NCBI RefSeq assembly: GCF_009707865.1
Contig: NZ_WMBA01000039.1
Span: forward strand, 1-64,000
Length of the DNA stretch: 64,000 nucleotides
Direction of reading: 5' to 3'
From: Amycolatopsis pithecellobii
GTDB taxonomy: Bacteria > Actinomycetota > Actinomycetes > Mycobacteriales > Pseudonocardiaceae
Shown: one piece after another, positions 1-64,000 of the stretch
How positions within the stretch are numbered: the first letter of the stretch is position 1
Layout of the letters: the number at the start of each line of letters is the position of its first letter
Translations under genes and position numbers: made by a program
Notes under the pieces: model-generated
The model's database searches: none
What the model was told of the DNA's origin: nothing
What the model saw: only the letters and a program-made list of their open reading frames with translations

Positions 1-192
1 GTCACGGACCGGCGGGATGACCGTGGTGTGGTCGTCGACCGGCGCAGAGGCCGGGACCGGGTGCGGGCGGGGCTGTGACTTGGGCCCGTAGCGCAGTGGG
101 GTCGGGGGTCCCACGCGATTCGGACGCCGAGGTGCCTGCGGTCGTTCAGGGAGGCGAGGAGCGGGATCGTCGTCCCGGCTGTGACGCCCCAT
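1..192 (-). CDS. N-terminus of an unidentified protein (partial)
   Basis: An ATG on the minus strand opens a frame that stays open for 64 codons to the window edge. The visible residues begin MGRHSRDDD and are rich in Pro and Arg, with no membrane segment or motif yet. This resembles the basic, disordered N-terminal tails of many actinobacterial membrane or secreted proteins, but I cannot assign a family. Codon use (G/C in third positions) fits a real gene. Upstream is an AT-richer stretch with a TAGGGT hexamer that could be its -10 element. Confidence 0.5.
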   Translation of the reverse strand, partial: MGRHSRDDDPAPRLPERPQAPRRPNRVGPPTPLRYGPKSQPRPHPVPASAPVDDHTTVIPPVRD

Positions 193-324
193 CGAGTACA
201 CCTTTCAACTCTATGTGCATGGTCGGCAAAACGCGTTCACCCTAACAGGGGTACAGCGTTAGGAAAATGTGATACGGCAAGGAAAAAAGTAAAACTTAAG
301 GTCACCAGGCGCGTCATCCACTAT
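193..324. promoter_or_regulatory. AT-rich intergenic region with inverted repeats
   Basis: This stretch is clearly more AT-rich than its surroundings. It contains an inverted repeat CCTAAC (241-246) / GTTAGG (258-263). At its right edge is a perfect 11-bp inverted repeat, ACTATTTACTT (320-330) / AAGTAAATAGT (340-350), with a 9-nt loop. That hairpin overlaps the TAA stop (325-327) of the downstream-reading minus-strand gene, so it may act as its terminator, although no clear T-run follows. The left half probably holds the promoter of the partial gene at 1-192. Confidence 0.45.
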
Positions 325-1200
325 TTACTTGCCGAGGTTAAGTAAATAGTTGCAGTGTGCTAACAGCCGGTCGCGCAGCGACGCGGCCCGGTTCGCGAAA
401 TCGGCCTGGCGGCGAACGTACTCGGCGCGTCCCGGCGGCGTTTCGATGCACACCGGCCGGTAGCCGAACGCGGAAAGGTCGTACGGGCTCGCGCACATGT
501 CGAGCTCCCGGATCTCGACGGCGAGCGCGAAGCAGTCCGCGACCAGCTCCGCGGGGATGAACGGGTCGAGCTTGTAGGAAGCCTTGTACAGATCCATATT
601 CGCGTGCAGACACCCGGGTTGCTCGTACTCCGGCTGGGTTTCGCGGGTCGGCTGCAGCGTGTTGCGCGGTCGGGCGGGCTCGGTGAAGAACCGGAACGCG
701 TCGTAGTGGCCGCACCGGATGTCGAGCGACTCGACGACCGCGTCGGTGCCGGCGCCGCCCAGTCGCAGCGGCAACTGGTCGTGCCGCACCTCGCCGGCGC
801 CCGCGCGGTACACCATGGCCCACTCGTGCAGCCCGAAGCAGTTCAGCCGTGGCGCGCGGCTAGCCGTTTTTTCCAGCAGGGTAAGGAAAACTCTGGCCGT
901 CCGTGCCTTCTTCGCGGTGAACGTGGCCGGGTCCAGCATGACCCCGCCGCCCGCCTCGACGTAACCCGGACGCGCGAGGAAGCGGCGTGCCTCGTCACCA
1001 CCGAGCACGACGCCCGGCCCCGCCTGCCAGCGTTCGAGCTGCGAGGGACGGAAAGTGTAGTACTGGAAAAGAAAATCCAGCACGGGATTCTTCTCGCCGC
1101 GCGAGCGCCGCTGGGCGTGCGGCAGGGTCCAGGCCCGCACCCGCCGCTCGTGCGCGCGTTCCCGCGCGACCCATTCTTTCTGCCCCAGCACGACTCCCAT
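325..1200 (-). CDS. Conserved actinobacterial protein, annotated elsewhere as 3-methyladenine DNA glycosylase-like
   Basis: A 291-residue soluble protein with no signal peptide or membrane segment. From memory, close homologues across Actinobacteria are labelled 3-methyladenine DNA glycosylase, and the N-terminal pattern (KEWVARERAHERRV, then FLFQYYTFRP) fits that group. I see no helix-hairpin-helix or other classical glycosylase motif, so the enzymatic name is weakly grounded. The gene starts 6 nt after the stop of the CNNM-family gene at 1207-2250 and is probably the last gene of that minus-strand operon. Its stop codon lies inside an AT-rich hairpin. Confidence 0.6.
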   Translation of the reverse strand: MGVVLGQKEWVARERAHERRVRAWTLPHAQRRSRGEKNPVLDFLFQYYTFRPSQLERWQAGPGVVLGGDEARRFLARPGYVEAGGGVMLDPATFTAKKARTARVFLTLLEKTASRAPRLNCFGLHEWAMVYRAGAGEVRHDQLPLRLGGAGTDAVVESLDIRCGHYDAFRFFTEPARPRNTLQPTRETQPEYEQPGCLHANMDLYKASYKLDPFIPAELVADCFALAVEIRELDMCASPYDLSAFGYRPVCIETPPGRAEYVRRQADFANRAASLRDRLLAHCNYLLNLGK

Positions 1201-1206
1201 GATGAC

Positions 1207-2250
1207 TCAAGCGGCGACGTGCGTGCCGTCGCGGACCCGGCCCACGTATTCCTCGACGAGATCCTCCAGCGCGACCACCCCGACCGCGCGACCGTGTTCG
1301 TCGAGCGCGCGAGCCAGATGGGTGCCGTCCTTGCGCATCGCCGACAACGCCTTGTCGACCCGCGCGCCCACCGGCAGATCGGTCAGGGCACGGATCTTGC
1401 TCGCCGGGATCGCAGTCCGCGGCAGATCGCCGATCTGATCCAGCACGTCCTTCACATGCAGGTAGCCGGTGAGGTTCCCGTCGGCCGAGCACAACGGGTA
1501 CCGGGAGAACCCTGTCGCCGAGACCGCCTCCTCGACGTCGCCGACGGTCGGTTCGGGGGAGAGCACCGTCAGTTTGTCGAGTGGTACCAGCACATCCGCG
1601 ACGCTCTTGGCGACCGAGGACAATGTCTGGCTCAGTCGCTCGTGCTCCGACTGCTCCAGGAGCCCCTCGCGGCGGGATTCGCTGAGCAGCTCGGCCAGTT
1701 CCGCCGACGTGTAGGCCGTCTCCAATTCGTCCTTCGGCTCGACCTTCACCACGCGCAGCAGCGAGTTGGCGAAGAAGTTGAGCAGCCAGATGAACGGGCG
1801 CGCGAGCTTGACCCACGCGACGTGCACCGGCACGAGCCAGAGCGCGAGCCGTTCCGGGTCGGCGATGGCGAGGTTCTTCGGCACCATCTCGCCGACCAGC
1901 ACATGCATGATCGTGATGAACGCCAGCGCGATCGCGAACGAGATCGGGTGCAGCAGGACCTCGGGAATGTGCAGTACAGCGAAGAAACCGCCGAGCCGGT
2001 GCGCCACCGCGGGCTCGCCCAGCCGGCCCAGCAGCAGCGAGCAGATGGTGATCCCCAGCTGGGCCCCGGCCAGCATGAGCGACACCCGCCTGCTGGCGTT
2101 GATCACGATCCGCGCCCGCGTCTTTCCCTGTTCCAGCAACGCTTCCAGCCGGTCGCGGCGTGACGAGATCAGGGTGAACTCCGCGCCGACGAAGAACGCG
2201 TTGGCCAGCAGCAGGACCACCACGAGGACAATGGCGAGCCAGTCGTTCAT
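1207..2250 (-). CDS. CNNM/CorC-family membrane protein (DUF21 plus CBS), shorter paralogue
   Basis: A 347-residue integral membrane protein. Residues 1 to about 190 form a DUF21/CNNM domain with several hydrophobic helices; the start MNDWLAIVLVVVLLLANAFF is typical. A CBS pair follows at roughly 200-335, ending in ALEDLVEEYVG. The C-terminal CorC_HlyC domain of its neighbour is missing. CNNM proteins are linked to Mg2+/divalent-cation efflux; older names are hemolysin C or CorC. The ATG start overlaps the stop of the upstream paralogue (ATGA), so the two are translationally coupled. The pair resembles Rv1841c/Rv1842c of M. tuberculosis and may work as a heteromeric complex; that last point is inference. 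Confidence 0.85.
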   Translation of the reverse strand: MNDWLAIVLVVVLLLANAFFVGAEFTLISSRRDRLEALLEQGKTRARIVINASRRVSLMLAGAQLGITICSLLLGRLGEPAVAHRLGGFFAVLHIPEVLLHPISFAIALAFITIMHVLVGEMVPKNLAIADPERLALWLVPVHVAWVKLARPFIWLLNFFANSLLRVVKVEPKDELETAYTSAELAELLSESRREGLLEQSEHERLSQTLSSVAKSVADVLVPLDKLTVLSPEPTVGDVEEAVSATGFSRYPLCSADGNLTGYLHVKDVLDQIGDLPRTAIPASKIRALTDLPVGARVDKALSAMRKDGTHLARALDEHGRAVGVVALEDLVEEYVGRVRDGTHVAA

Positions 2251-3584
2251 CGCACGACCTCCGCCGGTGCGGGCTGCTCGAGCCGGCGCACGCTCAGTTC
2301 CGCGATGCGGTGCCGGTCCATCATCATGACGGTCAGCCGCCAGCCGTCGACCTCGGTGCCGTCACCGGGATCCGGGATCTTGCCGAGCCGTTCCAGCACC
2401 AGCCCCGCGATCGTCTCGTAGTCGCCCTCGGGCATGCGGAAGCCGGTCAGCTCACGCACCTCGTCGGGCCGCAGCTGCCCGGACACCACCCAGGTGTCGG
2501 TGTCCAGCCGCCGCGACGGGGGCGCCTCGCCCTCGTCGTGCTCGTCCCGGACGTCGCCGATGATCTCCTCGACAACGTCTTCCAGCGTCACCAGTCCCGC
2601 CGTGCCGCCGTATTCGTCGACGACCATCGCGACCTGGAACCGGGAGTCCCGCAACCGCGACAGCAACGCGTCACCGGGCAGCGACTCCGGCACCGTCGGC
2701 ATCGGCCGCATCACCGATCCGAGCGGCACGTTCGCGCGTTCGGCCGCCGGCACCGCGAACGCCTGCTTGACGTGCACCGCGCCCTGCACGTCATCGAGAT
2801 CCTCGCGGTAGACCGGGAAACGGGAGAAGCCGGTGCGGCGGGCGAGCGCGATGAGATCGGTGATCGTCTCGTCCACGGTCAGCGACTCGATCTGCACCCG
2901 CGGGGTCATGAGCTCGTCGGCCGTGCGACCGCCGAAGCGCAAGGACTTGTCCAGCAGTTCCGCGGTCGAGGTATCGAGTTTGCCGCTTTCGGCGCTGGTG
3001 CGCACGATCGACCCGAGCTCCTGCGGGGACCGCGCCGAGCGCAGCTCCTCCTGCGGTTCGACGCCGAACTTGCGCACCACCCAGTTCGCGCTGTTGTTCA
3101 TCAGCGCGACGAGCCACCGGAACAGCGCCGAGAACCGCGAGTGGTAGCCCATGACCGCGCGCGCGGTCTGCAGCGGCCGCGCGACCGCGAGGTTCTTCGG
3201 CACCATTTCGCCCAGCAGCATCGACAGCGCGGTGGCCAGCAGCAGGGCGATGACCAGCGACGCGGCGTCCGCGACGGATTCGGACACCCCCATCGCCGTG
3301 AGCAGCGGGCGCACCAGGGTGCCGATCAGCGGCTCGGCGAGATACCCGGTGATCAGCGTCGTCAGGGTGATCGCGATCTGCGCGCCGGAGAGCTGGTAGG
3401 ACAGCTGCGCGTGGGCCTTGCGAACGGTTTTGGACCGCCGGTCGCCGCGACGGCGTACATCGGCTTCGACGGTGCTGCGGTCCAGCGCGGTCAGCGAGAA
3501 CTCAGCGGCGACGGCGAGCCCGGTGCCGACGGTGAGCAGCACGAACAACAGGACGCCGAGGACCGCGAGCAGGGCATTCATCAC
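2247..3584 (-). CDS. CNNM/CorC-family membrane protein (DUF21, CBS pair, CorC_HlyC domain)
   Basis: A 445-residue membrane protein with the full family layout. An N-terminal DUF21 transmembrane domain (about 1-200) has an acidic/Asn-rich motif, GEMVPKNLAVA. A CBS pair follows at about 210-335, with VAMVVDEYGGTAGLVTLEDV. A CorC_HlyC domain sits at about 345-430. The predicted role is Mg2+/Co2+ efflux or a regulator of it in the cytoplasmic membrane. The start is GTG followed directly by ATG, and either could be used. It is the first gene of a three-gene minus-strand operon and overlaps the next gene by 4 nt. Confidence 0.88.
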   Translation of the reverse strand: MMNALLAVLGVLLFVLLTVGTGLAVAAEFSLTALDRSTVEADVRRRGDRRSKTVRKAHAQLSYQLSGAQIAITLTTLITGYLAEPLIGTLVRPLLTAMGVSESVADAASLVIALLLATALSMLLGEMVPKNLAVARPLQTARAVMGYHSRFSALFRWLVALMNNSANWVVRKFGVEPQEELRSARSPQELGSIVRTSAESGKLDTSTAELLDKSLRFGGRTADELMTPRVQIESLTVDETITDLIALARRTGFSRFPVYREDLDDVQGAVHVKQAFAVPAAERANVPLGSVMRPMPTVPESLPGDALLSRLRDSRFQVAMVVDEYGGTAGLVTLEDVVEEIIGDVRDEHDEGEAPPSRRLDTDTWVVSGQLRPDEVRELTGFRMPEGDYETIAGLVLERLGKIPDPGDGTEVDGWRLTVMMMDRHRIAELSVRRLEQPAPAEVVR

Positions 3585-3784
3585 CGTGCCCCCGCCGGTC
3601 GCGAAACAGGATGATGGCTGGGTTCGCCGGGTTCGTCACCCGGCTCAGTACTGTCACCAGGTGACTGCGCGTCGCGCACGGGTAAAGGTCACTCCTCGGC
3701 AAAGAAGGCTGCGGTGGCGTCCATAGTACCGGCCCGAAGCGATGACCAGCGGTTGCCGTTTCGCGGCCCCCGCCGGAGCCAGGC

Positions 3785-4378
3785 TCAGCGTTCCAGCGAA
3801 GCCCGCACTCGGTGGCGCCGCACGCTTTCCTCGACCAGATCAAGCACCGGGCCGAGATCGTCGGCGGGCAGCCCCATCGCCAGGTGCGACACGAGCCCTT
3901 CGAGCACCAGTTCCAGGAATGACGTGAGCACATCCACGTCGACGTCGTCACGCAGATTCCCGGCCTCGCGCTGGCGCAGCAGGCGCTGACGGGTTGCGAC
4001 GGTCAGCTGCTGCGAGCGCTCCGCCCAGCGGGCCCGGAACTCGGGATCGGTGCGCAGCCGCCGCGACACCTCCAGCCGGGTGCCCAGCCAGTCGGCGGGT
4101 TGCTCACTGCCGCCGGCCAGCAGTTCCCGCATCACCTGGACGAGACCCTGCGCCGCCACGACGTCGGCCATCCGCGCCGCGTCCTCCTCCGCGAGGGCGA
4201 GGAACAAAGACTCCTTGTCCCGGAAATGGTGGAAGATGGCGCCGCGGGACAGGCCCGTCGCTTCCTCCAGGCGGCGGACCGTGGCACCCTCGTATCCGTA
4301 GCGGGCGAAGCAGACGCGTGAGCCGTCGAGGATCTGGCGACGCCGCGCGTCCAGATGATCCTGACTGACTCGGGGCAT
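3785..4378 (-). CDS. TetR-family transcriptional regulator
   Basis: A 197-residue TetR/AcrR-type repressor. The N-terminal helix-turn-helix is clear: RRQILDGSRVCFARYGY, then TVRRLEEATGLSRGAIFHHF, ending in the typical FxHFxxKxxLF signature (HHFRDKESLFLAL). The C-terminal ligand-binding half is not diagnostic of an inducer. A 12-bp palindrome GTACGTACGTAC lies about 40 bp upstream of its start and is the likely operator for autoregulation. The same region is upstream of the divergent egtA, so control of the ergothioneine genes is possible but not shown. Confidence 0.88.
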   Translation of the reverse strand: MPRVSQDHLDARRRQILDGSRVCFARYGYEGATVRRLEEATGLSRGAIFHHFRDKESLFLALAEEDAARMADVVAAQGLVQVMRELLAGGSEQPADWLGTRLEVSRRLRTDPEFRARWAERSQQLTVATRQRLLRQREAGNLRDDVDVDVLTSFLELVLEGLVSHLAMGLPADDLGPVLDLVEESVRRHRVRASLER

Positions 4379-4417
4379 TCCCCGATCTTGTCACCCCGAG
4401 TAGTCCTTACGCAATCC

Positions 4418-4429
4418 GTACGTACGTAC
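4418..4429. promoter_or_regulatory. Palindromic operator candidate between tetR and egtA
   Basis: A perfect 12-bp palindrome, GTACGTACGTAC, sits in the 137-bp divergent region between the TetR gene (start 4378) and egtA (start 4516). TetR regulators commonly bind palindromes of this size next to their own gene. Which of the two genes is controlled cannot be told from sequence. Confidence 0.6.
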
Positions 4430-4515
4430 TGCGTGCGCGGCTGGGCACTGAAATTGTCGTACCACGCATATAGCATCCGATGGCAAGTGTTCCCACCGAA
4501 CGAAACAGGTGTGAC

Positions 4516-5769
4516 ATGACAGCGGTTCCCCAGGTCGCGGGTGGAACCGGGGGTGCGAACCGAGTGGCCGCCAAGGTCATCTCGGACCGTGCCGCCGGTG
4601 AAGCGTACGTGGCGTCGGTCTGCTTCAAACACGGTCCACCACGGTTGCTGGGCGTGGAGCTGGAATACACCGTGCACTACGCCGACGACCCACGAAGACC
4701 CCTGCGCGCCGAAGATCTGGCCCGTGCGCTCGGTCCGCACACCCCGCGCACCCTCGCCCCCGACAGTCCCGCACAACCTCTTCCCGCCGGTTCCCCGCTC
4801 ACTCTCGAGCCTGGGGGCCAGGTGGAGATTTCCGCGCTGCCACAGGAATCCCTGGCCGCGCTCGAGCGTGCCGTATCCGCCGATCTGCCTTATCTGACCG
4901 AACTGCTTGCCCGGGCGGGGTTCGTTCTCGGCGAAACGGGCATTGATCCCCATCGCACGCCGGCCCGGTTGCTGAACACGGAGCGTTACGCCGCCATGGA
5001 GCGGCGCTTCGCGCGACTGCGTACCGGCGGGCTCACCATGATGTGCAGCACCGCCGGGTTGCAGATCTGTGTGGACAGCGGCGAAAGCGAGGACCTGCCC
5101 CGTAGATGGGCGGCGGTACACGCGCTCGGCCCGCCGTTGCTGGCCACGTTCGCCAACTCACGGCACCACGCGGGACGGGACACCGGCTTCGCGTCGGCAC
5201 GCTGGCTCGCCGCGGCCGGCGCCGAGCACGCACGCACCTTCCCGTCGTTCCCGCTGGCCGACCCGCCCGCGGGCTGGGCCAGCCGGGTCATGGACACCCC
5301 GCTCATGGTGCTGCGCCGGGACGGTGAGCCGTGGGACGCGCCGGACGGGCTCACCTTCGCGGACTGGGTGGCGCGCCGGGGCGCCGCCGAGGCGCTGGTT
5401 CCGCCGACGGAGGCGGATCTGGACTATCACCTCACCACGCTGTTCACGCCGGTGCGGGCGCCCGGCTACCTCGAGGTGCGTTATCTCGACGCGCAGCCGA
5501 AGGCCCGGTGGCTGCATCCGGTGGCGCTGCTGACCGCGCTGCTGTCCAGTCCGTCCATTGTGGACGAAGTGCTGGCGGTGTGCGAGCCGGTGGCCGGCGC
5601 GTGGGACTGTGCCGCCCGTGCCGGGCTGGCCGACGAGCGGATCGCCGCGGTGGCAAGGAAAGTCGCGGATCTCGGCTGCGCGGCGCTGCCTGCCACGGGT
5701 CTGCCGGAGAACACGATCAACGAGATCGGTGACGGCGTGCAACGGCTGGTGCACGCCGGGAGGGAATGA
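4516..5769 (+). CDS. egtA: EgtA, glutamate-cysteine ligase of ergothioneine synthesis
   Basis: A 417-residue protein of the actinobacterial glutamate-cysteine ligase family. It joins glutamate and cysteine to give gamma-glutamylcysteine, the sulfur donor used by EgtB. The early LGVELEYTVHY carries the catalytic-site Glu cluster of the family. I chose the ATG at 4516 (MTAVPQ) because the protein proper begins there; an upstream in-frame ATG at 4480 would add 12 residues. It is the first gene of a tightly packed operon, its stop overlapping the egtB start as ATGA. The substrate role follows from family and context (egtBCD directly downstream). Confidence 0.9.
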   Translation: MTAVPQVAGGTGGANRVAAKVISDRAAGEAYVASVCFKHGPPRLLGVELEYTVHYADDPRRPLRAEDLARALGPHTPRTLAPDSPAQPLPAGSPLTLEPGGQVEISALPQESLAALERAVSADLPYLTELLARAGFVLGETGIDPHRTPARLLNTERYAAMERRFARLRTGGLTMMCSTAGLQICVDSGESEDLPRRWAAVHALGPPLLATFANSRHHAGRDTGFASARWLAAAGAEHARTFPSFPLADPPAGWASRVMDTPLMVLRRDGEPWDAPDGLTFADWVARRGAAEALVPPTEADLDYHLTTLFTPVRAPGYLEVRYLDAQPKARWLHPVALLTALLSSPSIVDEVLAVCEPVAGAWDCAARAGLADERIAAVARKVADLGCAALPATGLPENTINEIGDGVQRLVHAGRE

Positions 5770-7121
5770 TCGACATGACGGAGTTTCTGACCGAAGCCCC
5801 GAGTATGTTCCGGGGGAAGACCGCCGACGAGCTGCGCGAGCACGCGGCGCAGGCGCTGACCGGCGCGCGGAGCCGCAGCACGGCGCTGACCGACGCGGTC
5901 GACGACGAGGACCTGGTGCGCCAGCACTCGAAGCTCATGTCGCCGCTGGTGTGGGATCTCGCCCATATCGGCAGCCAGGAGGAGCTGTGGCTGGTGCGCG
6001 ACGTGGGTGGCCGCGAGCCGTTGCGGCCCGATATCGACGACTTGTACGACGCGTTCCAGCACCCGCGGGCGGACCGGCCGTCGCTGCCGTTGCTCGGCCC
6101 GGCCGAGGCCCGGCACTACGTCGGCGAGGTGCGGGCCAAGGCGTTCGACGTGCTGGAACGGGCGCCGATGGAAGGCCGCCGGCTGATCGAGTCGGCGTTC
6201 GCGTTCGGCATGATCACCCAGCACGAGCAGCAGCACGACGAGACGATGCTGGCCACCCACCAGCTACGCCAAGGCGAGCCGGTGCTGCACGCGCCGGCGG
6301 CGCCGGGTGCCCGCAGCGGACCGCTGCCGCCCGAGGTGCTCGTGCCGGGCGGGCCGTTTCTGATGGGCACCAGCGTCGAGCCGTGGGCGCTGGACAACGA
6401 ACGCCCGGCACACGAGGTCGGCGTCGACGCGTTCTTCATCGACACCACCCCGGTGACCAATGGTGAGTACGTCGAATTCCTCGAATCCGGTGGCTACCGG
6501 CAGCGGCAGTGGTGGAGCGAGGCGGGCTGGGAGTACCGCTCGGCGCACGACATCACCGCACCCCGGTTCTGGCGGCGGGAGGCCGGCGGCTGGTGGCGCG
6601 CCCGGTTCGGGGTCGACGAGCCCGTGCCCGCCGAGCAGCCGGTGGTGCACGTGTCGTTCTACGAAGCCGAGGCGTACGCGGCCTGGGCCGGCAAGCGGCT
6701 GCCGACCGAGCGGGAATGGGAGAAGGCCGCCCGCTTCGACCCGGCGACGGGGCAGTCGCGGCGCTTCCCGTGGGGCAACGAGGCACCCACGCCGGAGCAC
6801 GCGAACCTCGGGCAGCGGCACCTGAGCCCGGCCGCAGCGGGGGCGTACCCGGCCGGTGCGTCACCGCTGGGTGTGCACCAGCTGATCGGTGACGTGTGGG
6901 AGTGGACAAGCACGGACTTCCACGGGTACCCGGGCTTCGCCGCGTTCCCGTACCGCGAGTACTCCGAGGTGTTCTTCGGGCCGGACTACAAGATCCTGCG
7001 GGGTGGCTCGTTCGGCACCGACGCGGCCGCGATCCGTGGCACGTTCCGCAACTGGGACTACCCGATCCGGCGGCAGATCTTCGCCGGTTTCCGGTGCGCC
7101 AGGGACGCCGCCGGTGTGTAG
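5766..7121 (+). CDS. egtB: EgtB, hercynine oxygenase (sulfoxide synthase)
   Basis: A 451-residue non-heme iron enzyme that oxidatively couples hercynine to gamma-glutamylcysteine. The N-terminal DinB-like domain carries the iron-binding His pattern, seen as LAHIGSQEEL and QHEQQHDETML. The C-terminal part (about 200-445) is a formylglycine-generating-enzyme fold, with typical GGPFLMG, RLPTEREWEKAAR and GDVWEWTSTDF motifs. The ATG at 5766 overlaps the egtA stop; a second in-frame ATG at 5775 is an alternative with a better-spaced GGAGGG. Its last 8 bases overlap the GTG of egtC. Confidence 0.95.
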   Translation: MIDMTEFLTEAPSMFRGKTADELREHAAQALTGARSRSTALTDAVDDEDLVRQHSKLMSPLVWDLAHIGSQEELWLVRDVGGREPLRPDIDDLYDAFQHPRADRPSLPLLGPAEARHYVGEVRAKAFDVLERAPMEGRRLIESAFAFGMITQHEQQHDETMLATHQLRQGEPVLHAPAAPGARSGPLPPEVLVPGGPFLMGTSVEPWALDNERPAHEVGVDAFFIDTTPVTNGEYVEFLESGGYRQRQWWSEAGWEYRSAHDITAPRFWRREAGGWWRARFGVDEPVPAEQPVVHVSFYEAEAYAAWAGKRLPTEREWEKAARFDPATGQSRRFPWGNEAPTPEHANLGQRHLSPAAAGAYPAGASPLGVHQLIGDVWEWTSTDFHGYPGFAAFPYREYSEVFFGPDYKILRGGSFGTDAAAIRGTFRNWDYPIRRQIFAGFRCARDAAGV

Positions 7122-7872
7122 GCATCTGGCGTACCTGGGGCCACCGGAGTCCCCGGCGGGGCTGGTGTTCGGCGCGCCGCATTCGCTGCGGCACCAGTCC
7201 TACGCGCCCGCGGACATGCGCGGCGGCGGCACGGTGAACGCCGACGGGTTCGGGATCGCCTGGTACACCGGCGAAACCCCGGTGCGGTACCGCCGCGCTA
7301 GTCCTATTTGGACGGACCACGACGCGCCCGTGCTCACCGAATCGGTGCGCACCGGGGCATTCGTCGCGGCCGTGCGCAACGGCACGCCGGGCATGCCGGT
7401 GTCGGAAGCGTCCGTCGCCCCGTTCGTCGACGGGCGATGGTCGTTCAGTCACAACGGGATGGTGACGGGCTGGCCCGGCTCGCTCGCCGCGCTCGCCGGC
7501 AAGCTGCCCGTCACCGACCTGCTGACCCTCGAAGCGCCCACGGACTCCGCCGTGCTGTGGGCGCTGCTGGCCGAACGGCTGCGCGCCGGGGAAGACCCGG
7601 TGCGGGCCACGGCCGAGCTGACTGCCAAGGTGGAAGCGGCCGCACCGGGTTCGCGGCTCAACTTCCTGCTGACCGACGGGACGATCCTGGTCGCCACGGC
7701 CTGGACCCATTCGCTGTCGGTCCGCGAAAGCGGCGGGGCCGTCGTGGTCGCGTCCGAACCGACCGGCACGGAGCCGGGCTGGGTGCCGGTGCCCGACGGT
7801 CATGCCGTCGTCGCCAGGGCCGGCTCCACCGAAATCATTCCTCTCGACGCTGATCGGAGTGCCCTCACATGA
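7114..7872 (+). CDS. egtC: EgtC, gamma-glutamyl-hercynylcysteine sulfoxide hydrolase
   Basis: A 252-residue class II glutamine amidotransferase-like hydrolase that removes the glutamate from the EgtB product. The start is fixed by the catalytic Cys: GTG at 7114 is followed at once by TGT, giving M-C-R-H-L-A-Y-L-G, where Cys2 must become the N-terminal nucleophile. NADGFGIAWY and FSHNGMVTG are typical Ntn-hydrolase active-site motifs. The start lies inside the end of egtB, so translation is coupled. It ends overlapping the egtD start by 4 nt. Confidence 0.94.
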   Translation: MCRHLAYLGPPESPAGLVFGAPHSLRHQSYAPADMRGGGTVNADGFGIAWYTGETPVRYRRASPIWTDHDAPVLTESVRTGAFVAAVRNGTPGMPVSEASVAPFVDGRWSFSHNGMVTGWPGSLAALAGKLPVTDLLTLEAPTDSAVLWALLAERLRAGEDPVRATAELTAKVEAAAPGSRLNFLLTDGTILVATAWTHSLSVRESGGAVVVASEPTGTEPGWVPVPDGHAVVARAGSTEIIPLDADRSALT

Positions 7873-8858
7873 CCGAGCCCGAGCTCGACGTGCACCGCGA
7901 ACCCGCCGACACCGCCGCGGCCCTGCGCGAGGACGTCCGGTACGGCTTCTCGGCCGCACAGAAATGGTTGCCGGCCAAGTGGTTCTACGACGCTCGCGGC
8001 AGCGAGCTGTTCGAGCAGATCACCAAACTGCCCGAGTACTACCCGACCCGCGCGGAGCGGGAGATCCTGGCGCGGGAGGCGGACGAGATCGCCAGGGTGA
8101 CCGGCGCACCGACGCTGGTCGAACTCGGTTCGGGCTCCAGCGAGAAGACGCGGCTGCTGCTCGACGGGCTGCGGTCGAGCGGCACGCTGAAAACCTTTGT
8201 GCCGCTGGACGTGTCGGCGTCGGCACTCGAGGAGGCCGTCACGGCGATCCGCGCCGACTATCCCGGGCTGGACGTCCGCGGGGTCGTCGGCGACTTCACC
8301 GAGCATCTCGGCCTGCTGCCTGGCGGGCCGCCGCGGCTGGTGGTGTTCCTCGGCGGCACGATCGGCAACTTCCTGCCCGCCGAGCGGAGCAAGTTCCTGC
8401 GTTCGGTCCGGGACGTGCTGACCGAGGGGGAGTGGTTGCTGCTCGGCACGGACCTGGTGAAGGACCCGGACACCCTGATGCGTGCCTACGACGACGCGGC
8501 GGGCGTGACGGCGCAGTTCGACCTGAACATGTTGCGGGTGGTCAACGAGCTGCTGGGGGCGGACTTCGACCTGAGCCGGTTCACGCACGAGTCGTACTGG
8601 GACGCCGACAACGAGTGGATCGAGATGCGGCTGCGGGCGCGCGAGGAGATGACCGTGCGCATTCCCGGCGCGGACCTGACGGTGCGTTTCGCCGACGGCG
8701 AGTACATCCGCACCGAGATCTCCGCGAAGTTCCGCGCCGCCGGGATCGCGGCCGAGCTGGCCGAGAGCGGGTTCGCCGTGCAGCGCTGGTGGACCGACGA
8801 ACAGAACCGGTTCGGGGTGTCCCTGGCCAGGGCGACCGAGGACGAAGTGATCGAATAG
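7869..8858 (+). CDS. egtD: EgtD, L-histidine N-alpha-methyltransferase
   Basis: A 329-residue SAM-dependent enzyme that trimethylates histidine to hercynine, the first committed step of ergothioneine synthesis. The family motif for SAM binding, LVELGSGSSEKTRLLL, lies at about 90-105 and VVFLGGTIGNFLP at about 155-170; KWFYDARGSELFEQITKLPE near the N-terminus is diagnostic. The ATG overlaps the egtC stop. Together with egtABC this gives four of the five classical mycobacterial genes; egtE (the C-S lyase) is not downstream here. Confidence 0.96.
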   Translation: MTEPELDVHREPADTAAALREDVRYGFSAAQKWLPAKWFYDARGSELFEQITKLPEYYPTRAEREILAREADEIARVTGAPTLVELGSGSSEKTRLLLDGLRSSGTLKTFVPLDVSASALEEAVTAIRADYPGLDVRGVVGDFTEHLGLLPGGPPRLVVFLGGTIGNFLPAERSKFLRSVRDVLTEGEWLLLGTDLVKDPDTLMRAYDDAAGVTAQFDLNMLRVVNELLGADFDLSRFTHESYWDADNEWIEMRLRAREEMTVRIPGADLTVRFADGEYIRTEISAKFRAAGIAAELAESGFAVQRWWTDEQNRFGVSLARATEDEVIE

Positions 8859-8862
8859 GCAG

Positions 8863-9330
8863 GTGAAGCTCCGTAGCCGGCTGGCCCGCTGGCTGGCCTC
8901 CCAGCGGTGGGCCATGCGCGCGGCCAAGGTGGTGCCCGGGATCGACCATCGCCTGCACCGTCTCACGGGCGGGCGGGTGTCGTTGCTGGGCATCGCCGAC
9001 GTGCCCTCGATCCGGCTGACCACCGTCGGCCGCCGCAGCGGGCTGCCGCGCGCGGTGAACCTGTTGTATTTCCCGCGCGGTGAGCAGTTCGTGCTGGTCG
9101 GGTCGAACTGGGGGCGTCCGCGTGATCCGGACTGGGCGCGCAACCTGCGCGCCCAGCCCGACGCCGTCGTCGAGGTGCGCCGCCGCGAGATACCGGTGCT
9201 GGCCACCGAAGTGACCGGGGAGCAGTACCAGCGGCTGTGGCGTGAGGTGCTGGACTTCTGGCCCGGTTTCGCAATGGAACGCGCCGAAGCGGGCCGGGAG
9301 CTGCCGTTGTTCGTCCTCACCCGGCGCTGA
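8863..9330 (+). CDS. Deazaflavin (F420)-type nitroreductase/quinone reductase family protein
   Basis: A 155-residue small beta-barrel protein of the Ddn-like family. The signature is RLTTVGRRSGLPRAVNLLYF followed by FVLVGSNWGRPRDPDWARNLRAQPDA, both typical of F420H2-dependent reductases of actinobacteria. Members reduce quinones or nitro compounds; the natural substrate here is unknown. The GTG start lies 4 nt after the egtD stop, so it is co-transcribed with the ergothioneine genes, in the place where mycobacteria carry egtE. A link to thiol or redox defence is inference only. Confidence 0.82.
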   Translation: MKLRSRLARWLASQRWAMRAAKVVPGIDHRLHRLTGGRVSLLGIADVPSIRLTTVGRRSGLPRAVNLLYFPRGEQFVLVGSNWGRPRDPDWARNLRAQPDAVVEVRRREIPVLATEVTGEQYQRLWREVLDFWPGFAMERAEAGRELPLFVLTRR

Positions 9331-9596
9331 TTTCCGTGGTGCCGCGTATATCCGGTTTCGACCCGGATGCGAGTACTGTGCCATTTGTTGCCAATCCGAC
9401 GGCAGCCACGGCGGAAATGGGTTTCTACGAGCAGGCCGGCCGCGTACGGTGTCCGCCTACTTTAGGTCGGATCAGTAACTGCGCGTGAACACTCGCTGAA
9501 ATTCTCCCGCGCTCCCGTCCGTGCGGCCCGGAATTCACTTCCGCCCCATACGCTTCGCCAGCAATCTTCATCCATTCGAGGCAGCTGAGGAGCACG

Positions 9597-10754
9597 GTGT
9601 CGCGCTGGGTTTGGGGCGTGGTGCTGGTCATCGTGGTGGCCGTCGGGGGCATCGCGATCTGGCGCACCACTTCGGCGGTGACCGGCGGCGATCCGGTGAT
9701 CACGGTTTCCCGGTCCGCGTGCGGGCAGGGCTGGACCGAACCGAAACCGGGCCCGCAGACTTTTCAGGTCCGCAACACCGGTTCGGTCACCGCCGAGGCC
9801 GATCTCGTCGACCCGGCGACCGGCACGATCTTCGGGGAGGTCGAGGGCATCGGCCCCGGCACGACGCGCACGATGCAGGTCACCCTGGGCAACGGCACCT
9901 ACGCTTTCCGGTGCACGCCCGAGGAAACCGACCCGATCACTGGCCCGAGCGTCACCGTCACCGGCGGCGCCGAACGGGCAGGACCCGCCGTCGTTCCGGT
10001 GTCCCGCAACGATCTCCTCGGTCCGCTGCGGGACTACAAGGCCTATGTCGGCGCCGGGCTCGACACCCTCGCCGCCGACACCGACGCGGTGCGGCGCGCC
10101 GTCCGTTCTGGTGACCGCGCCGCCGGTGAGACGGCGTGGCTCAAAGCCCATCTGTCCTACGAACGGCTCGGCGCCGCCTACGACGCCTTCGGTGACACCG
10201 ACGGCGCGATCAACGGCACCGCGGACGGGTTGCCCGGCGGGACTGCCGATCCCGGTTTCACCGGCTTCCACCGCCTCGAGAACGGGTTGTGGCGAGGCGA
10301 AGACCTGGCCGCGCTGGGTCCCGTCGCCGATCGGCTCGACAGCGACGTCCATGGGCTGCGTGACGGGTTCGCGGAGTTGCAGATCGACCCGAACGACCTG
10401 GGCCTGCGCGCCCACGAGATCATGGAGAACACCCTGCAGTTCGAACTCACCGGGCACACCGACTACGGCAGCGGCACCACCCTCGCCACCGCGCTGGCCA
10501 ACCTCGACGGGACGCGTGCCGTGCTGAACGTGTTGCGCCCCTTGCTGTCCACCCGGCTCTCACTGTCCGATGTGGACAATTGGCTGGACCGCGCGGAGCG
10601 AGCGATCCGCGCGGCGCAGCGGCCCGACGGCAGCTGGCCACCGGTCGCCGGGTCGCCCCTGCCGCAGCGCGAGAAGATCGACGGTGCCGTCAGCGGGCTG
10701 GTCGAACGGCTGGCCCCGATCGCCGCCATCGCCGAACCGAGGCGGGTGCCGTGA
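9597..10754 (+). CDS. efeO: EfeO, iron-uptake system periplasmic-type component
   Basis: A 385-residue exported protein. An N-terminal hydrophobic anchor/signal (about 4-22) is followed by a cupredoxin-like domain (about 30-125) and an imelysin/M75 domain (about 135-380). The latter carries the metal-binding HxxE motif in [10 protein letters not shown]. EfeO binds Fe and works with the EfeB peroxidase and usually the EfeU permease. The GTG start is supported by GAGGAG about 6 nt upstream. The stop TGA overlaps the GTG of efeB, showing coupling. No efeU gene is adjacent. Confidence 0.88.
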
Positions 10755-11932
10755 CCGTTCCCCGCCGTTCGTTCCTGCGCGGCGCCGTGCTCGGTGCCGG
10801 GATGACCGCGGCCGGCACCGGCGCGGCGATCGCCGCGGACACCGAAACCCTGCCGTTCCATGGCACACACCAGTCCGGCATCCTGCGCGCCCCCGCGCCG
10901 GCGTCCATTGTGGCCTCGTTCGACGTGATCGCCGAAAACCGCGCCGAACTGACGGATCTGTTGCGCACCATCACCGACCGGGCGCGGTTCCTCACCACCG
11001 GCGGCGCGCCCGCCACGCTGGGAATCACCGCACCACCCGCCGACTCGGGCGTGCTCGGGCCCGAGGTGCCCGCCGGCGGGCTCACCATCACCGTCGGCGT
11101 CGGCGCATCGCTGTTCGACGACCGCTACGGCCTGGCCGACCGCAAACCCGTGAAGCTGACCGAGATGCGCACGTTCCCCAACGACGCGCTCGATCCCGCG
11201 CAATGCCACGGAGATCTGAGCCTGACCCTCGCCGCATCCGAAGTGGACACTGCGCTGCACGCGCTGCGCGACCTCGCCCGCGCGACGCGTGGTGGGATGC
11301 AACTTCGCTGGCGTATCAACGGGTTCAGCTCGCCGCCGCGGCCGGAAGGCACCCCGCGCAACCTGATGGGTTTCAAGGACGGCATCGCCAACCCGGCCGC
11401 CGGCGAGCTGGACCGGCTGGTGTGGGTCGCGGGCGGCGGTGAGCCCGCGTGGACGACCGGCGGCAGCTATCAGGTGATCCGGCTGATCCGGATGCTGGTC
11501 GAGTTCTGGGACCGGGTTTCGTTGTCGGAACAGGAAAACATGTTCGGCCGCCGCCGCGACAGCGGGGCGCCGCTCGACGGCACGCACGAGACCGACATCC
11601 CCCAGTACGCGCAGGACCCTGTCGGCACCGTCATCCCGCTCACCAGCCACATCCGGCTGGCCAACCCGCGGACGCCGGAGACCGACTCGAGCCGCATCCT
11701 GCGCCGCGCCTGCAACTACGACCGCGGCATCGACAGCAACGGGAACCTCGACATGGGCCTGGTCTTCACCTGCTACCAGCAGGACATCGCCCGCCAGTTC
11801 GAGACCGTCCAAACGCGACTGATCGACGAGCCCCTGGTGGACTACATCTCGCCGTTCGGCGGCGGGTACTTCTTCGCACTGCCCGGAGTGACCGGGCCCG
11901 ACGACCACTTCGGCCGGGCGCTGATGGCCTGA
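10751..11932 (+). CDS. efeB: EfeB, Tat-exported DyP-type heme peroxidase (deferrochelatase)
   Basis: A 393-residue enzyme starting at a GTG that overlaps the efeO stop. The N-terminus has a twin-arginine signal ([16 protein letters not shown], ending near AIAADTE), as expected for EfeB. The body is a dye-decolorizing peroxidase with the family motif GFKDGIANP. It is proposed to oxidise Fe2+ or release iron from heme for uptake with EfeO. The Tat substrate fits the presence of tatA and tatC at the far end of this window. Confidence 0.92.
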
Positions 11933-11972
11933 CCGGAGGGAAACCGCTCCCACCCACCTGCAGGAGGACATT

Positions 11973-13598
11973 GTGGACAGAGCTTTCGGCGGATGGCGCC
12001 GTAAGCGGGCGCTGCTCGGCGGCGGTGCGCTCGCCGTCGCGGCCGGCGTCGCCGTGGCCGTCACCACGGCCGTCGGCGGCGCGAGCGCCCAACCGCTGCA
12101 GCCGCAGCACGCGGAAGGGATCCACACGGCGACACCGATCAAGCACGTCGTGGTGATCTTCGGCGAGAACATCTCGTTCGACCACTACTTCGGCACCTAC
12201 CCGGACGCGGCCAACACCGACGGCACGCCGTTCACCGCCGCGCGCGACACCCCGCACGCCGACGGCCTCACCCCGCACCTGCTCAAGAACAACCCCAACG
12301 CCTACAACCCGAAGCGGCTGTCGCCGGGCCAGGCGCTGACCTGCGACCAGAACCACAACTACGGCGCGGAGCAGAAGGCGTTCGACGGCGGCAAGATGGA
12401 CAAGTTCGTCGAGCACACCGAGACCGACAAGTGCACCGGCCAGCCGATCCTGTTCGGTGAACCGGGCCTGGTCATGGACTACTACGACGGCAACACCGTC
12501 ACCGGCATGTGGAACTACGCCCAGCACTACGCGCTGAGCGACAACTCGTTCAACACGGTGTTCGGCCCGTCCACCCCCGGCGCGATCAACCTGATTTCCG
12601 GGCAGACACACGGAATCCAGGCCGTGGACCCGGTGACGCACAAGCCGGTGAGCGACTCGTACGTGGTGGCCTCGCCGGACTCCAGCGGCGTCGGCACGGT
12701 CATCAACGACCCGGACCCGGCCTACGACGACTGCTCGGACAAGAACCACACCGCGACCGACAACCTCGGCGTGATGCAGGGCCAGAACGTCGGTGACCTG
12801 CTCAACGCCCGGCACGTCACGTGGGGCTGGTTCCAGGGCGGTTTCCGGCCGACCGGCACCGCGAACGGCTACGCCGTCTGCGGGCAGACCCACACCAACA
12901 TCGGCGGCAACTCCGCGGTGGACTACAGCCCGCACCACGAACCGTTCCAGTACTACAAGTCGACGGCGAACGAAAAGCACCTGCCGCCGAGCTCGGTGGC
13001 CGCGATCGGGCAGACCGACCAGGCCAACCACCAGTACGACATCACCGACTTCGACGCCGCGCTGACGGCGGGCACGATGCCCGCGGTGAGCTTCCTCAAG
13101 GCGCCGGAGTACCAGGACGGGCACGCCGGTTACTCCGACCCGCTGGACGAGCAGCAGTTCGTGGTGAACGAGATCAACAAGATCCAGCACTCAAGGGACT
13201 GGGACTCCACCGCGATCGTGCTCGCCTACGACGACTCCGACGGCTGGTACGACCACGTCGCGTCGAAGATCGTCAACGGCTCGCACGACGCGTCGCAGGA
13301 CTCGGCCATGTGCACCGGCAAGAAGACCGACGTCGGTGACTTCGCCGACCGCTGTGGCTACGGTCCGCGCCTGCCGCTGCTGGTGGTGTCCCCGTTCGCC
13401 AAGACGAACTTCATCGACCACACGCAGACCGACCAGACCTCGGTGCTGCAGCTGATCGAGGACAACTGGTTCACCGGCCGCATCGGTGGCGGGTCGTTCG
13501 ACAGCCGCGCGGGCGGGCTGTGGAACATGCTCGACTTCCACGGGCGTCCCGCGCCCGCGGTCGAACTGGACCCGAAGACCGGTGCCGTGGTGCGCTGA
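11973..13598 (+). CDS. Secreted phospholipase C / acid phosphatase-family phosphoesterase
   Basis: A 541-residue enzyme of the alkaline-phosphatase superfamily, phospholipase C/AcpA branch. The catalytic motif near the mature N-terminus is HVVVIFGENISFDHYFGTYP, and YDDSDGWYDHV near the C-terminal third carries metal ligands. An N-terminal basic stretch (WRRKRALLGGG) plus a hydrophobic segment ending at about residue 40 (GGASAQ) is a signal peptide, possibly Tat-type. The GTG at 11973 follows AGGAGGAC. The substrate (phospholipid or phosphomonoester) cannot be told. It may be co-transcribed with efeOB, 40 nt upstream. Confidence 0.87.
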   Translation: MDRAFGGWRRKRALLGGGALAVAAGVAVAVTTAVGGASAQPLQPQHAEGIHTATPIKHVVVIFGENISFDHYFGTYPDAANTDGTPFTAARDTPHADGLTPHLLKNNPNAYNPKRLSPGQALTCDQNHNYGAEQKAFDGGKMDKFVEHTETDKCTGQPILFGEPGLVMDYYDGNTVTGMWNYAQHYALSDNSFNTVFGPSTPGAINLISGQTHGIQAVDPVTHKPVSDSYVVASPDSSGVGTVINDPDPAYDDCSDKNHTATDNLGVMQGQNVGDLLNARHVTWGWFQGGFRPTGTANGYAVCGQTHTNIGGNSAVDYSPHHEPFQYYKSTANEKHLPPSSVAAIGQTDQANHQYDITDFDAALTAGTMPAVSFLKAPEYQDGHAGYSDPLDEQQFVVNEINKIQHSRDWDSTAIVLAYDDSDGWYDHVASKIVNGSHDASQDSAMCTGKKTDVGDFADRCGYGPRLPLLVVSPFAKTNFIDHTQTDQTSVLQLIEDNWFTGRIGGGSFDSRAGGLWNMLDFHGRPAPAVELDPKTGAVVR

Positions 13599-13613
13599 CC
13601 CTCTCCGGACCGC

Positions 13614-13670
13614 GAGTTGAGCTTTCGGTGCGGGTGAGTTGAGCTTTCCACGGCAGTGAGTTGCGCTTTC
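13614..13670 (+). repeat. 22-bp-period repeat array A, forward block (3 copies)
   Basis: Three copies of the core GAGTTG[A/C]GCTTTC at 13614, 13636 and 13658, exactly 22 bp apart. The first begins 15 nt after the stop of the phospholipase-like gene, in the same orientation as that gene. The sequences between the cores vary, so only about 13 bp of each 22-bp unit is strongly kept. See array A reverse block and arrays B-D for the same element. Confidence 0.9.
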
Positions 13671-13732
13671 CGTGCGTTGCGATGCCGGTCGGCGGCACAG
13701 GCACGAGATGGCCGCGATCACTGTGGCGTACT

Positions 13733-13811
13733 GAAGGCGCAACTCGCACGCATTGAACGCGCAACTCGCGTGCTTGGAACGCGCAACTCGCGTGCGCCGA
13801 GAGCGCAACTC
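13733..13811 (-). repeat. 22-bp-period repeat array A, reverse block (4 copies)
   Basis: Four inverted copies (core GAACGCGCAACTC and variants) at 13733, 13755, 13777 and 13799, again exactly 22 bp apart, pointing toward the forward block. A 62-bp unrelated spacer (13671-13732) separates the blocks. The array lies between two convergent genes and just outside the aconitase terminator hairpin. Confidence 0.9.
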
Positions 13812-13821
13812 GCGTAAATGG

Positions 13822-13857
13822 AAAGCGCCGCGGACCCAAGCGGGCCCGCGGCGCTTT
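13822..13857 (-). terminator. Terminator hairpin of the aconitase gene
   Basis: A perfect 12-bp stem, AAAGCGCCGCGG (13822-13833) / CCGCGGCGCTTT (13846-13857), lies 12 nt past the aconitase stop codon and has T/A tracts at both ends. It could terminate transcription from both convergent genes. Confidence 0.8.
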
Positions 13858-13868
13858 TCGCGGAGAAA

Positions 13869-16682
13869 TCAGGCGCGCGTCATCTTGCGCAGCACGTACT
13901 GCAGGATGCCGCCGTTGCGGTAGTAGTCCGCCTCACCGGGGGTGTCGATGCGCACGACCGCGTCGAACTCGACCTTGGCTCCGTCGTCCTTGGTCGCGGT
14001 GACGTGCACCGTGCGCGGGGTCTCACCGTTGTTCAGCTTGGTGATACCCGCGATGTCGAACGTCTCCGTGCCGTCCAGACCCAGCGACGAGGCCGACTCG
14101 CCCTCCGGGAACTGCAGCGGGATGACGCCCATGCCGATCAGGTTCGACCGGTGGATACGCTCGAACGACTCGGCGATCACCGCGCGCACGCCCAGCAGGC
14201 GGGTGCCCTTGGCGGCCCAGTCCCGCGACGACCCCGAGCCGTACTCCTTGCCGCCCAGCACCACCAGCGGGATACCGGCGTCGGCGTAGTTCTGCGCCGC
14301 GTCGTAGATGAACGCCTGCGGGGCGTCGTCCCGGGTGAAGTCCCGGGTGTAGCCGCCCTGCACATCGTCCAGCAACTGGTTGCGCAACCGGATGTTGGCG
14401 AACGTGCCGCGGATCATCACCTCGTGGTTCCCGCGCCGGGAGCCGTAGGAGTTGAAGTCCTTGCGCGCGATGCCGTGTTCCTTGAGGTACCGGCCGGCGG
14501 GCGAGTCCTCCTTGATCGCGCCCGCGGGCGAGATGTGGTCGGTCGTCACCGAGTCGCCCAGCTTCGCCAGCACACGCGCGTCGGCGATGTCCTCGACCGG
14601 CGACGGCTCCGCGGCCATGCCCTCGAAGTACGGGGGCTTGCGCACGTAGGTGGACTCGGCGTCCCAGGCGAACGTCTTGCCCTCCGGCGTCGGCAGCGAC
14701 TTCCAGCGCTCGCCACCGTCGAACACGTCCGCGTAGTCGTTGGCGAACATCTCCTGCGTGATCGCGTAGTCGATGGTCTGCTGGATCTCCTGCGCCGAGG
14801 GCCAGATGTCGCGCAGGAACACGTCGTTGCCGTCCTGGTCCTGCCCGAGTGGCTGCTCTTCGAAGTCGAAGTCCATCGTGCCGGCCAGCGCGTAGGCGAT
14901 CACCAGCGGGGGCGAGGCCAGGTAGTTCATCTTCACATCGGGGTTGATCCGGCCCTCGAAGTTCCGGTTACCCGACAGCACGGACACCACGGTGAGGTCG
15001 TTTTCCTGCACCGCGGCGGAGATCTCCTCGGGCAGCGGGCCCGAGTTGCCGATGCACGTGGTGCAGCCGTAACCGACGAGGTGGTAGCCCAGCTTCTCCA
15101 GGTACGGCCAGAGCCCGGCCTTCTCGTAGTAGTCGGTGACGACCTGCGAGCCCGGCGCCATCGACGTCTTCACCCACGGCTTGACCGACAGACCCTTGTC
15201 CACTGCGTTGCGGGCGAGCAGCGCCGCGCCCAGCATGACCGACGGGTTCGAAGTGTTGGTGCACGAGGTGATCGAGGCGATCACCACGGCACCGTGGTCG
15301 AGCACGAACTCGCCGCGCTCCGCGGACTTCACCGTGACCGGCTTGGTCGGGCGGCCCGACGAGCCGTTGGCCGCGCTGGGAACGGCAGCAGTGTCTTCCT
15401 CGTCGGCGAAGGACAGCGTCGCCGGGTCACTGGCCGGGAAGGTCTCCTCGACGGCCTCGTCGACGTTGGTGTGCGGGGTGCGCTGGTCGTCCTCGGCGTA
15501 GTCGTGCACCGACTTGCGGAACGAGGACTTCGCGTCGGACAGCTCGATGCGGTCCTGCGGGCGCTTCGGGCCGGCGATCGACGGAACCACAGTGGACAGA
15601 TCCAGCTCGAGGTACTCGGAGTAGGTGGCCTCGTGCGCCGGGTTGTGCCACAGGCCCTGTTCCTTGGCGTAGGCCTCGACGAGCGCGAGCTGCTCGGGGG
15701 AGCGGCCGGTCAGCTTCAGGTACCGCAGGGTCTCTTCGTCGATGGGGAAGATCGCCGCGGTGGAGCCGAATTCGGGGCTCATGTTGCCGATGGTGGCGCG
15801 GTTGGCCAGCGGCACCGCGCCGACGCTCTCGCCGTAGAACTCGACGAACTTGCCGACCACGCCGTGCCGGCGCAGCATCTCGGTGATCGTCAGCACCACG
15901 TCGGTCGCGGTCACGCCGGCCGGGATCTCCCCGGTCAGCTTGAAGCCGACGACGCGCGGGATGAGCATCGAGACCGGCTGGCCGAGCATCGCGGCCTCGG
16001 CCTCGATCCCGCCGACGCCCCAGCCGAGCACCCCGAGCCCGTTGACCATCGTGGTGTGCGAGTCGGTGCCGACGACGGTGTCCGGGTAGGCCTGGCCGTT
16101 GCGGGCCATGATCGTGCGCGCCAGGTACTCGATGTTGACCTGGTGCACGATGCCCGTGCCCGGCGGGACGACCTTGAACTCCTCGAACGCGTTCTGGCCC
16201 CAGCGCAGGAACTGGTAGCGCTCCCGGTTGCGCTCGTACTCGATCTCGACGTTGCGCTCGAACGCGTCGGCCCGGCCGAATACGTCGATGATCACGGAGT
16301 GGTCGATGACGAGTTCGGCCGGGGCGAGCGGGTTGACCTTGTCGGGGTCACCGCCGAGTTCGGTGACGGCCTCGCGCATCGTGGCGAGGTCCACCACGCA
16401 CGGCACACCGGTGAAGTCCTGCATCACCACCCTGGCCGGGGTGAACTGGATTTCGATCGACGGGTCGGCGGTGGCGTCCCAGTTGCCGAGCGCGCGGATG
16501 TGCTCGGCGGTGATGTTCGCGCCGTCCTCGGTGCGCAGCAGGTTCTCGAGCAGGATTTTCAGGCTGTAGGGCAGTCGCTGCGAACCCTCGACCTTGTTCA
16601 GGCGGAACACCTCGTAGGAGGCGTCACCGACCTTCAAGGTGTCGCGGGCGCCGAAGCTGTCCTTGCTGGCAGGTGCGGTCAC
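13869..16682 (-). CDS. acnA: Aconitate hydratase
   Basis: A 937-residue TCA-cycle [4Fe-4S] enzyme converting citrate to isocitrate. The first cluster Cys is in [12 protein letters not shown] and the other two in [15 protein letters not shown]; the swivel domain near the C-terminus has [15 protein letters not shown]. An acidic, low-complexity insert of about 50 residues (around 370-420, with [13 protein letters not shown]) is common in actinobacterial AcnA. The GTG start has GGAGAC upstream. A promoter with good -35/-10 spacing lies about 150 bp upstream. The neighbouring acn-ripA-moxR order matches M. tuberculosis. Confidence 0.97.
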
Positions 16683-16828
16683 GTCTGTCTCCAGGGCTCA
16701 GACGCCGCCGCGCGGTGTGGTGCCTTCGGCGGCGTCCCGGTCGTCAGTTCGGGTCTCCCAGGCGAGTCTGGCGCACCCGTACGGCGTCCGCAGACGCGGG
16801 GGGACGGCGCAGGCTCCCTGCAGGTCAA

Positions 16829-16857
16829 ACAGTACGCTTGTCCTTTTTTGCTGGCAA
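16829..16857 (-). promoter_or_regulatory. Aconitase promoter
   Basis: Reading the minus strand, TTGCCA (-35; 16852-16857) is followed after exactly 17 bp by TACTGT (-10; 16829-16834), a good SigA-type promoter. It overlaps an inverted repeat ACGCTTG (16834-16840) / CAAGCGT (16855-16861) that spans the -35/-10 spacer and could be an operator. The 5' leader to the GTG would be about 140 nt. Confidence 0.65.
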
Positions 16858-16890
16858 GCGTGACCCACGTGACCAGCTTCAGGCTCCCGC

Positions 16891-16925
16891 GAGTTGAGCG
16901 TTGGGAGCGCGCGAGTTGAGCGTTG
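16891..16925 (+). repeat. 22-bp-period repeat array B, forward block (2 copies)
   Basis: Two forward copies of GAGTTGAGCGTTG at 16891 and 16913, 22 bp apart, lying about 30 bp upstream of the aconitase -35 element. They run head-on into the reverse block, so the last forward and first reverse copies can fold into a GC-rich hairpin. Confidence 0.9.
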
Positions 16926-16935
16926 CGTGCGGCGG

Positions 16936-17014
16936 GAACGCGCAACTCGCGCGGCGGGAACGCGCAACTCGCGCGGCGGGAACGCGCAACTCGCGCGGCG
17001 GGAAAGGTCAACTC
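16936..17014 (-). repeat. 22-bp-period repeat array B, reverse block (4 copies)
   Basis: Four inverted copies at 16936, 16958, 16980 (all GAACGCGCAACTC) and 17002 (GAAAGGTCAACTC), exactly 22 bp apart. The block begins 8 nt after the stop of the minus-strand gene at 17023-18336 and is read in that gene's transcript as GAGTTG-type repeats. Confidence 0.9.
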
Positions 17015-17022
17015 GCGCGGCC

Positions 17023-18336
17023 CTAGTCGGCGAATTTCAGCAGAGTGGTGATGTCACCGGGCTGCAGCGACCGGAGCACGGTCATGCCCTGTTCGGTCAG
17101 GGTGCGGATGGGGCTGACGTAGTGCTTCTGGCCGGACTCGATGGTGACCACGCCGAGGCCCTGCGCGAGCAGCCCGTTCACCAGGTGCCGCAGCACCTCG
17201 CGGACCTCCGAGGGCAGCGAACCGGCCGCGTCGTCGAGCTGCTCGGTGAGGTCGTTCGCGCACATCCGCTGTGTCTCGTCCATGTAGGTGACCTCGTAGC
17301 AATCGCCCGACTTCTTCGCGCCGAGGCGCTCGCCTTTTTCGTTGCGCAGCTGCACGTTGGTGACCGTCACCCGCGTCCCGCCGGTGACCGCCGATGTCTC
17401 CGCGGCGAAGTCGGTGATCTGGACCTCCCCGGGTTCCGGTTTTCCTTGTGCCGCTTGAAGAATGGCCGGCCCCGCGTCGTGCAGGACGGACATTTCGGTG
17501 GGCGGGAGCAGTTCGATCACGCGCCGGGTGTCCTCATCCAGCGCCGCCTGCAGCACCTGCTTGACCGCCTCCTGCGGCGAGGACGCGCCGACATCCGGTA
17601 TCGAGGTCGACGGCCACGGCTTCCCGGCGTCCTTGAGCGCGTAGTCGGCGATCGTGTACATCAGACTCGGGTACCACCGGTCTTCGACCTCGACGGTGGC
17701 GATACGGACCGGCTCACCGGTCTTCCGGACCTCGTCGGCGATGTTGATCGTCTCGGTCTCGGTGCCCTGCGGGCGGGCGCTACCGGGCAGCGCCTCGTCG
17801 AGGAACTGCTTGGCCAGCGGCAGCTTGCCGAAGTCGCTGGTCACGGTGAGCGTGCCGCCGGTGAGCTTGGTGATCGTGAGGTGGTCGTTGACGCGCTCCG
17901 CGCCGGCCTCGTCGAACGTCAGATTCTGGCTGCTGACCTTGATGCCGCTCACCGCGTTCGGGTCCGCGCTCTGGTCGAGCACCTGCAACCGCTTGAGCTC
18001 GCTCGTCGCGTCCCGCAACGGGTCGGTGAACAGCGTGGCCTCCCACGGAACGAGGCTGTCCAGCACCCCGACGAGGTCACTGTTGCCGACGGAACTGGCC
18101 AGCTTCAGCGCGGCTTCGGTGGGCGTCTTCGCGCCGTCATCCTGACGCGCGACCAGGTACCAGGTCCCGCCGCCGCCGAGGGCGGCGACCAGCACGATCA
18201 CCAGGCCGATGAGCAGCCCGCGGCGGCGCTTACGCGGTGGCTGCGGCATCCCGTAACCCGGGGGATAGGGCGGCTGCGGCGGATAAGGCGGCTGCTGCGG
18301 CGGATAGGGCTGCCAGCCGGGACCGGGCGCGGTCAT
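17023..18336 (-). CDS. Membrane-anchored hypothetical protein with proline-rich cytoplasmic tail
   Basis: A 437-residue protein of unknown function. The start ATG at 18336 overlaps the stop of the next upstream gene (ATGA). Residues 1-35 are a Pro/Tyr/Gln-rich tail with PPYPPQ-type repeats, then a basic patch (PPRKRRRG) and one transmembrane helix (about 42-62). The remaining roughly 370 residues should be extracytoplasmic. They hold two similar-looking halves, and two Cys residues near the C-terminus (SGDCYEVTY, QRMCANDL) could form a disulfide. The layout resembles cell-envelope accessory proteins of actinobacteria. I do not recognise the family. Confidence 0.8.
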   Translation of the reverse strand: MTAPGPGWQPYPPQQPPYPPQPPYPPGYGMPQPPRKRRRGLLIGLVIVLVAALGGGGTWYLVARQDDGAKTPTEAALKLASSVGNSDLVGVLDSLVPWEATLFTDPLRDATSELKRLQVLDQSADPNAVSGIKVSSQNLTFDEAGAERVNDHLTITKLTGGTLTVTSDFGKLPLAKQFLDEALPGSARPQGTETETINIADEVRKTGEPVRIATVEVEDRWYPSLMYTIADYALKDAGKPWPSTSIPDVGASSPQEAVKQVLQAALDEDTRRVIELLPPTEMSVLHDAGPAILQAAQGKPEPGEVQITDFAAETSAVTGGTRVTVTNVQLRNEKGERLGAKKSGDCYEVTYMDETQRMCANDLTEQLDDAAGSLPSEVREVLRHLVNGLLAQGLGVVTIESGQKHYVSPIRTLTEQGMTVLRSLQPGDITTLLKFAD

Positions 18337-18785
18337 CGGTTTTCCCCAGTTCTCATGGTCGGGCGGCTGCGCACGGCGAACGTGCCGAGCGCACCGGCCA
18401 GCGCGACGATCGCGCCGGACAAGGTCGTGACGGGACCGGTCGTGGTGATCCCCGTGGTCCCGCCGCCACTTCGGACGGTGGCCAGTAGGGCAACGGTTCC
18501 CACGGATATCGCGAGCAGCGTGGTGAGCGCCGCGGCGGTGCGCGCGAAGCCGAGCGCGAACAAGCCAAGGCACACCGCGCTCGCCAGCGGGATCGCGACC
18601 CAGATCCGCAGCGCCCCGTCGGCGATGGTGTTGCCGAGGAGGCCGAACCGCCCGGCCAGAGCGGCGGCTTGGTAGCTGTGCCGCTCGACGGTGCCGGAGT
18701 GGAACCACGGCAGGAAGGTGCCCAGCACCGTGATGGCCACCCCTGTCGCCGCGGCCCACGGCGGTATCCGGCGAAAACCGGTCAT
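18333..18785 (-). CDS. Four-helix hypothetical membrane protein
   Basis: A 150-residue protein with about four hydrophobic segments (around 12-30, 50-72, 78-100 and 112-135) and no recognised domain. The ATG at 18785 is chosen because the minus strand carries GAAAGGAG 8 nt upstream. It overlaps the downstream 437-residue gene by 4 nt, so the two form a coupled pair that may make one membrane complex. The pair is divergent from the NlpC/P60 hydrolase gene. Confidence 0.75.
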   Translation of the reverse strand: MTGFRRIPPWAAATGVAITVLGTFLPWFHSGTVERHSYQAAALAGRFGLLGNTIADGALRIWVAIPLASAVCLGLFALGFARTAAALTTLLAISVGTVALLATVRSGGGTTGITTTGPVTTLSGAIVALAGALGTFAVRSRPTMRTGENR

Positions 18786-18841
18786 GGTCAGGCTCCTTTC
18801 GCATTTCCGGACCTGAGACGCCGGATGCGGTGAAAAGGGTC

Positions 18842-18853
18842 CCCCGTACGGGG
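18842..18853. promoter_or_regulatory. Palindrome in divergent promoter region
   Basis: A perfect 12-bp palindrome CCCCGTACGGGG lies in the 163-bp region between the divergent membrane-protein gene (start 18785) and the NlpC/P60 gene (start 18949). About 30 bp on, GTGATACG occurs twice with a 9-bp period (18883 and 18892). Both are candidate regulator sites; neither is assigned to a known factor. Confidence 0.4.
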
Positions 18854-18948
18854 AGATGTTGCGCGAGAGGGTGAAGTTCCTGGTGATACGTGTGATACGC
18901 CTGTGGCTCGAGTGTGGGGAGTTGTGTCCCGAGCCGGAGGGGGAACGC

Positions 18949-20283
18949 GTGCCGAACACGACGCGTCAGCGCTGGTCCAGCAGGGCGGCCGCCGGTGTCC
19001 TGGCCTTGGTCGCGGCCTTCGGCGTCGCCGGCACGGCGGCCGCGGTACCGCCCCCGCCGCCCAACCCCAGTGACAACGAGATCAACTCCAGCCGGGCGCA
19101 GGCCGACGCGAAAGCAGGCGAGGTCGGGCAGCTGACCAACCAGCTCGCCGAGGCCGAGTCCCGCCTCGCCGACTTGCAGGACCAGGTCGAGTTGAAGATG
19201 GAGCGGGCCAACAAGGCGCTGGTGGACCAGCAGGCCGCCGAGGACGCGGCCACCCAGGCACAGGCCGATGCCGCGGCCGCGCGCCGCGAGTCCGACGCCG
19301 CCGCCCAGCAGATCGAGGTCGCACGCCGGCAGCTCGACGGGTTCATCGCGGGCAGCTACCAGCAGGGCAGCACGATGGGCTCGATCTCGGCCTACCTCGG
19401 CTCGAACAGCCCGAAGGACCTGCTGGCCCGCGCGCAGCTGCTGTCCTCGGTCAGTGGGAGCCAGCTCAACGGGCTCGAGCTGATGGAGCAGGCGCAGACG
19501 GACAAGTCCAACAAGGACGCCGCCGCCCGCGCCGCCCTCGAGATCGCCCAGCAGAAGCAGGCCGCCGCCGAGGCCGCCAAGCACACCGCCGACGCCGCGC
19601 AGGCCGCCGCGGTGCAGGCCCAGCAGGGGCAGGCCGCACAGGCAGCGGCACTGGAGGCGAACAAGAACTCCGTCGAGCAGGAGCTTTACACCGCGCAGCA
19701 GCGCGTCGCGGGTCTGCAGGGGCAGCGCCAGCGGTACCAGGACTGGCTCGCGCAGAAACAGCGTGAGGACGAGGAGCGAGCACGCCAGGCCGCGCTCGCC
19801 GCGAGCAAGGGCAGTGCCGGCGGCGGAGGTGGCGGGGTCGTCCGGCCGGTCACCGGCGTTTCGGGATCGATCGTGGAGCGGGCCATCGCGCGGGCGATGG
19901 CGCAGCTGGGCATGCCGTACGCGTGGGGCGGAGGCAACGCCAGCGGCCCGACGCTCGGGATCCGGGACGGCGGGGTCGCCGACGCCTACGGGGACTACCG
20001 CAAGATCGGGTTCGACTGCTCGGGGCTGATGATCTACGCCTATGGCGGCGCTGTCTCGCTGCCGCATTACAGCGGCTACCAGTACACGGCCGGACGCCAG
20101 GTCCCGCTGTCCCAGATGCGCCGAGGTGATCTGCTCTTCTGGGGGCGCTGGGACATCCACCACGTGGCCCTGTACCTGGGCAACGGGATGATGATCGAGG
20201 CGCCGCAGTCCGGCATGGTGGTGCGGGTGACCCCGGTGCGCTACGGCGACATCCTGCCGTATGCGGTCCGCCTCGCCGGATAG
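18949..20283 (+). CDS. Secreted NlpC/P60 peptidoglycan endopeptidase (RipA-like)
   Basis: A 444-residue cell-wall hydrolase. The GTG start follows GGAGGGGG. A signal peptide (about 1-36, ending GTAAAVPPPPP) leads into a long alanine/glutamine-rich coiled coil (about 45-300). A Gly linker is followed by an NlpC/P60 domain (about 325-444) with catalytic Cys in FDCSGLMIYAY and His in DIHHVALYLG. It is expected to cut the stem peptide during cell separation, with the coiled coil as regulator. It sits where M. tuberculosis carries ripA/ripB next to moxR1, but here there is only one copy. Confidence 0.92.
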   Translation: MPNTTRQRWSSRAAAGVLALVAAFGVAGTAAAVPPPPPNPSDNEINSSRAQADAKAGEVGQLTNQLAEAESRLADLQDQVELKMERANKALVDQQAAEDAATQAQADAAAARRESDAAAQQIEVARRQLDGFIAGSYQQGSTMGSISAYLGSNSPKDLLARAQLLSSVSGSQLNGLELMEQAQTDKSNKDAAARAALEIAQQKQAAAEAAKHTADAAQAAAVQAQQGQAAQAAALEANKNSVEQELYTAQQRVAGLQGQRQRYQDWLAQKQREDEERARQAALAASKGSAGGGGGGVVRPVTGVSGSIVERAIARAMAQLGMPYAWGGGNASGPTLGIRDGGVADAYGDYRKIGFDCSGLMIYAYGGAVSLPHYSGYQYTAGRQVPLSQMRRGDLLFWGRWDIHHVALYLGNGMMIEAPQSGMVVRVTPVRYGDILPYAVRLAG

Positions 20284-20292
20284 CCTGGACCG
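20281..20292 (+). promoter_or_regulatory. -10 element for leaderless mobA transcript
   Basis: TAGCCT at 20281-20286 is followed by 6 nt and then the ATG of mobA. No Shine-Dalgarno sequence is present. This matches the known actinobacterial arrangement in which transcription starts at the start codon. The TAG of the hexamer is also the stop codon of the preceding gene. Confidence 0.6.
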
Positions 20293-20838
20293 ATGAGTTT
20301 CGCGGGCATCGTGCTCGCCGGAGGTGCCGCACGCCGACTGTCCGGTGTGGACAAACCGATGCTCGAGTTCGGCGGGAAACCGTTGCTGCGCCACGCGATC
20401 GACGCGCTCGCGGGCGCGGACCCGATCGTGGTCGCGGGGCCGAGGCGGCCCGGGGTGGATGGCGTGCGCTGGGTGCGGGAGGACCCGCCCGGCTCCGGAC
20501 CGGTGGCCGCGCTGGCGGCGGGGCTCGCGGTCGTGCCCGATCACGGGCCGGTGGCGGTGCTCGCCGGTGACCTCGTCGCGATCCGCCGGTCCACAGTGGA
20601 CAGACTGAGGGCGGCGCTGGGGAACGCCGGCGGCGCGGTCCTCGTCGACGCCGGTGGCCGCAGGCAGTGGCTCATCGGGGTGTGGCGGACGGCGGAACTG
20701 CGTGCGGTGCTACCCGCCGAGGCGTCGGATGTCCCGCTGTGGAAGGTGTTCGGCGCGCTCGACCCGGTGGAGGTGCCGGAGCTGCCGGGGGAGAGCGCGG
20801 ACATCGACACACCCGAAGATCGACTACGGCATTCGTGA
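20293..20838 (+). CDS. mobA: MobA, molybdenum cofactor guanylyltransferase
   Basis: A 181-residue nucleotidyltransferase that adds GMP to molybdopterin to make the MGD cofactor. The N-terminal signature is complete: [26 protein letters not shown], split by the usual Gly-rich loop and Lys. [11 protein letters not shown] replaces the more usual CDxP motif, with Asp kept. The gene is short but normal for actinobacterial MobA. No other molybdopterin genes are in the window, so it is an isolated copy between the cell-wall hydrolase and moxR. Confidence 0.87.
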
Positions 20839-20920
20839 AGCTCACAGCCCTCATACCGGCCGTGGAGTTGACTCGCGCTACGGTCGCACACGGAAAGCGA
20901 ACGTGATCGAGGAGGCAACC

Positions 20921-21988
20921 GTGACCGAGCCCGGCTACGCCGAACCCGCGGCCGGTGGGCAGGCCACGACCCCGGCCCGGGACGGCCAGTTGCTCGAACG
21001 CACCGTGTTCGAGGTCAAGCGGGTGATCGTCGGGCAGGACAGGCTGGTCGAGCGGCTGCTGGTGGGGTTGCTGGCCAAGGGGCACCTGCTGCTGGAAGGC
21101 GTCCCCGGCGTCGCCAAGACCCTTGCCGTGGAGACGGTTGCGCGCGTGGTCGGCGGCACGTTCTCGCGCGTGCAGTTCACGCCCGACCTCGTCCCGGCCG
21201 ACATTCTCGGCACCCGGATCTACCGGCAGGGCAGCGAGCGGTTCGACGTCGAGCTCGGTCCCGTGGTGGCGAACTTCGTGCTGGCCGACGAGATCAACCG
21301 GGCGCCGGCGAAGGTGCAGTCGGCGATGCTGGAGGTGATGGCCGAGCGGCACGTGTCGATCGGCGGCAAGACCTTCCCGATGCCGGACCCGTTCCTGGTG
21401 CTGGCCACCCAGAACCCGATCGAGAACGAGGGCGTGTACCCGCTGCCGGAGGCGCAGCGTGACCGGTTCCTGTTCAAGATCGTCGTCGACTACCCGACAG
21501 CCGAAGAGGAACGGGAGATCATCTACCGGATGGGCGTCACCCCGCCCGAACCGAACGAGGTGCTCAGCCCCGCCGAGCTGGTCCGGTTGCAGGGCGTGGC
21601 GTCGAAGGTGTTCGTGCACCACGCGCTGGTCGACTACGTGGTGCGGCTCGTGCTCACCACCCGCACGCCCGCCGACCACGGCCTGACCGATGTCGCGGGC
21701 TGGGTGTCCTATGGTGCGTCGCCGCGGGCGAGCCTCGGGATCATCGCCGCCGCGCGGGCGCTCGCGCTGGTCCGCGGCCGGGACTACGTGCTGCCGCAGG
21801 ATGTCGTCGACGTCGTGCCGGATGTGCTGCGGCACCGGCTGGTGCTGTCCTACGACGCGCTTGCCGACGGGGTACCGCTGGACCACATCGTCAACCGTGT
21901 CCTGCAGACCGTGCCGCTGCCGCAGGTCTCGGCCCGCCCCCAGGCCGGCCCCGGTGAACCGGCCCCCATGGGCGCCGCGGGCTACTAG
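20921..21988 (+). CDS. MoxR-family AAA+ ATPase
   Basis: A 355-residue AAA+ ATPase of the MoxR type. Walker A is LLEGVPGVAKT, Walker B region ADEINRAPAKVQSAMLEVM, and sensor 1 VLATQNPIENEGVYPLPEAQ. These ATPases act as chaperones that insert cofactors or assemble complexes with VWA-domain partners. The GTG at 20921 is chosen because GAGGAGG sits 6 nt upstream. It is the first gene of moxR-DUF58-VWA, all overlapping by 1-4 nt, equivalent to M. tuberculosis Rv1479-Rv1481. The client is unknown. Confidence 0.93.
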   Translation: MTEPGYAEPAAGGQATTPARDGQLLERTVFEVKRVIVGQDRLVERLLVGLLAKGHLLLEGVPGVAKTLAVETVARVVGGTFSRVQFTPDLVPADILGTRIYRQGSERFDVELGPVVANFVLADEINRAPAKVQSAMLEVMAERHVSIGGKTFPMPDPFLVLATQNPIENEGVYPLPEAQRDRFLFKIVVDYPTAEEEREIIYRMGVTPPEPNEVLSPAELVRLQGVASKVFVHHALVDYVVRLVLTTRTPADHGLTDVAGWVSYGASPRASLGIIAAARALALVRGRDYVLPQDVVDVVPDVLRHRLVLSYDALADGVPLDHIVNRVLQTVPLPQVSARPQAGPGEPAPMGAAGY

Positions 21989-22926
21989 TGGCGGACCAGG
22001 AGAACAGGCCTGCGTGGGCGCCGCCGGTTCTGCGGGGTGACCGGCTCGAAGCGGGGCTGCGGATGCTGGAGCTGGAGGTTCGGCGCCGGCTCGACGGGCT
22101 GTTGCAGGGCAACCATCTCGGGCTGGTGCCCGGCCCCGGGTCCGAGCCGGGGGAGGCGCGGCCGTACCAGCCGGGGGACGACGTCCGCCGGATGGACTGG
22201 GCCGTCACCGCGCGCACCACGGTGCCGCACATCCGGGAAACGATCGCCGACCGCGAACTCGAGACGTGGGTGGCCGCGGACCTGTCGGCAAGCCTCGACT
22301 TCGGGACCGCGCTGTGCGAGAAGCGGGACCTGGCGCTGTGCGCCGTCGCCGCGATCGCGTATCTGACCGGGGGTGGCGGAAACCGGCTCGGCGCGGTGTT
22401 GTCCAACGGCGCGGAGACGGTCCGGGTACCGGCTCGCGGCGGCCGGGCGCACGCCCGCGGCCTGCTGCGCACGTTCGCCCAGTTGCCGCGGGCGGCGGAA
22501 GGCACCCGTGGTGATCTCGGGGCGCTCATCGAGCAGTTGCGCCGCCCGCCGCGGCGGCGCGGGCTGGCCGTCGTGGTGTCGGATTTCCTGGGCGGGCTGG
22601 ACTGGCAGCGTCCGCTGCGGGGGTTGTCGGGGCGCCATGAGCTGATCGCGGTCGAGGTGATCGACCCGCGGGACGTGGATCTGCCGGAGGTGGGCACGAT
22701 CGTGCTGGCCGACCCGGAGACGGGGCGGCAACGGGAGGTGCGCGCGACGGCGTTGCTGCGGCGTGAGTTCGCCGCGGCTGCACAAGCGCACCGGGACCAG
22801 GTGGCGCGGGCACTGCGGCAGGCCGGTGCCGCGCATCTGGTGCTGCGCACCGATTCCGACTGGATCGCCGACACCGTCCGGTTCGTGGTGGCCCGCAAGC
22901 GACGGTGGTCGGGGGGCGCCGCGTGA
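21988..22926 (+). CDS. DUF58 domain protein, MoxR partner
   Basis: A 312-residue soluble protein. It shows the DUF58 signature region RPYQPGDDVRRMDWAVTARTT and a degenerate VWA-like fold after it (VAADLSASLDFGT, and ADP-type strands later). DUF58 proteins always pair with MoxR ATPases. The GTG start uses the last base of the moxR stop codon (TAGTGG), and the end overlaps the next gene by 4 nt, so it is translationally coupled on both sides. Confidence 0.9.
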   Translation: MADQENRPAWAPPVLRGDRLEAGLRMLELEVRRRLDGLLQGNHLGLVPGPGSEPGEARPYQPGDDVRRMDWAVTARTTVPHIRETIADRELETWVAADLSASLDFGTALCEKRDLALCAVAAIAYLTGGGGNRLGAVLSNGAETVRVPARGGRAHARGLLRTFAQLPRAAEGTRGDLGALIEQLRRPPRRRGLAVVVSDFLGGLDWQRPLRGLSGRHELIAVEVIDPRDVDLPEVGTIVLADPETGRQREVRATALLRREFAAAAQAHRDQVARALRQAGAAHLVLRTDSDWIADTVRFVVARKRRWSGGAA

Positions 22927-23903
22927 GCATCGGCGGGTTCAGTGCGCCGTGGTGGTTCCTGCTGCTGATCGTGGTCGCCGCGGTCGTGGTGGGTTATGTA
23001 CTGGCGCTGCGCGCGCGGCGCCGGCGCATGATGCGGTTTTCCAACCTGGAATTGCTGGACCGGGTCGCGCCCCGGTCGCAGGGCTGGCCGCGGCATGTGC
23101 CAGCGGTACTGCTGATCGTGTCAATGCTGCTGTTGACGGTCGCGCTGGCCGGCCCGACCGCCGAGCAGAAGGTGCCGCGGAACCGGGCGACCGTGATGCT
23201 GGTGATCGACGTTTCGTTGTCGATGGAGGCGACCGACGTCAAGCCGACGCGCATCCAGGCGGCGCAGGACGCGGCGACACAGTTCGCAAAGGGGCTGACG
23301 CCGGGCATCAACCTGGGGCTGGTGTCGTTCGCGGGCACCGCGACGGTGCTGGTGGCGCCGACCACGGAGCGGCGAAGTGTGGTCAACGCGATCGCGAACC
23401 TGAAACTGGCGCAGTCCACGGCGACCGGTGAGGGGATTTACGCCGCGCTGCAAGCGGTTTCGGGTTTCTCGGCCGTCGTCGGCGGCGCGGATGGGCCGCC
23501 GCCCGCACGCGTGGTGCTGATGAGCGACGGGAAGCAGACGGTGCCCGAGGACCTCTACGCCCCGCGCGGTGCGTTCACCGCGGCGGAGGAGGCGAAGAAG
23601 GAACAGGTCCCGATCTCGGCGATTTCGTTCGGTACCAACCACGGCACGGTCACCATCGACGGCCGCGAGGTTCCGGTGGACGTGGATGACGGGTCGCTGC
23701 AGGAGGTCGCCCGCCTGTCCGGCGGGGAGTTCTACCAGGCGGGTTCGGCCGAACAACTCAAGGCGGTCTATGCGGACCTCGGTGAGCAGATCGGTTACGA
23801 GACAAAGGAAGCGGACGCGAGCAGACCGTGGGTGGTGCTGGGCACCCTGGCGCTGATCGCGGGGGCGGGCAGCGCGCTGTTCCTCGGGCAGCGGTTACCT
23901 TAA
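22923..23903 (+). CDS. Membrane-anchored VWA-domain protein (BatA-like)
   Basis: A 326-residue protein with two N-terminal transmembrane helices (about 7-27 and 58-76) and one at the C-terminus (about 300-318). A von Willebrand factor A domain lies between them, at about 88-285. The metal-ion-dependent adhesion motif is visible as LVIDVSLSMEATD (DxSxS) with a later VLMSDGKQT. It completes the moxR-DUF58-VWA operon, homologous to Rv1481, whose Mycobacterium relatives affect cell envelope integrity. Its stop overlaps by 4 nt with the convergent trmL. Confidence 0.92.
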   Translation: MSIGGFSAPWWFLLLIVVAAVVVGYVLALRARRRRMMRFSNLELLDRVAPRSQGWPRHVPAVLLIVSMLLLTVALAGPTAEQKVPRNRATVMLVIDVSLSMEATDVKPTRIQAAQDAATQFAKGLTPGINLGLVSFAGTATVLVAPTTERRSVVNAIANLKLAQSTATGEGIYAALQAVSGFSAVVGGADGPPPARVVLMSDGKQTVPEDLYAPRGAFTAAEEAKKEQVPISAISFGTNHGTVTIDGREVPVDVDDGSLQEVARLSGGEFYQAGSAEQLKAVYADLGEQIGYETKEADASRPWVVLGTLALIAGAGSALFLGQRLP

Positions 23904-24376
23904 GCTCCGAACCGGAAATCGTGCTGGCGCCAGGCTTCGTAGATCGCGATCGATGCCGTGTTGGCCAAGTTCAGCGAGCGGGACCCGGGCCGCATGGGCA
24001 GCCGCACCCGGTCGGTGATCTCCGGCGCCGCGAGCACGTCGTCCGGTAGGCCGGCCGACTCGGGCCCGAACATCAGCACGTCGCCCGCCTGGTACGCGAC
24101 ATCGGTGTACCGATGCTCGGCGCGGGCGGTGAATGCATACACGTTGGCGGGCAACAATGCGGCCCATGCGGCGCCGAGATCCGGATGCACCCGGACATGG
24201 GCAAGATCGTGGTAGTCCAGCCCGGCGCGCTTGAGTTGCTTGTCCTCGAAGGCGAACCCGAGCGGCTCGACGAGATGCAACTCGACCCCGGTATTCGCCG
24301 ACAGCCGGATGGCATTGCCGGTATTGGGCGGAATCTCGGGCCGGTAGAAGAGGATGCGGAACACCCTGAGGATCAT
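23900..24376 (-). CDS. trmL: TrmL, tRNA (cytidine/uridine-34 2'-O)-methyltransferase
   Basis: A 158-residue SPOUT methyltransferase that modifies the wobble base of tRNA-Leu. The start ATG at 24376 (MILRVFRILFYRPEIPPNTG) matches the family N-terminus; the frame stays open upstream, but the added residues are not family-like. SPOUT knot motifs are ALDYHDL-like in the middle, then LMFGPESAGLP and RLPMRPGSRSLNLANTASI. It is convergent with the moxR operon and overlaps it by 4 nt. Confidence 0.9.
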   Translation of the reverse strand: MILRVFRILFYRPEIPPNTGNAIRLSANTGVELHLVEPLGFAFEDKQLKRAGLDYHDLAHVRVHPDLGAAWAALLPANVYAFTARAEHRYTDVAYQAGDVLMFGPESAGLPDDVLAAPEITDRVRLPMRPGSRSLNLANTASIAIYEAWRQHDFRFGA

Positions 24377-24597
24377 TGTCCCTCCGCGCGGAGGAGGCGC
24401 CGCCGGGCGGCTGTTCGTGTGGTGGGCAGGGGGCCAGAGCGCACGACGAAAACCGCCGGAAAGAATGCCTCGCCGGCGGGATGCAGGAGCCGGCGTTCTG
24501 TGACGGTGGTCCCTTACCCGGGGGTAGTGGTGGCGGGTGCGTGCCTCGGGCGGTGCGGCGGATAACCTCACCTCGGCACAGCCGGGTAACGAGATGA

Positions 24598-25311
<714 letters not shown>

Positions 25312-25347
25312 GGCACCGCAGTTTTCCCACCGTAGAAAGGACTGGAA

Positions 25348-26115
25348 TTGCCCGGACTGCTCGAAGGTAAGCGGCTGCTGATCACCGGTGTCATCACCGA
25401 CGCCTCGATCGCGTTCCACGCCGCCAAAGCGGCCCAGGAACAGGGCGCGCAGGTGGTGCTGACCGGCTTCGGCCGGCTCTCGCTCGTCGAGCGCATCGCC
25501 AAGCGGCTGCCCGAGCCCGCCCCGGTGATCGAGCTCGACGTGCAGAACCAGGAGCACCTGGACACGCTCGCCGACCGCGTGCGCGAGCATGTCGACGGGC
25601 TCGACGGGGTGTTGCACGCGATCGCGTTCGCGCCGCAGACCTGCCTCGGAGCGCCGTTCCTGGACGCGCCGAAGGAAGATGTGTCGGTCGCGGTCGAGGT
25701 GTCGGCGTTCTCGTTCAAGTCGCTCGCGACCGCGGTGCTGCCGCTGCTGTCGCGTGGCTCGTCGATCGTCGGGCTGGACTTCGACGCGCGCGTGGCCTGG
25801 CCCGCCTACAACTGGATGGGTGTCGCGAAGGCGGCGCTGGAGTCGGTGAACCGTTACCTGGCAAGGGAACTCGGCCCGCTGGGGATCCGCGTCAACCTGG
25901 TGTCCGCGGGCCCGGTGAAGACGATGGCCGCGAAGTCGATCCCCGGGTTCGGCGAGCTCGAAGGCGGCTGGGGCGACCGCGCGCCGCTCGGCTGGGCCGC
26001 GGAAGACCCGACGGCGGTCGCGAAGTCGATCTGCGCCGTGCTCTCGGATTGGCTGCCCGCCACCACCGGTTCGATGATCTGGGTCGACGGCGGAGTGCAC
26101 GCCCTCGGAATCTGA
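25348..26115 (+). CDS. inhA: InhA/FabI, enoyl-ACP reductase (NADH)
   Basis: A 255-residue enoyl-ACP reductase of the FASII cycle, the isoniazid target family. [18 protein letters not shown] is the characteristic cofactor-binding start, and [19 protein letters not shown] carries the catalytic Tyr and Lys. I place the start at TTG 25348, with AGAAAGGA 8 nt upstream and the expected N-terminus [11 protein letters not shown]. Amycolatopsis-type organisms lack mycolic acids, so here it would serve ordinary fatty-acid synthesis (inference). Confidence 0.94.
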
Positions 26116-26208
26116 CCGGTCACGCGCAGCGTGTCCGTTGAGGGTGCGGTGGGGGAGTGGTCGGCGATAGGCAGGCTGGGCACGCGTGGGCGTGGTCACG
26201 CGAGCAGG

Positions 26209-27240
26209 ATGGGTGCCGTGAGTTACGACGCATTGCTGTGGTTGTCCTTCGGCGGTCCCGAGGGGCCGGACGAGGTCATGCCGTTCCTGGAGAACGTGAC
26301 GCGCGGCCGTGGGGTGCCGCCGCAGCGGCTGGCCGAGGTCGCCGAGCACTACCAGCATTTCGGTGGGGTGTCGCCGATCAACCGGCTCAACCGCGAGGCC
26401 ATCGCCGCGGTGGAGAAGGAACTCGCGGCCCACGGCATCGACCTGCCCGTGTATTTCGGCAACCGGAACTGGCGGCCGATGGCGGAGGACACCGTCGCGC
26501 GGATGGCCGCCGACGGGGTCCGCCGGGCACTGGTGTTCCCGACGAGCGCGTACGGCGGCTACTCGGCGTGCCGCCAGTACGACGAGGACATCGAACGCGC
26601 CCGCGCCGCGGTCGGGGACAACGCGCCGGAACTGACCAAACTGCGGCAGTTCTTCGACCACCCGCTGTTCGTGTCCTCCTTCGCCGACGCGGTGCGCGCC
26701 GCCCACCAGGGCCTCGACGGCGCCCGCACCGTGTTCACCGCGCACTCGGTGCCCGACAGCGCGGACAAGGCGGCCGGCCCGCCGGAAGAGGGCGGGCGCC
26801 GCTACTCACGGCAGATCGCGGAGGCGGCGCGCCTGGTCGCGGCCGAGGCGGGGATCGCCGAGTACGACGTGGTGTGGCAGTCCCGGTCCGGGCCGCCGCG
26901 GATTCCCTGGCTGGAGCCCGACATCGTGGACCACATCGGCACGCTGCACGCCCGCGGCGTGAAATCCGTCGTGGTCTGCCCGGTCGGGTTCGTGTCCGAT
27001 CATCTCGAGGTGGTCTGGGATCTGGACAACGAGGCCGCCGAGCGCGCCGCCCGGCTGGGCATGGGTTTTGCCCGCGCAGCCACACCCAACGCCGATCCCC
27101 GGTTCGCGGAACTCGTGGTCGAGCTGGTGCGTGAGCATCTCGCGGACGCGCCGGTGCGGAAGCTGTCCGGTTTCCCGGCGGCGGGCTGCACCGTCGACGG
27201 CGCGCCCTGCGCTATTGGATGTTGCCGGCCTGCTCGCTGA
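26209..27240 (+). CDS. hemH: Coproporphyrin/protoporphyrin ferrochelatase
   Basis: A 343-residue enzyme inserting Fe2+ in the last steps of heme synthesis; actinobacterial members use coproporphyrin III (CpfC). [21 protein letters not shown] at the N-terminus and the His in FTAHSVP are diagnostic. The C-terminal tail [13 protein letters not shown] carries the Cys ligands of the actinobacterial [2Fe-2S] cluster. Start choice is between ATG 26209 and GTG 26218 (MSYDALLWL); both are in frame. Its last 29 nt overlap the convergent gene at 27212. Confidence 0.93.
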
Positions 27241-28009
27241 ACAGGCGCACCGCCTCGTTCACCGCCGCGTAGCGCGCGAGCCGCACCGCGTTTCCCAAGG
27301 GGCGCAAGGCATCCGCGCGCAACATGGCAGCCGAGGCGGACAGCGCGCCGCCGGGTTCGTCGATTTCCGCGACGGCGAGAATCGCGCCGACCTCCTCGGC
27401 CCGTTGCAGTACCCGCAGTGCCCGGCCGGGCATTCCGGCCGGCCATTGCGGGCGCGGCCGGGCCCGCAGCCACGCCGAAAGCTCAGCCCGCACCCCGGGC
27501 CGGTCCTTGGCCACGTCGAGCGCCTGCAACGCGCCGGCCGAGTCGCGGATCGCGTCGGTCAGGCCGTGTTCGGCGTCGGCCAATCCCACGTACTCGGGCG
27601 CCACTGAAGTGTCCACTTTGTACGCCGACCACCGCACGAGGCCCTCGGCGATCATCTGCGGCACGAGCCCGAAACCCAGTGACGGCAACAGCATCGCCTC
27701 GCCCGCACGGACCGCGGCGTCGGTGAACGCACCGCCACCGCCGAGCCCGCGGACATCGCCGGGCACCGGCAGCACCAGCCGCGTCTCCCCGGCGCCCCGC
27801 GAGCGCAACGCCGCCAGCAGCTGCACCGGCGTCGCCGGGAAGTCACCGGTCAGTGGAAGGTCGAGACCGACGGCGGCTTCGGCTTCGGCGGCGACCACCT
27901 CATGGGCCTCGCCCCAGGCGAGCAGGGCGTCGAGCACGTCGTCCGAGGCGGCCGCACCGGACAGCCATGCCGATGTCCACACACTGAGAGTCGCACTGGG
28001 GCAGCACAC
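27212..28009 (-). CDS. Conserved actinobacterial hypothetical protein (Rv1486c-like)
   Basis: A 265-residue soluble protein, Ala/Leu-rich, without membrane segments or a known motif. Position and size match M. tuberculosis Rv1486c, which also sits convergent to hemZ. The central part ([18 protein letters not shown]...) is typical of this family. The GTG at 28009 gives [12 protein letters not shown]; a start at the internal GTG before WTSAWL is possible. Function is unknown. It is divergent from the AAA-ATPase gene at 28213, across a repeat-rich promoter region. Confidence 0.75.
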
Positions 28010-28055
28010 GGCGATCGATCTTACGGGCAGGTGGCGGGGCCATCAGTCGCACGTT

Positions 28056-28136
28056 GCTTCAATCGCTGCACGGCTGTCACCTGCACCTGTAAACGTCGGG
28101 GCGAACGGTTACAGGTCGCTTCAATCGCTGCACGGC
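28056..28136. repeat. 19-bp direct repeats flanking an inverted repeat in a divergent promoter region
   Basis: GCTTCAATCGCTGCACGGC occurs perfectly at 28056-28074 and 28118-28136. Between them is an inverted repeat ACCTGTAAACG (28085-28095) / CGGTTACAGGT (28106-28116), perfect over the outer 8 bp. The whole lies in the 203-bp gap between divergent genes at 28009 (minus) and 28213 (plus). It looks like a compound operator, but the binding factor is unknown. Confidence 0.7.
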
Positions 28137-28199
28137 GATCCAGAGTACCCGTGCCGCCTGCTGGAGTGGCTCCACGTCGACGATCCGGAGATCCGCCGC

Positions 28200-28212
28200 T
28201 AACTTCGTAGAG
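28200..28212 (+). promoter_or_regulatory. -10 element for leaderless AAA-ATPase transcript
   Basis: TAACTT at 28200-28205 is followed by 7 nt and then the GTG start at 28213. No convincing Shine-Dalgarno sequence precedes the GTG. Confidence 0.45.
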
Positions 28213-29610
28213 GTGAACCCCGTACCCGAACACCTGCCCCGCACCGCGGGACAGCTGCGCGCGGCCGGTTACGCCCCGCGCGGGCTCAAGACGGAAATCC
28301 ACGACAACCTGCTCACGGCGCTGCGCGAGGGCCGGAACCCGTGGCCGGGCATCGTCGGGTTCGACCGCACGGTTTTGCCCCAGTTCGAGCGCGCGCTGCT
28401 GGCCGGCCACGACGTCGTACTGCTCGGCGAGCGCGGTCAGGGCAAGACGAGGCTGCTGCGCACGCTGGCCGGGCTGCTCGACGAGTGGACACCGGTGATC
28501 GAGGGCAGTGAGCTGGCCGAGCACCCGCTCGACCCGATCACCCCGGCGTCGATCCGCCGTGCCGCCGAGCTCGGCGACAACCTGCCCGTGACGTGGCGGC
28601 ACCGCAGTGAGCGCTACACCGAGAAGCTGGCCACCCCGGACACGAGCGTCGGTGACCTGATCGGCGACGTCGACCCGGTCAAGGTCGCCGAGGGCCGCAG
28701 CCTCGGCGATCCCGAAACCATCCACTTTGGACTCGTGCCCCGGGCGCACCGGGGCATTGTTGCGATCAACGAGCTTCCCGACCTTGCCGAACGCATCCAG
28801 GTCGCGCTGCTGAACGTGATGGAGGAGCGCGACATCCAGGTCCGCGGCTACACGCTGCGCCTGCCACTGGACGTGCTCATGGTCGCCACCGCGAACCCCG
28901 AGGACTACACCAACCGCGGCCGGATCATCACCCCGCTCAAGGACCGGTTCGGCGCGGAGATCCGCACCCACTATCCGCTGGACGTCGCCGCCGAGGTGGA
29001 GGTGGTGCGCCAGGAGGCGCATCTCGTCGCCGAGGTGGGCGAGCCGCTGCTGGAGGTGCTCGCTCGGTTCGTCCGGAATCTGCGCGAGTCCACCGTGATC
29101 GACCAGCGCTCGGGCGTGTCGGCCCGGTTCGCCGTGGCGGCGGCCGAAACCGTTGCGGCGGCGGCATTGCGGCGTTCGGCACTGACCGGCGAGCACCCCG
29201 CGGTCGCGCGCCCGGTCGATCTCGACGCGGTGCCGGCGGTGCTGCGCGGCAAGATCGAGTTCGAGCCGGGCGAGGAGGGTCGCGAGCACGAGCAGCTCGT
29301 GCACCTGCTGCGCCGCGCGATCGCCGAGACCGCGCGGGACCGATTCGGCGGGCTGAACCTGCGGCCACTGGTGGAAGCGGTCGCGGACGGGCATCTGGTG
29401 GCCACCGGCGAGAAGGTGCCGGGCGCCGATGTGCTCGCCGCCTTGCCGGAACTGCCGATCCTGCACGAAGTGGCGGCGCGGGCGGGCGTGTCCGCCGGTG
29501 ATGCGCCGGGCCGGATCGCCGCGGCCGTCGAGCTGGCGCTGGAGTCGCTGTACCTGGCGCGGCAGCTGGCCAAGGACTCCGACGACGCGACCACGGTGTA
29601 CGGGCCGTGA
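28213..29610 (+). CDS. MoxR/magnesium-chelatase-type AAA+ ATPase (Rv0958-like)
   Basis: A 465-residue AAA+ ATPase with Walker A VVLLGERGQGKTR (about 75-87) and Walker B/sensor region GIVAINELPDLAERIQVALLN, then VLMVATANPEDYTNRG. It is related to the ChlI subunit of magnesium chelatase, but no chlorophyll or cobalamin chelatase genes are near. M. tuberculosis Rv0958 next to VWA protein Rv0959 is the likely counterpart. Together with the gene at 29645 it forms a second, independent MoxR-VWA type chaperone module in this window. Confidence 0.88.
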   Translation: MNPVPEHLPRTAGQLRAAGYAPRGLKTEIHDNLLTALREGRNPWPGIVGFDRTVLPQFERALLAGHDVVLLGERGQGKTRLLRTLAGLLDEWTPVIEGSELAEHPLDPITPASIRRAAELGDNLPVTWRHRSERYTEKLATPDTSVGDLIGDVDPVKVAEGRSLGDPETIHFGLVPRAHRGIVAINELPDLAERIQVALLNVMEERDIQVRGYTLRLPLDVLMVATANPEDYTNRGRIITPLKDRFGAEIRTHYPLDVAAEVEVVRQEAHLVAEVGEPLLEVLARFVRNLRESTVIDQRSGVSARFAVAAAETVAAAALRRSALTGEHPAVARPVDLDAVPAVLRGKIEFEPGEEGREHEQLVHLLRRAIAETARDRFGGLNLRPLVEAVADGHLVATGEKVPGADVLAALPELPILHEVAARAGVSAGDAPGRIAAAVELALESLYLARQLAKDSDDATTVYGP

Positions 29611-29644
29611 CACCGCCGACGTACTTTCCCCCGCGGAGGCGGCG

Positions 29645-31600
29645 ATGACACAGCCGGAAAGCTACAACTACGGGCCGTGGCATGACGGGCCGGACCCGCT
29701 CGCCCCGCCGATCGATCTGCGTGACGCGCTCGACGAGATCGGGCAGGACGTGATGGGCGGGTCCTCACCTCGCTCGGCGCTGGAGGAGCTGCTGCGCCGC
29801 GGCACGCGGGACACGGCAGGTCTCGACGAGCTCACGCGCCGGGTGTGGCAGCGGCGAGCGGAGATCCAGCGCCGCAACAACCTCGACGGCACACTGCAGG
29901 AGGTCCAGCGGCTGTTGAACGAGGCGCTGACCGAGGAACGCCGCACGCTGTTCCCCGACCCGTCGGACGAGGCCCGCTTCGCCGAGGCCGAGCTCGACGC
30001 GCTGCCGCCGGGCACGGCCGCCGCGGTGCGCGAGCTGGCGGACTACCAGTGGCGTTCCGAGCAGGCCCGGGAGAATTACGAGCAGATCCAGGACCTGCTG
30101 GGCCGCGAAATGCTCGAATCGCGCTTCGAGGGCATGAAGGAGGCGCTGCAGAACACAAGCCCCGAAGACGTCGAGCGGGTCAACCAGATGCTCGGCGATC
30201 TCAACGAGCTGCTGGACGCGCATGCCCGCGGCGCCGACGACGTCGAGGAGCGGTTCGAGGAGTTCATGCGCCGCCACGGCGAGTTCTTCCCGGAGAACCC
30301 GCAGAACGTCGAGGAGCTGATCGACGCGCTCGCGGCGCGTGCCGCGGCGGCGCAGCGGATGTTGAACTCGATGAGCGAGGAGCAGCGCGCGGAGCTGGCT
30401 TCACTTGCGCAGCAGGCGTTCGGTGACCCGCGCATCGCGCAGCAACTGTCCAATTTGGATGCTCAGTTGCGGTCGTTGCGGCCGGGGGAGGACTGGACGT
30501 CTTCGGCGCGGATGCGGGGGCGCAACCCACTGGGCATGGGCGAGGGCGCGCAGGCCATGCAGGATCTCGCCGAGCTCGACGCGCTCGCGGAGCAGCTGGG
30601 GCAGTCCTATCCGGGTGCGCGCCTGGAGGACATCGACCTGGACGCGCTGGAACAGCAGCTGGGCAAGGATTCCGGCGTCGACGCGCGCCGGTTGTCCGAG
30701 CTGGAGCGGGAATTGCGCCGCCAGGGCCTGTTCGAGCGTGCGCCCGACGGGTCGCTTCGGTTGTCTCCCAAGGCTTTGCGGCGGCTCGGTGAGACGGCGC
30801 TCGCCGACGTGGTGAACGCGTTGCGCGGCAAGACCGGGCAGCGCGAGCAGGAGTCGGCGGGCGCGGCCGGTGAGCCCACCGGGGCGAGCAGGCCGTGGCA
30901 GTTCGGTGACATGCAGCCGTGGGACACCTCCCGCACGGTGCGCAACGCGGTGCTGCGCACGGCTTCGGTCGGCGGCGGCGCGGTGAAGCTCGATGTGTCC
31001 GATGTGGAGGTCGTGGAGACCGAGCACCGGTCACGTGCCGCGGTGGCGTTGCTGGTGGACACGTCGTGGTCGATGGTCGCCGAGGGCCGGTGGCTGCCGA
31101 TGAAGCGGACGGCACTGGCGCTGCACCAGCTGATCTCCACCCGGTTCCGCAACGATGCGCTGCAGCTGATCACGTTCGGCCGCTACGCCGCTTCGGTGGA
31201 GCTGGAAGAGCTGGTGGGCCTGGAAGGCGCATGGGAGCAGGGCACGAATGCGCACCATGCGCTGCTGCTGGCGGGCCGGCACCTGCGGCGGCATCCCGAC
31301 GCGCAGCCGGTGGTGCTGATGGTGACCGACGGCGAGCCGACCGCGCACCTGGAACCCGACGGTGAAGCCATTTTCGACTACCCGCCGCGGCCGGAGACGC
31401 TGTACCGGACAGTGTCCGAAGTGGACAGACTGGCGAAGCTGGGTGCAGCGGTGACGGTGTTCCGCCTCGGTGACGACCCGCGCCTGGAGGAGTTCGTCGA
31501 TCTGCTGGCGCGGCGCGCCGGTGGCCGCGTCGTCGCGCCCGACCTCGACGGTCTCGGCGCGGCCGTCGTCGGTGACTACCTCCGCACCCGCCGGCGCTAG
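29645..31600 (+). CDS. VWA-domain protein, partner of the adjacent AAA+ ATPase (Rv0959-like)
   Basis: A 651-residue soluble protein. The N-terminal two-thirds (about 1-440) is acidic, Glu/Leu/Arg-rich and mostly helical. The C-terminal part (about 445-645) is a VWA domain with the metal motif LLVDTSWSMVAEG (DxSxS) and VVLMVTDGEPTAH. The ATG at 29645 is chosen over longer in-frame extensions because it follows GCGGAGG and lies just past the previous stop. VWA partners present clients to MoxR-type ATPases. A 22-bp-period repeat block begins 5 nt after its stop codon. Confidence 0.88.
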   Translation: MTQPESYNYGPWHDGPDPLAPPIDLRDALDEIGQDVMGGSSPRSALEELLRRGTRDTAGLDELTRRVWQRRAEIQRRNNLDGTLQEVQRLLNEALTEERRTLFPDPSDEARFAEAELDALPPGTAAAVRELADYQWRSEQARENYEQIQDLLGREMLESRFEGMKEALQNTSPEDVERVNQMLGDLNELLDAHARGADDVEERFEEFMRRHGEFFPENPQNVEELIDALAARAAAAQRMLNSMSEEQRAELASLAQQAFGDPRIAQQLSNLDAQLRSLRPGEDWTSSARMRGRNPLGMGEGAQAMQDLAELDALAEQLGQSYPGARLEDIDLDALEQQLGKDSGVDARRLSELERELRRQGLFERAPDGSLRLSPKALRRLGETALADVVNALRGKTGQREQESAGAAGEPTGASRPWQFGDMQPWDTSRTVRNAVLRTASVGGGAVKLDVSDVEVVETEHRSRAAVALLVDTSWSMVAEGRWLPMKRTALALHQLISTRFRNDALQLITFGRYAASVELEELVGLEGAWEQGTNAHHALLLAGRHLRRHPDAQPVVLMVTDGEPTAHLEPDGEAIFDYPPRPETLYRTVSEVDRLAKLGAAVTVFRLGDDPRLEEFVDLLARRAGGRVVAPDLDGLGAAVVGDYLRTRRR

Positions 31601-31605
31601 CGCGC

Positions 31606-31662
31606 GAGTTGAGCGTTGGGTGCGCGCGAGTTGAGCTTTCCGGTCGCGCGAGTTGCGCGTTC
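31606..31662 (+). repeat. 22-bp-period repeat array C (3 forward copies)
   Basis: Copies of GAGTTG[A/C]GC[G/T]TT at 31606, 31628 and 31650, exactly 22 bp apart, starting 5 nt after the TAG stop of the VWA gene and in the same orientation. There is no inverted block here, and the next gene reads in the same direction. Confidence 0.9.
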
Positions 31663-31721
31663 AGGGCGGCGGTGACCAGCGTCCCGGAGAACCGGATCAA
31701 GGCAGGGCCGAACGGGGCACC

Positions 31722-31733
31722 TATGGTGGCGTC
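31722..31733 (+). promoter_or_regulatory. -10 element for leaderless small membrane protein gene
   Basis: TATGGT at 31722-31727, then 6 nt, then the GTG at 31734. No Shine-Dalgarno sequence is visible. This promoter lies just past repeat array C. Confidence 0.55.
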
Positions 31734-32159
31734 GTGGGTCAGATCGCTGTAGGCCTCACCGGCGCCGCCACCTTTCTGTGGCTGGGCATGGTACTGGCCA
31801 TCTCGTTCCTCGAGGCGCCGCTGAAATTCCGGGCGCCGGGCGTGACGATCCCGATCGGCCTCGGCATCGGGCGCCTGGTGTTCCGCGCGCTCAACATCGC
31901 CGAGGTCGTGCTGGGGATCGTCGTCGCGGTCGCGGTGCTCGCCGGGCACGGCGCCGCGGCCGAACTGGTGCCCGCCGCGGTCGCGGTCGCGGTGCTGCTG
32001 GTGCAGCTGCTGGCGATCCGGCCGCCGTTGAACCGGCGGTCCGACCGGGTACTGGCTGGCGAGACCGCGCCCCGCTCGCACGCGCATTTCGCGTACGTCG
32101 GCGCCGAGGTGATCAAGGTAGCGGCCTTGCTGGTGCTCGGGATCGCCGCGCTCTTCTAG
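31734..32159 (+). CDS. Small four-helix membrane protein
   Basis: A 141-residue protein with about four transmembrane helices (around 2-22, 45-65, 70-92 and 118-138). It resembles the DUF4149-like group (ISFLEAPLKFRAPG and a loop with two basic residues), but this is from pattern memory only. The GTG at 31734 is fixed by a leaderless promoter 6 nt upstream. The role is unknown and neighbours give no hint. Confidence 0.75.
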   Translation: MGQIAVGLTGAATFLWLGMVLAISFLEAPLKFRAPGVTIPIGLGIGRLVFRALNIAEVVLGIVVAVAVLAGHGAAAELVPAAVAVAVLLVQLLAIRPPLNRRSDRVLAGETAPRSHAHFAYVGAEVIKVAALLVLGIAALF

Positions 32160-32302
32160 CGCGGTGTCCAGGAGGAGTGGTCAGCGCGGCGCGCACGGTC
32201 GCTGCGGTGTCCTGGTCGGGCCGTGATGGGGCCGCTGCGCAGTCAGGCGGGCCGGCCGTGGCGGGTGGGGCCTTCGCCTGTCTTCAAGGCTTCCTCGTGG
32301 CC

Positions 32303-32962
32303 CTAGTGCGGTTCGTGTCGCGGGGCGGCGAGAAGGGCGACGAGGTCGTCGACGAGGTCTTCATCGCGGTGTGGCTTCGCCTCGCCGACCGCGAGGATTT
32401 CGTACCAGACGACGCCGAACACCACGGTCGCGGCGGTGTCGCTCGTCTGGCCCGTCGGCAGGTCCCCGCGATCGCGGGCCCGGTCGACGAGGACTCGCAC
32501 GGCTTCGCGGCGAGCTTGCAGGAAGCCGTCGCGGAACCGGGCGCCGAACGACGGGTCGATCTGGGCCTGGGCCATCAGCGTCCGCAGGACTCCGGCCATG
32601 ACGGGGTCGCGCGCCAGCCGTAACGAGGCACGCAGAAACGCCCGCAGATCGTCGGCGTAGCTGCCGCGATCCTCGAGGACGATGTGCAGGTCGGCGGTGG
32701 CGTGGAAACCGGCCTTGGCCGTCAGGGCGTCGACGAGTACGTCGGCCTTGGACGGCCACCACCGGTAGATCGTCTGCTTGCCGGTCCCGGCCCGGGCCGC
32801 GATGCCCTCCACGCTCAGCCCGGCGTAGCCCAGCTCGCTCACGAGCTCCCAGGCCGCGCTCAAGATCGACAGCCGGCTCCGGTCGCAGCGCTTGCGCCCG
32901 GGACGCTGCTGAGCGGAGTCCGCCACGGAGGGTTCGACCATGGCGGCTATGCTAGCGTCCAT
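32303..32962 (-). CDS. TetR-family transcriptional regulator
   Basis: A 219-residue TetR repressor. The HTH region is SILSAAWELVSELGYAGLSVEGIAARAGTG followed by KQTIYRWWPSKADVLVDAL, the classical TetR end of helix 3. A C-terminal TetR_C-like domain follows. Start is ATG 32962 or the in-frame ATG 32941 (MVEPSVAD). It is divergent from the NmrA-type oxidoreductase gene at 33007 with only 44 bp between, so it most likely controls that gene and itself. Confidence 0.88.
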   Translation of the reverse strand: MDASIAAMVEPSVADSAQQRPGRKRCDRSRLSILSAAWELVSELGYAGLSVEGIAARAGTGKQTIYRWWPSKADVLVDALTAKAGFHATADLHIVLEDRGSYADDLRAFLRASLRLARDPVMAGVLRTLMAQAQIDPSFGARFRDGFLQARREAVRVLVDRARDRGDLPTGQTSDTAATVVFGVVWYEILAVGEAKPHRDEDLVDDLVALLAAPRHEPH

Positions 32963-33006
32963 TCACACGAGACGCACCGGTTCGTTTCGAAAAGTGAGGA
33001 GTCGTC

Positions 33007-33867
33007 ATGATCGGGATCACGGGCGCGTCGGGTGGCCTGGGGCGAGCCGCCGCCGAGCTGCTACTCGACAGCGTGGAACCACGCGAGGTCGTGCTCGCCA
33101 CGCGCCGACCCGAGTCGCTCGCCGACCTCGCTGAGCGCGGGGCCGAGGTCCGGCAGGTCGACTTCGACGTGCCCGGGTCGTTCGCCGGTGCCTTCGCCGG
33201 GATCGACCGGCTGCTGATGGTGTCGATCACCGGGAGGCAGCGGGTGGAGCGGCAGCGCGCGGCGATCGAGGCCGCGCGGACCGCAGGCGTGCGGCACATC
33301 GCGTACACCTCCGTGGTCGAGCCCGGCCCGGACAACCCGGCCCACTCGGTCCGCGACCACAGCCGGACGGAACAGGTCCTGCGCGACAGCGGCCTGGCAT
33401 GGACTTTCCTTCGCAACAGCCTGTACGCCGAGGTTCCGGTACCGGCGATCGAACAGGCGATCGCCTCCGGCCGGCTGGTGTCCAACAGCGGCACGGGGGC
33501 GACGGCGTACGTGTCCCGCGACGACTGCGCCGCGGTCGCCGTCGCGGTGCTCACCCAGGACGGGCACGAGGGGCGCGCCTACGACGTCACCGGTCCCGAG
33601 GCCTGGACGGCCGCGGACCTCGCGGCGCTGGCCGGCCGCCTCGGCGACCGCGAGATCGAACTGGTCGACCTCGACGACGCCGCCTTCGCGGCGCAGCTGC
33701 GTGACGACGGCGTCCCGGAAGCCGTCGTATCCATGTTCACCTCGTTCGGCACGGCCGCCCGCACCGGACTCCTGGCCCGGGTCACCTCGGTGGTGCCCGA
33801 CCTCACCGGTCGCCCGGCCCGCACGCTCCCCGACGTCGTGCGGCCACGAGTCGCCCGCATTCCCTGA
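33007..33867 (+). CDS. NmrA-like NAD(P)H-binding oxidoreductase
   Basis: A 286-residue atypical short-chain dehydrogenase of the NmrA/quinone oxidoreductase-2 type. It has an N-terminal Rossmann motif GITGASGGLGRAAAELL and HIAYTSVVEPGPD; no classical Tyr-x3-Lys is evident. Members act as NAD(P)H:quinone reductases or redox sensors. ATG 33007 has GTGAGGAG 6 nt upstream. The divergent TetR gene next door is its likely regulator, a common pairing for electrophile or quinone response. Confidence 0.87.
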   Translation: MIGITGASGGLGRAAAELLLDSVEPREVVLATRRPESLADLAERGAEVRQVDFDVPGSFAGAFAGIDRLLMVSITGRQRVERQRAAIEAARTAGVRHIAYTSVVEPGPDNPAHSVRDHSRTEQVLRDSGLAWTFLRNSLYAEVPVPAIEQAIASGRLVSNSGTGATAYVSRDDCAAVAVAVLTQDGHEGRAYDVTGPEAWTAADLAALAGRLGDREIELVDLDDAAFAAQLRDDGVPEAVVSMFTSFGTAARTGLLARVTSVVPDLTGRPARTLPDVVRPRVARIP

Positions 33868-34002
33868 GGACTCACGTCCCTTGCTCCGACGGCGACCGGG
33901 CCGACCAGGTGCGGGTGCCGCGAAACCGCCGCGCCGTCACCCGATCGGTCGGTGATCACGGTGTCAAGCGGCCATTCGGGTTGCGCCGTTTTAGCGTGAG
34001 CC

Positions 34003-34719
34003 GTGCTCTTGATCTTGCAGCGGATCGCGGCGCTGACCGCGATGGCGATTGGCGCGACGCTCGCGGTGCCCTGCGCGGCACAGGCAGACCCGGCGCCGCT
34101 GGCGGGGTTCGACTTCAGTGCCTCCCAAGGGATTCCCGATCTGGCGGCGGCCAAGGCCAACGGTGCCGTGTTCGCGTTCGTCAAGGACACCGCGGGCGTC
34201 GGGTACGCCAACCCCGACTATCTGGCCCAGTTCCGGGCGGTCAAGGCCGCCGGGCTGATCCGCGGCTCGTACCACTACGCCCGGCCGGACAAGTCCAGCG
34301 GCGCGGACCAGGCGGTGTACCTGCACACCCACGACGGCAAGTGGTTCTCCGACGGGATGACCCTGCCGCCCGCGCTCGACCTGGAGGACACCCCGAACGC
34401 GCCGCCCTGCTACAACCTGACCCCGCAGGCCATGGTCGCGTGGATCGCCGACTTCAGCGGCACACTTGCGCGCCGCACCGGGCACACCCCGATCATCTAC
34501 ACCTCTGCGCGCTGGTGGAAGGCGTGCACCGGCAACAGCACCGCCTTTGCGGCCGACCACGTCCTCTGGCTTGCCCGCTACAACACCGACATGGGCGAGG
34601 TGCCGGGCGGCTGGCGCGCCGGGTTCTGGCAGTCCGGGGTCACCGGGCCGTTGCCCGGCAACCAGGATTCGTACTTCGGTGATCTGGCCCAGCTGCGGAA
34701 GCTGACCACGGGCGGCTGA
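34003..34719 (+). CDS. Secreted GH25 muramidase (lysozyme)
   Basis: A 238-residue glycoside hydrolase family 25 enzyme that cuts the MurNAc-GlcNAc bond of peptidoglycan. The signal peptide spans about 1-29 (ending CAAQADPAP). Catalytic acids appear in [16 protein letters not shown] (DxE) and the later WLARYNTD. The GTG at 34003 lies shortly after a TAGCGT hexamer (spacer 5), possibly leaderless. Its role could be wall turnover or attack on other bacteria. Confidence 0.9.
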
Positions 34720-34764
34720 CCAGCCGGCATCCCACCAACCGGGAATCCGGGACGCGGCGCGCTT

Positions 34765-34777
34765 TAGGGTGGAGGGT
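34765..34777 (+). promoter_or_regulatory. -10 element upstream of mshC
   Basis: TAGGGT at 34765-34770 is followed by GGAGGGT and the ATG at 34778. The 7-nt spacing fits a leaderless transcript; the GGAGGG could alternatively be read as a Shine-Dalgarno, but it is too close to the ATG. Confidence 0.5.
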
Positions 34778-36016
34778 ATGCGCACTTGGTCATCGGTCCC
34801 CCTGCCCCGTGTTCCGGGAACGCCGCGCCCGCTGCGGCTGTTCGACACCTCGACCGGGCAGCTCCGCCCGACCGCGCCGGGACAGACCGCGCGGATGTAC
34901 GTCTGCGGCATCACGCCGTACGACGCCACGCATCTCGGGCACGCCGCGACCTACCTGGCGTTCGACCTGGTGAACCGGGTGTGGCGGGACAACGGCCATG
35001 ACGTGTTCTACGTGCAGAACGTCACCGACGTCGACGAGCCGCTGCTGGAACGCGCCGAGCGCGATCAGGACGACTGGATCGTGCTCGGGCTGCGTGAGAC
35101 GGCGTTGTTCCGCGAGGACATGGAAGCGCTGCGGGTGCTGTCGCCGCGCGAGTTCGTCGGTGCGGTGGAAAGCATCCCCGAAATCGTGGAGGTGATCGGG
35201 AAACTCCTCGCGGACGGCGCCGCGTACCGGGCCGACGACCCCGAGTTCCCCGACATCTACTTCGACCACAACGCGACCGGCCGCTTCGGCTACGAGTCGA
35301 ACTACGACGAGCCGACGATGACGCGGTTTTTCGCCGAGCGCGGCGGCGACCCGGACCGGGCGGGCAAGCGGCATCCGCTGGACGCGCTGCTGTGGCGGTG
35401 CGCGCGGCCGGGCGAGCCGTCGTGGGATTCGGAACTGGGGGCGGGGCGCCCCGGCTGGCACATCGAGTGCAGCGCGATCGCGGTGAACCGGCTCGGCATG
35501 GGGTTCGACGTGCAGGGCGGCGGCTCGGACCTGATCTTCCCGCATCACGAGTACAGCGCCGCGCACGCGGAAGCGGTCGCCGGGACGCATCCGTTCGCGC
35601 GGCACTACGTGCATGCGGGCATGATCGGCCTCGACGGGCAGAAGATGTCGAAATCGCGCGGGAACCTGGTGTTCGTCTCGCGCCTTCGGGCCGACGGCGT
35701 GGACTCCGGCGCGATCCGGCTCGCGCTGTTCGCCGGGCACTACCGGACCGACCGGGCGTGGACGGCGGCCCTGTTGAGCGAAGCGCAGGAGCGGCTGGCC
35801 CGCTGGCGCGAAGCCGTTTCGCTGCCCACCGGGCCCGCGGCGGCGGACACCGTGGCGCGGTTGCGTGACCATGTCGCCGACGACCTCGATACCCCCACCG
35901 CGCTCGCCGCGATCGACGCGTGGGCCGGGGAAGCCTTGCGGCGCAACGGAACCGACACGGCCGCACCCGGGCTCGTGCGCATCGCGGTCGACGCGCTGCT
36001 GGGGATCGAGCTGTAG
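34778..36016 (+). CDS. mshC: MshC, cysteine:GlcN-inositol ligase of mycothiol synthesis
   Basis: A 412-residue class I aminoacyl-tRNA-synthetase-like ligase that couples cysteine to GlcN-Ins with ATP. It shows the HIGH-like THLGHA, the zinc/Cys-binding [11 protein letters not shown] and [10 protein letters not shown], and the KMSKS loop ([12 protein letters not shown]). It differs from CysS by the absence of the C-terminal anticodon-binding domain. ATG 34778 is chosen from promoter spacing and family N-terminus. The chain mshC-(transport/phosphatase)-PAC2-metH matches the M. tuberculosis Rv2130c region. Confidence 0.95.
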
Positions 36017-36024
36017 CCGCTCGC

Positions 36025-36037
36025 TACGGTTGACATC
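36025..36037 (+). promoter_or_regulatory. -10 element for leaderless metallophosphoesterase gene
   Basis: TACGGT at 36025-36030, 7 nt, then the GTG at 36038. No Shine-Dalgarno sequence is seen in the 21 nt after the mshC stop. Confidence 0.5.
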
Positions 36038-36862
36038 GTGCCCAGCCTCTACGCCACCAGCGACCTGCATGTGACCCACCGCGGTAACGAGCCGCTGCTC
36101 GACCGCGTCCGATCCGATTCGGCGCAGGATTGGCTGCTGGTGGCGGGTGACGTCGCCGAGCGGGTCGAGCCGATCGTCGAATCGCTCGCCACCTTGCGGG
36201 AGCGGTTCGCGAAAGTCGTGTGGGTGCCGGGAAATCACGACCTGTGGACCACCGGCCGCGACGATTCGCCGTTGCGTGGCGAGGAACGCTACCGGCACCT
36301 GGTCGACCGGTGCCGCGCACTCGACGTGCTGACTCCGGAGGACGAGTACCCGGTCTGGGAGCACGGCCGCAGGCCGCTGACGGTCGCGCCGCTGTTCCTG
36401 CTCTACGACTACAGCTGGCGCACGCCGCAGGCCGAGGACGCGTCCCTCGAAGAGGCGCTGGAGCAGGCACGCGAGGCCGGTGTGGTCTGCACCGACGAGT
36501 TCTTCCTGCACCCCGACCCGTATCCGACCCGGCAGGACTGGTGCGCGCAGCGGCTCAAGACCACCGAGGAACGCCTGGCCGCGATCCCGGAGGAAAACGG
36601 GACCGTCCTCGTCTCGCACTGGCCGTTGCACCGCCATCCGACCGCCCCGCTGTACTGGCCCGAGTTCGCGCTGTGGTGCGGCACGGCCCGCACGGCGGAC
36701 TGGCATGTGCGTTACCGGGCGGAGGTCGCGGTGTTCGGGCATCTGCACATTCCCCGCACCACCTACGCGGACGGGGTGCGGTTCGAGGAGGTCTCGCTCG
36801 GTTACCCCCGTGAATGGCGCAAGCGCGCCCGCGGACCGGTGCCGCTGCGGAAGATCCTGTGA
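36038..36862 (+). CDS. Calcineurin-like metallophosphoesterase
   Basis: A 274-residue soluble phosphoesterase with all metal-binding blocks: SDLHVTHRGN (DxH), LLVAGDVAE (GD), VPGNHDLW (GNHD), SHWPLH and FGHLHIPRT (GHxH). The substrate is not evident. It follows mshC by 21 nt. The last 61 nt lie antisense to the 3' end of the MFS gene at 36802-37941, an unusually long coding overlap. Confidence 0.88.
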   Translation: MPSLYATSDLHVTHRGNEPLLDRVRSDSAQDWLLVAGDVAERVEPIVESLATLRERFAKVVWVPGNHDLWTTGRDDSPLRGEERYRHLVDRCRALDVLTPEDEYPVWEHGRRPLTVAPLFLLYDYSWRTPQAEDASLEEALEQAREAGVVCTDEFFLHPDPYPTRQDWCAQRLKTTEERLAAIPEENGTVLVSHWPLHRHPTAPLYWPEFALWCGTARTADWHVRYRAEVAVFGHLHIPRTTYADGVRFEEVSLGYPREWRKRARGPVPLRKIL

Positions 36863-37941
36863 GCCAGCAGGGGAGCGACCGCCGCGAGCAGCGCGCCGGG
36901 TACCAGGAAACCCAGCACCGGATCGTGGCGGTACAGGCTGGTGAACGCCGCCGGTGACGCGGACATGCCGAGGAACCGCAGCGCGGTCACGACCGAGATC
37001 GCCCCGCCACGGCCGCCGGCGCCGAGCACCAGTGCGTTGATGCCGACCAGCACGAGCTGCCCGCACACGCCGGCCGCGGCCCATGCCACCACGATCGGTG
37101 GCAGCGAACCCACGAGCCCGATCGCCGCGACAGCCACCGCGCCGAGCAGCAGGCCCAGCAGCACCGCGAGCCGTGGCCCGAAGCGGTCCGAGACAGTGCC
37201 CGCCAGCCGCGCCGCGACGAACCCGGCGAGCCCGTACGCGGTGAGCACCAGTCCGCGCGCGCCCGGTCCGAGCGCGAACGCGTCGTCGACCCGGAACGCG
37301 ACGAGGAACGGCAGCCCGGCGAGGCAGGCCCAGGCCACGAAGATCACGATCCCCGGCCACACCACGACCGGCTGCCACGCGTCCCGCAACCGCGGCGGCT
37401 GCTCGGGCGCGTGGTCGTCGGCGGGAAGCGGGCTCGCCGTGAGCACGGCGGCCACCACCGCGGTCCCGGCGAACGCCCAGCGCCACGAGCTTTCGGCGGC
37501 GAGCCCGCCGGCCAACGGCGCCGAGGTCTGGCCGATCGCCTGGGCCGCGCCGTAGAGACCCAGGGCGCGACCGAGCCGCTCCTTCGGTGTGACCGCCGCG
37601 AGTTTCGTCAGCAGCAACGGGGTGGTGAACGCGTTCGCCACCCCCTGCAACCCGCGGCTCGCCTGGAACAGCCAGAACCAGGGCGCGATCGCGGCCAGCG
37701 CCGCCGCCACGACGTACCCGGCGTAGGCGATGCGGATCGTGCGGGTCGGGCCCCAGCGCTCGCCGAGCGTCCCGGACACAAGCATGACCAGCGCGAACGG
37801 CAGCAGGTACGCGGTCAGCGAGGTGGCGGCGGCGCCCTGCGAGACGCCGAAGGTGGCCGACAGTTCGGGCAGCATCGAGGACACCACCCCGGCCCCGAAC
37901 GGGCCGAGCAGACCGCCGACGTAGAGGGCGGCCCGCCTCAC
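36802..37941 (-). CDS. MFS transporter, DHA1-like
   Basis: A 379-residue major facilitator with about 12 transmembrane helices. Loop motif GTLGERWGPTRTIR between helices 2 and 3 is the MFS A-motif, and ASRGLQGVANAFTTPLLLTKLAA is the helix 4-5 region, typical of drug:H+ antiporters. The start is the GTG at 37941, which overlaps the PAC2 stop (GTGA); the frame is open further upstream, but those residues overlap PAC2 and are not family-like. The 3' end overlaps the convergent metallophosphoesterase by 61 nt. Confidence 0.85.
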   Translation of the reverse strand: MRRAALYVGGLLGPFGAGVVSSMLPELSATFGVSQGAAATSLTAYLLPFALVMLVSGTLGERWGPTRTIRIAYAGYVVAAALAAIAPWFWLFQASRGLQGVANAFTTPLLLTKLAAVTPKERLGRALGLYGAAQAIGQTSAPLAGGLAAESSWRWAFAGTAVVAAVLTASPLPADDHAPEQPPRLRDAWQPVVVWPGIVIFVAWACLAGLPFLVAFRVDDAFALGPGARGLVLTAYGLAGFVAARLAGTVSDRFGPRLAVLLGLLLGAVAVAAIGLVGSLPPIVVAWAAAGVCGQLVLVGINALVLGAGGRGGAISVVTALRFLGMSASPAAFTSLYRHDPVLGFLVPGALLAAVAPLLAHRIFRSGTGPRARLRHSRG

Positions 37942-38852
37942 CGAGGACCCGGTCCTGGCCCTTCCTGACCGGGCCGGCGGCGGCGCAGATACCGTTCGAA
38001 CTCGGCGGCGATCTTGTCCCCGCTGGATTCGTCGACCGACATCTCCACCTCGGCGTCGCCCCGCTCTTCGAGGGTCCGCACGTAGTCCGAGATCTCCTCG
38101 TCCTCCTCGGCCATCTCCGACACCGTGCGCTGCCACTCCTCGGCCTGCTCGGGCAGGGCGCCGAGCGGCACCTCGACGTCGAGCACGTCCTCGAGCTTGT
38201 GCAGCAGCGCCAGGCTCGCCTTCGGCGACGGCGGATGCGACACGTAGTGCGGCACCGCGGCCCAGATGGAGATGGCCGGGATGCCGGCCTGCACGCAGAA
38301 GTCCTGCAGGATGCCGGTGATCCCGGTGGGGCCCTGGTACCGGTTGCGTTCCAGGCCGAACCGCTCGGCCGCCTCCGCGTCGTAGGCCGTTCCGGTCACC
38401 GGCACCGGGCGGGTGTGCGCGGTGTCGGCGAGCAGGGCGCCCAGCGTCACCACCGTCTCCACGTCCAGCGCCGTGACATGCTCCAGCAGCTCCTCGCAGA
38501 ACTTGCGCCAGCGCATGTTCGGTTCCGGGCCCTGCACGAGCACCACGTCACGGTCGTAGCCGGGCGGGCGGCACACCGAGAGTCTGGTGGTCGGCCAGTC
38601 GACCCGCCGCGTCACCCCGTCCACCATCCGGACGGTGGGGCGGCTCACCTGGAAGTCGTAGTAGTCGTCGGGACTGACTTCCGCCAGCGGCTTCGCGTCC
38701 CAGCTCAGCTGGAGATGCTCGAGCGCGGTACTCGCGGCGTCACCCGCGTCGTTCCAGCCTTCAAAGGCACAAATCATCACCGGACGGGTGTTGTCGGCGA
38801 GGTCTTCAGCGGGTCGTGCTGATTCCTGCTGGGCATCGGCTGGATCACTCAC
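37938..38852 (-). CDS. PAC2-family protein
   Basis: A 304-residue member of the PAC2 (proteasome assembly chaperone 2-like) superfamily; the actinobacterial homologue is M. tuberculosis Rv2125. The characteristic MICAFEGWNDAGDAASTALEHL lies near the start and GITGILQDFCVQAGIPAISIWAAVPHYV in the middle; the last 60 residues are highly charged. The bacterial function is unproven; despite the family name no role with PrcAB has been shown to my knowledge. The GTG start is 6 nt after a TAGGCT hexamer, so it is leaderless and divergent from metH. Confidence 0.88.
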   Translation of the reverse strand: MSDPADAQQESARPAEDLADNTRPVMICAFEGWNDAGDAASTALEHLQLSWDAKPLAEVSPDDYYDFQVSRPTVRMVDGVTRRVDWPTTRLSVCRPPGYDRDVVLVQGPEPNMRWRKFCEELLEHVTALDVETVVTLGALLADTAHTRPVPVTGTAYDAEAAERFGLERNRYQGPTGITGILQDFCVQAGIPAISIWAAVPHYVSHPPSPKASLALLHKLEDVLDVEVPLGALPEQAEEWQRTVSEMAEEDEEISDYVRTLEERGDAEVEMSVDESSGDKIAAEFERYLRRRRPGQEGPGPGPR

Positions 38853-38858
38853 CCGACC

Positions 38859-38896
38859 AGCCTACGACCCGTGCGGGCACCACGAGACCGTAGCCT
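38859..38896. promoter_or_regulatory. Back-to-back leaderless promoters for PAC2 gene and metH
   Basis: On the minus strand TAGGCT (38859-38864) lies 6 nt from the PAC2 GTG. On the plus strand TAGCCT (38891-38896) lies 7 nt from the metH ATG. Only 51 bp separate the two start codons, so both -35 regions must overlap in 38865-38890. There is no space for a cobalamin riboswitch. Confidence 0.65.
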
Positions 38897-38903
38897 GGAC
38901 GAC

Positions 38904-41900
38904 ATGCCGGATCATCTGAAGTCGCCACTGCTGGATGCTCTCGCCACCCGTGTCGTGGTCGCCGATGGTGCGATGGGGACCGCACTGCAAGCGCATGATC
39001 TCTCGCTCGACGACTTCGCGGGCCTGGAAGGCTGCAACGAGATCCTCAACGTGACGCGCCCGGACGTGGTGCGCAGCATCCATCGCGGGTACATGGAGGC
39101 GGGCGCCGAGGCGATCGAGACCAACACGTTCGGCGCGAACTGGGCGAACCTCGCCGAGTACGACATCCCGGACCGGATCTTCGAGCTGGCCGAGGCGGGT
39201 GCCCGGCTGGCGCGGGAGACGGCCGACGAGTTCGGGCCACGGTTCGTGCTCGGCTCGGTCGGCCCCGGCACCAAGCTGCCGACGCTCGGGCATGCGCCCT
39301 ACGAGCTGCTGCGCGACGCCTACTTCGAGGAGGTCCGCGGGTTGCTCGCGGGCGGCGCCGACGCGGTGATCGTCGAGACGACACAGGACATCCTGCAGAC
39401 CAAGGCGTCGATCGTCGCGGCGCGCCGGGCGATGGAGCAGGAAGGCCGGGTGGTGCCGATCATCGCGTCGATCACCGTGGAGACCACCGGCACGATGCTG
39501 CTCGGCACCGAGGTCGGGGCGGCGCTGGCCGCGCTGGAGCCGCTGGGCATCGACCTGATCGGGCTCAACTGTGCGACCGGCCCGGCCGAGATGAGCGAGC
39601 ACCTGCGGACGTTGTCGAAGTCGGCCAGGGTGCCGCTGTCGGTGATGCCGAACGCCGGGCTGCCCGAGCTGGGCCCGCACGGTGCGGTGTACCCGCTGTC
39701 CCCGGAGGGGCTGGCCGAGGCGCTGTCGGGGTTCGTGCGCGAGTTCGGGGTCGGCCTCGTCGGCGGCTGCTGCGGCACGACCGGTGAGCACATCCGGCAG
39801 CTCGCGGAGGCGGTGCGGGATGTGGAGCGCGCCCGCCGGAACCCGAAGCCGGAAGCCGGGGTGTCGTCGCTGTACCAGGCGGTGCCCTTCGCGCAGGACG
39901 CGTCGGTCCTGATGGTGGGGGAGCGTACCAACGCCAACGGGTCGAAGAAGTTCCGCGAGGCCATGCTCGAAGGCCGGTACGAGGACTGCGTGGAGATCGC
40001 CCGGGAGCAGACCCGCGACGGTGCGCACCTGCTCGACCTGTGCATCGACTACGTCGGCCGGGACGGTGCGCGCGACATGGCGGAGCTGGCCGGCCGGCTG
40101 GCGACCGCGTCGACCCTGCCGATCATGCTGGACTCCACCGAACCCGCGGTGATCAAGGCCGGTCTCGAACGCCTCGGCGGCCGGTGCGTGATCAACTCGG
40201 TCAACTACGAGGACGGAGCCGGTCCCGACTCCCGGTTCCAGCGCGTGATGCGGCTCGCGCGCGAGCACGGCGCGTCGGTGGTGGCGCTGTGCATCGACGA
40301 GGAGGGCCAGGCCCGTACCGCGGAGTGGAAGGTGCGGGTCGCGACCCGGCTGATCGAGGACCTGACCACGAACTGGGGGATGCGGGTCGGCGATATCATC
40401 GTGGACTGCCTGACCTTCCCGATCTCCACCGGCCAGGAGGAGGTCCGCCGGGACGCGGTGGAGACCATCGAGGCGATCCGCGAACTCAAGCGGCGCTACC
40501 CAGAGGTCCAGACCACGTTGGGTGTGTCCAATGTGTCCTTCGGACTGAACGCGGCTGCGCGGCAGGTGCTCAACTCGGTGTTCCTGCACGAATGTGTGGA
40601 AGCCGGGCTCACCACGGCGATCGTGCACGCGTCGAAGATCCTGCCGATGGCCAGGATTCCGGACGAGCAAAGGGAAGTCGCCCTCGACCTCGTCTACGAC
40701 CGGCGGCGCGAGGGCTACGACCCGTTGCAGCGGTTGATGGAACTGTTCGAGGGCGTGTCGGCGGCCTCGTCGAAGGAGTCGCGCGCGCAGGAGCTGGCCG
40801 CGCTGCCGTTGTTCGAGCGTCTGGAGCGGCGGATCGTGGACGGCGAGCGCGGCGGCCTGGAAGCGGACCTGGACGCGGCGATGGGCGAGAAGCCCCCGCT
40901 GGAGATCATCAACGAGACACTGTTGTCGGGCATGAAAACCGTGGGCGAGCTGTTCGGCTCCGGGCAGATGCAGCTGCCGTTCGTGCTGCAGTCCGCCGAG
41001 GTGATGAAGGCCGCCGTCGCCTATCTCGAGCCGCACATGGAAAAGGACGACTCCGGCGGCAAGGGCCGGATCGTGCTGGCGACGGTGAAGGGCGACGTGC
41101 ACGACATCGGCAAGAACCTCGTCGACATCATCCTGTCCAACAACGGCTACGAGGTCGTCAACCTCGGCATCAAGCAGCCCATCACCACGATCCTCGACGC
41201 GGCCGAGGAAAAGCATGCCGACGCGATCGGGATGTCGGGCCTGCTGGTGAAATCCACGGTGATCATGAAGGAGAACCTCGAGGAGATGAACTCCCGCGGG
41301 GTCGCCGATCGCTGGCCGGTGCTGCTCGGCGGGGCCGCGCTGACCCGGTCCTATGTGGAGAACGATCTCACCGAGATCTACCACGGTGACGTGCACTATG
41401 CCCGTGACGCCTTCGAGGGCCTGCATCTGATGGACACGATCATGGCCGTGCGCCGCGGTGAGGCGCCGGCCGTCGATCCCGAGGCCGAAGCGAAGAAGGC
41501 CGAGCGCAAGGCACGTCGCGAGCGCTCGCTGCGTATCGCGCAGGCACGCAAGGACGCCGCCGAACCGGAGGTGATCCCGGCCCGCTCCGACGTCGCGACC
41601 GATGTGCCGCTGCCGACGCCGCCGTTCTGGGGAACCCGGGTGGTCAAAGGGATCCCGGTGGCCGACTATTCGTCCTATTTGGACGAACGGGCGACGTTCC
41701 TCGGGCAATGGGGACTGCGTGGCGCCAAGGGCGGGCAGGGACCGTCCTATGCGGAGCTGGTGGAGACCGAGGGCCGCCCGCGGCTGCGGTACTGGCTCGA
41801 ACGCCTTGCCACGGACGGGATTCTCGCTCACGCCGCACTCGTCTACGGCTACTTCCCGGCCGTGGCCGAGGGTGACGATCTGGTGGTGCTGACCGAGGAC

Positions 41901-42404
41901 GGTGCCGAACGCACCCGGTTCACCTTCCCGCGCCAGAAACGCGACCGGCACCTGTGCCTGGCGGATTTCTGGCGGCCGCGCGAGTCCGGTGAGATCGACG
42001 TGCTGCCACTGACACTGGTGACGATGGGGCAGCCGATCGCCGACTACGCGAACGAACTGTTCGCGGCCGACGCCTACCGGGACTACCTCGAAGTCCACGG
42101 CCTGTCCGTGCAGCTGACCGAAGCGCTCGCCGAGTACTGGCACCGGCGCATCCGCCAGGAGCTCGCCATCGCCGACCAGGACCCCGAGGCGATCGAGGAC
42201 TACTTCAAGCTGGCCTACCGCGGGGCCCGGTTTTCCCTCGGCTACGGCGCCTGCCCCGATCTGGAGGACCGCGCCAAGATCATCGAACTGCTCGAACCGG
42301 AGCGCATCGGCGTCAAGCTCTCCGAGGAGTTCCAGCTGCATCCCGAGCAGTCCACCGACGCCATCGTCTGCCACCATCCCGAAGCGAAGTACTTCAACAC
42401 GTAA
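38904..42404 (+). CDS. metH: MetH, cobalamin-dependent methionine synthase
   Basis: A 1166-residue enzyme transferring methyl from methyl-tetrahydrofolate via B12 to homocysteine. Domains in order: homocysteine-binding barrel (about 1-300; zinc Cys in GLNCATGP and GGCCGTTGEH), pterin-binding (about 320-600; VGERTNANGSKKF), B12 cap and binding (about 630-860; DVHDIGKNLVDIIL with the cobalt-ligating His), and the AdoMet reactivation domain (about 900-1160; GYGACPDLEDRAKI). Length is normal. The next genes (HAD, hisE, hisG) follow closely. Confidence 0.97.
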   Translation: MPDHLKSPLLDALATRVVVADGAMGTALQAHDLSLDDFAGLEGCNEILNVTRPDVVRSIHRGYMEAGAEAIETNTFGANWANLAEYDIPDRIFELAEAGARLARETADEFGPRFVLGSVGPGTKLPTLGHAPYELLRDAYFEEVRGLLAGGADAVIVETTQDILQTKASIVAARRAMEQEGRVVPIIASITVETTGTMLLGTEVGAALAALEPLGIDLIGLNCATGPAEMSEHLRTLSKSARVPLSVMPNAGLPELGPHGAVYPLSPEGLAEALSGFVREFGVGLVGGCCGTTGEHIRQLAEAVRDVERARRNPKPEAGVSSLYQAVPFAQDASVLMVGERTNANGSKKFREAMLEGRYEDCVEIAREQTRDGAHLLDLCIDYVGRDGARDMAELAGRLATASTLPIMLDSTEPAVIKAGLERLGGRCVINSVNYEDGAGPDSRFQRVMRLAREHGASVVALCIDEEGQARTAEWKVRVATRLIEDLTTNWGMRVGDIIVDCLTFPISTGQEEVRRDAVETIEAIRELKRRYPEVQTTLGVSNVSFGLNAAARQVLNSVFLHECVEAGLTTAIVHASKILPMARIPDEQREVALDLVYDRRREGYDPLQRLMELFEGVSAASSKESRAQELAALPLFERLERRIVDGERGGLEADLDAAMGEKPPLEIINETLLSGMKTVGELFGSGQMQLPFVLQSAEVMKAAVAYLEPHMEKDDSGGKGRIVLATVKGDVHDIGKNLVDIILSNNGYEVVNLGIKQPITTILDAAEEKHADAIGMSGLLVKSTVIMKENLEEMNSRGVADRWPVLLGGAALTRSYVENDLTEIYHGDVHYARDAFEGLHLMDTIMAVRRGEAPAVDPEAEAKKAERKARRERSLRIAQARKDAAEPEVIPARSDVATDVPLPTPPFWGTRVVKGIPVADYSSYLDERATFLGQWGLRGAKGGQGPSYAELVETEGRPRLRYWLERLATDGILAHAALVYGYFPAVAEGDDLVVLTEDGAERTRFTFPRQKRDRHLCLADFWRPRESGEIDVLPLTLVTMGQPIADYANELFAADAYRDYLEVHGLSVQLTEALAEYWHRRIRQELAIADQDPEAIEDYFKLAYRGARFSLGYGACPDLEDRAKIIELLEPERIGVKLSEEFQLHPEQSTDAIVCHHPEAKYFNT

Positions 42405-42413
42405 GGAAGACCC

Positions 42414-43100
42414 ATGACTAGACCGTCCACTGTGGACGGCCCGGCCGGTGTGCTGTGGGACATGGACGGCACCCTGGTCGACTCGGAGAAACTCTGGGAC
42501 GTCGCGCTGTACGAAGCGGCGGAATGGCTCGGGGGGCGGCTCACCGAACAACAGCGCGTCACCCTCGTCGGGGTCGATATGGACGCCACGTCGGAGTACC
42601 TGCTGACGATCAGCGGCCACGAAGTCACGCCGGCCCGGATCGCCTCGACCGGCGACTGGATCAGGGAACGCACCGCCCGGTTGTTCGCCGACGCGCTGCC
42701 ATGGCGGCCCGGTGCCCGTGAGGCGCTCGCCGCGGTGCGCGCCGGCGGGTTGCCCGCCGCGCTGGTGACCTCCACCGAACGGCCCCTGGTCGAACTCGCA
42801 CTCGACACGATCGGCCGCGAGTTCTTCGACGTCATCGTGTGTGGCGACGAGGTGGATGGGCTGACCAAGCCGCATCCCGAGCCGTACCGGCGCGCGGCCC
42901 GGCTGCTCGGGGTCGACCCGGCGCGCTGCGTGGCGATCGAGGACTCCCGGCCCGGCACGGAGTCCGCGGCGGCCGCGGGATGCGTGGTGCTCGTCGTGCC
43001 CAACGACGTGGCGGTCGGCGCGGGGGAGCGGCGCGTGTTCCGTGACTCGCTCGTCGGGCTCGACATGACCGCGCTCACGTCGATCTTCCACGCCGGGTGA
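42414..43100 (+). CDS. HAD-superfamily phosphatase
   Basis: A 228-residue HAD hydrolase of the beta-phosphoglucomutase-like subgroup. Motif I is [12 protein letters not shown] (DxDGT), motif [12 protein letters not shown], motif III with Lys [12 protein letters not shown], motif [11 protein letters not shown]. The substrate is unknown. ATG 42414 has AAGGAAG upstream and is 9 nt past the metH stop. M. tuberculosis has a similar gene near hisE/metH, so the linkage is conserved; a role in histidine or one-carbon metabolism is only a guess. Confidence 0.87.
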
Positions 43101-43155
43101 TGTCTCCCGGGGCGGCTCGGCCGACGGCGGGGCCGGATGGAAGGATCTACAGATT

Positions 43156-43419
43156 GTGAAGACCTTCGATGAGCTGTTCGCCGAGCTGACCGAGCGCGCG
43201 CGGACCCGGCCTGCCGGGTCCGGCACCGTCACCGCGCTCGAGGCCGGCGTGCACGCGCAGGGCAAGAAGGTGCTCGAAGAGGCCGGTGAGGTCTGGATCG
43301 CGGCGGAGCACGAATCGGACGAGCGGCTCGCGGAGGAGATCTCCCAGCTGCTCTACCGGGTGCAGGTCCTGATGCTCGGCCGCGGGCTGAGCGCCGAGGA
43401 CGTCTACCGCTACTTGTGA
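43156..43419 (+). CDS. hisE: HisE, phosphoribosyl-ATP diphosphatase
   Basis: An 87-residue enzyme for the second step of histidine synthesis, hydrolysing PR-ATP to PR-AMP. The short all-helical MazG-like family shows [18 protein letters not shown], with the metal-binding Glu cluster, and [17 protein letters not shown]. The GTG start has GGAAGGA about 10 nt upstream. It lies 12 nt before hisG, so the first two steps of the pathway are coupled, while the rest of the his genes are elsewhere. Confidence 0.93.
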
Positions 43420-43431
43420 GGGAGTGAAGGC

Positions 43432-44274
43432 ATGCTACGGGTCGCGGTACCCAACAAGGGAGCGCTGGCGGAGCCGGCGTCGGAGATGCTGGCCGAGGCG
43501 GGCTACCGCCGCCGCCATGACCGCGACCTGACCGTGCTCGACCATGCCAACGACGTCGAGTTCTTCTTCTTGCGCCCCAAGGACATCCCGATCTACGTCG
43601 GCAGTGGCGAGCTGGACCTCGGGATCACCGGCCGGGACCTCGCGATCGACTCCGGCGCGCAGGTGGAGGAAACCCTCGCGCTCGGTTTCGGCGCCTCGAC
43701 GTTCCGCTACGCCGCGCCCGCCGGCCAGGACTGGAAGCCCGCCGACCTCGCCGGGAAACGGGTGGCGACGTCGTTCCCGAATCTGGTGCGCGCCGATTTG
43801 GCCGGGCACGGGGTCGAGGCCGAAGTGATCCGGCTCGACGGCGCCGTGGAGATCTCGGTGCAGCTCGGTGTCGCCGACGCGATCGCCGACGTGGTCGAGA
43901 CCGGGCGTTCGCTGCGCCAGCACAACCTGGTGGCCTTCGGGGACCCGATTTGCGTGTCGGAGGCGGTGCTCGTGCAGCGTGCCGGTGGCCCGCCGGCGAA
44001 GGCGAAAGCGCAACTGGCCGCGCGGTTGCAGGGTGTGGTGTTCGCGCAGCAGTACCTGATGCTCGACTATGACTGCCCGCGCTCGCTGCTGGACCAGGCG
44101 GTCGCCATCACGCCGGGCCTGGAATCGCCGACGGTGGCGCCGCTCACCGACCCGGACTGGGTCGCGGTGCGGGCGATGGTGCCGCGCAAGGACGTCAACC
44201 GGATCATGGACGAACTCGCTGACGCCGGTGCGAAGGCGATCCTCGCCTCCGACATCCGCTCGAGCCGCCTGTGA
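43432..44274 (+). CDS. hisG: HisG, ATP phosphoribosyltransferase (long form)
   Basis: A 280-residue enzyme that starts histidine synthesis by joining ATP and PRPP. It begins [19 protein letters not shown], with [12 protein letters not shown] and the PRPP-binding region [21 protein letters not shown]. Length and the C-terminal segment (about 210-280; [22 protein letters not shown]) show the long form with an ACT-like domain that senses histidine for feedback. ATG 43432 has GAGGGAGTG upstream. Confidence 0.96.
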
Positions 44275-44282
44275 CCCGGTAA

Positions 44283-44328
44283 CGGCCGCGCGCTCACGAC
44301 CGTCCGATGTGGACGGAGCGCGCGGCCG
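44283..44328. terminator. Bidirectional terminator between hisG and the ParA-like gene
   Basis: A perfect 13-bp stem, CGGCCGCGCGCTC (44283-44295) / GAGCGCGCGGCCG (44316-44328), encloses a smaller hairpin CGTCC/GGACG (44301-44315). It fills the 55-bp gap between two convergent genes, which have no T-run, so it may act as a strong GC hairpin in both directions. Confidence 0.7.
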
Positions 44329-44329
44329 G

Positions 44330-45259
44330 TCAGCCGCGTGGTTTCTTGGGCAGCAGGTCGTACAGTTTGCGGCGGGCGCCGTTGTCGTTCTGATCGCGGG
44401 TGCGCGCCACCGAGGTGATGAAGTCTTCGAACACGAACTCGTCCGCGATCGGCACCGGCGCCGGCGCGGGCCTGCTCTGGAAATACCCGTCGAGCACCTC
44501 GGCGATCTGCCGGAACGCCACCGCCTGCGTGGTCTCCGGCGCGAACGTGGTGACCGGCATGCCATGCGCGGCGGCCTCGTTCATCACCACGCCCAGCGGC
44601 ACGTGCGCGAGCAGCGGATAGCCGAAGTTCTCCAGTTCGGTGAGCGCGGCGCTGGCGTAGGTCGACATCGGCCGCCGGTACAACCCCGGCACCACCCCGA
44701 AATACGGGATCGGGTCCCGGTTGACGGCCTGCTGCACGTACGCGAGCTGATCGTTGAGCAGGCGCAACGCGCGGATGCTGGTGCGATCGGGCTGGACCGG
44801 CACCAGGATGCCGTGCGTCGTGGCGAGCGCGTTGTTGGTCAGCACGTCCAGCGCGGGCGGGCAGTCGATGAGCACGTGATCATAGTTGGCGAACTGGATC
44901 ACGCGGGCGAGCTGCCAGCCCGGTACCCGGAAACTGTCCAGGCGGCGGATCAGATCGAACATCCCGGGCGAGGTGGGGATGACGTCAAACGCGCCACCCG
45001 GCCCGATGTGACTGCGCGGGTGGGGGACGACCAGCTCCTCGACCGGGCCCTTCCAGGTTTTCGTCAGTGCCTTGGCCAGGCTCGGCGCCTGGGGTGGCAC
45101 CTCGGGCAGCCCGAGCATCTCGGTGGTGGCATGACCCTGCGGGTCGAGATCGATCAGCAGCACCCGCCTGCCGCGCTCGGCCAGCGCCGCGGCGGCGCCG
45201 ACGGTCAGCGCGGTCTTGCCGACGCCGCCCTTCTGGTTGACCACCGAAGTGATCTGCAC
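44330..45259 (-). CDS. ParA/MinD-family ATPase
   Basis: A 309-residue deviant-Walker ATPase: KGGVGKTALTVGAAAALAERG at the N-terminus, then LLIDLDPQGHATTEML and VLIDCPPALDVLTNNAL. There is no N-terminal HTH and no parB next to it, so it is an orphan relative of the chromosomal ParA. Such orphans position protein cargo or act in polar growth; the cargo here is unknown. The GTG start has GGGGAG about 9 nt upstream. It is separated from hisG by a strong hairpin. Confidence 0.88.
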   Translation of the reverse strand: MQITSVVNQKGGVGKTALTVGAAAALAERGRRVLLIDLDPQGHATTEMLGLPEVPPQAPSLAKALTKTWKGPVEELVVPHPRSHIGPGGAFDVIPTSPGMFDLIRRLDSFRVPGWQLARVIQFANYDHVLIDCPPALDVLTNNALATTHGILVPVQPDRTSIRALRLLNDQLAYVQQAVNRDPIPYFGVVPGLYRRPMSTYASAALTELENFGYPLLAHVPLGVVMNEAAAHGMPVTTFAPETTQAVAFRQIAEVLDGYFQSRPAPAPVPIADEFVFEDFITSVARTRDQNDNGARRKLYDLLPKKPRG

Positions 45260-45315
45260 TCGAGTGCTCCCCGTATCGTCGTTGCGGTCAGGTTATTGCC
45301 CGCTGTGTGTTTCGC

Positions 45316-46095
45316 CTACCGCGGCCGCACCATCAGCGCCTGCGCGCCGAAGCCGACCGGCCCTTCAAGATCGCGAAGCGTACTCGCCGCCGTGCCGATC
45401 CCGCGCGGGCCGACCGTGGTGGCCGCGTCGAGGCCGATCCATTCGCCCACGGGTTCGCGTTGCAGGTGCACGGTCAATTCGGCATTGATGAACCACCAGC
45501 GCCGCGGGTCGAGGAAGTTCGACACGCCGTTCCCGCTGTCCGCGACGACGAACAACCGTTGCAGTGGCGTGGGTTCCTCACCGTCCACCAGCACCATCCG
45601 CTGCCGCAGCCACACCGCGGCCGGGCCGAGTTTGTCGAAACCACCGGAAACCTCCCGGCAGTCCAGCGAAGTCACGAAGCCGGCCAGGAAACCCTCGGGC
45701 CACGTGCCGGCGGGGCAGTCCTCGGGCTTGGGCCAGTCTCCGCTCGGCAGGTTCGCGATCTCGCGCGTGTCGGAGCGCACGACGCGCCAGGCCGACGCGC
45801 GGGCGACGATGCGCTCGCCCGCGCTCAGCTCCGCCACCAGCAACTCGACCGAGCGGCCAGGACGTTCGATCCGCGCGGCCACCGACAGCTCGGCCAGCGG
45901 GGCCGGGCCGAGTATCTCGACGGTGACCCGGGCCAGTTCGCTGTCCCGCTCGCGGGGAAGCGCTTCCAGCGCGCGGGCGAGCAGTGCCGACGGGGGCCCG
46001 AAATGCTGCGCGTCGGGGGTCCACGGCCCGGCGGTGTGCTGCGTCGGCTGGTACCGGTTTTCGCCCAGTGGCAGGTAGTAAGCGCTTTCAGTCAT
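45316..46095 (-). CDS. Acyl-CoA thioesterase family protein (TesB-like, double hotdog)
   Basis: A 259-residue protein. AGPWTPDAQHFGPPSALLARALE near the N-terminus and WWFINAELTVHLQREPVGEWIGLDA near the C-terminus are typical of actinobacterial double-hotdog thioesterases. The usual hot spot Asp/Gln/Thr positions look present (GLDAAT). It would cleave acyl-CoA thioesters; chain length is unknown. ATG 46095 begins 2 nt after the RecB-like nuclease stop, so the two are co-transcribed. Confidence 0.82.
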   Translation of the reverse strand: MTESAYYLPLGENRYQPTQHTAGPWTPDAQHFGPPSALLARALEALPRERDSELARVTVEILGPAPLAELSVAARIERPGRSVELLVAELSAGERIVARASAWRVVRSDTREIANLPSGDWPKPEDCPAGTWPEGFLAGFVTSLDCREVSGGFDKLGPAAVWLRQRMVLVDGEEPTPLQRLFVVADSGNGVSNFLDPRRWWFINAELTVHLQREPVGEWIGLDAATTVGPRGIGTAASTLRDLEGPVGFGAQALMVRPR

Positions 46096-46097
46096 CG

Positions 46098-46979
46098 TCA
46101 GTCCGCTCGGTCGAGTGGGGTTTCCTCCCCGGGATCGGGTTCGGGCCAGCCCGGGTACTCCGGCAGTGTGCCACCGAACGACGGGCATCGTGACTGGTGT
46201 GCGCACCAATCACACAGCTTGCTGGGACTGGGCCGGAAGTCACCGGTCTTGCCCGCCTTGAGGATCGCCTGCCAGATCGCTTCGAGCGTGCGCTCGAAGC
46301 GGCGCAGCTCCGGCTCGTCGGGCGTGTAGGCCAGCGACTGCCCGTCGGTGAGGTACATGAGTTTCAGCTGCCGTGGCACGCTTCCGCGCAGCCGCCACAG
46401 CACCACGGCGTAGAACTTCATCTGGAACATGGCCTTCGCCTCGCCGATCTCGCGCGGCGCGGTGCCGGTCTTGTAGTCCACCACCCGGATTTCGCCGGTG
46501 GGCGCGACATCGAGCCGGTCGACGTAACCACGCAGCCGCACGCCGGAGTCCAGTTCGGTTTCCACGTGCAGCTCGCACGCCTCCGGATCGAGCCGCCGCG
46601 GGTCCTCCAGCGCGAAGTAGCTGTCGAGCAGTTTTCCCGCGCCGGCAAGCCACTCCGCGACCTGGTTCTCGTCGTCCGCCGCGAACAGCTCGGCCCACTC
46701 CGCGCGGTCGGCGGACAGCTCCGCCCACGCCGGTTCGAGCAGCTCCTTGGCGCGCTCCGGCAGCCGCTCCGGCTGGGGCAGCGAGAACAGCCGCTCCAGC
46801 ACCGAGTGCACGAGGGTGCCGCGCAACTGGGCCCTGGTGGGCGTCTCGGGCAGCCGGTCCACCGCGCGGAACCGGTAGAGCAGCGGGCACTGCTTGAAAT
46901 CACTGGCGCGCGACGGCGACAGCGCCGGCCGCCGTACCCGGGTCGCCGGTACCGTCTCCTCCGTTGCCGTCTGTGTCAT
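46098..46979 (-). CDS. RecB-family PD-(D/E)XK exonuclease with Fe-S cluster (Rv2119-like)
   Basis: A 293-residue nuclease of the Cas4/RecB type. LSPSRASDFKQCPLLYRFR gives the first Cys and CDWCAHQSRCP the last three, together a likely [4Fe-4S] cluster. The nuclease motif is RVVDYKTGTAP with an upstream Glu/Asp (GYVDRLDVAP) and GTLVHSVLERLF. ATG 46979 (MTQTATEE) is preferred. No helicase partner is adjacent, so it may act alone in DNA processing. Position next to trmI matches M. tuberculosis Rv2119. Confidence 0.88.
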   Translation of the reverse strand: MTQTATEETVPATRVRRPALSPSRASDFKQCPLLYRFRAVDRLPETPTRAQLRGTLVHSVLERLFSLPQPERLPERAKELLEPAWAELSADRAEWAELFAADDENQVAEWLAGAGKLLDSYFALEDPRRLDPEACELHVETELDSGVRLRGYVDRLDVAPTGEIRVVDYKTGTAPREIGEAKAMFQMKFYAVVLWRLRGSVPRQLKLMYLTDGQSLAYTPDEPELRRFERTLEAIWQAILKAGKTGDFRPSPSKLCDWCAHQSRCPSFGGTLPEYPGWPEPDPGEETPLDRAD

Positions 46980-47074
46980 GCCCCGCACTCTATGGGAGGG
47001 GTACGACAATTCCGTCCCATCCCGCTACCGGGTGTCGATCACGTGCCGTCACGGCGGTCCCACACCGCCGCCTC

Positions 47075-47086
47075 TACGCTGACCTT
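47075..47086 (+). promoter_or_regulatory. -10 element for leaderless site-2 protease gene
   Basis: TACGCT at 47075-47080, 6 nt, then GTG at 47087. No Shine-Dalgarno sequence is visible. Confidence 0.55.
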
Positions 47087-48241
47087 GTGTCCGCCACCCG
47101 AGAACAGCCGCGAAGCCGGCCGAGGCGATTCTTCACCGTCGCCGACGGCGGGCTGCTGCTGTTCCGCGTCCGCGACGTGCCGGTCCTGCTGGCGCCGTCC
47201 TGGTGGGTCGGCTCGCTCGTGGTGATCGTGCTCTACACCCCGATGGTGACCCGGCTGCTGCCGGATGCGAGCCCCGCCACCTCGTGGACACTCTCGGCCG
47301 CGTTCGCGGTGTTGCTCGGGCTTTCCGTGCTGCTGCACGAACTCGGGCACGTCGTCGTCGCGTTGCGGATGGGCATCCCGGTGCGGCGGCTGCGGCTGTT
47401 CCTCCTCGGTGGACTGTCCGAAGTGGCCAGAACACCGCGAGAGCCGCGCCAGGAAGGTCTCGTGGCGGCCGCGGGCCCGGTCGTGTCGGTGCTGCTCGCG
47501 TTGTTCTGCGGGCTGCTGCTGCTCGCCGTCCCGTCCGGCACCGCGGCGTGGCTGCTGGTGGCCGAATGCGCGGTCGCGAACCTCGCGGTCGGGTTGTTCA
47601 ACCTGCTGCCCGGGTTGCCGCTCGACGGCGGGCGGATGCTGCGCGCGGGTGTGTGGGCGCTGAGCGGGATCAGGGCACGCGGCACCAAGGCGGCCGTCGC
47701 CGGCGGCGGTGTGGTCGCCGCGGCGCTGCTGTTGTGGGCGATCTTCGGCATGGCCTCGGGCAGCGAGGATCGCTGGCTGCGCCTCGGCGTGTGCGCGGTG
47801 ACGGCGTGGTTCGTGGCGATGGGCGCGGGCGCCGAGCTGTCCGCGGAGAACAGCCGCAGCTGGCCGGACGGGCTCGCGCTCTCCGATCTGGTCCGCCCCG
47901 TGCTGCAACTACCCGCGGAGAGCCCGGTGTCCGACGCGCTGGCCGCGTCCGCCGGGCGCGGTGTCGTTCTCGTGCGGGCCGACGGGGTCGCCGCCGGGCT
48001 GCTCGACGAGAACGACGCGCAGCGCCTGGCCGCGACGTCACCGCAGGCGCCCGCGGAGCTCGCCGCGGAACCGATCCGCGCGGAGACCGTGCTGCTCGCC
48101 TCCGAGCCGGGGGAGGAGATTGCGGAACGCGTGCGCGAGACCGCGGCGTGGCAGTTCCTCGTCGTCGACGACGAGGGCCGTCCCGCGGGAGTGCTGCGCC
48201 GCGAAGACCTCCGGGTCGCGCTCGCCCGCCGTCCCCGCTGA
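47087..48241 (+). CDS. Site-2 protease (M50) with CBS domains
   Basis: A 384-residue membrane metalloprotease with about six transmembrane helices. The zinc motif HELGH lies in SVLLHELGHVVVAL, and the third ligand in LLPGLPLDGGRMLRAGVW (DG). A pair of weak CBS domains fills about 265-384. The family releases membrane-bound factors by intramembrane cleavage or acts in sporulation-type signalling. The GTG at 47087 is set by a leaderless promoter. The substrate is unknown. Confidence 0.9.
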   Translation: MSATREQPRSRPRRFFTVADGGLLLFRVRDVPVLLAPSWWVGSLVVIVLYTPMVTRLLPDASPATSWTLSAAFAVLLGLSVLLHELGHVVVALRMGIPVRRLRLFLLGGLSEVARTPREPRQEGLVAAAGPVVSVLLALFCGLLLLAVPSGTAAWLLVAECAVANLAVGLFNLLPGLPLDGGRMLRAGVWALSGIRARGTKAAVAGGGVVAAALLLWAIFGMASGSEDRWLRLGVCAVTAWFVAMGAGAELSAENSRSWPDGLALSDLVRPVLQLPAESPVSDALAASAGRGVVLVRADGVAAGLLDENDAQRLAATSPQAPAELAAEPIRAETVLLASEPGEEIAERVRETAAWQFLVVDDEGRPAGVLRREDLRVALARRPR

Positions 48242-48279
48242 ACCACGTCACCGGCTGCTCTGCGAGGATCGGGCGCTGC

Positions 48280-49223
<944 letters not shown>

Positions 49224-49242
49224 GACCGCCCGGGAAACCGGG

Positions 49243-50007
49243 TCAGCTCGTCTTGTCTCCCGCGTAGCACCAGACGCCGCCTTCGAGTTTCAGGCCGATC
49301 TGGAAGTCCTTGGTGCCGCCGGGGCCCTTCGCGGTGGCCGGGACGAGCGCGGTGTCCCCGGATTTCTGGGCCTCGCCGTTGATCGTCACCGAGATCCCCG
49401 GTGGGATGTCCGGTGCCTGCTGGCCGGTGCTCATACACACCGTGTCCTGCAGCGCCTGCCGGTCGGCGTTGCCGTAGGCCTGTGCCACCGCGGCCGCGGT
49501 CTCGTCCGGGCTCGACTTGCCGCCGGCCGCTGGGGTGCCGCTCGATGCCGGGGAGCTGGGCGTCCGGCTGGCGGACTTGCTCTTGCTACCCGACGGGGCC
49601 GCCTGGGACGGGCTCGCCGGCGCGGCGTTGCCGCCCTTGTCGCCGTTGCCGGTCAACAGGATCAGCGCGGTCACGCCACCGCCGACCAGCACGACCACCG
49701 CCGCCACGATCGCGATGATCATCCCGGTCCGCTTCTTCGGCGGCTCGCCACCGGGACCGCCGGGGAACTGGCCATAGCCGTACTGCTGCGTCGGGTAACC
49801 CTGCTGCGGATATCCCTGTTGCGGCTGGGGACCGCTCTGCGGATATCCCTGCTGCGGCTGCTGCCCGCTCTGCGGATACCCGGGCTGCTGCCCATAGCCC
49901 GGCTGGGGACCGCCGCCGGGCTGCTGGCCCCAAGGACTCTGCTGGCCCTGCTGACCGTAGGGATCCTGCGGGCCCCACTGGCCTGGCTGCTGTGGCGGAT
50001 AGGTCAT
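49243..50007 (-). CDS. Membrane-anchored hypothetical protein with Gln/Pro/Gly/Tyr repeats
   Basis: A 254-residue protein. Residues 1-90 are low complexity with repeated units like YPQSGPQPQQG and GYGQQPGYP; a basic KKR precedes one transmembrane helix (about 95-117). A Ser/Pro/Ala linker then leads to an extracytoplasmic domain of about 95 residues, with a Cys pair (DTVCMSTG, GVWCYAG) that could form a disulfide. The layout is like the protein at 17023-18336, but the outer domains do not look related. Function is unknown. Confidence 0.78.
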   Translation of the reverse strand: MTYPPQQPGQWGPQDPYGQQGQQSPWGQQPGGGPQPGYGQQPGYPQSGQQPQQGYPQSGPQPQQGYPQQGYPTQQYGYGQFPGGPGGEPPKKRTGMIIAIVAAVVVLVGGGVTALILLTGNGDKGGNAAPASPSQAAPSGSKSKSASRTPSSPASSGTPAAGGKSSPDETAAAVAQAYGNADRQALQDTVCMSTGQQAPDIPPGISVTINGEAQKSGDTALVPATAKGPGGTKDFQIGLKLEGGVWCYAGDKTS

Positions 50008-50538
50008 CGGACGGTGCCCCCTCGCTCGGGCGGGACCGGTGCCGTGCTCGGGTGCGATCCGGCTTCAGGATTCATCGATGCACCACTCGGGCCCCTGCTG
50101 CTTCCTCGGGATGGTCATGTTGTGTCGTCCCGTCATAGGTCGGTCTACGACGGATTTCGCCGTGTGGCGCTCCGGCGTGATCGTAACGTCGCGTCCGGCA
50201 GCGCTCCCGACCAGCTTCTCGCGCGGCGGCCCGCGCCCGTTTTTCCCTTGGTTTGAACGAAATCCGCCGGGGAAATCGTTATATGAAGGTCCTGTAAAGC
50301 CTTGATGGGGTGGTCGTGACATGGGTGAATCGCAGACAGCCCGGTCGGCCGCACTCCGTGGTTCAGGTTTTACGGAGAGTAGTTCAGGGCGCCGTCGACC
50401 GTGCACCGTGACGGCCGCTTGTGCAGCGCGTGGGAACGTGTATCCGGTGCGACGCGCCGATCCTGTGATGCGGATAGACCTTTTCTTGTCGGTGATCGCC
50501 GGTACCGTGGATGAAAAGCACTCCGAGGAGGTGCCGAC
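50008..50538. other. 531-bp gene-free region between divergent genes, with arc promoter candidate
   Basis: No convincing gene is seen; the open frames here lack ribosome sites and overlap neighbours. A near-palindrome CGTCATAG/CTACGACG lies around 50132-50153, close to the start of the minus-strand gene. A TACCGT hexamer (50503-50508) about 30 nt upstream of the arc ATG could be its -10; a good -35 is not evident. Directly before arc is GAGGAGG (50525-50531), so arc is translated from a leadered mRNA. The length is unusual for this gene-dense window. Confidence 0.45.
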
Positions 50539-52359
50539 ATGCAACACGACCTTCCCGGAGGTCGGCATGAAGAAGCCGACCCTTCAGAGACGACTGGAGC
50601 AGCAACGACGCCGGACGAGTACGCGCGGCAGATGCGTTTCCTCGAGGAGGAAGTCGCGCTGCTGCGCAGGAAGCTGACCGATTCACCCCGCCAGAACCGG
50701 GTGCTGGAACAACGCCTCGCCGAGGCCTCAGAGCGTGTGGCCCAGCTCACCGAGCGGAACAGCAAACTGGTCGAGACCTTGCGCGAGGCGCGTGGGCAGT
50801 TGCTCGCGCTGCGCGAGGAGGTCGACCGGCTTGCCCAGCCGCCCAGCGGTTATGGCGTCTTCGTCGAGGCCTATGAGGACAGCACGGTCGATGTTTTCAC
50901 CGCGGGCCGCAAGATGCGGGTTTCCGTGTCCCCGGCGGTGGAGATCGACTCGCTGCAGCGCGGCCAGGCGCTGCGGCTGAACGAGGCCCTCACCGTCGTG
51001 GAAGGTGGTGATTTCGAGCGTACCGGTGAGGTGTGCGCGCTCCGCGAGGTGCTCGCCCCCGAGGTGGAAAACGGCCCGCATCGCGCACTCGTCGTCGGTC
51101 ACGCCGACGAGGAACGCGTGGTGTGGCTGTCCGGTCCGCTGGCCGCGCAGCCGCTCAAGCCGGGTGATTCGCTGCTGGTGGACTCGAAGGCGGGCTACGC
51201 CTACGAGCGGGTGCCCAAGGCCGAGGTCGAGGATCTCGTGCTCGAAGAGGTCCCCGATGTTCGCTACGAGGACATCGGCGGGCTCGGCAGGCAGATCGAG
51301 CAGATCCGCGACGCGGTCGAACTGCCGTTCCTGCACGCCGATCTCTACCGTGAGTACGAGTTGCGGCCGCCCAAGGGGGTCCTGCTCTACGGCCCGCCCG
51401 GCTGCGGGAAGACGCTGATCGCCAAGGCGGTGGCCAACTCGCTGGCCAAGAAGGTCGCCGAGGCGCGGGGAGATGCGGATGGCGCGACTGGTCATATCGA
51501 GGCCAAGTCGTACTTCCTCAACATCAAGGGCCCCGAGCTGCTGAACAAGTTCGTCGGTGAGACCGAGCGGAGCATCCGCCTGATCTTCCAGCGGGCACGG
51601 GAAAAGGCCTCGGGTGGCACCCCGGTCATCGTCTTCTTCGACGAGATGGAGTCGATCTTCCGGACCCGTGGCAGCGGGGTCTCCTCCGACGTGGAGACCA
51701 CGATCGTGCCGCAGCTGCTGGCGGAGATCGACGGTGTCGAGGGGCTCGAGAACGTCATCGTGATCGGTGCCTCCAACCGGGAGGACATGATCGACCCGGC
51801 GATCCTGCGGCCCGGCCGGCTGGACGTGAAGATCAAGATCGAACGGCCGGACGCCGAGGGTGCGAAGGACATCTTCTCCAAGTACCTGACGTCCGGGCTG
51901 CCGATCCACGCCGACGATCTCGCCGAGTTCGGCGGCGACGTGCCGGCCACGATCGACGCGATGATCCAGCACACGGTCGAGCGGATGTACGAGGAGACCG
52001 ACGAGAACCGGTTCCTCGAGGTCACCTATGCCAACGGGGACAAGGAGATCCTTTACTTCCGTGACTTCAACTCGGGCGCGATGATCCAGAACATCGTGGA
52101 CCGGGCGAAGAAGTCGGCGATCAAGTCGGTGCTGGAGACCAAGCAGCCGGGTCTGCGGGTGCAGCACCTGCTCGACGCGATCGTGGACGAGTTCGCGGAG
52201 AACGAGGACCTGCCGAACACGACGAACCCGGACGACTGGGCCCGGATCTCCGGCAAGAAGGGCGAGCGGATCGTCTACATCCGCACGCTCGTCACCGGCA
52301 AGAACCAGGACTCCGGCCGCGTGATCGACACCGCGACCAACACCGGTCAGTACCTGTAA
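50539..52359 (+). CDS. arc: ARC/Mpa, proteasome-associated AAA+ unfoldase
   Basis: A 606-residue hexameric ATPase that recognises pupylated proteins and threads them into the PrcAB proteasome. In order: N-terminal coiled coil for Pup binding (about 28-97, Leu/Glu-rich), two OB-fold domains (about 100-245), and the AAA module with Walker A GPPGCGKT (285-292) and Walker [10 protein letters not shown] (about 363-371). The C-terminus TGQYL is the docking motif that opens the 20S gate. The ATG has GAGGAGG 7 nt upstream. A terminator follows 10 nt after the stop. Confidence 0.97.
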
Positions 52360-52369
52360 GAAGAGCGCG

Positions 52370-52405
52370 AACGAGGGCCATCGGAAACTCCGGTGGCCCT
52401 CGTTT
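52370..52405 (+). terminator. Terminator of arc
   Basis: An 11-bp stem, AACGAGGGCCA (52370-52380) / TGGCCCTCGTT (52394-52404), ends in TTT. It is 10 nt past the arc stop and would separate arc from the inserted genes downstream. Confidence 0.75.
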
Positions 52406-52428
52406 GCATGTCCTGCCGCCCGTTGGCT

Positions 52429-52453
52429 GTATAACGCCCTATACTTCGGCTCC
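52429..52453 (+). promoter_or_regulatory. Promoter/operator of the 112-residue gene
   Basis: GTATA (52429-52433) and TATAC (52440-52444) form an inverted repeat with a 6-bp centre, overlapping a TATACT hexamer (52440-52445) placed 8 nt before the GTG. A related GTATAAC recurs at the end of the gene (52787-52793). It could be a site for autoregulation by the small HTH-like product. Confidence 0.45.
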
Positions 52454-52792
52454 GTGAGCGAGCCCTTTCGTCCCCGTGCCCCCATCACCGCCGCGGATGT
52501 GCTGTCGTGGCTGGAAGAAACCGCGGTCGCCGTCCGCGCGGGCGAGGTGAGCGCGGACGACCTGATCGCCGTCCTCGGCGAGTTACGGCGCGCCTCGGCG
52601 GCCTGCGCGGACGCCTCCGACTGGGCGCTGCTGGCCGCACGTGAGGAGGGGGCCAGCCTCCGGCAGATCGCGCCCGTGTTCGGCAAGGGCTACGTACGGG
52701 CGCCTGCGGCGCGGCTGGAGAAGCTGCACCGGCAGGCGCTCAGTTCAGCGCAGTGGCTGGAAATACTCCGGCAGCGCGCCGACGGTGTATAA
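52454..52792 (+). CDS. Small HTH-like hypothetical protein
   Basis: A 112-residue all-helical protein. The C-terminal half (EEGASLRQIAPVFGKGYVRAPAARLEKLHR) looks like a helix-turn-helix followed by a basic helix, so DNA binding is plausible. There is no known family name I can give. It lies between arc and the rest of the Pup genes, after the arc terminator, with its own promoter and an overlapping inverted repeat. Confidence 0.7.
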   Translation: MSEPFRPRAPITAADVLSWLEETAVAVRAGEVSADDLIAVLGELRRASAACADASDWALLAAREEGASLRQIAPVFGKGYVRAPAARLEKLHRQALSSAQWLEILRQRADGV

Positions 52793-52859
52793 CAATCTCG
52801 GGGCGGCATGGAATCCGTGATGTCCAGCCGGTGCCGGACGCGGACGAAAGGGGAGGCCC

Positions 52860-53786
52860 CTGCGTATCGGACTCGGCCTAGCCGCCTTGGGCAGGCCGGC
52901 CTACATCAACCTGGGCAGGGTGGACGAACTTCCCGCCAAGCGGGACGTCGACACGATGCGGCGGGCGACCCATGCTGTGCTCGACGCGGCATATCAGGCC
53001 GGGGTTCGCTGGTTCGACGTCGCGCGCTCGTACGGCCGCGCCGAGGAGTTCCTGGCCGGGTGGCTGCGCCTGCGCAAACCCGCGGACGTCACGGTGTCCA
53101 GCAAATGGGGCTACACCTACGTCGGCGGCTGGCGGCTGGACGCGGCGATGCACGAGGTCAAGGAGCATTCGGCGAGCAGCTTTTCCCGCCAGTGGACCGA
53201 AAGCCGCGCGCAGCTGGGTTCCGCGATCAACCTGTACCAGGTGCACTCGCTGACCATGGACAGCCCGCTGTTCAGCGACGAGCCGTTGCTGAGAGCGCTT
53301 TCCGCGCTCGATGACGACGGGGTGCGCGTCGGTTTCTCCACGTCGGGTCCGGGACAGGGCGACGTGATCCGCCGCGCCTTCGCACTGCGGGTCGCAGGAA
53401 AACCGATCTTCACCGCGGTGCAGTCCACCTGGAACGTGCTGGAGCCCTCGGCCGGGCGCGCGCTCGCCGAGGCACACGCGGCCGGAAACCTGGTACTGGT
53501 CAAGGAAACTCTGGCCAACGGCAGGCTGGTGGTATCGCCGCCACCGGTGCTGTCCCGGATCGCGGCGCGGCACGGCGTGGGCCCGGATGCGATCGCGGTC
53601 GCGGCGGTGCTGGCCCGGCCGTGGGCGTCGACAGTGCTCGTCGGCCCGGCCAGCCCGGCGCAGCTGGCCGCCAACCTCGCCGCCACCAGGGTGAATCTCG
53701 CCGACGGCGAACTGCGCGCGCTGGCGTCGCTGGCCGAGCCGCCCCGGGAGTACTGGGGACGGAGATCCTCTTTGCACTGGCGGTAA
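52860..53786 (+). CDS. Aldo/keto reductase, probably starting at CTG
   Basis: A 308-residue NADPH-dependent aldo/keto reductase. The catalytic Tyr is in WFDVARSYGRAEEFLAGWL, Lys in TVSSKWGYTYVGG and His in INLYQVHSLT. An in-frame TTG at 52887 would drop the first beta strand (LRIGLGLAALGRP), which the family always has. A CTG at 52860 restores it and has GGGGAGG about 4-5 nt upstream, so I prefer this rare start. It sits inside the proteasome locus without an obvious functional link. The C-terminus (PPREYWGRR) is typical. Confidence 0.85.
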   Translation: MRIGLGLAALGRPAYINLGRVDELPAKRDVDTMRRATHAVLDAAYQAGVRWFDVARSYGRAEEFLAGWLRLRKPADVTVSSKWGYTYVGGWRLDAAMHEVKEHSASSFSRQWTESRAQLGSAINLYQVHSLTMDSPLFSDEPLLRALSALDDDGVRVGFSTSGPGQGDVIRRAFALRVAGKPIFTAVQSTWNVLEPSAGRALAEAHAAGNLVLVKETLANGRLVVSPPPVLSRIAARHGVGPDAIAVAAVLARPWASTVLVGPASPAQLAANLAATRVNLADGELRALASLAEPPREYWGRRSSLHWR

Positions 53787-53833
53787 AGGCTTCGGCTAGT
53801 CTCGGCGCCCCGGCAACTGGAAGGAACGACTCG

Positions 53834-54457
53834 GTGCGTCACGGACGGGTAGTGGTCCTGAGCGCGGTGCTGCTGGCCGGACTCGCCGGTTGCGCCGACC
53901 GGCCCAACGATCTCGAGACTTACTACGACAGCCCGGGTCACTCGGCCACGCCACCGAGCGCGCCGCCGTCGGCTTCGGCGACCGCCCCGGATCCGGCGGT
54001 CACGGCGACGAGGAACGCGCAGCGGGCCATCGCCGGTGAGGTCGCCGCCGCCGTGCTCACCAAGGACGATCTCGCGAGCGAAGGGGTGCGGGCCACGAGC
54101 CAGCGCCCGGAGAACGGCGACTGCTTCCACGCGGTGCCCGCCGGTGATCCCCGCGGGTCGAGCTGGACCTACCCGAGTGGTTCCTCATTCGTCCAGCAGG
54201 TCACCGGTTACCTCGACCAGACCGCGGTGGACGTCCTGAACCGGGTCCAGTGCGACGGCCAGAAACTGACGGTGCCACTGCCGCCGGGCGCCGAGGCGGT
54301 GCGTGGCTGGTGCGCCGGCGGCACCTGCACCGTGCTGCTCGCGGCCGGGCACGTGCTGTCCGGCCTGCAGGTCACCGCGACGTCGGCCGGCCGCGCCACC
54401 GATGCGATCAAAAGCCTCACCCCGCTCGCGGCGCGCAAACTCCCGGCTCAGCCATGA
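53834..54457 (+). CDS. Putative lipoprotein
   Basis: A 207-residue exported protein. The signal peptide ends in a lipobox LAGLAGC with Cys at about residue 20, so it should be a diacylated lipoprotein on the outer face of the membrane. A Ser/Pro/Ala linker (about 30-55) leads to a domain with four Cys residues (GDCFHAV, RVQCDGQ, GWCAGGTC), probably two disulfides. It resembles the sensor-domain-containing lipoproteins of actinobacteria. Its last 10 nt overlap the convergent NUDIX gene. Confidence 0.82.
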   Translation: MRHGRVVVLSAVLLAGLAGCADRPNDLETYYDSPGHSATPPSAPPSASATAPDPAVTATRNAQRAIAGEVAAAVLTKDDLASEGVRATSQRPENGDCFHAVPAGDPRGSSWTYPSGSSFVQQVTGYLDQTAVDVLNRVQCDGQKLTVPLPPGAEAVRGWCAGGTCTVLLAAGHVLSGLQVTATSAGRATDAIKSLTPLAARKLPAQP

Positions 54458-54870
54458 CGACGGAACCACTCCAGGATTCCGGCGCGCCCATCGGGAATCA
54501 TCGGGCTGTCCGGGCCCTCGGCCCATTCCCGTAGTTCGGCGAGCGTGATCCAACGGCCGTCGACGATCTCTTCGGCCTGATGAACAATCGGCCTGTCCCA
54601 GCGAGCCTCGAACGTGAAGTTGTGGCACCGGTACGGCGGCTTCTCGAAGACATGCGTGAACACCGGCGTCAGTTCCACGCCGTACACGCCCAGTTCCTCG
54701 TCCAGCTCCCGGAAAGCGCATTCAGCCGGTGTCTCCCCGGCCGCGACCACCCCGCCCGCCCAGCAGTCCCACAGACCAGGGAACACGTCCTTGTCCGGTG
54801 ACCGGCGGTGCAGGTGCCGCGCGAGTTGCGCGTTCCCGGTGCGCGAGTTGCGCGTTCCCGCCGCACGCAA
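54448..54870 (-). CDS. NUDIX hydrolase with 5' end replaced by repeats (probably truncated)
   Basis: The C-terminal 120 or so residues are a good NUDIX hydrolase: PDKDVFPGLWDCWAGG, and an intact Nudix box GVVAAGETPAECAFRELDEE followed by LGV. The family normally has some 50 more residues with a substrate strand before HRRSPDKD. Here the frame runs straight into repeat array D, where the only start is a TTG inside the repeats; the first 17 residues (e.g. GTRNSRTGNAQLAR) are repeat-coded. I regard it as a 5'-truncated gene, likely non-functional, though a short active form cannot be excluded. Confidence 0.65.
   Translation of the reverse strand: MRAAGTRNSRTGNAQLARHLHRRSPDKDVFPGLWDCWAGGVVAAGETPAECAFRELDEELGVYGVELTPVFTHVFEKPPYRCHNFTFEARWDRPIVHQAEEIVDGRWITLAELREWAEGPDSPMIPDGRAGILEWFRRHG
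54823..54857 (+). repeat. 22-bp-period repeat array D, forward block (2 copies)
   Basis: Two forward copies GAGTTGCGCGTTC at 54823 and 54845, 22 bp apart, lying at the broken 5' end of the NUDIX gene. They face the longer reverse block. Confidence 0.9.
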
Positions 54871-54990
54871 CGCTCAACTCGCGCGCTCCCAACGCTCAAC
54901 TCGCGCGCTCCCAACGCTCAACTCGCGCGCTCCCAACGCTCAACTCGCGCGCTCCCAACGCTCAACTCGCGCGCTCCGAACGCTCAACTC
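54868..54990 (-). repeat. 22-bp-period repeat array D, reverse block (6 copies)
   Basis: Six inverted copies with the core CAACGCTCAACTC at 54868, 54890, 54912, 54934 and 54956, and a variant (GAACGCTCAACTC) at 54978. The first five 22-bp units are virtually identical over their full length, unlike arrays A-C, which points to recent tandem amplification. The block ends about 85 bp upstream of dop. Confidence 0.92.
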
Positions 54991-55063
54991 GCGCGGGGAC
55001 AGGCGGGCGAGTGGTTACCGGCCCGCAATGTGGAGGCCACGCGCCCGCTGCCACGACGACCCG

Positions 55064-55075
55064 TAGGCTTGGCAC
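55064..55075 (+). promoter_or_regulatory. -10 element for leaderless dop transcript
   Basis: TAGGCT at 55064-55069, 6 nt, then ATG at 55076. No Shine-Dalgarno sequence is present. The promoter lies just downstream of repeat array D. Confidence 0.6.
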
Positions 55076-56578
55076 ATGCGGCGGATCATGGGAACCGAGG
55101 TCGAGTACGGCATCGCGGTGCCGGGCGACGCGACCGCGAACCCGGTGCTGACCTCGACACAGGTGGTGCTGGCCTACGCGGCGGCGGCCGACATCCCCCG
55201 GGCGCGCCGGGCGAGATGGGACTACGAGGTGGAGTCCCCGTTGCGGGACGCGCGCGGGTTCGACCTGGCAGGCCCCGGCGGGCCCGGCCACGACCCGGAC
55301 GTGGAGGACCTCGGCGCGGCCAACGTCATTCTCACCAACGGCGCCCGGCTCTACGTCGACCACGCGCACCCGGAGTACTCCGCGCCCGAGGTCACCAACG
55401 CGCGCGACGCGGTGATCTGGGACAAGGCGGGGGAGCGGGTGATGGAAGAAGCCGCGCTCAAGGCGGCCACCGTGCCCGGTCAGCCGTCCTTGCAGCTGTA
55501 CAAGAACAACGTCGACGGCAAGGGTGCCAGCTACGGCACCCACGAGAACTACCTGATGTCCCGCTCGACGCCGTTCACCTCGGTCATCGCCGGGCTCACC
55601 CCGTTCTTCGTCTCGCGCCAGGTCGTCACCGGCTCCGGCCGGGTCGGCATCGGCCCGCAGGGCGAGGAGGCGGGTTTCCAGCTCTCGCAGCGCTCGGACT
55701 ACATCGAGGTCGAGGTCGGCCTCGAGACGACGCTCAAGCGCGGCATCATCAACACCCGCGACGAGCCGCACGCCGACGCCGACAAGTACCGCAGGCTGCA
55801 CGTCATCGTCGGGGACGCGAACCTGGCCGAGTACTCCACGTTCCTCAAGGTCGGCACCACCGCGCTGGTGCTGGACATGATCGAGGCCGGCCAGCGGTTC
55901 GACGAGCTCAAGCTCGACGAGCCCGTCCGGTCCGTGCACCAGATCAGCCACGACCCGACGCTCAAGACGAAGGTTCCGCTCGCCGGCGGGAAGAAGTACA
56001 CCGGCCTGGAGATCCAGTTCGCCTACCACGAACTGGCCGCCGCGCACCTGGAACGCGAGGGCGGTGACGAGCAGTCCAAGGAGGTGCTGCGGGTCTGGGG
56101 CGAGGTGCTCGACGCGCTCGCGCGTGACCCGCAGGAATGCGCCGACCGGCTGGACTGGGTCGCCAAGCTGCGGCTGCTGGAAGGGTACCGGCAGCGGGAC
56201 CAGCTGAACTGGGGCGCGCCCCGGCTGCACCTGGTCGACCTGCAGTACTCCGACGTCCGCCTCGGCAAGGGCCTGTACAACCGGCTGGTCACCCGTGGCT
56301 CGATGAAGCGGCTGGTCAGCGAGGAGGAGGTCCGGCACGCGATCACGCACCCGCCGGAGGACACCCGCGCCTACTTCCGTGGCCGCACACTGGAGAAGTA
56401 CGCCACCTCGATCGCGGCCGCGTCGTGGGATTCGGTGATTTTCGACGTGGGTAAGGAATCCCTGGTGCGGATCCCGACTCTCGAACCGTTACGCGGCACG
56501 AAAGCGCACGTCGGAGAGCTGCTCGACGCGTCGGCGACCGCCGAGGAACTGGTCGAGGCGCTCACCGGCAGCGATTGA
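55076..56578 (+). CDS. dop: Dop, deamidase of Pup / depupylase
   Basis: A 500-residue carboxylate-amine ligase-fold enzyme that deamidates the C-terminal Gln of Pup and removes Pup from substrates. The ATP/Mg site begins [13 protein letters not shown] (Glu8). [31 protein letters not shown] and the conserved [20 protein letters not shown] block are family hallmarks. It is longer than PafA because of the Dop-specific loop region (around 40-80; [18 protein letters not shown]). Pup here ends in Gln, so Dop is required. Confidence 0.97.
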
Positions 56579-56650
56579 CACCTGCCGAACAGTGTCCCGA
56601 TTGTCGTCCCCACTGGGTAGTCTGGAACCAACAGCTCACCGGGAGGCGAG
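56577..56650 (+). promoter_or_regulatory. pup upstream region
   Basis: A consensus TTGACA lies at 56577-56582, overlapping the dop stop, but the sequence 17 bp on is a poor -10. A TAGTCT hexamer further down (about 56620-56625) could be an extended -10 with a short leader. GGGAGG precedes the ATG by about 5 nt. Co-transcription from dop is equally possible. Confidence 0.35.
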
Positions 56651-56845
56651 ATGGCTCAGGAAAAGATCGAAAAGCACGGTGGCGGCGACTCGGACGAAGA
56701 ACTCGAGGGCGGTGCTCCCGCCGGCCAGGAGCGCCGGGAAAAGCTCGGCGAGGACGTCGACACGATTCTCGACGAGATCGACGACGTGCTGGAGGAGAAC
56801 GCCGAGGACTTCGTGCGTGCCTACGTGCAAAAGGGTGGCCAGTAA
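56651..56845 (+). CDS. pup: Pup, prokaryotic ubiquitin-like protein
   Basis: A 64-residue disordered protein tag linked to lysines of proteasome substrates. The sequence is acidic, with the Mpa-binding helix about 30-58 (VDTILDEIDDVLEENAED) and the C-terminus KGGQ. The terminal Gln shows that Dop must convert it to Glu before PafA can attach it. It lies between dop and prcB, as in all Pup systems. Confidence 0.98.
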   Translation: MAQEKIEKHGGGDSDEELEGGAPAGQERREKLGEDVDTILDEIDDVLEENAEDFVRAYVQKGGQ

Positions 56846-56916
56846 GCTCGCCTCGCCCCGCCACTAGGCTCACCACACCACCAGCCCCACCGACCTGACG
56901 GGAATCACGAGCACGC

Positions 56917-57762
56917 ATGGACAACACCTCGGGGTCTTCGCTGCCCGCGGCCTACTTCTCGACCACGACCTCGTCGTTCGCCGAGTTCCTCAAGATGCAG
57001 GCGCCTGACTTGCTGCCGGGGCACCGGCTGGGTGCGTCCGCGAAGGACCTGGACGCGCCGCACGGCACCACGATCGTCGCGGTGACCTTCTCCGGCGGCG
57101 TGCTCATCGCGGGTGACCGGCGGGCGACGGCGGGCAACCTGATCGCCTCGCGGGACATGGACAAGGTGTCGGTGACCGACGAGTACTCGGCGGTCGGGAT
57201 CGCGGGCACCGCGGGGCTGGCCATCGAACTCGTCCGGCTCTACGCGGTCGAGTTGGCGCACTACGAGAAGATCGAGGGCGTCCCACTGTCGCTGGACGGC
57301 AAGACGAACAAGCTCGCCACGATGGTCAAGGGCAATCTCGACGTCGCCATGGCGGGGCTCGCGGTGCTGCCGCTGTTCGTCGGCTACGACATCGAGGCCG
57401 ATGATCCGAAACGGGCCGGGCGGATCGTGTCCTACGACGTGACCGGCGGCCGGTACGAGGAGAGCGCCGGGTACCACGCGATCGGCTCCGGTTCGCTGTT
57501 CGCGAAATCCGCGCTGAAAAAGCTTTACGACCCCGAGGCTTCCGAAGAGGCCGCGGTCCGCACCGCGGTCGAGTCGCTCTACGACGCGGCCGACGACGAC
57601 ACCGCGACCGGCGGGCCGGACCTGGTCCGCCGGATCTTCCCGACGGTCATCACGGTCACCGCCGAGCGCGGGGCCGAGCTGCTCCCGGCCGACCAGACTG
57701 CGGCCGTGGCCGAGGCGGTCGTCGAGGGCCGCCGCGAGCAGGCCGCTTCGGGCCGAAGCTGA
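56917..57762 (+). CDS. prcB: PrcB, proteasome beta subunit
   Basis: A 281-residue Ntn-hydrolase, the proteolytic subunit of the 20S core. The 50-residue propeptide ends in DAPHG, and the mature chain starts at Thr51 ([11 protein letters not shown]), the catalytic nucleophile. Lys33-equivalent and Asp17-equivalent lie in GDRRATAGN. The ATG is 72 nt after pup. prcA follows 46 nt on. Confidence 0.97.
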
Positions 57763-57808
57763 TTCCCGTACCTTCCCGTTTCACGACGAGCACTTTGGAG
57801 CCGACACC

Positions 57809-58549
57809 GTGACGATGCCGCTGTACGCCTCACCCGAGCAGTTGATGCGCGAGCGCTCGGAGCTCGCTCGCAAGGGCATCGCGCGCGGGCGCAGTGTCGT
57901 CGTACTCAAGTACGCGGGCGGCGTGCTGTTCGTCGCCGAGAACCCGTCGACCACGCTGCACAAATTCTCCGAGATCTACGACCGCATCGGGTTCGCGGCC
58001 GTCGGCCGGTACAGCGAGTTCGAGAACCTGCGGGTGGCCGGTATCCGGCACGCCGATCTGAAGGGCTACCAGTACGACCGGCGTGACGTCAGCGCGCGGG
58101 CGCTGGCCAACGCGTATGCGGCCACGCTGGGCAGCATCTTCACCGAGCAGCTCAAGCCGTACGAAGTGGAGATCTGCGTGGCCGAGGTGGGCGCCACCTC
58201 GGCGGAGGACCAGCTGTTCCGGCTGACCTACGACGGGTCGATCTTCGATGAGCCGCAGTTCGTGGTGATGGGCGGGCAGACCGAGCCGATCATCAACAAG
58301 CTCAAGGAGGAGTTCGAGGAGGACGCCGAGCTGGAGCAGGCGCTGCCGATGGCGGTGCGCACGCTGCGCTCGACCTCCCCGAACAACGGGAACACCGAGC
58401 CGGTGAAACTCGAGGTGGCGGTGCTGGACCGCAACCGCTCGCGGCGGGCGTTCCGGCGGATCACGGGCGCCGCGCTCGACGCGCTGCTGCCCGCGGAACC
58501 GGAGCCCGCGCCGGAGGAGAAGCCGGACGCGAAGGACGGCGAAGCCTGA
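57809..58549 (+). CDS. prcA: PrcA, proteasome alpha subunit
   Basis: A 246-residue non-catalytic ring subunit that forms the gate and docks Arc. It lacks the N-terminal Thr; [20 protein letters not shown] is the typical gate/alpha0 start, and [17 protein letters not shown] follows. The C-terminal 40 residues are acidic and low complexity. The GTG at 57809 gives one more residue pair than the ATG just after. A strong terminator follows, closing the dop-pup-prcBA unit. Confidence 0.97.
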
Positions 58550-58560
58550 TCGTCCGCGCG

Positions 58561-58591
58561 GCAGCCCCGGACGGTTCCGGGGCTGCTTTTT
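58561..58591 (+). terminator. Rho-independent terminator after prcA
   Basis: Perfect 11-bp stem GCAGCCCCGGA (58561-58571) / TCCGGGGCTGC (58576-58586), 4-nt loop and a TTTTT tail. It is the clearest terminator in the window, 12 nt past the prcA stop, and puts pafA in a separate transcript. Confidence 0.92.
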
Positions 58592-58683
58592 CGTGCCCGG
58601 AGTAACCGCAGGTGAACACCCGTTCCGTGAGGTCACGGCGTGTCGACGCCCGATCGGCGCACCGCTTGGCCCCCGAAAGCGCC

Positions 58684-58695
58684 TAGCATTGAGTA
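58684..58695 (+). promoter_or_regulatory. -10 element for leaderless pafA transcript
   Basis: TAGCAT at 58684-58689, 6 nt, then ATG at 58696. No Shine-Dalgarno sequence. It agrees with the terminator upstream. Confidence 0.6.
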
Positions 58696-60054
58696 ATGCA
58701 GCGGCGGATTTTTGGCATCGAGACCGAATTCGGTGTCACGTGCACCTTCCACGGCCAGCGTCGGCTCTCGCCGGACGAGGTCGCCAGGTACCTGTTCCGG
58801 CGAGTCGTGTCCTGGGGGCGTTCGTCGAACGTCTTCCTCTCCAACGGCTCCCGGCTCTATCTCGACGTGGGTTCGCACCCGGAGTACGCGACGGCCGAGT
58901 GTGACGACTTGGTCCAGCTGGTCACGCACGACAAGGCCGGTGAGCGGATTCTCGAGGACCTGCTGGTGGATGCGGAGCGGCGGCTGGCCGACGAAGGCAT
59001 CGGCGGCGACATCTTCCTGTTCAAGAACAACACCGACTCGGCGGGCAACTCCTATGGGTGCCACGAGAACTATCTGGTCACCCGTGCAGGGGAGTTTTCC
59101 CGGATCGCTGATGTGCTGCTGCCCTTTCTCGTCACCCGGCAGCTGATCTGCGGCGCGGGCAAGGTCCTGCAGACGCCACGGGGTGCGGTGTACTGCCTTT
59201 CCCAGCGGGCGGAACACATCTGGGAAGGTGTGTCGAGCGCGACCACCCGGTCGCGGCCGATCATCAACACCCGGGACGAGCCGCATGCGGACGCCGAGCG
59301 GTACCGGCGCCTGCACGTCATCGTCGGGGACTCGAACATGGCCGAGCCCACGACGTTGCTCAAGGTCGGCACCGCGCACCTGGTGCTGGAGATGATCGAG
59401 CAGGGCGTGCAGTTCCGGGATTTCACGCTGGACAACCCGATCCGGGCGATCCGGGAGATCAGCCACGACCTGACCGGCCGCCGCCCGGTGCGGCTCGCCG
59501 GCGGGCGGGAGGCCTCGGCGCTGGACATCCAGCGCGAGTACTACGGCCGCGCCGTGCAGCACGTGAAGGCCAACGACTCGGGGCCGACCGCGGAACGGGT
59601 GCTGGAGCTGTGGGGCCGCGCGCTGGATGCGGTGGAGCAGCAGGACTTCTCGAAGATCGATACCGAGATCGACTGGGCCATCAAGCACCGGCTGGTGGAG
59701 CGTTACCGGGCGAAGCACAACCTGGACCTGTCGAGCCCGCGGGTGGCGCAGCTCGACCTGGCCTACCACGACATCCGGCGTGGCCGCGGCCTGTTCGACC
59801 TGTTGCAGCGCAAGGGTTTGGTCCGCCGCATCACCGACGACGGCGAGATCGAGCTGGCCAAGGACACCCCACCGCAGACGACGCGCGCCAAGCTGCGCGG
59901 TGACTTCATCGCCGCCGCACAAGCCGCGAGCCGCGACTTCACGGTGGACTGGGTGCACCTGAAGCTCAACGACCAGGCGCAGCGAACCGTGCTGTGCAAG
60001 GACCCGTTCCGCGCCGTCGACGAGCGCGTCGACCGCCTGATCAGCTCCCTGTGA
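58696..60054 (+). CDS. pafA: PafA, Pup-protein ligase
   Basis: A 452-residue ligase that phosphorylates the C-terminal Glu of deamidated Pup and joins it to a substrate lysine. It begins [15 protein letters not shown] with the catalytic/Mg Glu9, has [19 protein letters not shown], then [21 protein letters not shown], parallel to Dop. The C-terminal domain (about 385-452) ends in [18 protein letters not shown]. Length is normal. It is a single gene with its own promoter. Confidence 0.97.
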
Positions 60055-60111
60055 GGCGACGCTTTCGGTTCCCGCACAGTGGACTTGGGCCCCGGCGCGC
60101 GCCGGCGAACG

Positions 60112-60124
60112 TAAGCTGGGGTTC
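60112..60124 (+). promoter_or_regulatory. -10 element for leaderless DUF1684 gene
   Basis: TAAGCT at 60112-60117, 7 nt, then ATG at 60125. The bases between are GGGGTTC, too close to serve as a ribosome site. Confidence 0.55.
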
Positions 60125-60907
60125 ATGACCACGGTGGAGCAGGATCGGTTCACGCGGAGCTGGCAGGAGTGGCACCAGGCCCGGGAGGAGACGCTTGCCG
60201 AGCCGTTCGGCTGGCTGAGCATCACCGAACTGCATTGGCTGACCGGCGAACCGCAGCGGTTCGCCGGGATACCGGGCACCTGGCACGAGGACGGTGATGC
60301 CGCGATCGTCGCCGGTGAGGGCGAGCTGGCCGTCGCCGGTACCGAGCGGTTCGAGCTGGTCAACTCCGGGCCCGGCCACCTGATCGACGCGGGGCGGCGC
60401 AAGATCGAACTCGCCCGGCGCAGCGGGTATGTGCTCCGGGTGCACGACCCGGAAAGTCCTGCCCGTACGGGATTTCGTGGCGTTCCCGCCTACGAGGCCT
60501 ACCCGGCGTGGGTGCTCGAGGGGGTCTTCGAGCCGTTCGCCGAGCCGCGTGAGGTGACCGTGGGCGCCGTCGTCGAGGGACTGTCCCATGTGTACACCTC
60601 GCCTGGGGTGCTGGCCTTCGAGCACGACGGGAAGACGCACCGGCTGACCGCGTTCAACGGCAGGAACGGCACCGGTTTCACGGTCCTGTTCACCGACGAG
60701 ACCAGCGGCGTGACGACCTACGCGGCGAACCGTTCCCTCGCGGTCGGCGAGCCGGACGCTGAGGGCCGGGTGCGGCTCGACTTCAACCGGGCGCTCAACC
60801 TGCCGTGCGCCTTCATCGACTTCGCCACCTGCCCCCTCCCGCCCGCCGGGAACCACCTTTCGTTCGCCGTGACGGCGGGCGAAAAGACGCCGTACGGCCG
60901 CGGCTGA
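60125..60907 (+). CDS. DUF1684 family protein
   Basis: A 260-residue soluble protein. It starts WHQAREETLAEPFGWLSITELHWL and ends with DFNRALNLPCAFIDFATCPLPPAGNHL, the signature of DUF1684. The conserved Cys residues near the end (NLPCAF, FATCPLP) stand out. The biochemical function is unknown. Its position between pafA and pafB interrupts the mycobacterial order. Confidence 0.85.
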   Translation: MTTVEQDRFTRSWQEWHQAREETLAEPFGWLSITELHWLTGEPQRFAGIPGTWHEDGDAAIVAGEGELAVAGTERFELVNSGPGHLIDAGRRKIELARRSGYVLRVHDPESPARTGFRGVPAYEAYPAWVLEGVFEPFAEPREVTVGAVVEGLSHVYTSPGVLAFEHDGKTHRLTAFNGRNGTGFTVLFTDETSGVTTYAANRSLAVGEPDAEGRVRLDFNRALNLPCAFIDFATCPLPPAGNHLSFAVTAGEKTPYGRG

Positions 60908-60997
60908 TCCCGTAATCGGATCTTCGCGTTCGGTCAGGGGTTCGAATGTGCGGCGTGTTAATGCCGGATCTGCCGTTCTGTGCCCGGGGGTAAGAGT

Positions 60998-61009
60998 TAC
61001 TGTGTTCGG
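60998..61009 (+). promoter_or_regulatory. -10 element for leaderless pafB transcript
   Basis: TACTGT at 60998-61003, 6 nt, then the GTG at 61010. This fixes the start of pafB; longer in-frame options lack support. Confidence 0.6.
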
Positions 61010-61978
61010 GTGTCCACCGCCCGCGCCGAGCGCCTGGTCAACCTGGTGCTCGCCTTGCTGTCCACCCGGCAGTACCTGACGGCTGACCGGATTCGCGGGA
61101 TCGTGCCCGGATACGCCGACGCGACGAGCGACGAAGCGTTCTCCCGGATGTTCGAGCGGGACAAGACCGAGCTGCGCGAGCTCGGCATCCCGCTGGAAAC
61201 CGGGCGGAATTCGGTATTCGACTCCCAGAACGGGTACCGGATCGCGCGCCGGGACTACGAGCTCGGCGAGATCGAGCTGGCGCCGGACGAGGCGGCCGCG
61301 GTCGGGCTGGCCGTGCGCCTGTGGGATTCCCCCGAACTGACCGGGCAGGCCCACGGCGCGCTGGTGAAGCTGCGCGCGGCCGGGGTCGAGGTCGACCACA
61401 CCGCGCCGCCGGTCGTCGAGTCGCGGGTGCGCACCGAGCCTGCGTTCTCCCCGTTGCTGGCCGCCGTGCAGAACCGCCAGGCCGTCCGGTTCACCTACCG
61501 CCGTTCGGGTTCCGCGGAACTGCTCACCCGCACCCTCGAGCCGTGGGGTGTGGTGTCCTGGCGGGCCCGCTGGTATGTCGTCGGGCACGACCGGGATCGC
61601 GGCGCACCGCGGTGTTTCCGGCTGTCGCGGATCGCCGGCGAGGTCCGGCCGATCGGTGCTCCCGGCGAGGTGGGCCGGCCCGAAGACGTGAACCTGCTCG
61701 AGTTCGTCGCCGGCAGCGGCAGTAAGGAACCCGCGCCGGTGGCGACGGCGAAGCTGTGGATCGCCGACCGGCGCGCGGCCGGGGTGCGGCGCCGCGCGAA
61801 GCTCGCCGGGCGGCTGACTGTCGACGGGGTCGAGGGTGACCTGGCCGAGCTGGAGCTGTACTACCCGGAAAGCGCGGCCGACTGGATCGCCGGGCACGGC
61901 CCGGATGTGCTGGTGCTCGAACCGGACGTGCTGGCCAAGGCCGTGCAGGAACGCCTGCGGGCGGTGGCGAGCGCATGA
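61010..61978 (+). CDS. pafB: PafB, WYL-domain transcriptional regulator
   Basis: A 322-residue protein with an N-terminal winged HTH (about 1-85; LVNLVLALLSTRQYLTADRIR) and a WYL domain (about 135-215; VRFTYRRSG and RTLEPWGVVSWRARWYVVG). With PafC it forms the PafBC activator that turns on DNA-damage genes independently of LexA, after sensing single-stranded DNA. Despite the name it is not needed for pupylation. It overlaps pafC by 4 nt (ATGA). Confidence 0.95.
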   Translation: MSTARAERLVNLVLALLSTRQYLTADRIRGIVPGYADATSDEAFSRMFERDKTELRELGIPLETGRNSVFDSQNGYRIARRDYELGEIELAPDEAAAVGLAVRLWDSPELTGQAHGALVKLRAAGVEVDHTAPPVVESRVRTEPAFSPLLAAVQNRQAVRFTYRRSGSAELLTRTLEPWGVVSWRARWYVVGHDRDRGAPRCFRLSRIAGEVRPIGAPGEVGRPEDVNLLEFVAGSGSKEPAPVATAKLWIADRRAAGVRRRAKLAGRLTVDGVEGDLAELELYYPESAADWIAGHGPDVLVLEPDVLAKAVQERLRAVASA

Positions 61979-62955
61979 CCAGTTCCACGGACCGGATGCC
62001 GCGGCTGCTCGCGCTGGTGCCGTACCTCCTGGCGCGGCCGGGCATCAAGATCGACGACGCGGCGCGTGACTTCGATGTCACCCCGAAGCAGCTGCGCCGG
62101 GACCTGGAGCTGCTGTGGATGTGCGGGCTGCCCGGCTACGGCCCGGGTGACCTGATCGACCTGTCCTTCGCCGGTGACACCGTCACGGTCACCTTCGACG
62201 CGGGGATGAACCGGCCGCTGCGGCTGACCGGCGGGGAGGCGACCGCGCTGCTGGTCGCGCTGCGGGCGCTGGCGGAGACGCCGGGGCTGCTCGACACGGA
62301 CGCGGTCCGCCGCGCCATCGCCAAGATCGAGGCCGCCGCCGGTCAGGCGCAGCCGGCCGGGGTCGTCGTCGGGCTCGGGGTGCGCGAAGGCGAGCGCACG
62401 GCGCACAACCGGGGTGTCGTCCAGCGCGCGCTGCAGGCCCGCCGTGCCCTGCGGATCCGGTACTACACCGCCTCCCGGGACGAGATCACCGAGCGCACGG
62501 TGGACCCGATGCGGCTGCTCATCGTGCAGGCTGTCGGCTACCTGGAGGCGTGGTGCCGTCGCGCCGAGGGCGTCCGGCTGTTCCGGCTCGACCGCGTTGA
62601 CGAAGTGCGGGTGCTCGACGAGCCCGCCGCGCCACCGCCGACGGCGCGGCCCACCGACCTCGCCGACGGAGTGTTCACCGCCAAGCCGGGGCAGCCGGTC
62701 GCGGAGCTGGTGCTGGATCCCGACGCGCGCTGGATCGCCGAGTACTACCCGTGCGAAGAGCTCGCGGAGCTGCCGGGCGGTCGGCTGCGGGTGCGGATGC
62801 GCTACGGCGACGAGTCCTGGATGGTGCGCCTCGTGCTGAGCCTCGGTGGCGACGCGCGCGTGGAAAGCCCACCTGAGCTGGCCACTGCGGTGCGCGGCCG
62901 GGCGGCCGACGCGCTGGCGCGGGCACGTCACCTGCCCGCTACCTTGGGCCAGTAG
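61975..62955 (+). CDS. pafC: PafC, WYL-domain transcriptional regulator
   Basis: A 326-residue paralogue of PafB with the same wHTH-WYL layout (MPRLLALVPYLLARPGIKIDDAARDF at the start; RIRYYTASRDEITERTVDPMRLLIVQAVGYLEAWC in the WYL part). It is the second half of the PafBC heterodimer. Translation is coupled to pafB through the ATGA overlap. Confidence 0.95.
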   Translation: MTSSTDRMPRLLALVPYLLARPGIKIDDAARDFDVTPKQLRRDLELLWMCGLPGYGPGDLIDLSFAGDTVTVTFDAGMNRPLRLTGGEATALLVALRALAETPGLLDTDAVRRAIAKIEAAAGQAQPAGVVVGLGVREGERTAHNRGVVQRALQARRALRIRYYTASRDEITERTVDPMRLLIVQAVGYLEAWCRRAEGVRLFRLDRVDEVRVLDEPAAPPPTARPTDLADGVFTAKPGQPVAELVLDPDARWIAEYYPCEELAELPGGRLRVRMRYGDESWMVRLVLSLGGDARVESPPELATAVRGRAADALARARHLPATLGQ

Positions 62956-62964
62956 GGTGAACAC
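62953..62964 (+). promoter_or_regulatory. -10 element for leaderless small membrane protein gene
   Basis: TAGGGT at 62953-62958, 6 nt, then GTG at 62965. The TAG is also the stop codon of pafC. Confidence 0.5.
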
Positions 62965-63177
62965 GTGTCGTACCTGCCGAGCATCGTGGTCGCCGCCGCG
63001 GGCCTGCTCCTGCTGATCCTGCTGCTGGTTCCGGTGGTGCGGGGCTTGCGCCGGTTCCGCTCGGCGTTGAGCATGGTCATGACCCTCACGAATAGTCGCG
63101 CCGGCCTCATCCGTGCCCGATCGGCCGGGGTCCGGGTCGCGCTTCACCAGCGTCGACGCATCCAAGAAAATCGGTAG
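62965..63177 (+). CDS. Small single-helix membrane protein
   Basis: A 70-residue protein. Residues 6-27 form one strongly hydrophobic helix (SIVVAAAGLLLLILLLVP), followed by a basic cytoplasmic tail rich in Arg (RGLRRFRSA, HQRRRIQENR). It sits between pafC and tatA. Function is unknown; a helper of the Tat translocase is conceivable from position only. Confidence 0.72.
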   Translation: MSYLPSIVVAAAGLLLLILLLVPVVRGLRRFRSALSMVMTLTNSRAGLIRARSAGVRVALHQRRRIQENR

Positions 63178-63207
63178 CATTGGCGAGAAACGAAAAGGAG
63201 GCCACTC

Positions 63208-63504
63208 ATGCTGAACGGATTGCAGCCGTGGCACTTGATCATCCTGGTGCTGATCGTGGTTCTGCTGTTCGGTGCCAAGCGGCTTCCCGACGCCGCCCGC
63301 TCCGTGGGGAAGTCCATGAAGATCTTCCGCGCCGAGACCAAGGACATGCGCGAGGACGGGTCCGCGAGCGAGCCGGACAAGAAGGAACTCCCGGCCGCCA
63401 CCGCGCAGCCTGCCGGCAGCGACCAGCAGGTGGCTGACCTGCAGCGCCAGCTCGACGAGTTGAAGAAGCAGCAACAGAACCAGTCGCAGAAGCACGCCAG
63501 CTGA
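63208..63504 (+). CDS. tatA: TatA, twin-arginine translocase subunit
   Basis: A 98-residue Tat component. The short N-terminal membrane helix ([20 protein letters not shown], with the [12 protein letters not shown] hinge) is followed by an amphipathic helix and a charged, Gln-rich tail. The ATG has AAAAGGAGG 7-8 nt upstream. It works with TatC next door to export folded proteins such as EfeB of this window. Confidence 0.95.
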
Positions 63505-63523
63505 GGCGGGCAGGGAGCCTCCC

Positions 63524-64000
63524 GTGGCGGACTCCGCCCCCGAAAGCCGCCGGACCAGGCGGCGTAAGCGCAGCCGTCGGTACAACCCCGACGGCACCAT
63601 GACGCTGATCGAGCACATCTACGAGTTCCGCAGGCGTCTTGGCTGGGCCCTGCTGGCGATCATCGCCGGCGGCATATTCGGCTTCATCTGGTTCCAGACG
63701 AGGCTCGGGCCGGTCGAATCGCTCGGTCAGCTGATGAACGGCCCGTACTGCGGTATCCCGGCGAACCGGCTGCTGCCCGGCACGATCGCGCCCGACGGCA
63801 CCTGCCGGCTGCTGCAGACCACGCCGTTCGAAGGCATCATGATCCAGCTGAAGGTCGGGGTGGCCGCGGGCGCGGTGCTCACCTCGCCGTTCTGGCTGTA
63901 TCAGATCTGGGCGTTCATCGCGCCCGGGCTGTACTCGAAGGAACGCAAGTACGCGCTGACCTTCGTCGGGTTCGCGAGCGTGCTGTTCGCCGGTGGCGCG
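63524..64000 (+). CDS. tatC: TatC, twin-arginine translocase subunit (partial, runs off the end)
   Basis: The GTG at 63524, with GGGAG 9 nt upstream, opens 159 codons that continue past the window. After a very basic tail (TRRRKRSRRYNPDGTM) comes MTLIEHIYEFRRRLGWALLA, the cytoplasmic signal-recognition motif and first helix of TatC, and later SPFWLYQIWAFIAPGLYSKERKYAL, the conserved TM2-3 loop. An internal ATG at 63599 may be the start by other annotations. Confidence 0.95.
   Translation, partial: MADSAPESRRTRRRKRSRRYNPDGTMTLIEHIYEFRRRLGWALLAIIAGGIFGFIWFQTRLGPVESLGQLMNGPYCGIPANRLLPGTIAPDGTCRLLQTTPFEGIMIQLKVGVAAGAVLTSPFWLYQIWAFIAPGLYSKERKYALTFVGFASVLFAGGA

Follow-up and report, generated by a model that had tools for sequence, protein, structure and literature searches.

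What are the four repeat arrays that stand between genes in the 64-kb stretch of DNA analysed here (the window), and what placed them there? In the window, the core GAGTTG[A/C]GC[G/T]TT occurs 24 times, in four arrays (A, three forward and four reverse units; B, two and four; C, three; D, two and six), and every one of these copies, first reported with a 22-bp step by a sequence-only reading, was recovered at its reported position (Table 1). Tandem Repeats Finder called period-22 arrays at all four sites. With up to two mismatches allowed, the core matched 30 times in the window (24 inside arrays) against a shuffle mean of 14.0, none of 100 shuffles reaching 30, so that the core is commoner than composition predicts. 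Core-to-core linkers in the window sequence measure 8–10 bp, too short for the spacers of a CRISPR. The same reading had placed the blocks of A, B and C near stop codons and in the sense orientation of the gene concerned; this holds for both A blocks, the B reverse block and C, but not for the B forward block, whose left neighbour is the aconitase start 208 nt off, nor for D, which lies between divergent genes. A terminator-like hairpin stands between the aconitase stop and the array A reverse block. No mobilising gene was seen near the window arrays.

Table 1 Arrays, element centres and adjoining genes in the window
Feature	Position	Strand	Remarks
Phosphoesterase gene	11973-13598	+	Left of array A
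Array A forward block	13614..13669	+	3 units of 22 bp; 15 nt past phosphoesterase gene stop
Array A reverse block	13734..13811	-	4 units; 57 nt from aconitase stop
Aconitase gene	13869-16682	-	Right of array A
Array B forward block	16891..16924	+	2 units
Element B centre	16912..16949	.	38 bp, asymmetric, near-palindromic; reference centre for comparisons
Array B reverse block	16937..17014	-	4 units; 8 nt from stop of gene 17023-20544 (-)
VWA-domain gene	29429-31600	+	Left of array C
Array C	31606..31661	+	3 forward units; 5 nt past VWA-domain gene stop
NUDIX-type gene remnant	54185..54816	-	N-terminal part replaced by array D
Array D forward block	54823..54856	+	2 units
Element D centre	54844..54881	.	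38 bp; exact reverse complement of element B centre
Array D reverse block	54869..54990	-	6 units

Dispersed copies of one element

The 7.9-Mb Amycolatopsis-type draft genome to which the window belongs contains 143 exact neighbouring 22-bp pairs and none of the reversed pattern. Neither outcome that the sequence-only reading had named as refuting (genome-wide copies without the 22-bp period, or a core no commoner than composition predicts) was thus observed. In a 1.07-Mb sample (~13% of the genome, partly picked around arrays), neighbouring copies 13–60 bp apart stood 22 or 44 bp from each other in 237 of 243 cases (221 at 22, 16 at 44, six other), and in Umezawaea all 97 neighbour spacings equalled 22 bp. 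Where neighbouring linkers in the own genome were 50% identical or less, the spacing was still 22 or 44 bp in 37 of 44 cases, which falls short of proving that spacing is under selection, as off-step cases themselves lower linker identity. The unit consensus is CGAGTTGngCGTTccgngcGCG, with a conserved core and variable linkers. Conserved core, variable linkers and strict step fit sequence-specific recognition, and the earlier suggestion of binding in a fixed register or of a tandem process is partly supported; its fixed 22-bp step describes this genome but is not universal, the step in relatives being 21 or 22 bp depending on the locus.

Across 0.83 Mb of own-genome DNA we found 40 array sites, 30 of them forward-then-reverse and 10 single-block, with none in the opposite order. 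The gap between facing cores was exactly 12 bp in 26 of the 30 facing sites; gaps in the facing arrays of Umezawaea were variable. When these 26 centres were compared with one 38-letter sequence or its reverse complement, all had at most eight differences, 25 had at most six and five were identical, and the 12-nt loop differed by a median of one letter against ~7 for random GC-rich loops. Both orientations occurred (14 and 12). The similarity of the centres implies that these 26 facing sites are copies of one asymmetric element rather than independent repeats, its arms ranging from 2 to 10 or more units and its ends consisting of inverted copies of the repeat unit. An all-against-all comparison of the facing sites found no homology between flanks apart from one pair across 20 nt, and no target-site duplication was noticed by eye at the 30 sites. 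The window arrays are therefore dispersed elements within a genome-wide family and not a local feature.

A DUF559 gene between facing arrays

The absence of a mobilising gene, which the sequence-only reading had remarked upon, holds for the window, yet a candidate partner gene lies elsewhere in the genome: on contig C93, facing arrays 1.0 kb apart carry the same repeats on both sides of a single gene. Its 299-aa product passes the Pfam cut-off for DUF559 but not that for the MTES_1575 nuclease profile, which it matches at a lower score, and the N-terminal part has an AbiEi match in PADLOC. The protein is predicted to combine an AbiEi-like domain with an EDxHD/Vsr-type nuclease fold, an assignment taken from a structure listing whose scope was the families on the VIA list. 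E198, D231, E242, D244 and H249 are invariant across 30 sequences, and we take these acidic and histidine residues to be the catalytic residues of an EDxHD/Vsr-type nuclease. A Pseudonocardiales MAG likewise has arrays around a homologue of the gene.

A search of 390 genomes of the family, in most of which up to six first-look candidates were scored, returned 269 homologues at E 1e-15 or better. At the best 30 of these 269 loci, period-21/22 tandem repeats were present in 30 of 30, periods of 19, 20, 23, 24 and 25 being absent; the arrays flanked the gene on both sides at 26 and on one side at four (L279, L281, L284 and L299), gene borders on minus-strand loci being approximate in this scoring. 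By comparison, 30 loci of more distant homologues showed facing arrays once (L324), plus low-complexity repeats of many periods, and the aconitase loci of 18 genus members had them at two, in G009 and Amycolatopsis acididurans. Since 23 of the best 30 loci share common neighbours, the DUF559 gene is largely inherited in place and rarely moves. In the own genome, the MAG and the main-locus examples examined, the arrays enclosed no second gene, and no plasmid matched the protein at E 1e-20. As the repeats sit beside the gene in the own genome and in many relatives, the two probably form a little-known mobile or domesticated genetic system; in the open-access papers searched we found no dispersed repeats linked to genes of the DUF559 or MTES_1575 type, an earlier description elsewhere being possible.

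Gene and arrays occur together

A scan of named contigs, which may leave out own-genome records, found the exact 22-bp pair in 39 stretches: 35 from Umezawaea beigongshangensis, two from A. acididurans and two from the Pseudonocardiales MAG. The looser core CGAGTY-N5-TT at 22 bp occurred in 73 of the 390 family genomes, with no reversed control among the matches listed, and in none of 244 genomes of the order outside the family (2 of 298 overall, both in the family). A wider pattern allowing 21 or 22 bp matched 155 of 390, its reversed control giving 14 matches in three genomes (11 in G163). The letters of the core vary with the species, the frame being constant.

Gene (E 1e-40) and arrays (at least one pair) occurred together in 147 of the 390 genomes, the gene alone in 34, arrays alone in eight and neither in 201 (Fisher p 3.8e-62, kinship ignored). 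Stratified by genus, a coarse correction for kinship, the association persisted in the 15 mixed genera (CMH p 3.5e-38), with arrays in 128 of 149 gene-positive against 6 of 133 gene-negative genomes. All 46 genomes with at least 30 pairs possess the gene, and none of the 88 genomes whose best match lay between 1e-15 and 1e-40 had three pairs or more. The best single contrast comes from genus g8, where one of 24 genomes carries the gene and arrays occur in that genome alone. Some of the 34 gene-only genomes reflect a core missed by the pattern, for example G015, whose gene locus has arrays; three of the eight arrays-only genomes have 4–17 pairs. In eight genomes that were empty or nearly so by our first pattern (G317, G318, G319, G032, G058, G005, G393 and G394), the gene had pointed to arrays, and 21-bp arrays indeed turned out to be plentiful. 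The statement that eight gene-less genomes of the genus are array-free was dropped: it is true for the first pattern only, and three have 4–17 pairs by the wider one. Dispersed cores agreed at 5.83 of 8 letters with the core beside the gene in the same genome, against 4.46 for other genomes (0 of 10000 permutations), the own locus being the best match in 7 of 15 genomes, in a comparison resting on parts of the core lists.

Fourteen homologues (L300–L313) adjoin an M20-peptidase gene that is also the neighbour in the main group. For 13 of them (L301–L313) the match ends by residue 196, ahead of the nuclease; L300 has a C-terminus in which the nuclease motif is lacking. The wider pattern found no array pair in any of the 14 genomes: homologues at the same locus that lack the nuclease motif go with absence of arrays.

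Gain and placement of arrays

Comparison with relatives shows sites with and without arrays. In G006, site B is a short gene end only, and at site C both G006 and A. acididurans have the same stop codon followed by other sequence, in each case with no array. At site D the first ~45 codons of a NUDIX-type gene (a name we assign from the sequence pattern; the 178-aa ORF of the remnant has no Pfam match) are intact in both relatives and lost in the own genome, where the array stands in their place: array gain at D came with loss of host sequence. At site A, A. acididurans has an array in the matching place past the aconitase terminator with a different core, which may reflect shared descent or a repeated hit.

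Array ends abut stop codons more often than random placement in free intergenic space predicts: 33 of 65 stop-facing ends lay within 10 nt of the stop in the own genome (random 22.5, sd 2.7). For Umezawaea the count was 30 of 52 (random 19.2, sd 2.2), and of the start-facing ends 0 of 31 and 0 of 20, respectively, lay within 10 nt of a start. Own sites fell in 19 convergent, 27 tandem and 2 divergent contexts, compared with 59, 282 and 129 intergenic gaps of at least 60 bp in the same DNA (simple gene caller, much of the sample picked around arrays). Avoidance of promoters is to be expected of any insertion; dispersal accounts only in part for the tight fit 3–10 nt past stops. Single blocks in tandem gene pairs were sense:antisense 3:1 in the own genome, 8:7 in Umezawaea, 8:0 in G174 and 0:1 in G159, ratios that do not support strict sense orientation as a general rule.

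The strongest alternative is that the arrays are operators of an AbiEi-type regulator, or terminators or roadblocks under selection at gene ends, the nuclease being accessory. Such a role would accommodate ends that abut stops above random and never lie within 10 nt of starts in either genome, the conservation of the core amid variable linkers and the AbiEi-like N-terminal domain. It sits poorly with a gain at D that removed the start of a gene, with relatives that lack arrays at B and C (G006) or at C (A. acididurans), and with homologues that keep the AbiEi-like part, lack the nuclease motif and have no arrays. Measured against mononucleotide shuffles, facing arrays of the own genome had a modest folding advantage (median −5.0 kcal/mol, n=22); those of Umezawaea (−8.4) did no better than array-free convergent ends (−9.4), and single blocks, whose folding speaks against this alternative, stayed at the level of shuffles (0.1, n=5; 0.0, n=13). 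We rejected an RNA terminator or 3′-UTR structure on the Umezawaea convergent-end comparison and the single-block folding, and regard the regulatory explanation as a whole as unlikely.

Targets, slippage or REP elements?

Some insertion sequences settle in REPs, and a homing nuclease could similarly have settled in older arrays, which would then be its targets and not its products. The position of the gene between facing arrays, as if a centre had been opened, would suit such a history, as would the homing endonuclease fold and a gene that rarely moves, with common neighbours at 23 of 30 loci. However, arrays should then be common where the gene is missing, and they were seen in only 6 of 133 gene-negative genomes of the mixed genera and, at three pairs or more, in none of the 88 weak-match genomes; we consider this history improbable. 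A phage origin was rejected, none of 24 viral-contig matches having a block of at least three units. In G169, 8 kb of sequence enclosed by inverted arrays was considered as an autonomous element and likewise rejected, since it holds an outer-wall-type and a protease-like gene and no mobilisation gene.

Plain tandem slippage, or terminator-like simple repeats with no dedicated enzyme, would explain why units within an array are often near-identical, local duplication being real, but the same core recurs at unrelated sites (the 20-nt flank pair being the single exception) and the arrays are tied to one gene, which makes this very unlikely.

Inverted doublets scattered outside genes, their halves a fixed distance apart, would suit spread as REP/BIME elements by a Y1 tyrosine transposase (RAYT). 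A search for Y1_Tnp (PF01797), whose controls gave a signal in 5 of 14, found none in the own genome, however, and matches in two of the 20 array-rich genomes and none of the 20 array-poor ones; we give this spread hardly any weight. The reading from sequence alone, which had seen no match to REP, CRISPR or parS, stands as regards REP/RAYT, and Y1 transposase was rejected as driver in the own genome. Reverse transcriptase was rejected similarly, with none in the own genome and matches in 9 of 20 array-rich against 12 of 20 array-poor genomes. The label array-poor refers to the first pattern; the wider pattern finds matches in nine of those 20 (G014, 36; G009, 18; G017, 17; G002, 11; G011, 4; G022, 2; G154, G167 and G168, one each).

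A probable REPtron-like system on an unrelated enzyme

To our knowledge, where dispersed repeats of bacteria have had an enzyme assigned to them, they have been REP elements with HUH RAYT enzymes. In REPtrons a mostly single-copy, vertically inherited RAYT (TnpA-REP) gene stands beside its own repeats, and REP/REPIN sequences have many gene-less extragenic copies forming inverted doublets with a fixed spacer (PMC3116915, PMC8266576). The arrays resemble a REPtron in all of these respects: a mostly single-copy gene beside its own repeats, gene-less extragenic copies, fixed-spacer inverted doublets and vertical inheritance of the gene. They differ in the enzyme, an AbiEi plus EDxHD/Vsr nuclease by prediction instead of an HUH Y1 protein, and in repeats that form arms of same-direction 21/22-bp units. 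The consensus CGAGTTGngCGTTccgngcGCG also lacks the GTAG or CGTC tag that ends REP palindromes (PMC3733652). Enzyme and repeat both lie outside the known REP/RAYT pair, the working of which may be analogous.

Other known systems match in single features. The EDxHD/Vsr-like homing endonuclease I-Bth0305I shares the catalytic domain fold and the conserved acidic and histidine residues, but the gene here is free-standing between arrays with no intron or intein seen, an AbiEi-like domain replaces the known DNA-binding parts, and there are hundreds of dispersed repeats. AbiE type IV toxin-antitoxin systems, in which a gene for an AbiEii nucleotidyltransferase toxin adjoins that of the antitoxin, share the predicted AbiEi-like DNA-binding domain; unlike the AbiEi antitoxin, ours is fused to a nuclease, with one gene between arrays at the loci examined. 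Ends of Tn7 also carry reiterated sites for a transposase (TnsB), but the arrays were not seen to enclose anything like a TnsB gene, and no target-site duplication was noticed by eye.

We favour a system that resembles a REPtron but uses an unrelated enzyme, and consider it likely. What we observe is the repeats, their dispersal with unrelated flanks, the gain at D, the arrays at 30 of 30 loci, the co-occurrence with the gene, the predicted fold and the contrast with nuclease-less homologues; binding, cutting and copying we infer. The complete element would be a forward array, the DUF559 gene and a reverse array, of which the window arrays would be dispersed gene-less copies. The DUF559 protein would recognise the repeated core in register every 21 or 22 bp and cut DNA at array cores, and repair or strand transfer would yield new array copies, mainly between genes. 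Copies abutting stop codons would survive best, and array arms would later grow by tandem duplication. Against this reading count the 34 gene-only and eight arrays-only genomes, the closest case in another family (L324), in which the EDG..H motif was lacking by the expression used, the absence of target-site duplications by eye, the tight placement past stop codons and the inheritance of the gene largely in place.

A more specific form has, in our judgement, an even chance of being right: that these are self-spreading repeats independent of RAYT, in which an AbiEi-EDxHD nuclease recognises tandem in-register sites and disperses the array itself, with a length of about one nuclease footprint, to the ends of genes. 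Core and enzyme would change in step from species to species, loss of the nuclease would end the spread, and the system would extend past a single family, there with a core of unrelated sequence. In each genome hundreds of repeat copies are tied to an unrelated nuclease of DUF559, a large and mostly unassigned family. If the proposal is true, it would give the DUF559 family a function, reveal another way for a repeat and its enzyme to become a domesticated pair, explain the origin of the intergenic arrays of these antibiotic-producing actinomycetes, and provide a natural series for direct tests of recognition and spread, one that varies in step (21 or 22 bp), in core and in presence of the nuclease.

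Beyond the family, G097 belongs to a different family of the same order, and its homologue (L324) is flanked by facing arrays of 21-bp period whose core, ATCCGTCACSTATGTC, is unrelated. This homologue falls in the class of 36% or less identity and lacks EDG..H by the motif expression used. Both of its arrays begin right after the stop codons of the neighbouring genes, and the units recur in both of two other 20-kb stretches of the same contig.

Block structure and stop codons

In Umezawaea beigongshangensis REN6 (loci L031-L069) three units was the commonest block size (36 of 52 blocks), and the third unit was frequently a variant, GAG(T/G)(G/T)GAGCGTTCGCG, giving the block what looks like a fixed inner boundary. 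At six of these loci (L039, L042, L062, L064, L065 and L069) the upstream gene has its stop codon within the first core (GAGT-TGA), and three A-type units at 22 bp place TGA in all three frames. Where facing blocks join in genomes G158 and G159, a near-perfect palindrome is present, for example GAGTCCTTCACTC-GT-GAGTGAAGGACTC. When the reversed repeat pattern was run as a control over 390 family genomes, with a 21 or 22 bp step allowed, G163 gave 11 matches to it versus 2 to the forward pattern, perhaps reflecting another repeat family.

Gene neighbourhoods

Homologues of the partner DUF559 gene at the main-group locus (L300-L313) retain the AbiEi-like half without the nuclease motif in several genera, and this retention at the same locus suggests that the AbiEi-like half has a function of its own apart from the nuclease. 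In G063, repeats of a different length, about 28 bp, adjoin another DUF559-type gene, from a different family. In G169 the inner flanks of two inverted array regions match each other, and the DNA enclosed encodes discoidin/pectate-type and protease-like genes. Both A. pithecellobii and A. acididurans share the order aconitase, terminator-like hairpin with a T run, array.

Coordinates of repeat-associated features
Feature	Genome	Position
Example blocks	Umezawaea	L039:2404-2459; L049:4721-4776
Facing blocks with a near-palindromic junction	G158	L148:10319-10480
Facing blocks with a near-palindromic junction	G159	L149:6186-6369, 17418-17556
Short-period repeats adjoining nuclease-less homologues	G422 and G030	L301:1238-1398; L303:265-530, 1249-1442
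~28-bp repeats, GTCGCCGAGTGCCGGGTTCTTGGCGGCGTT-like	G063	L327:630-1100
Two inverted array regions and the 8 kb between them	G169	L150:1578-9808
Strong terminator-like hairpin between aconitase and array	A. pithecellobii	window 13812-13868
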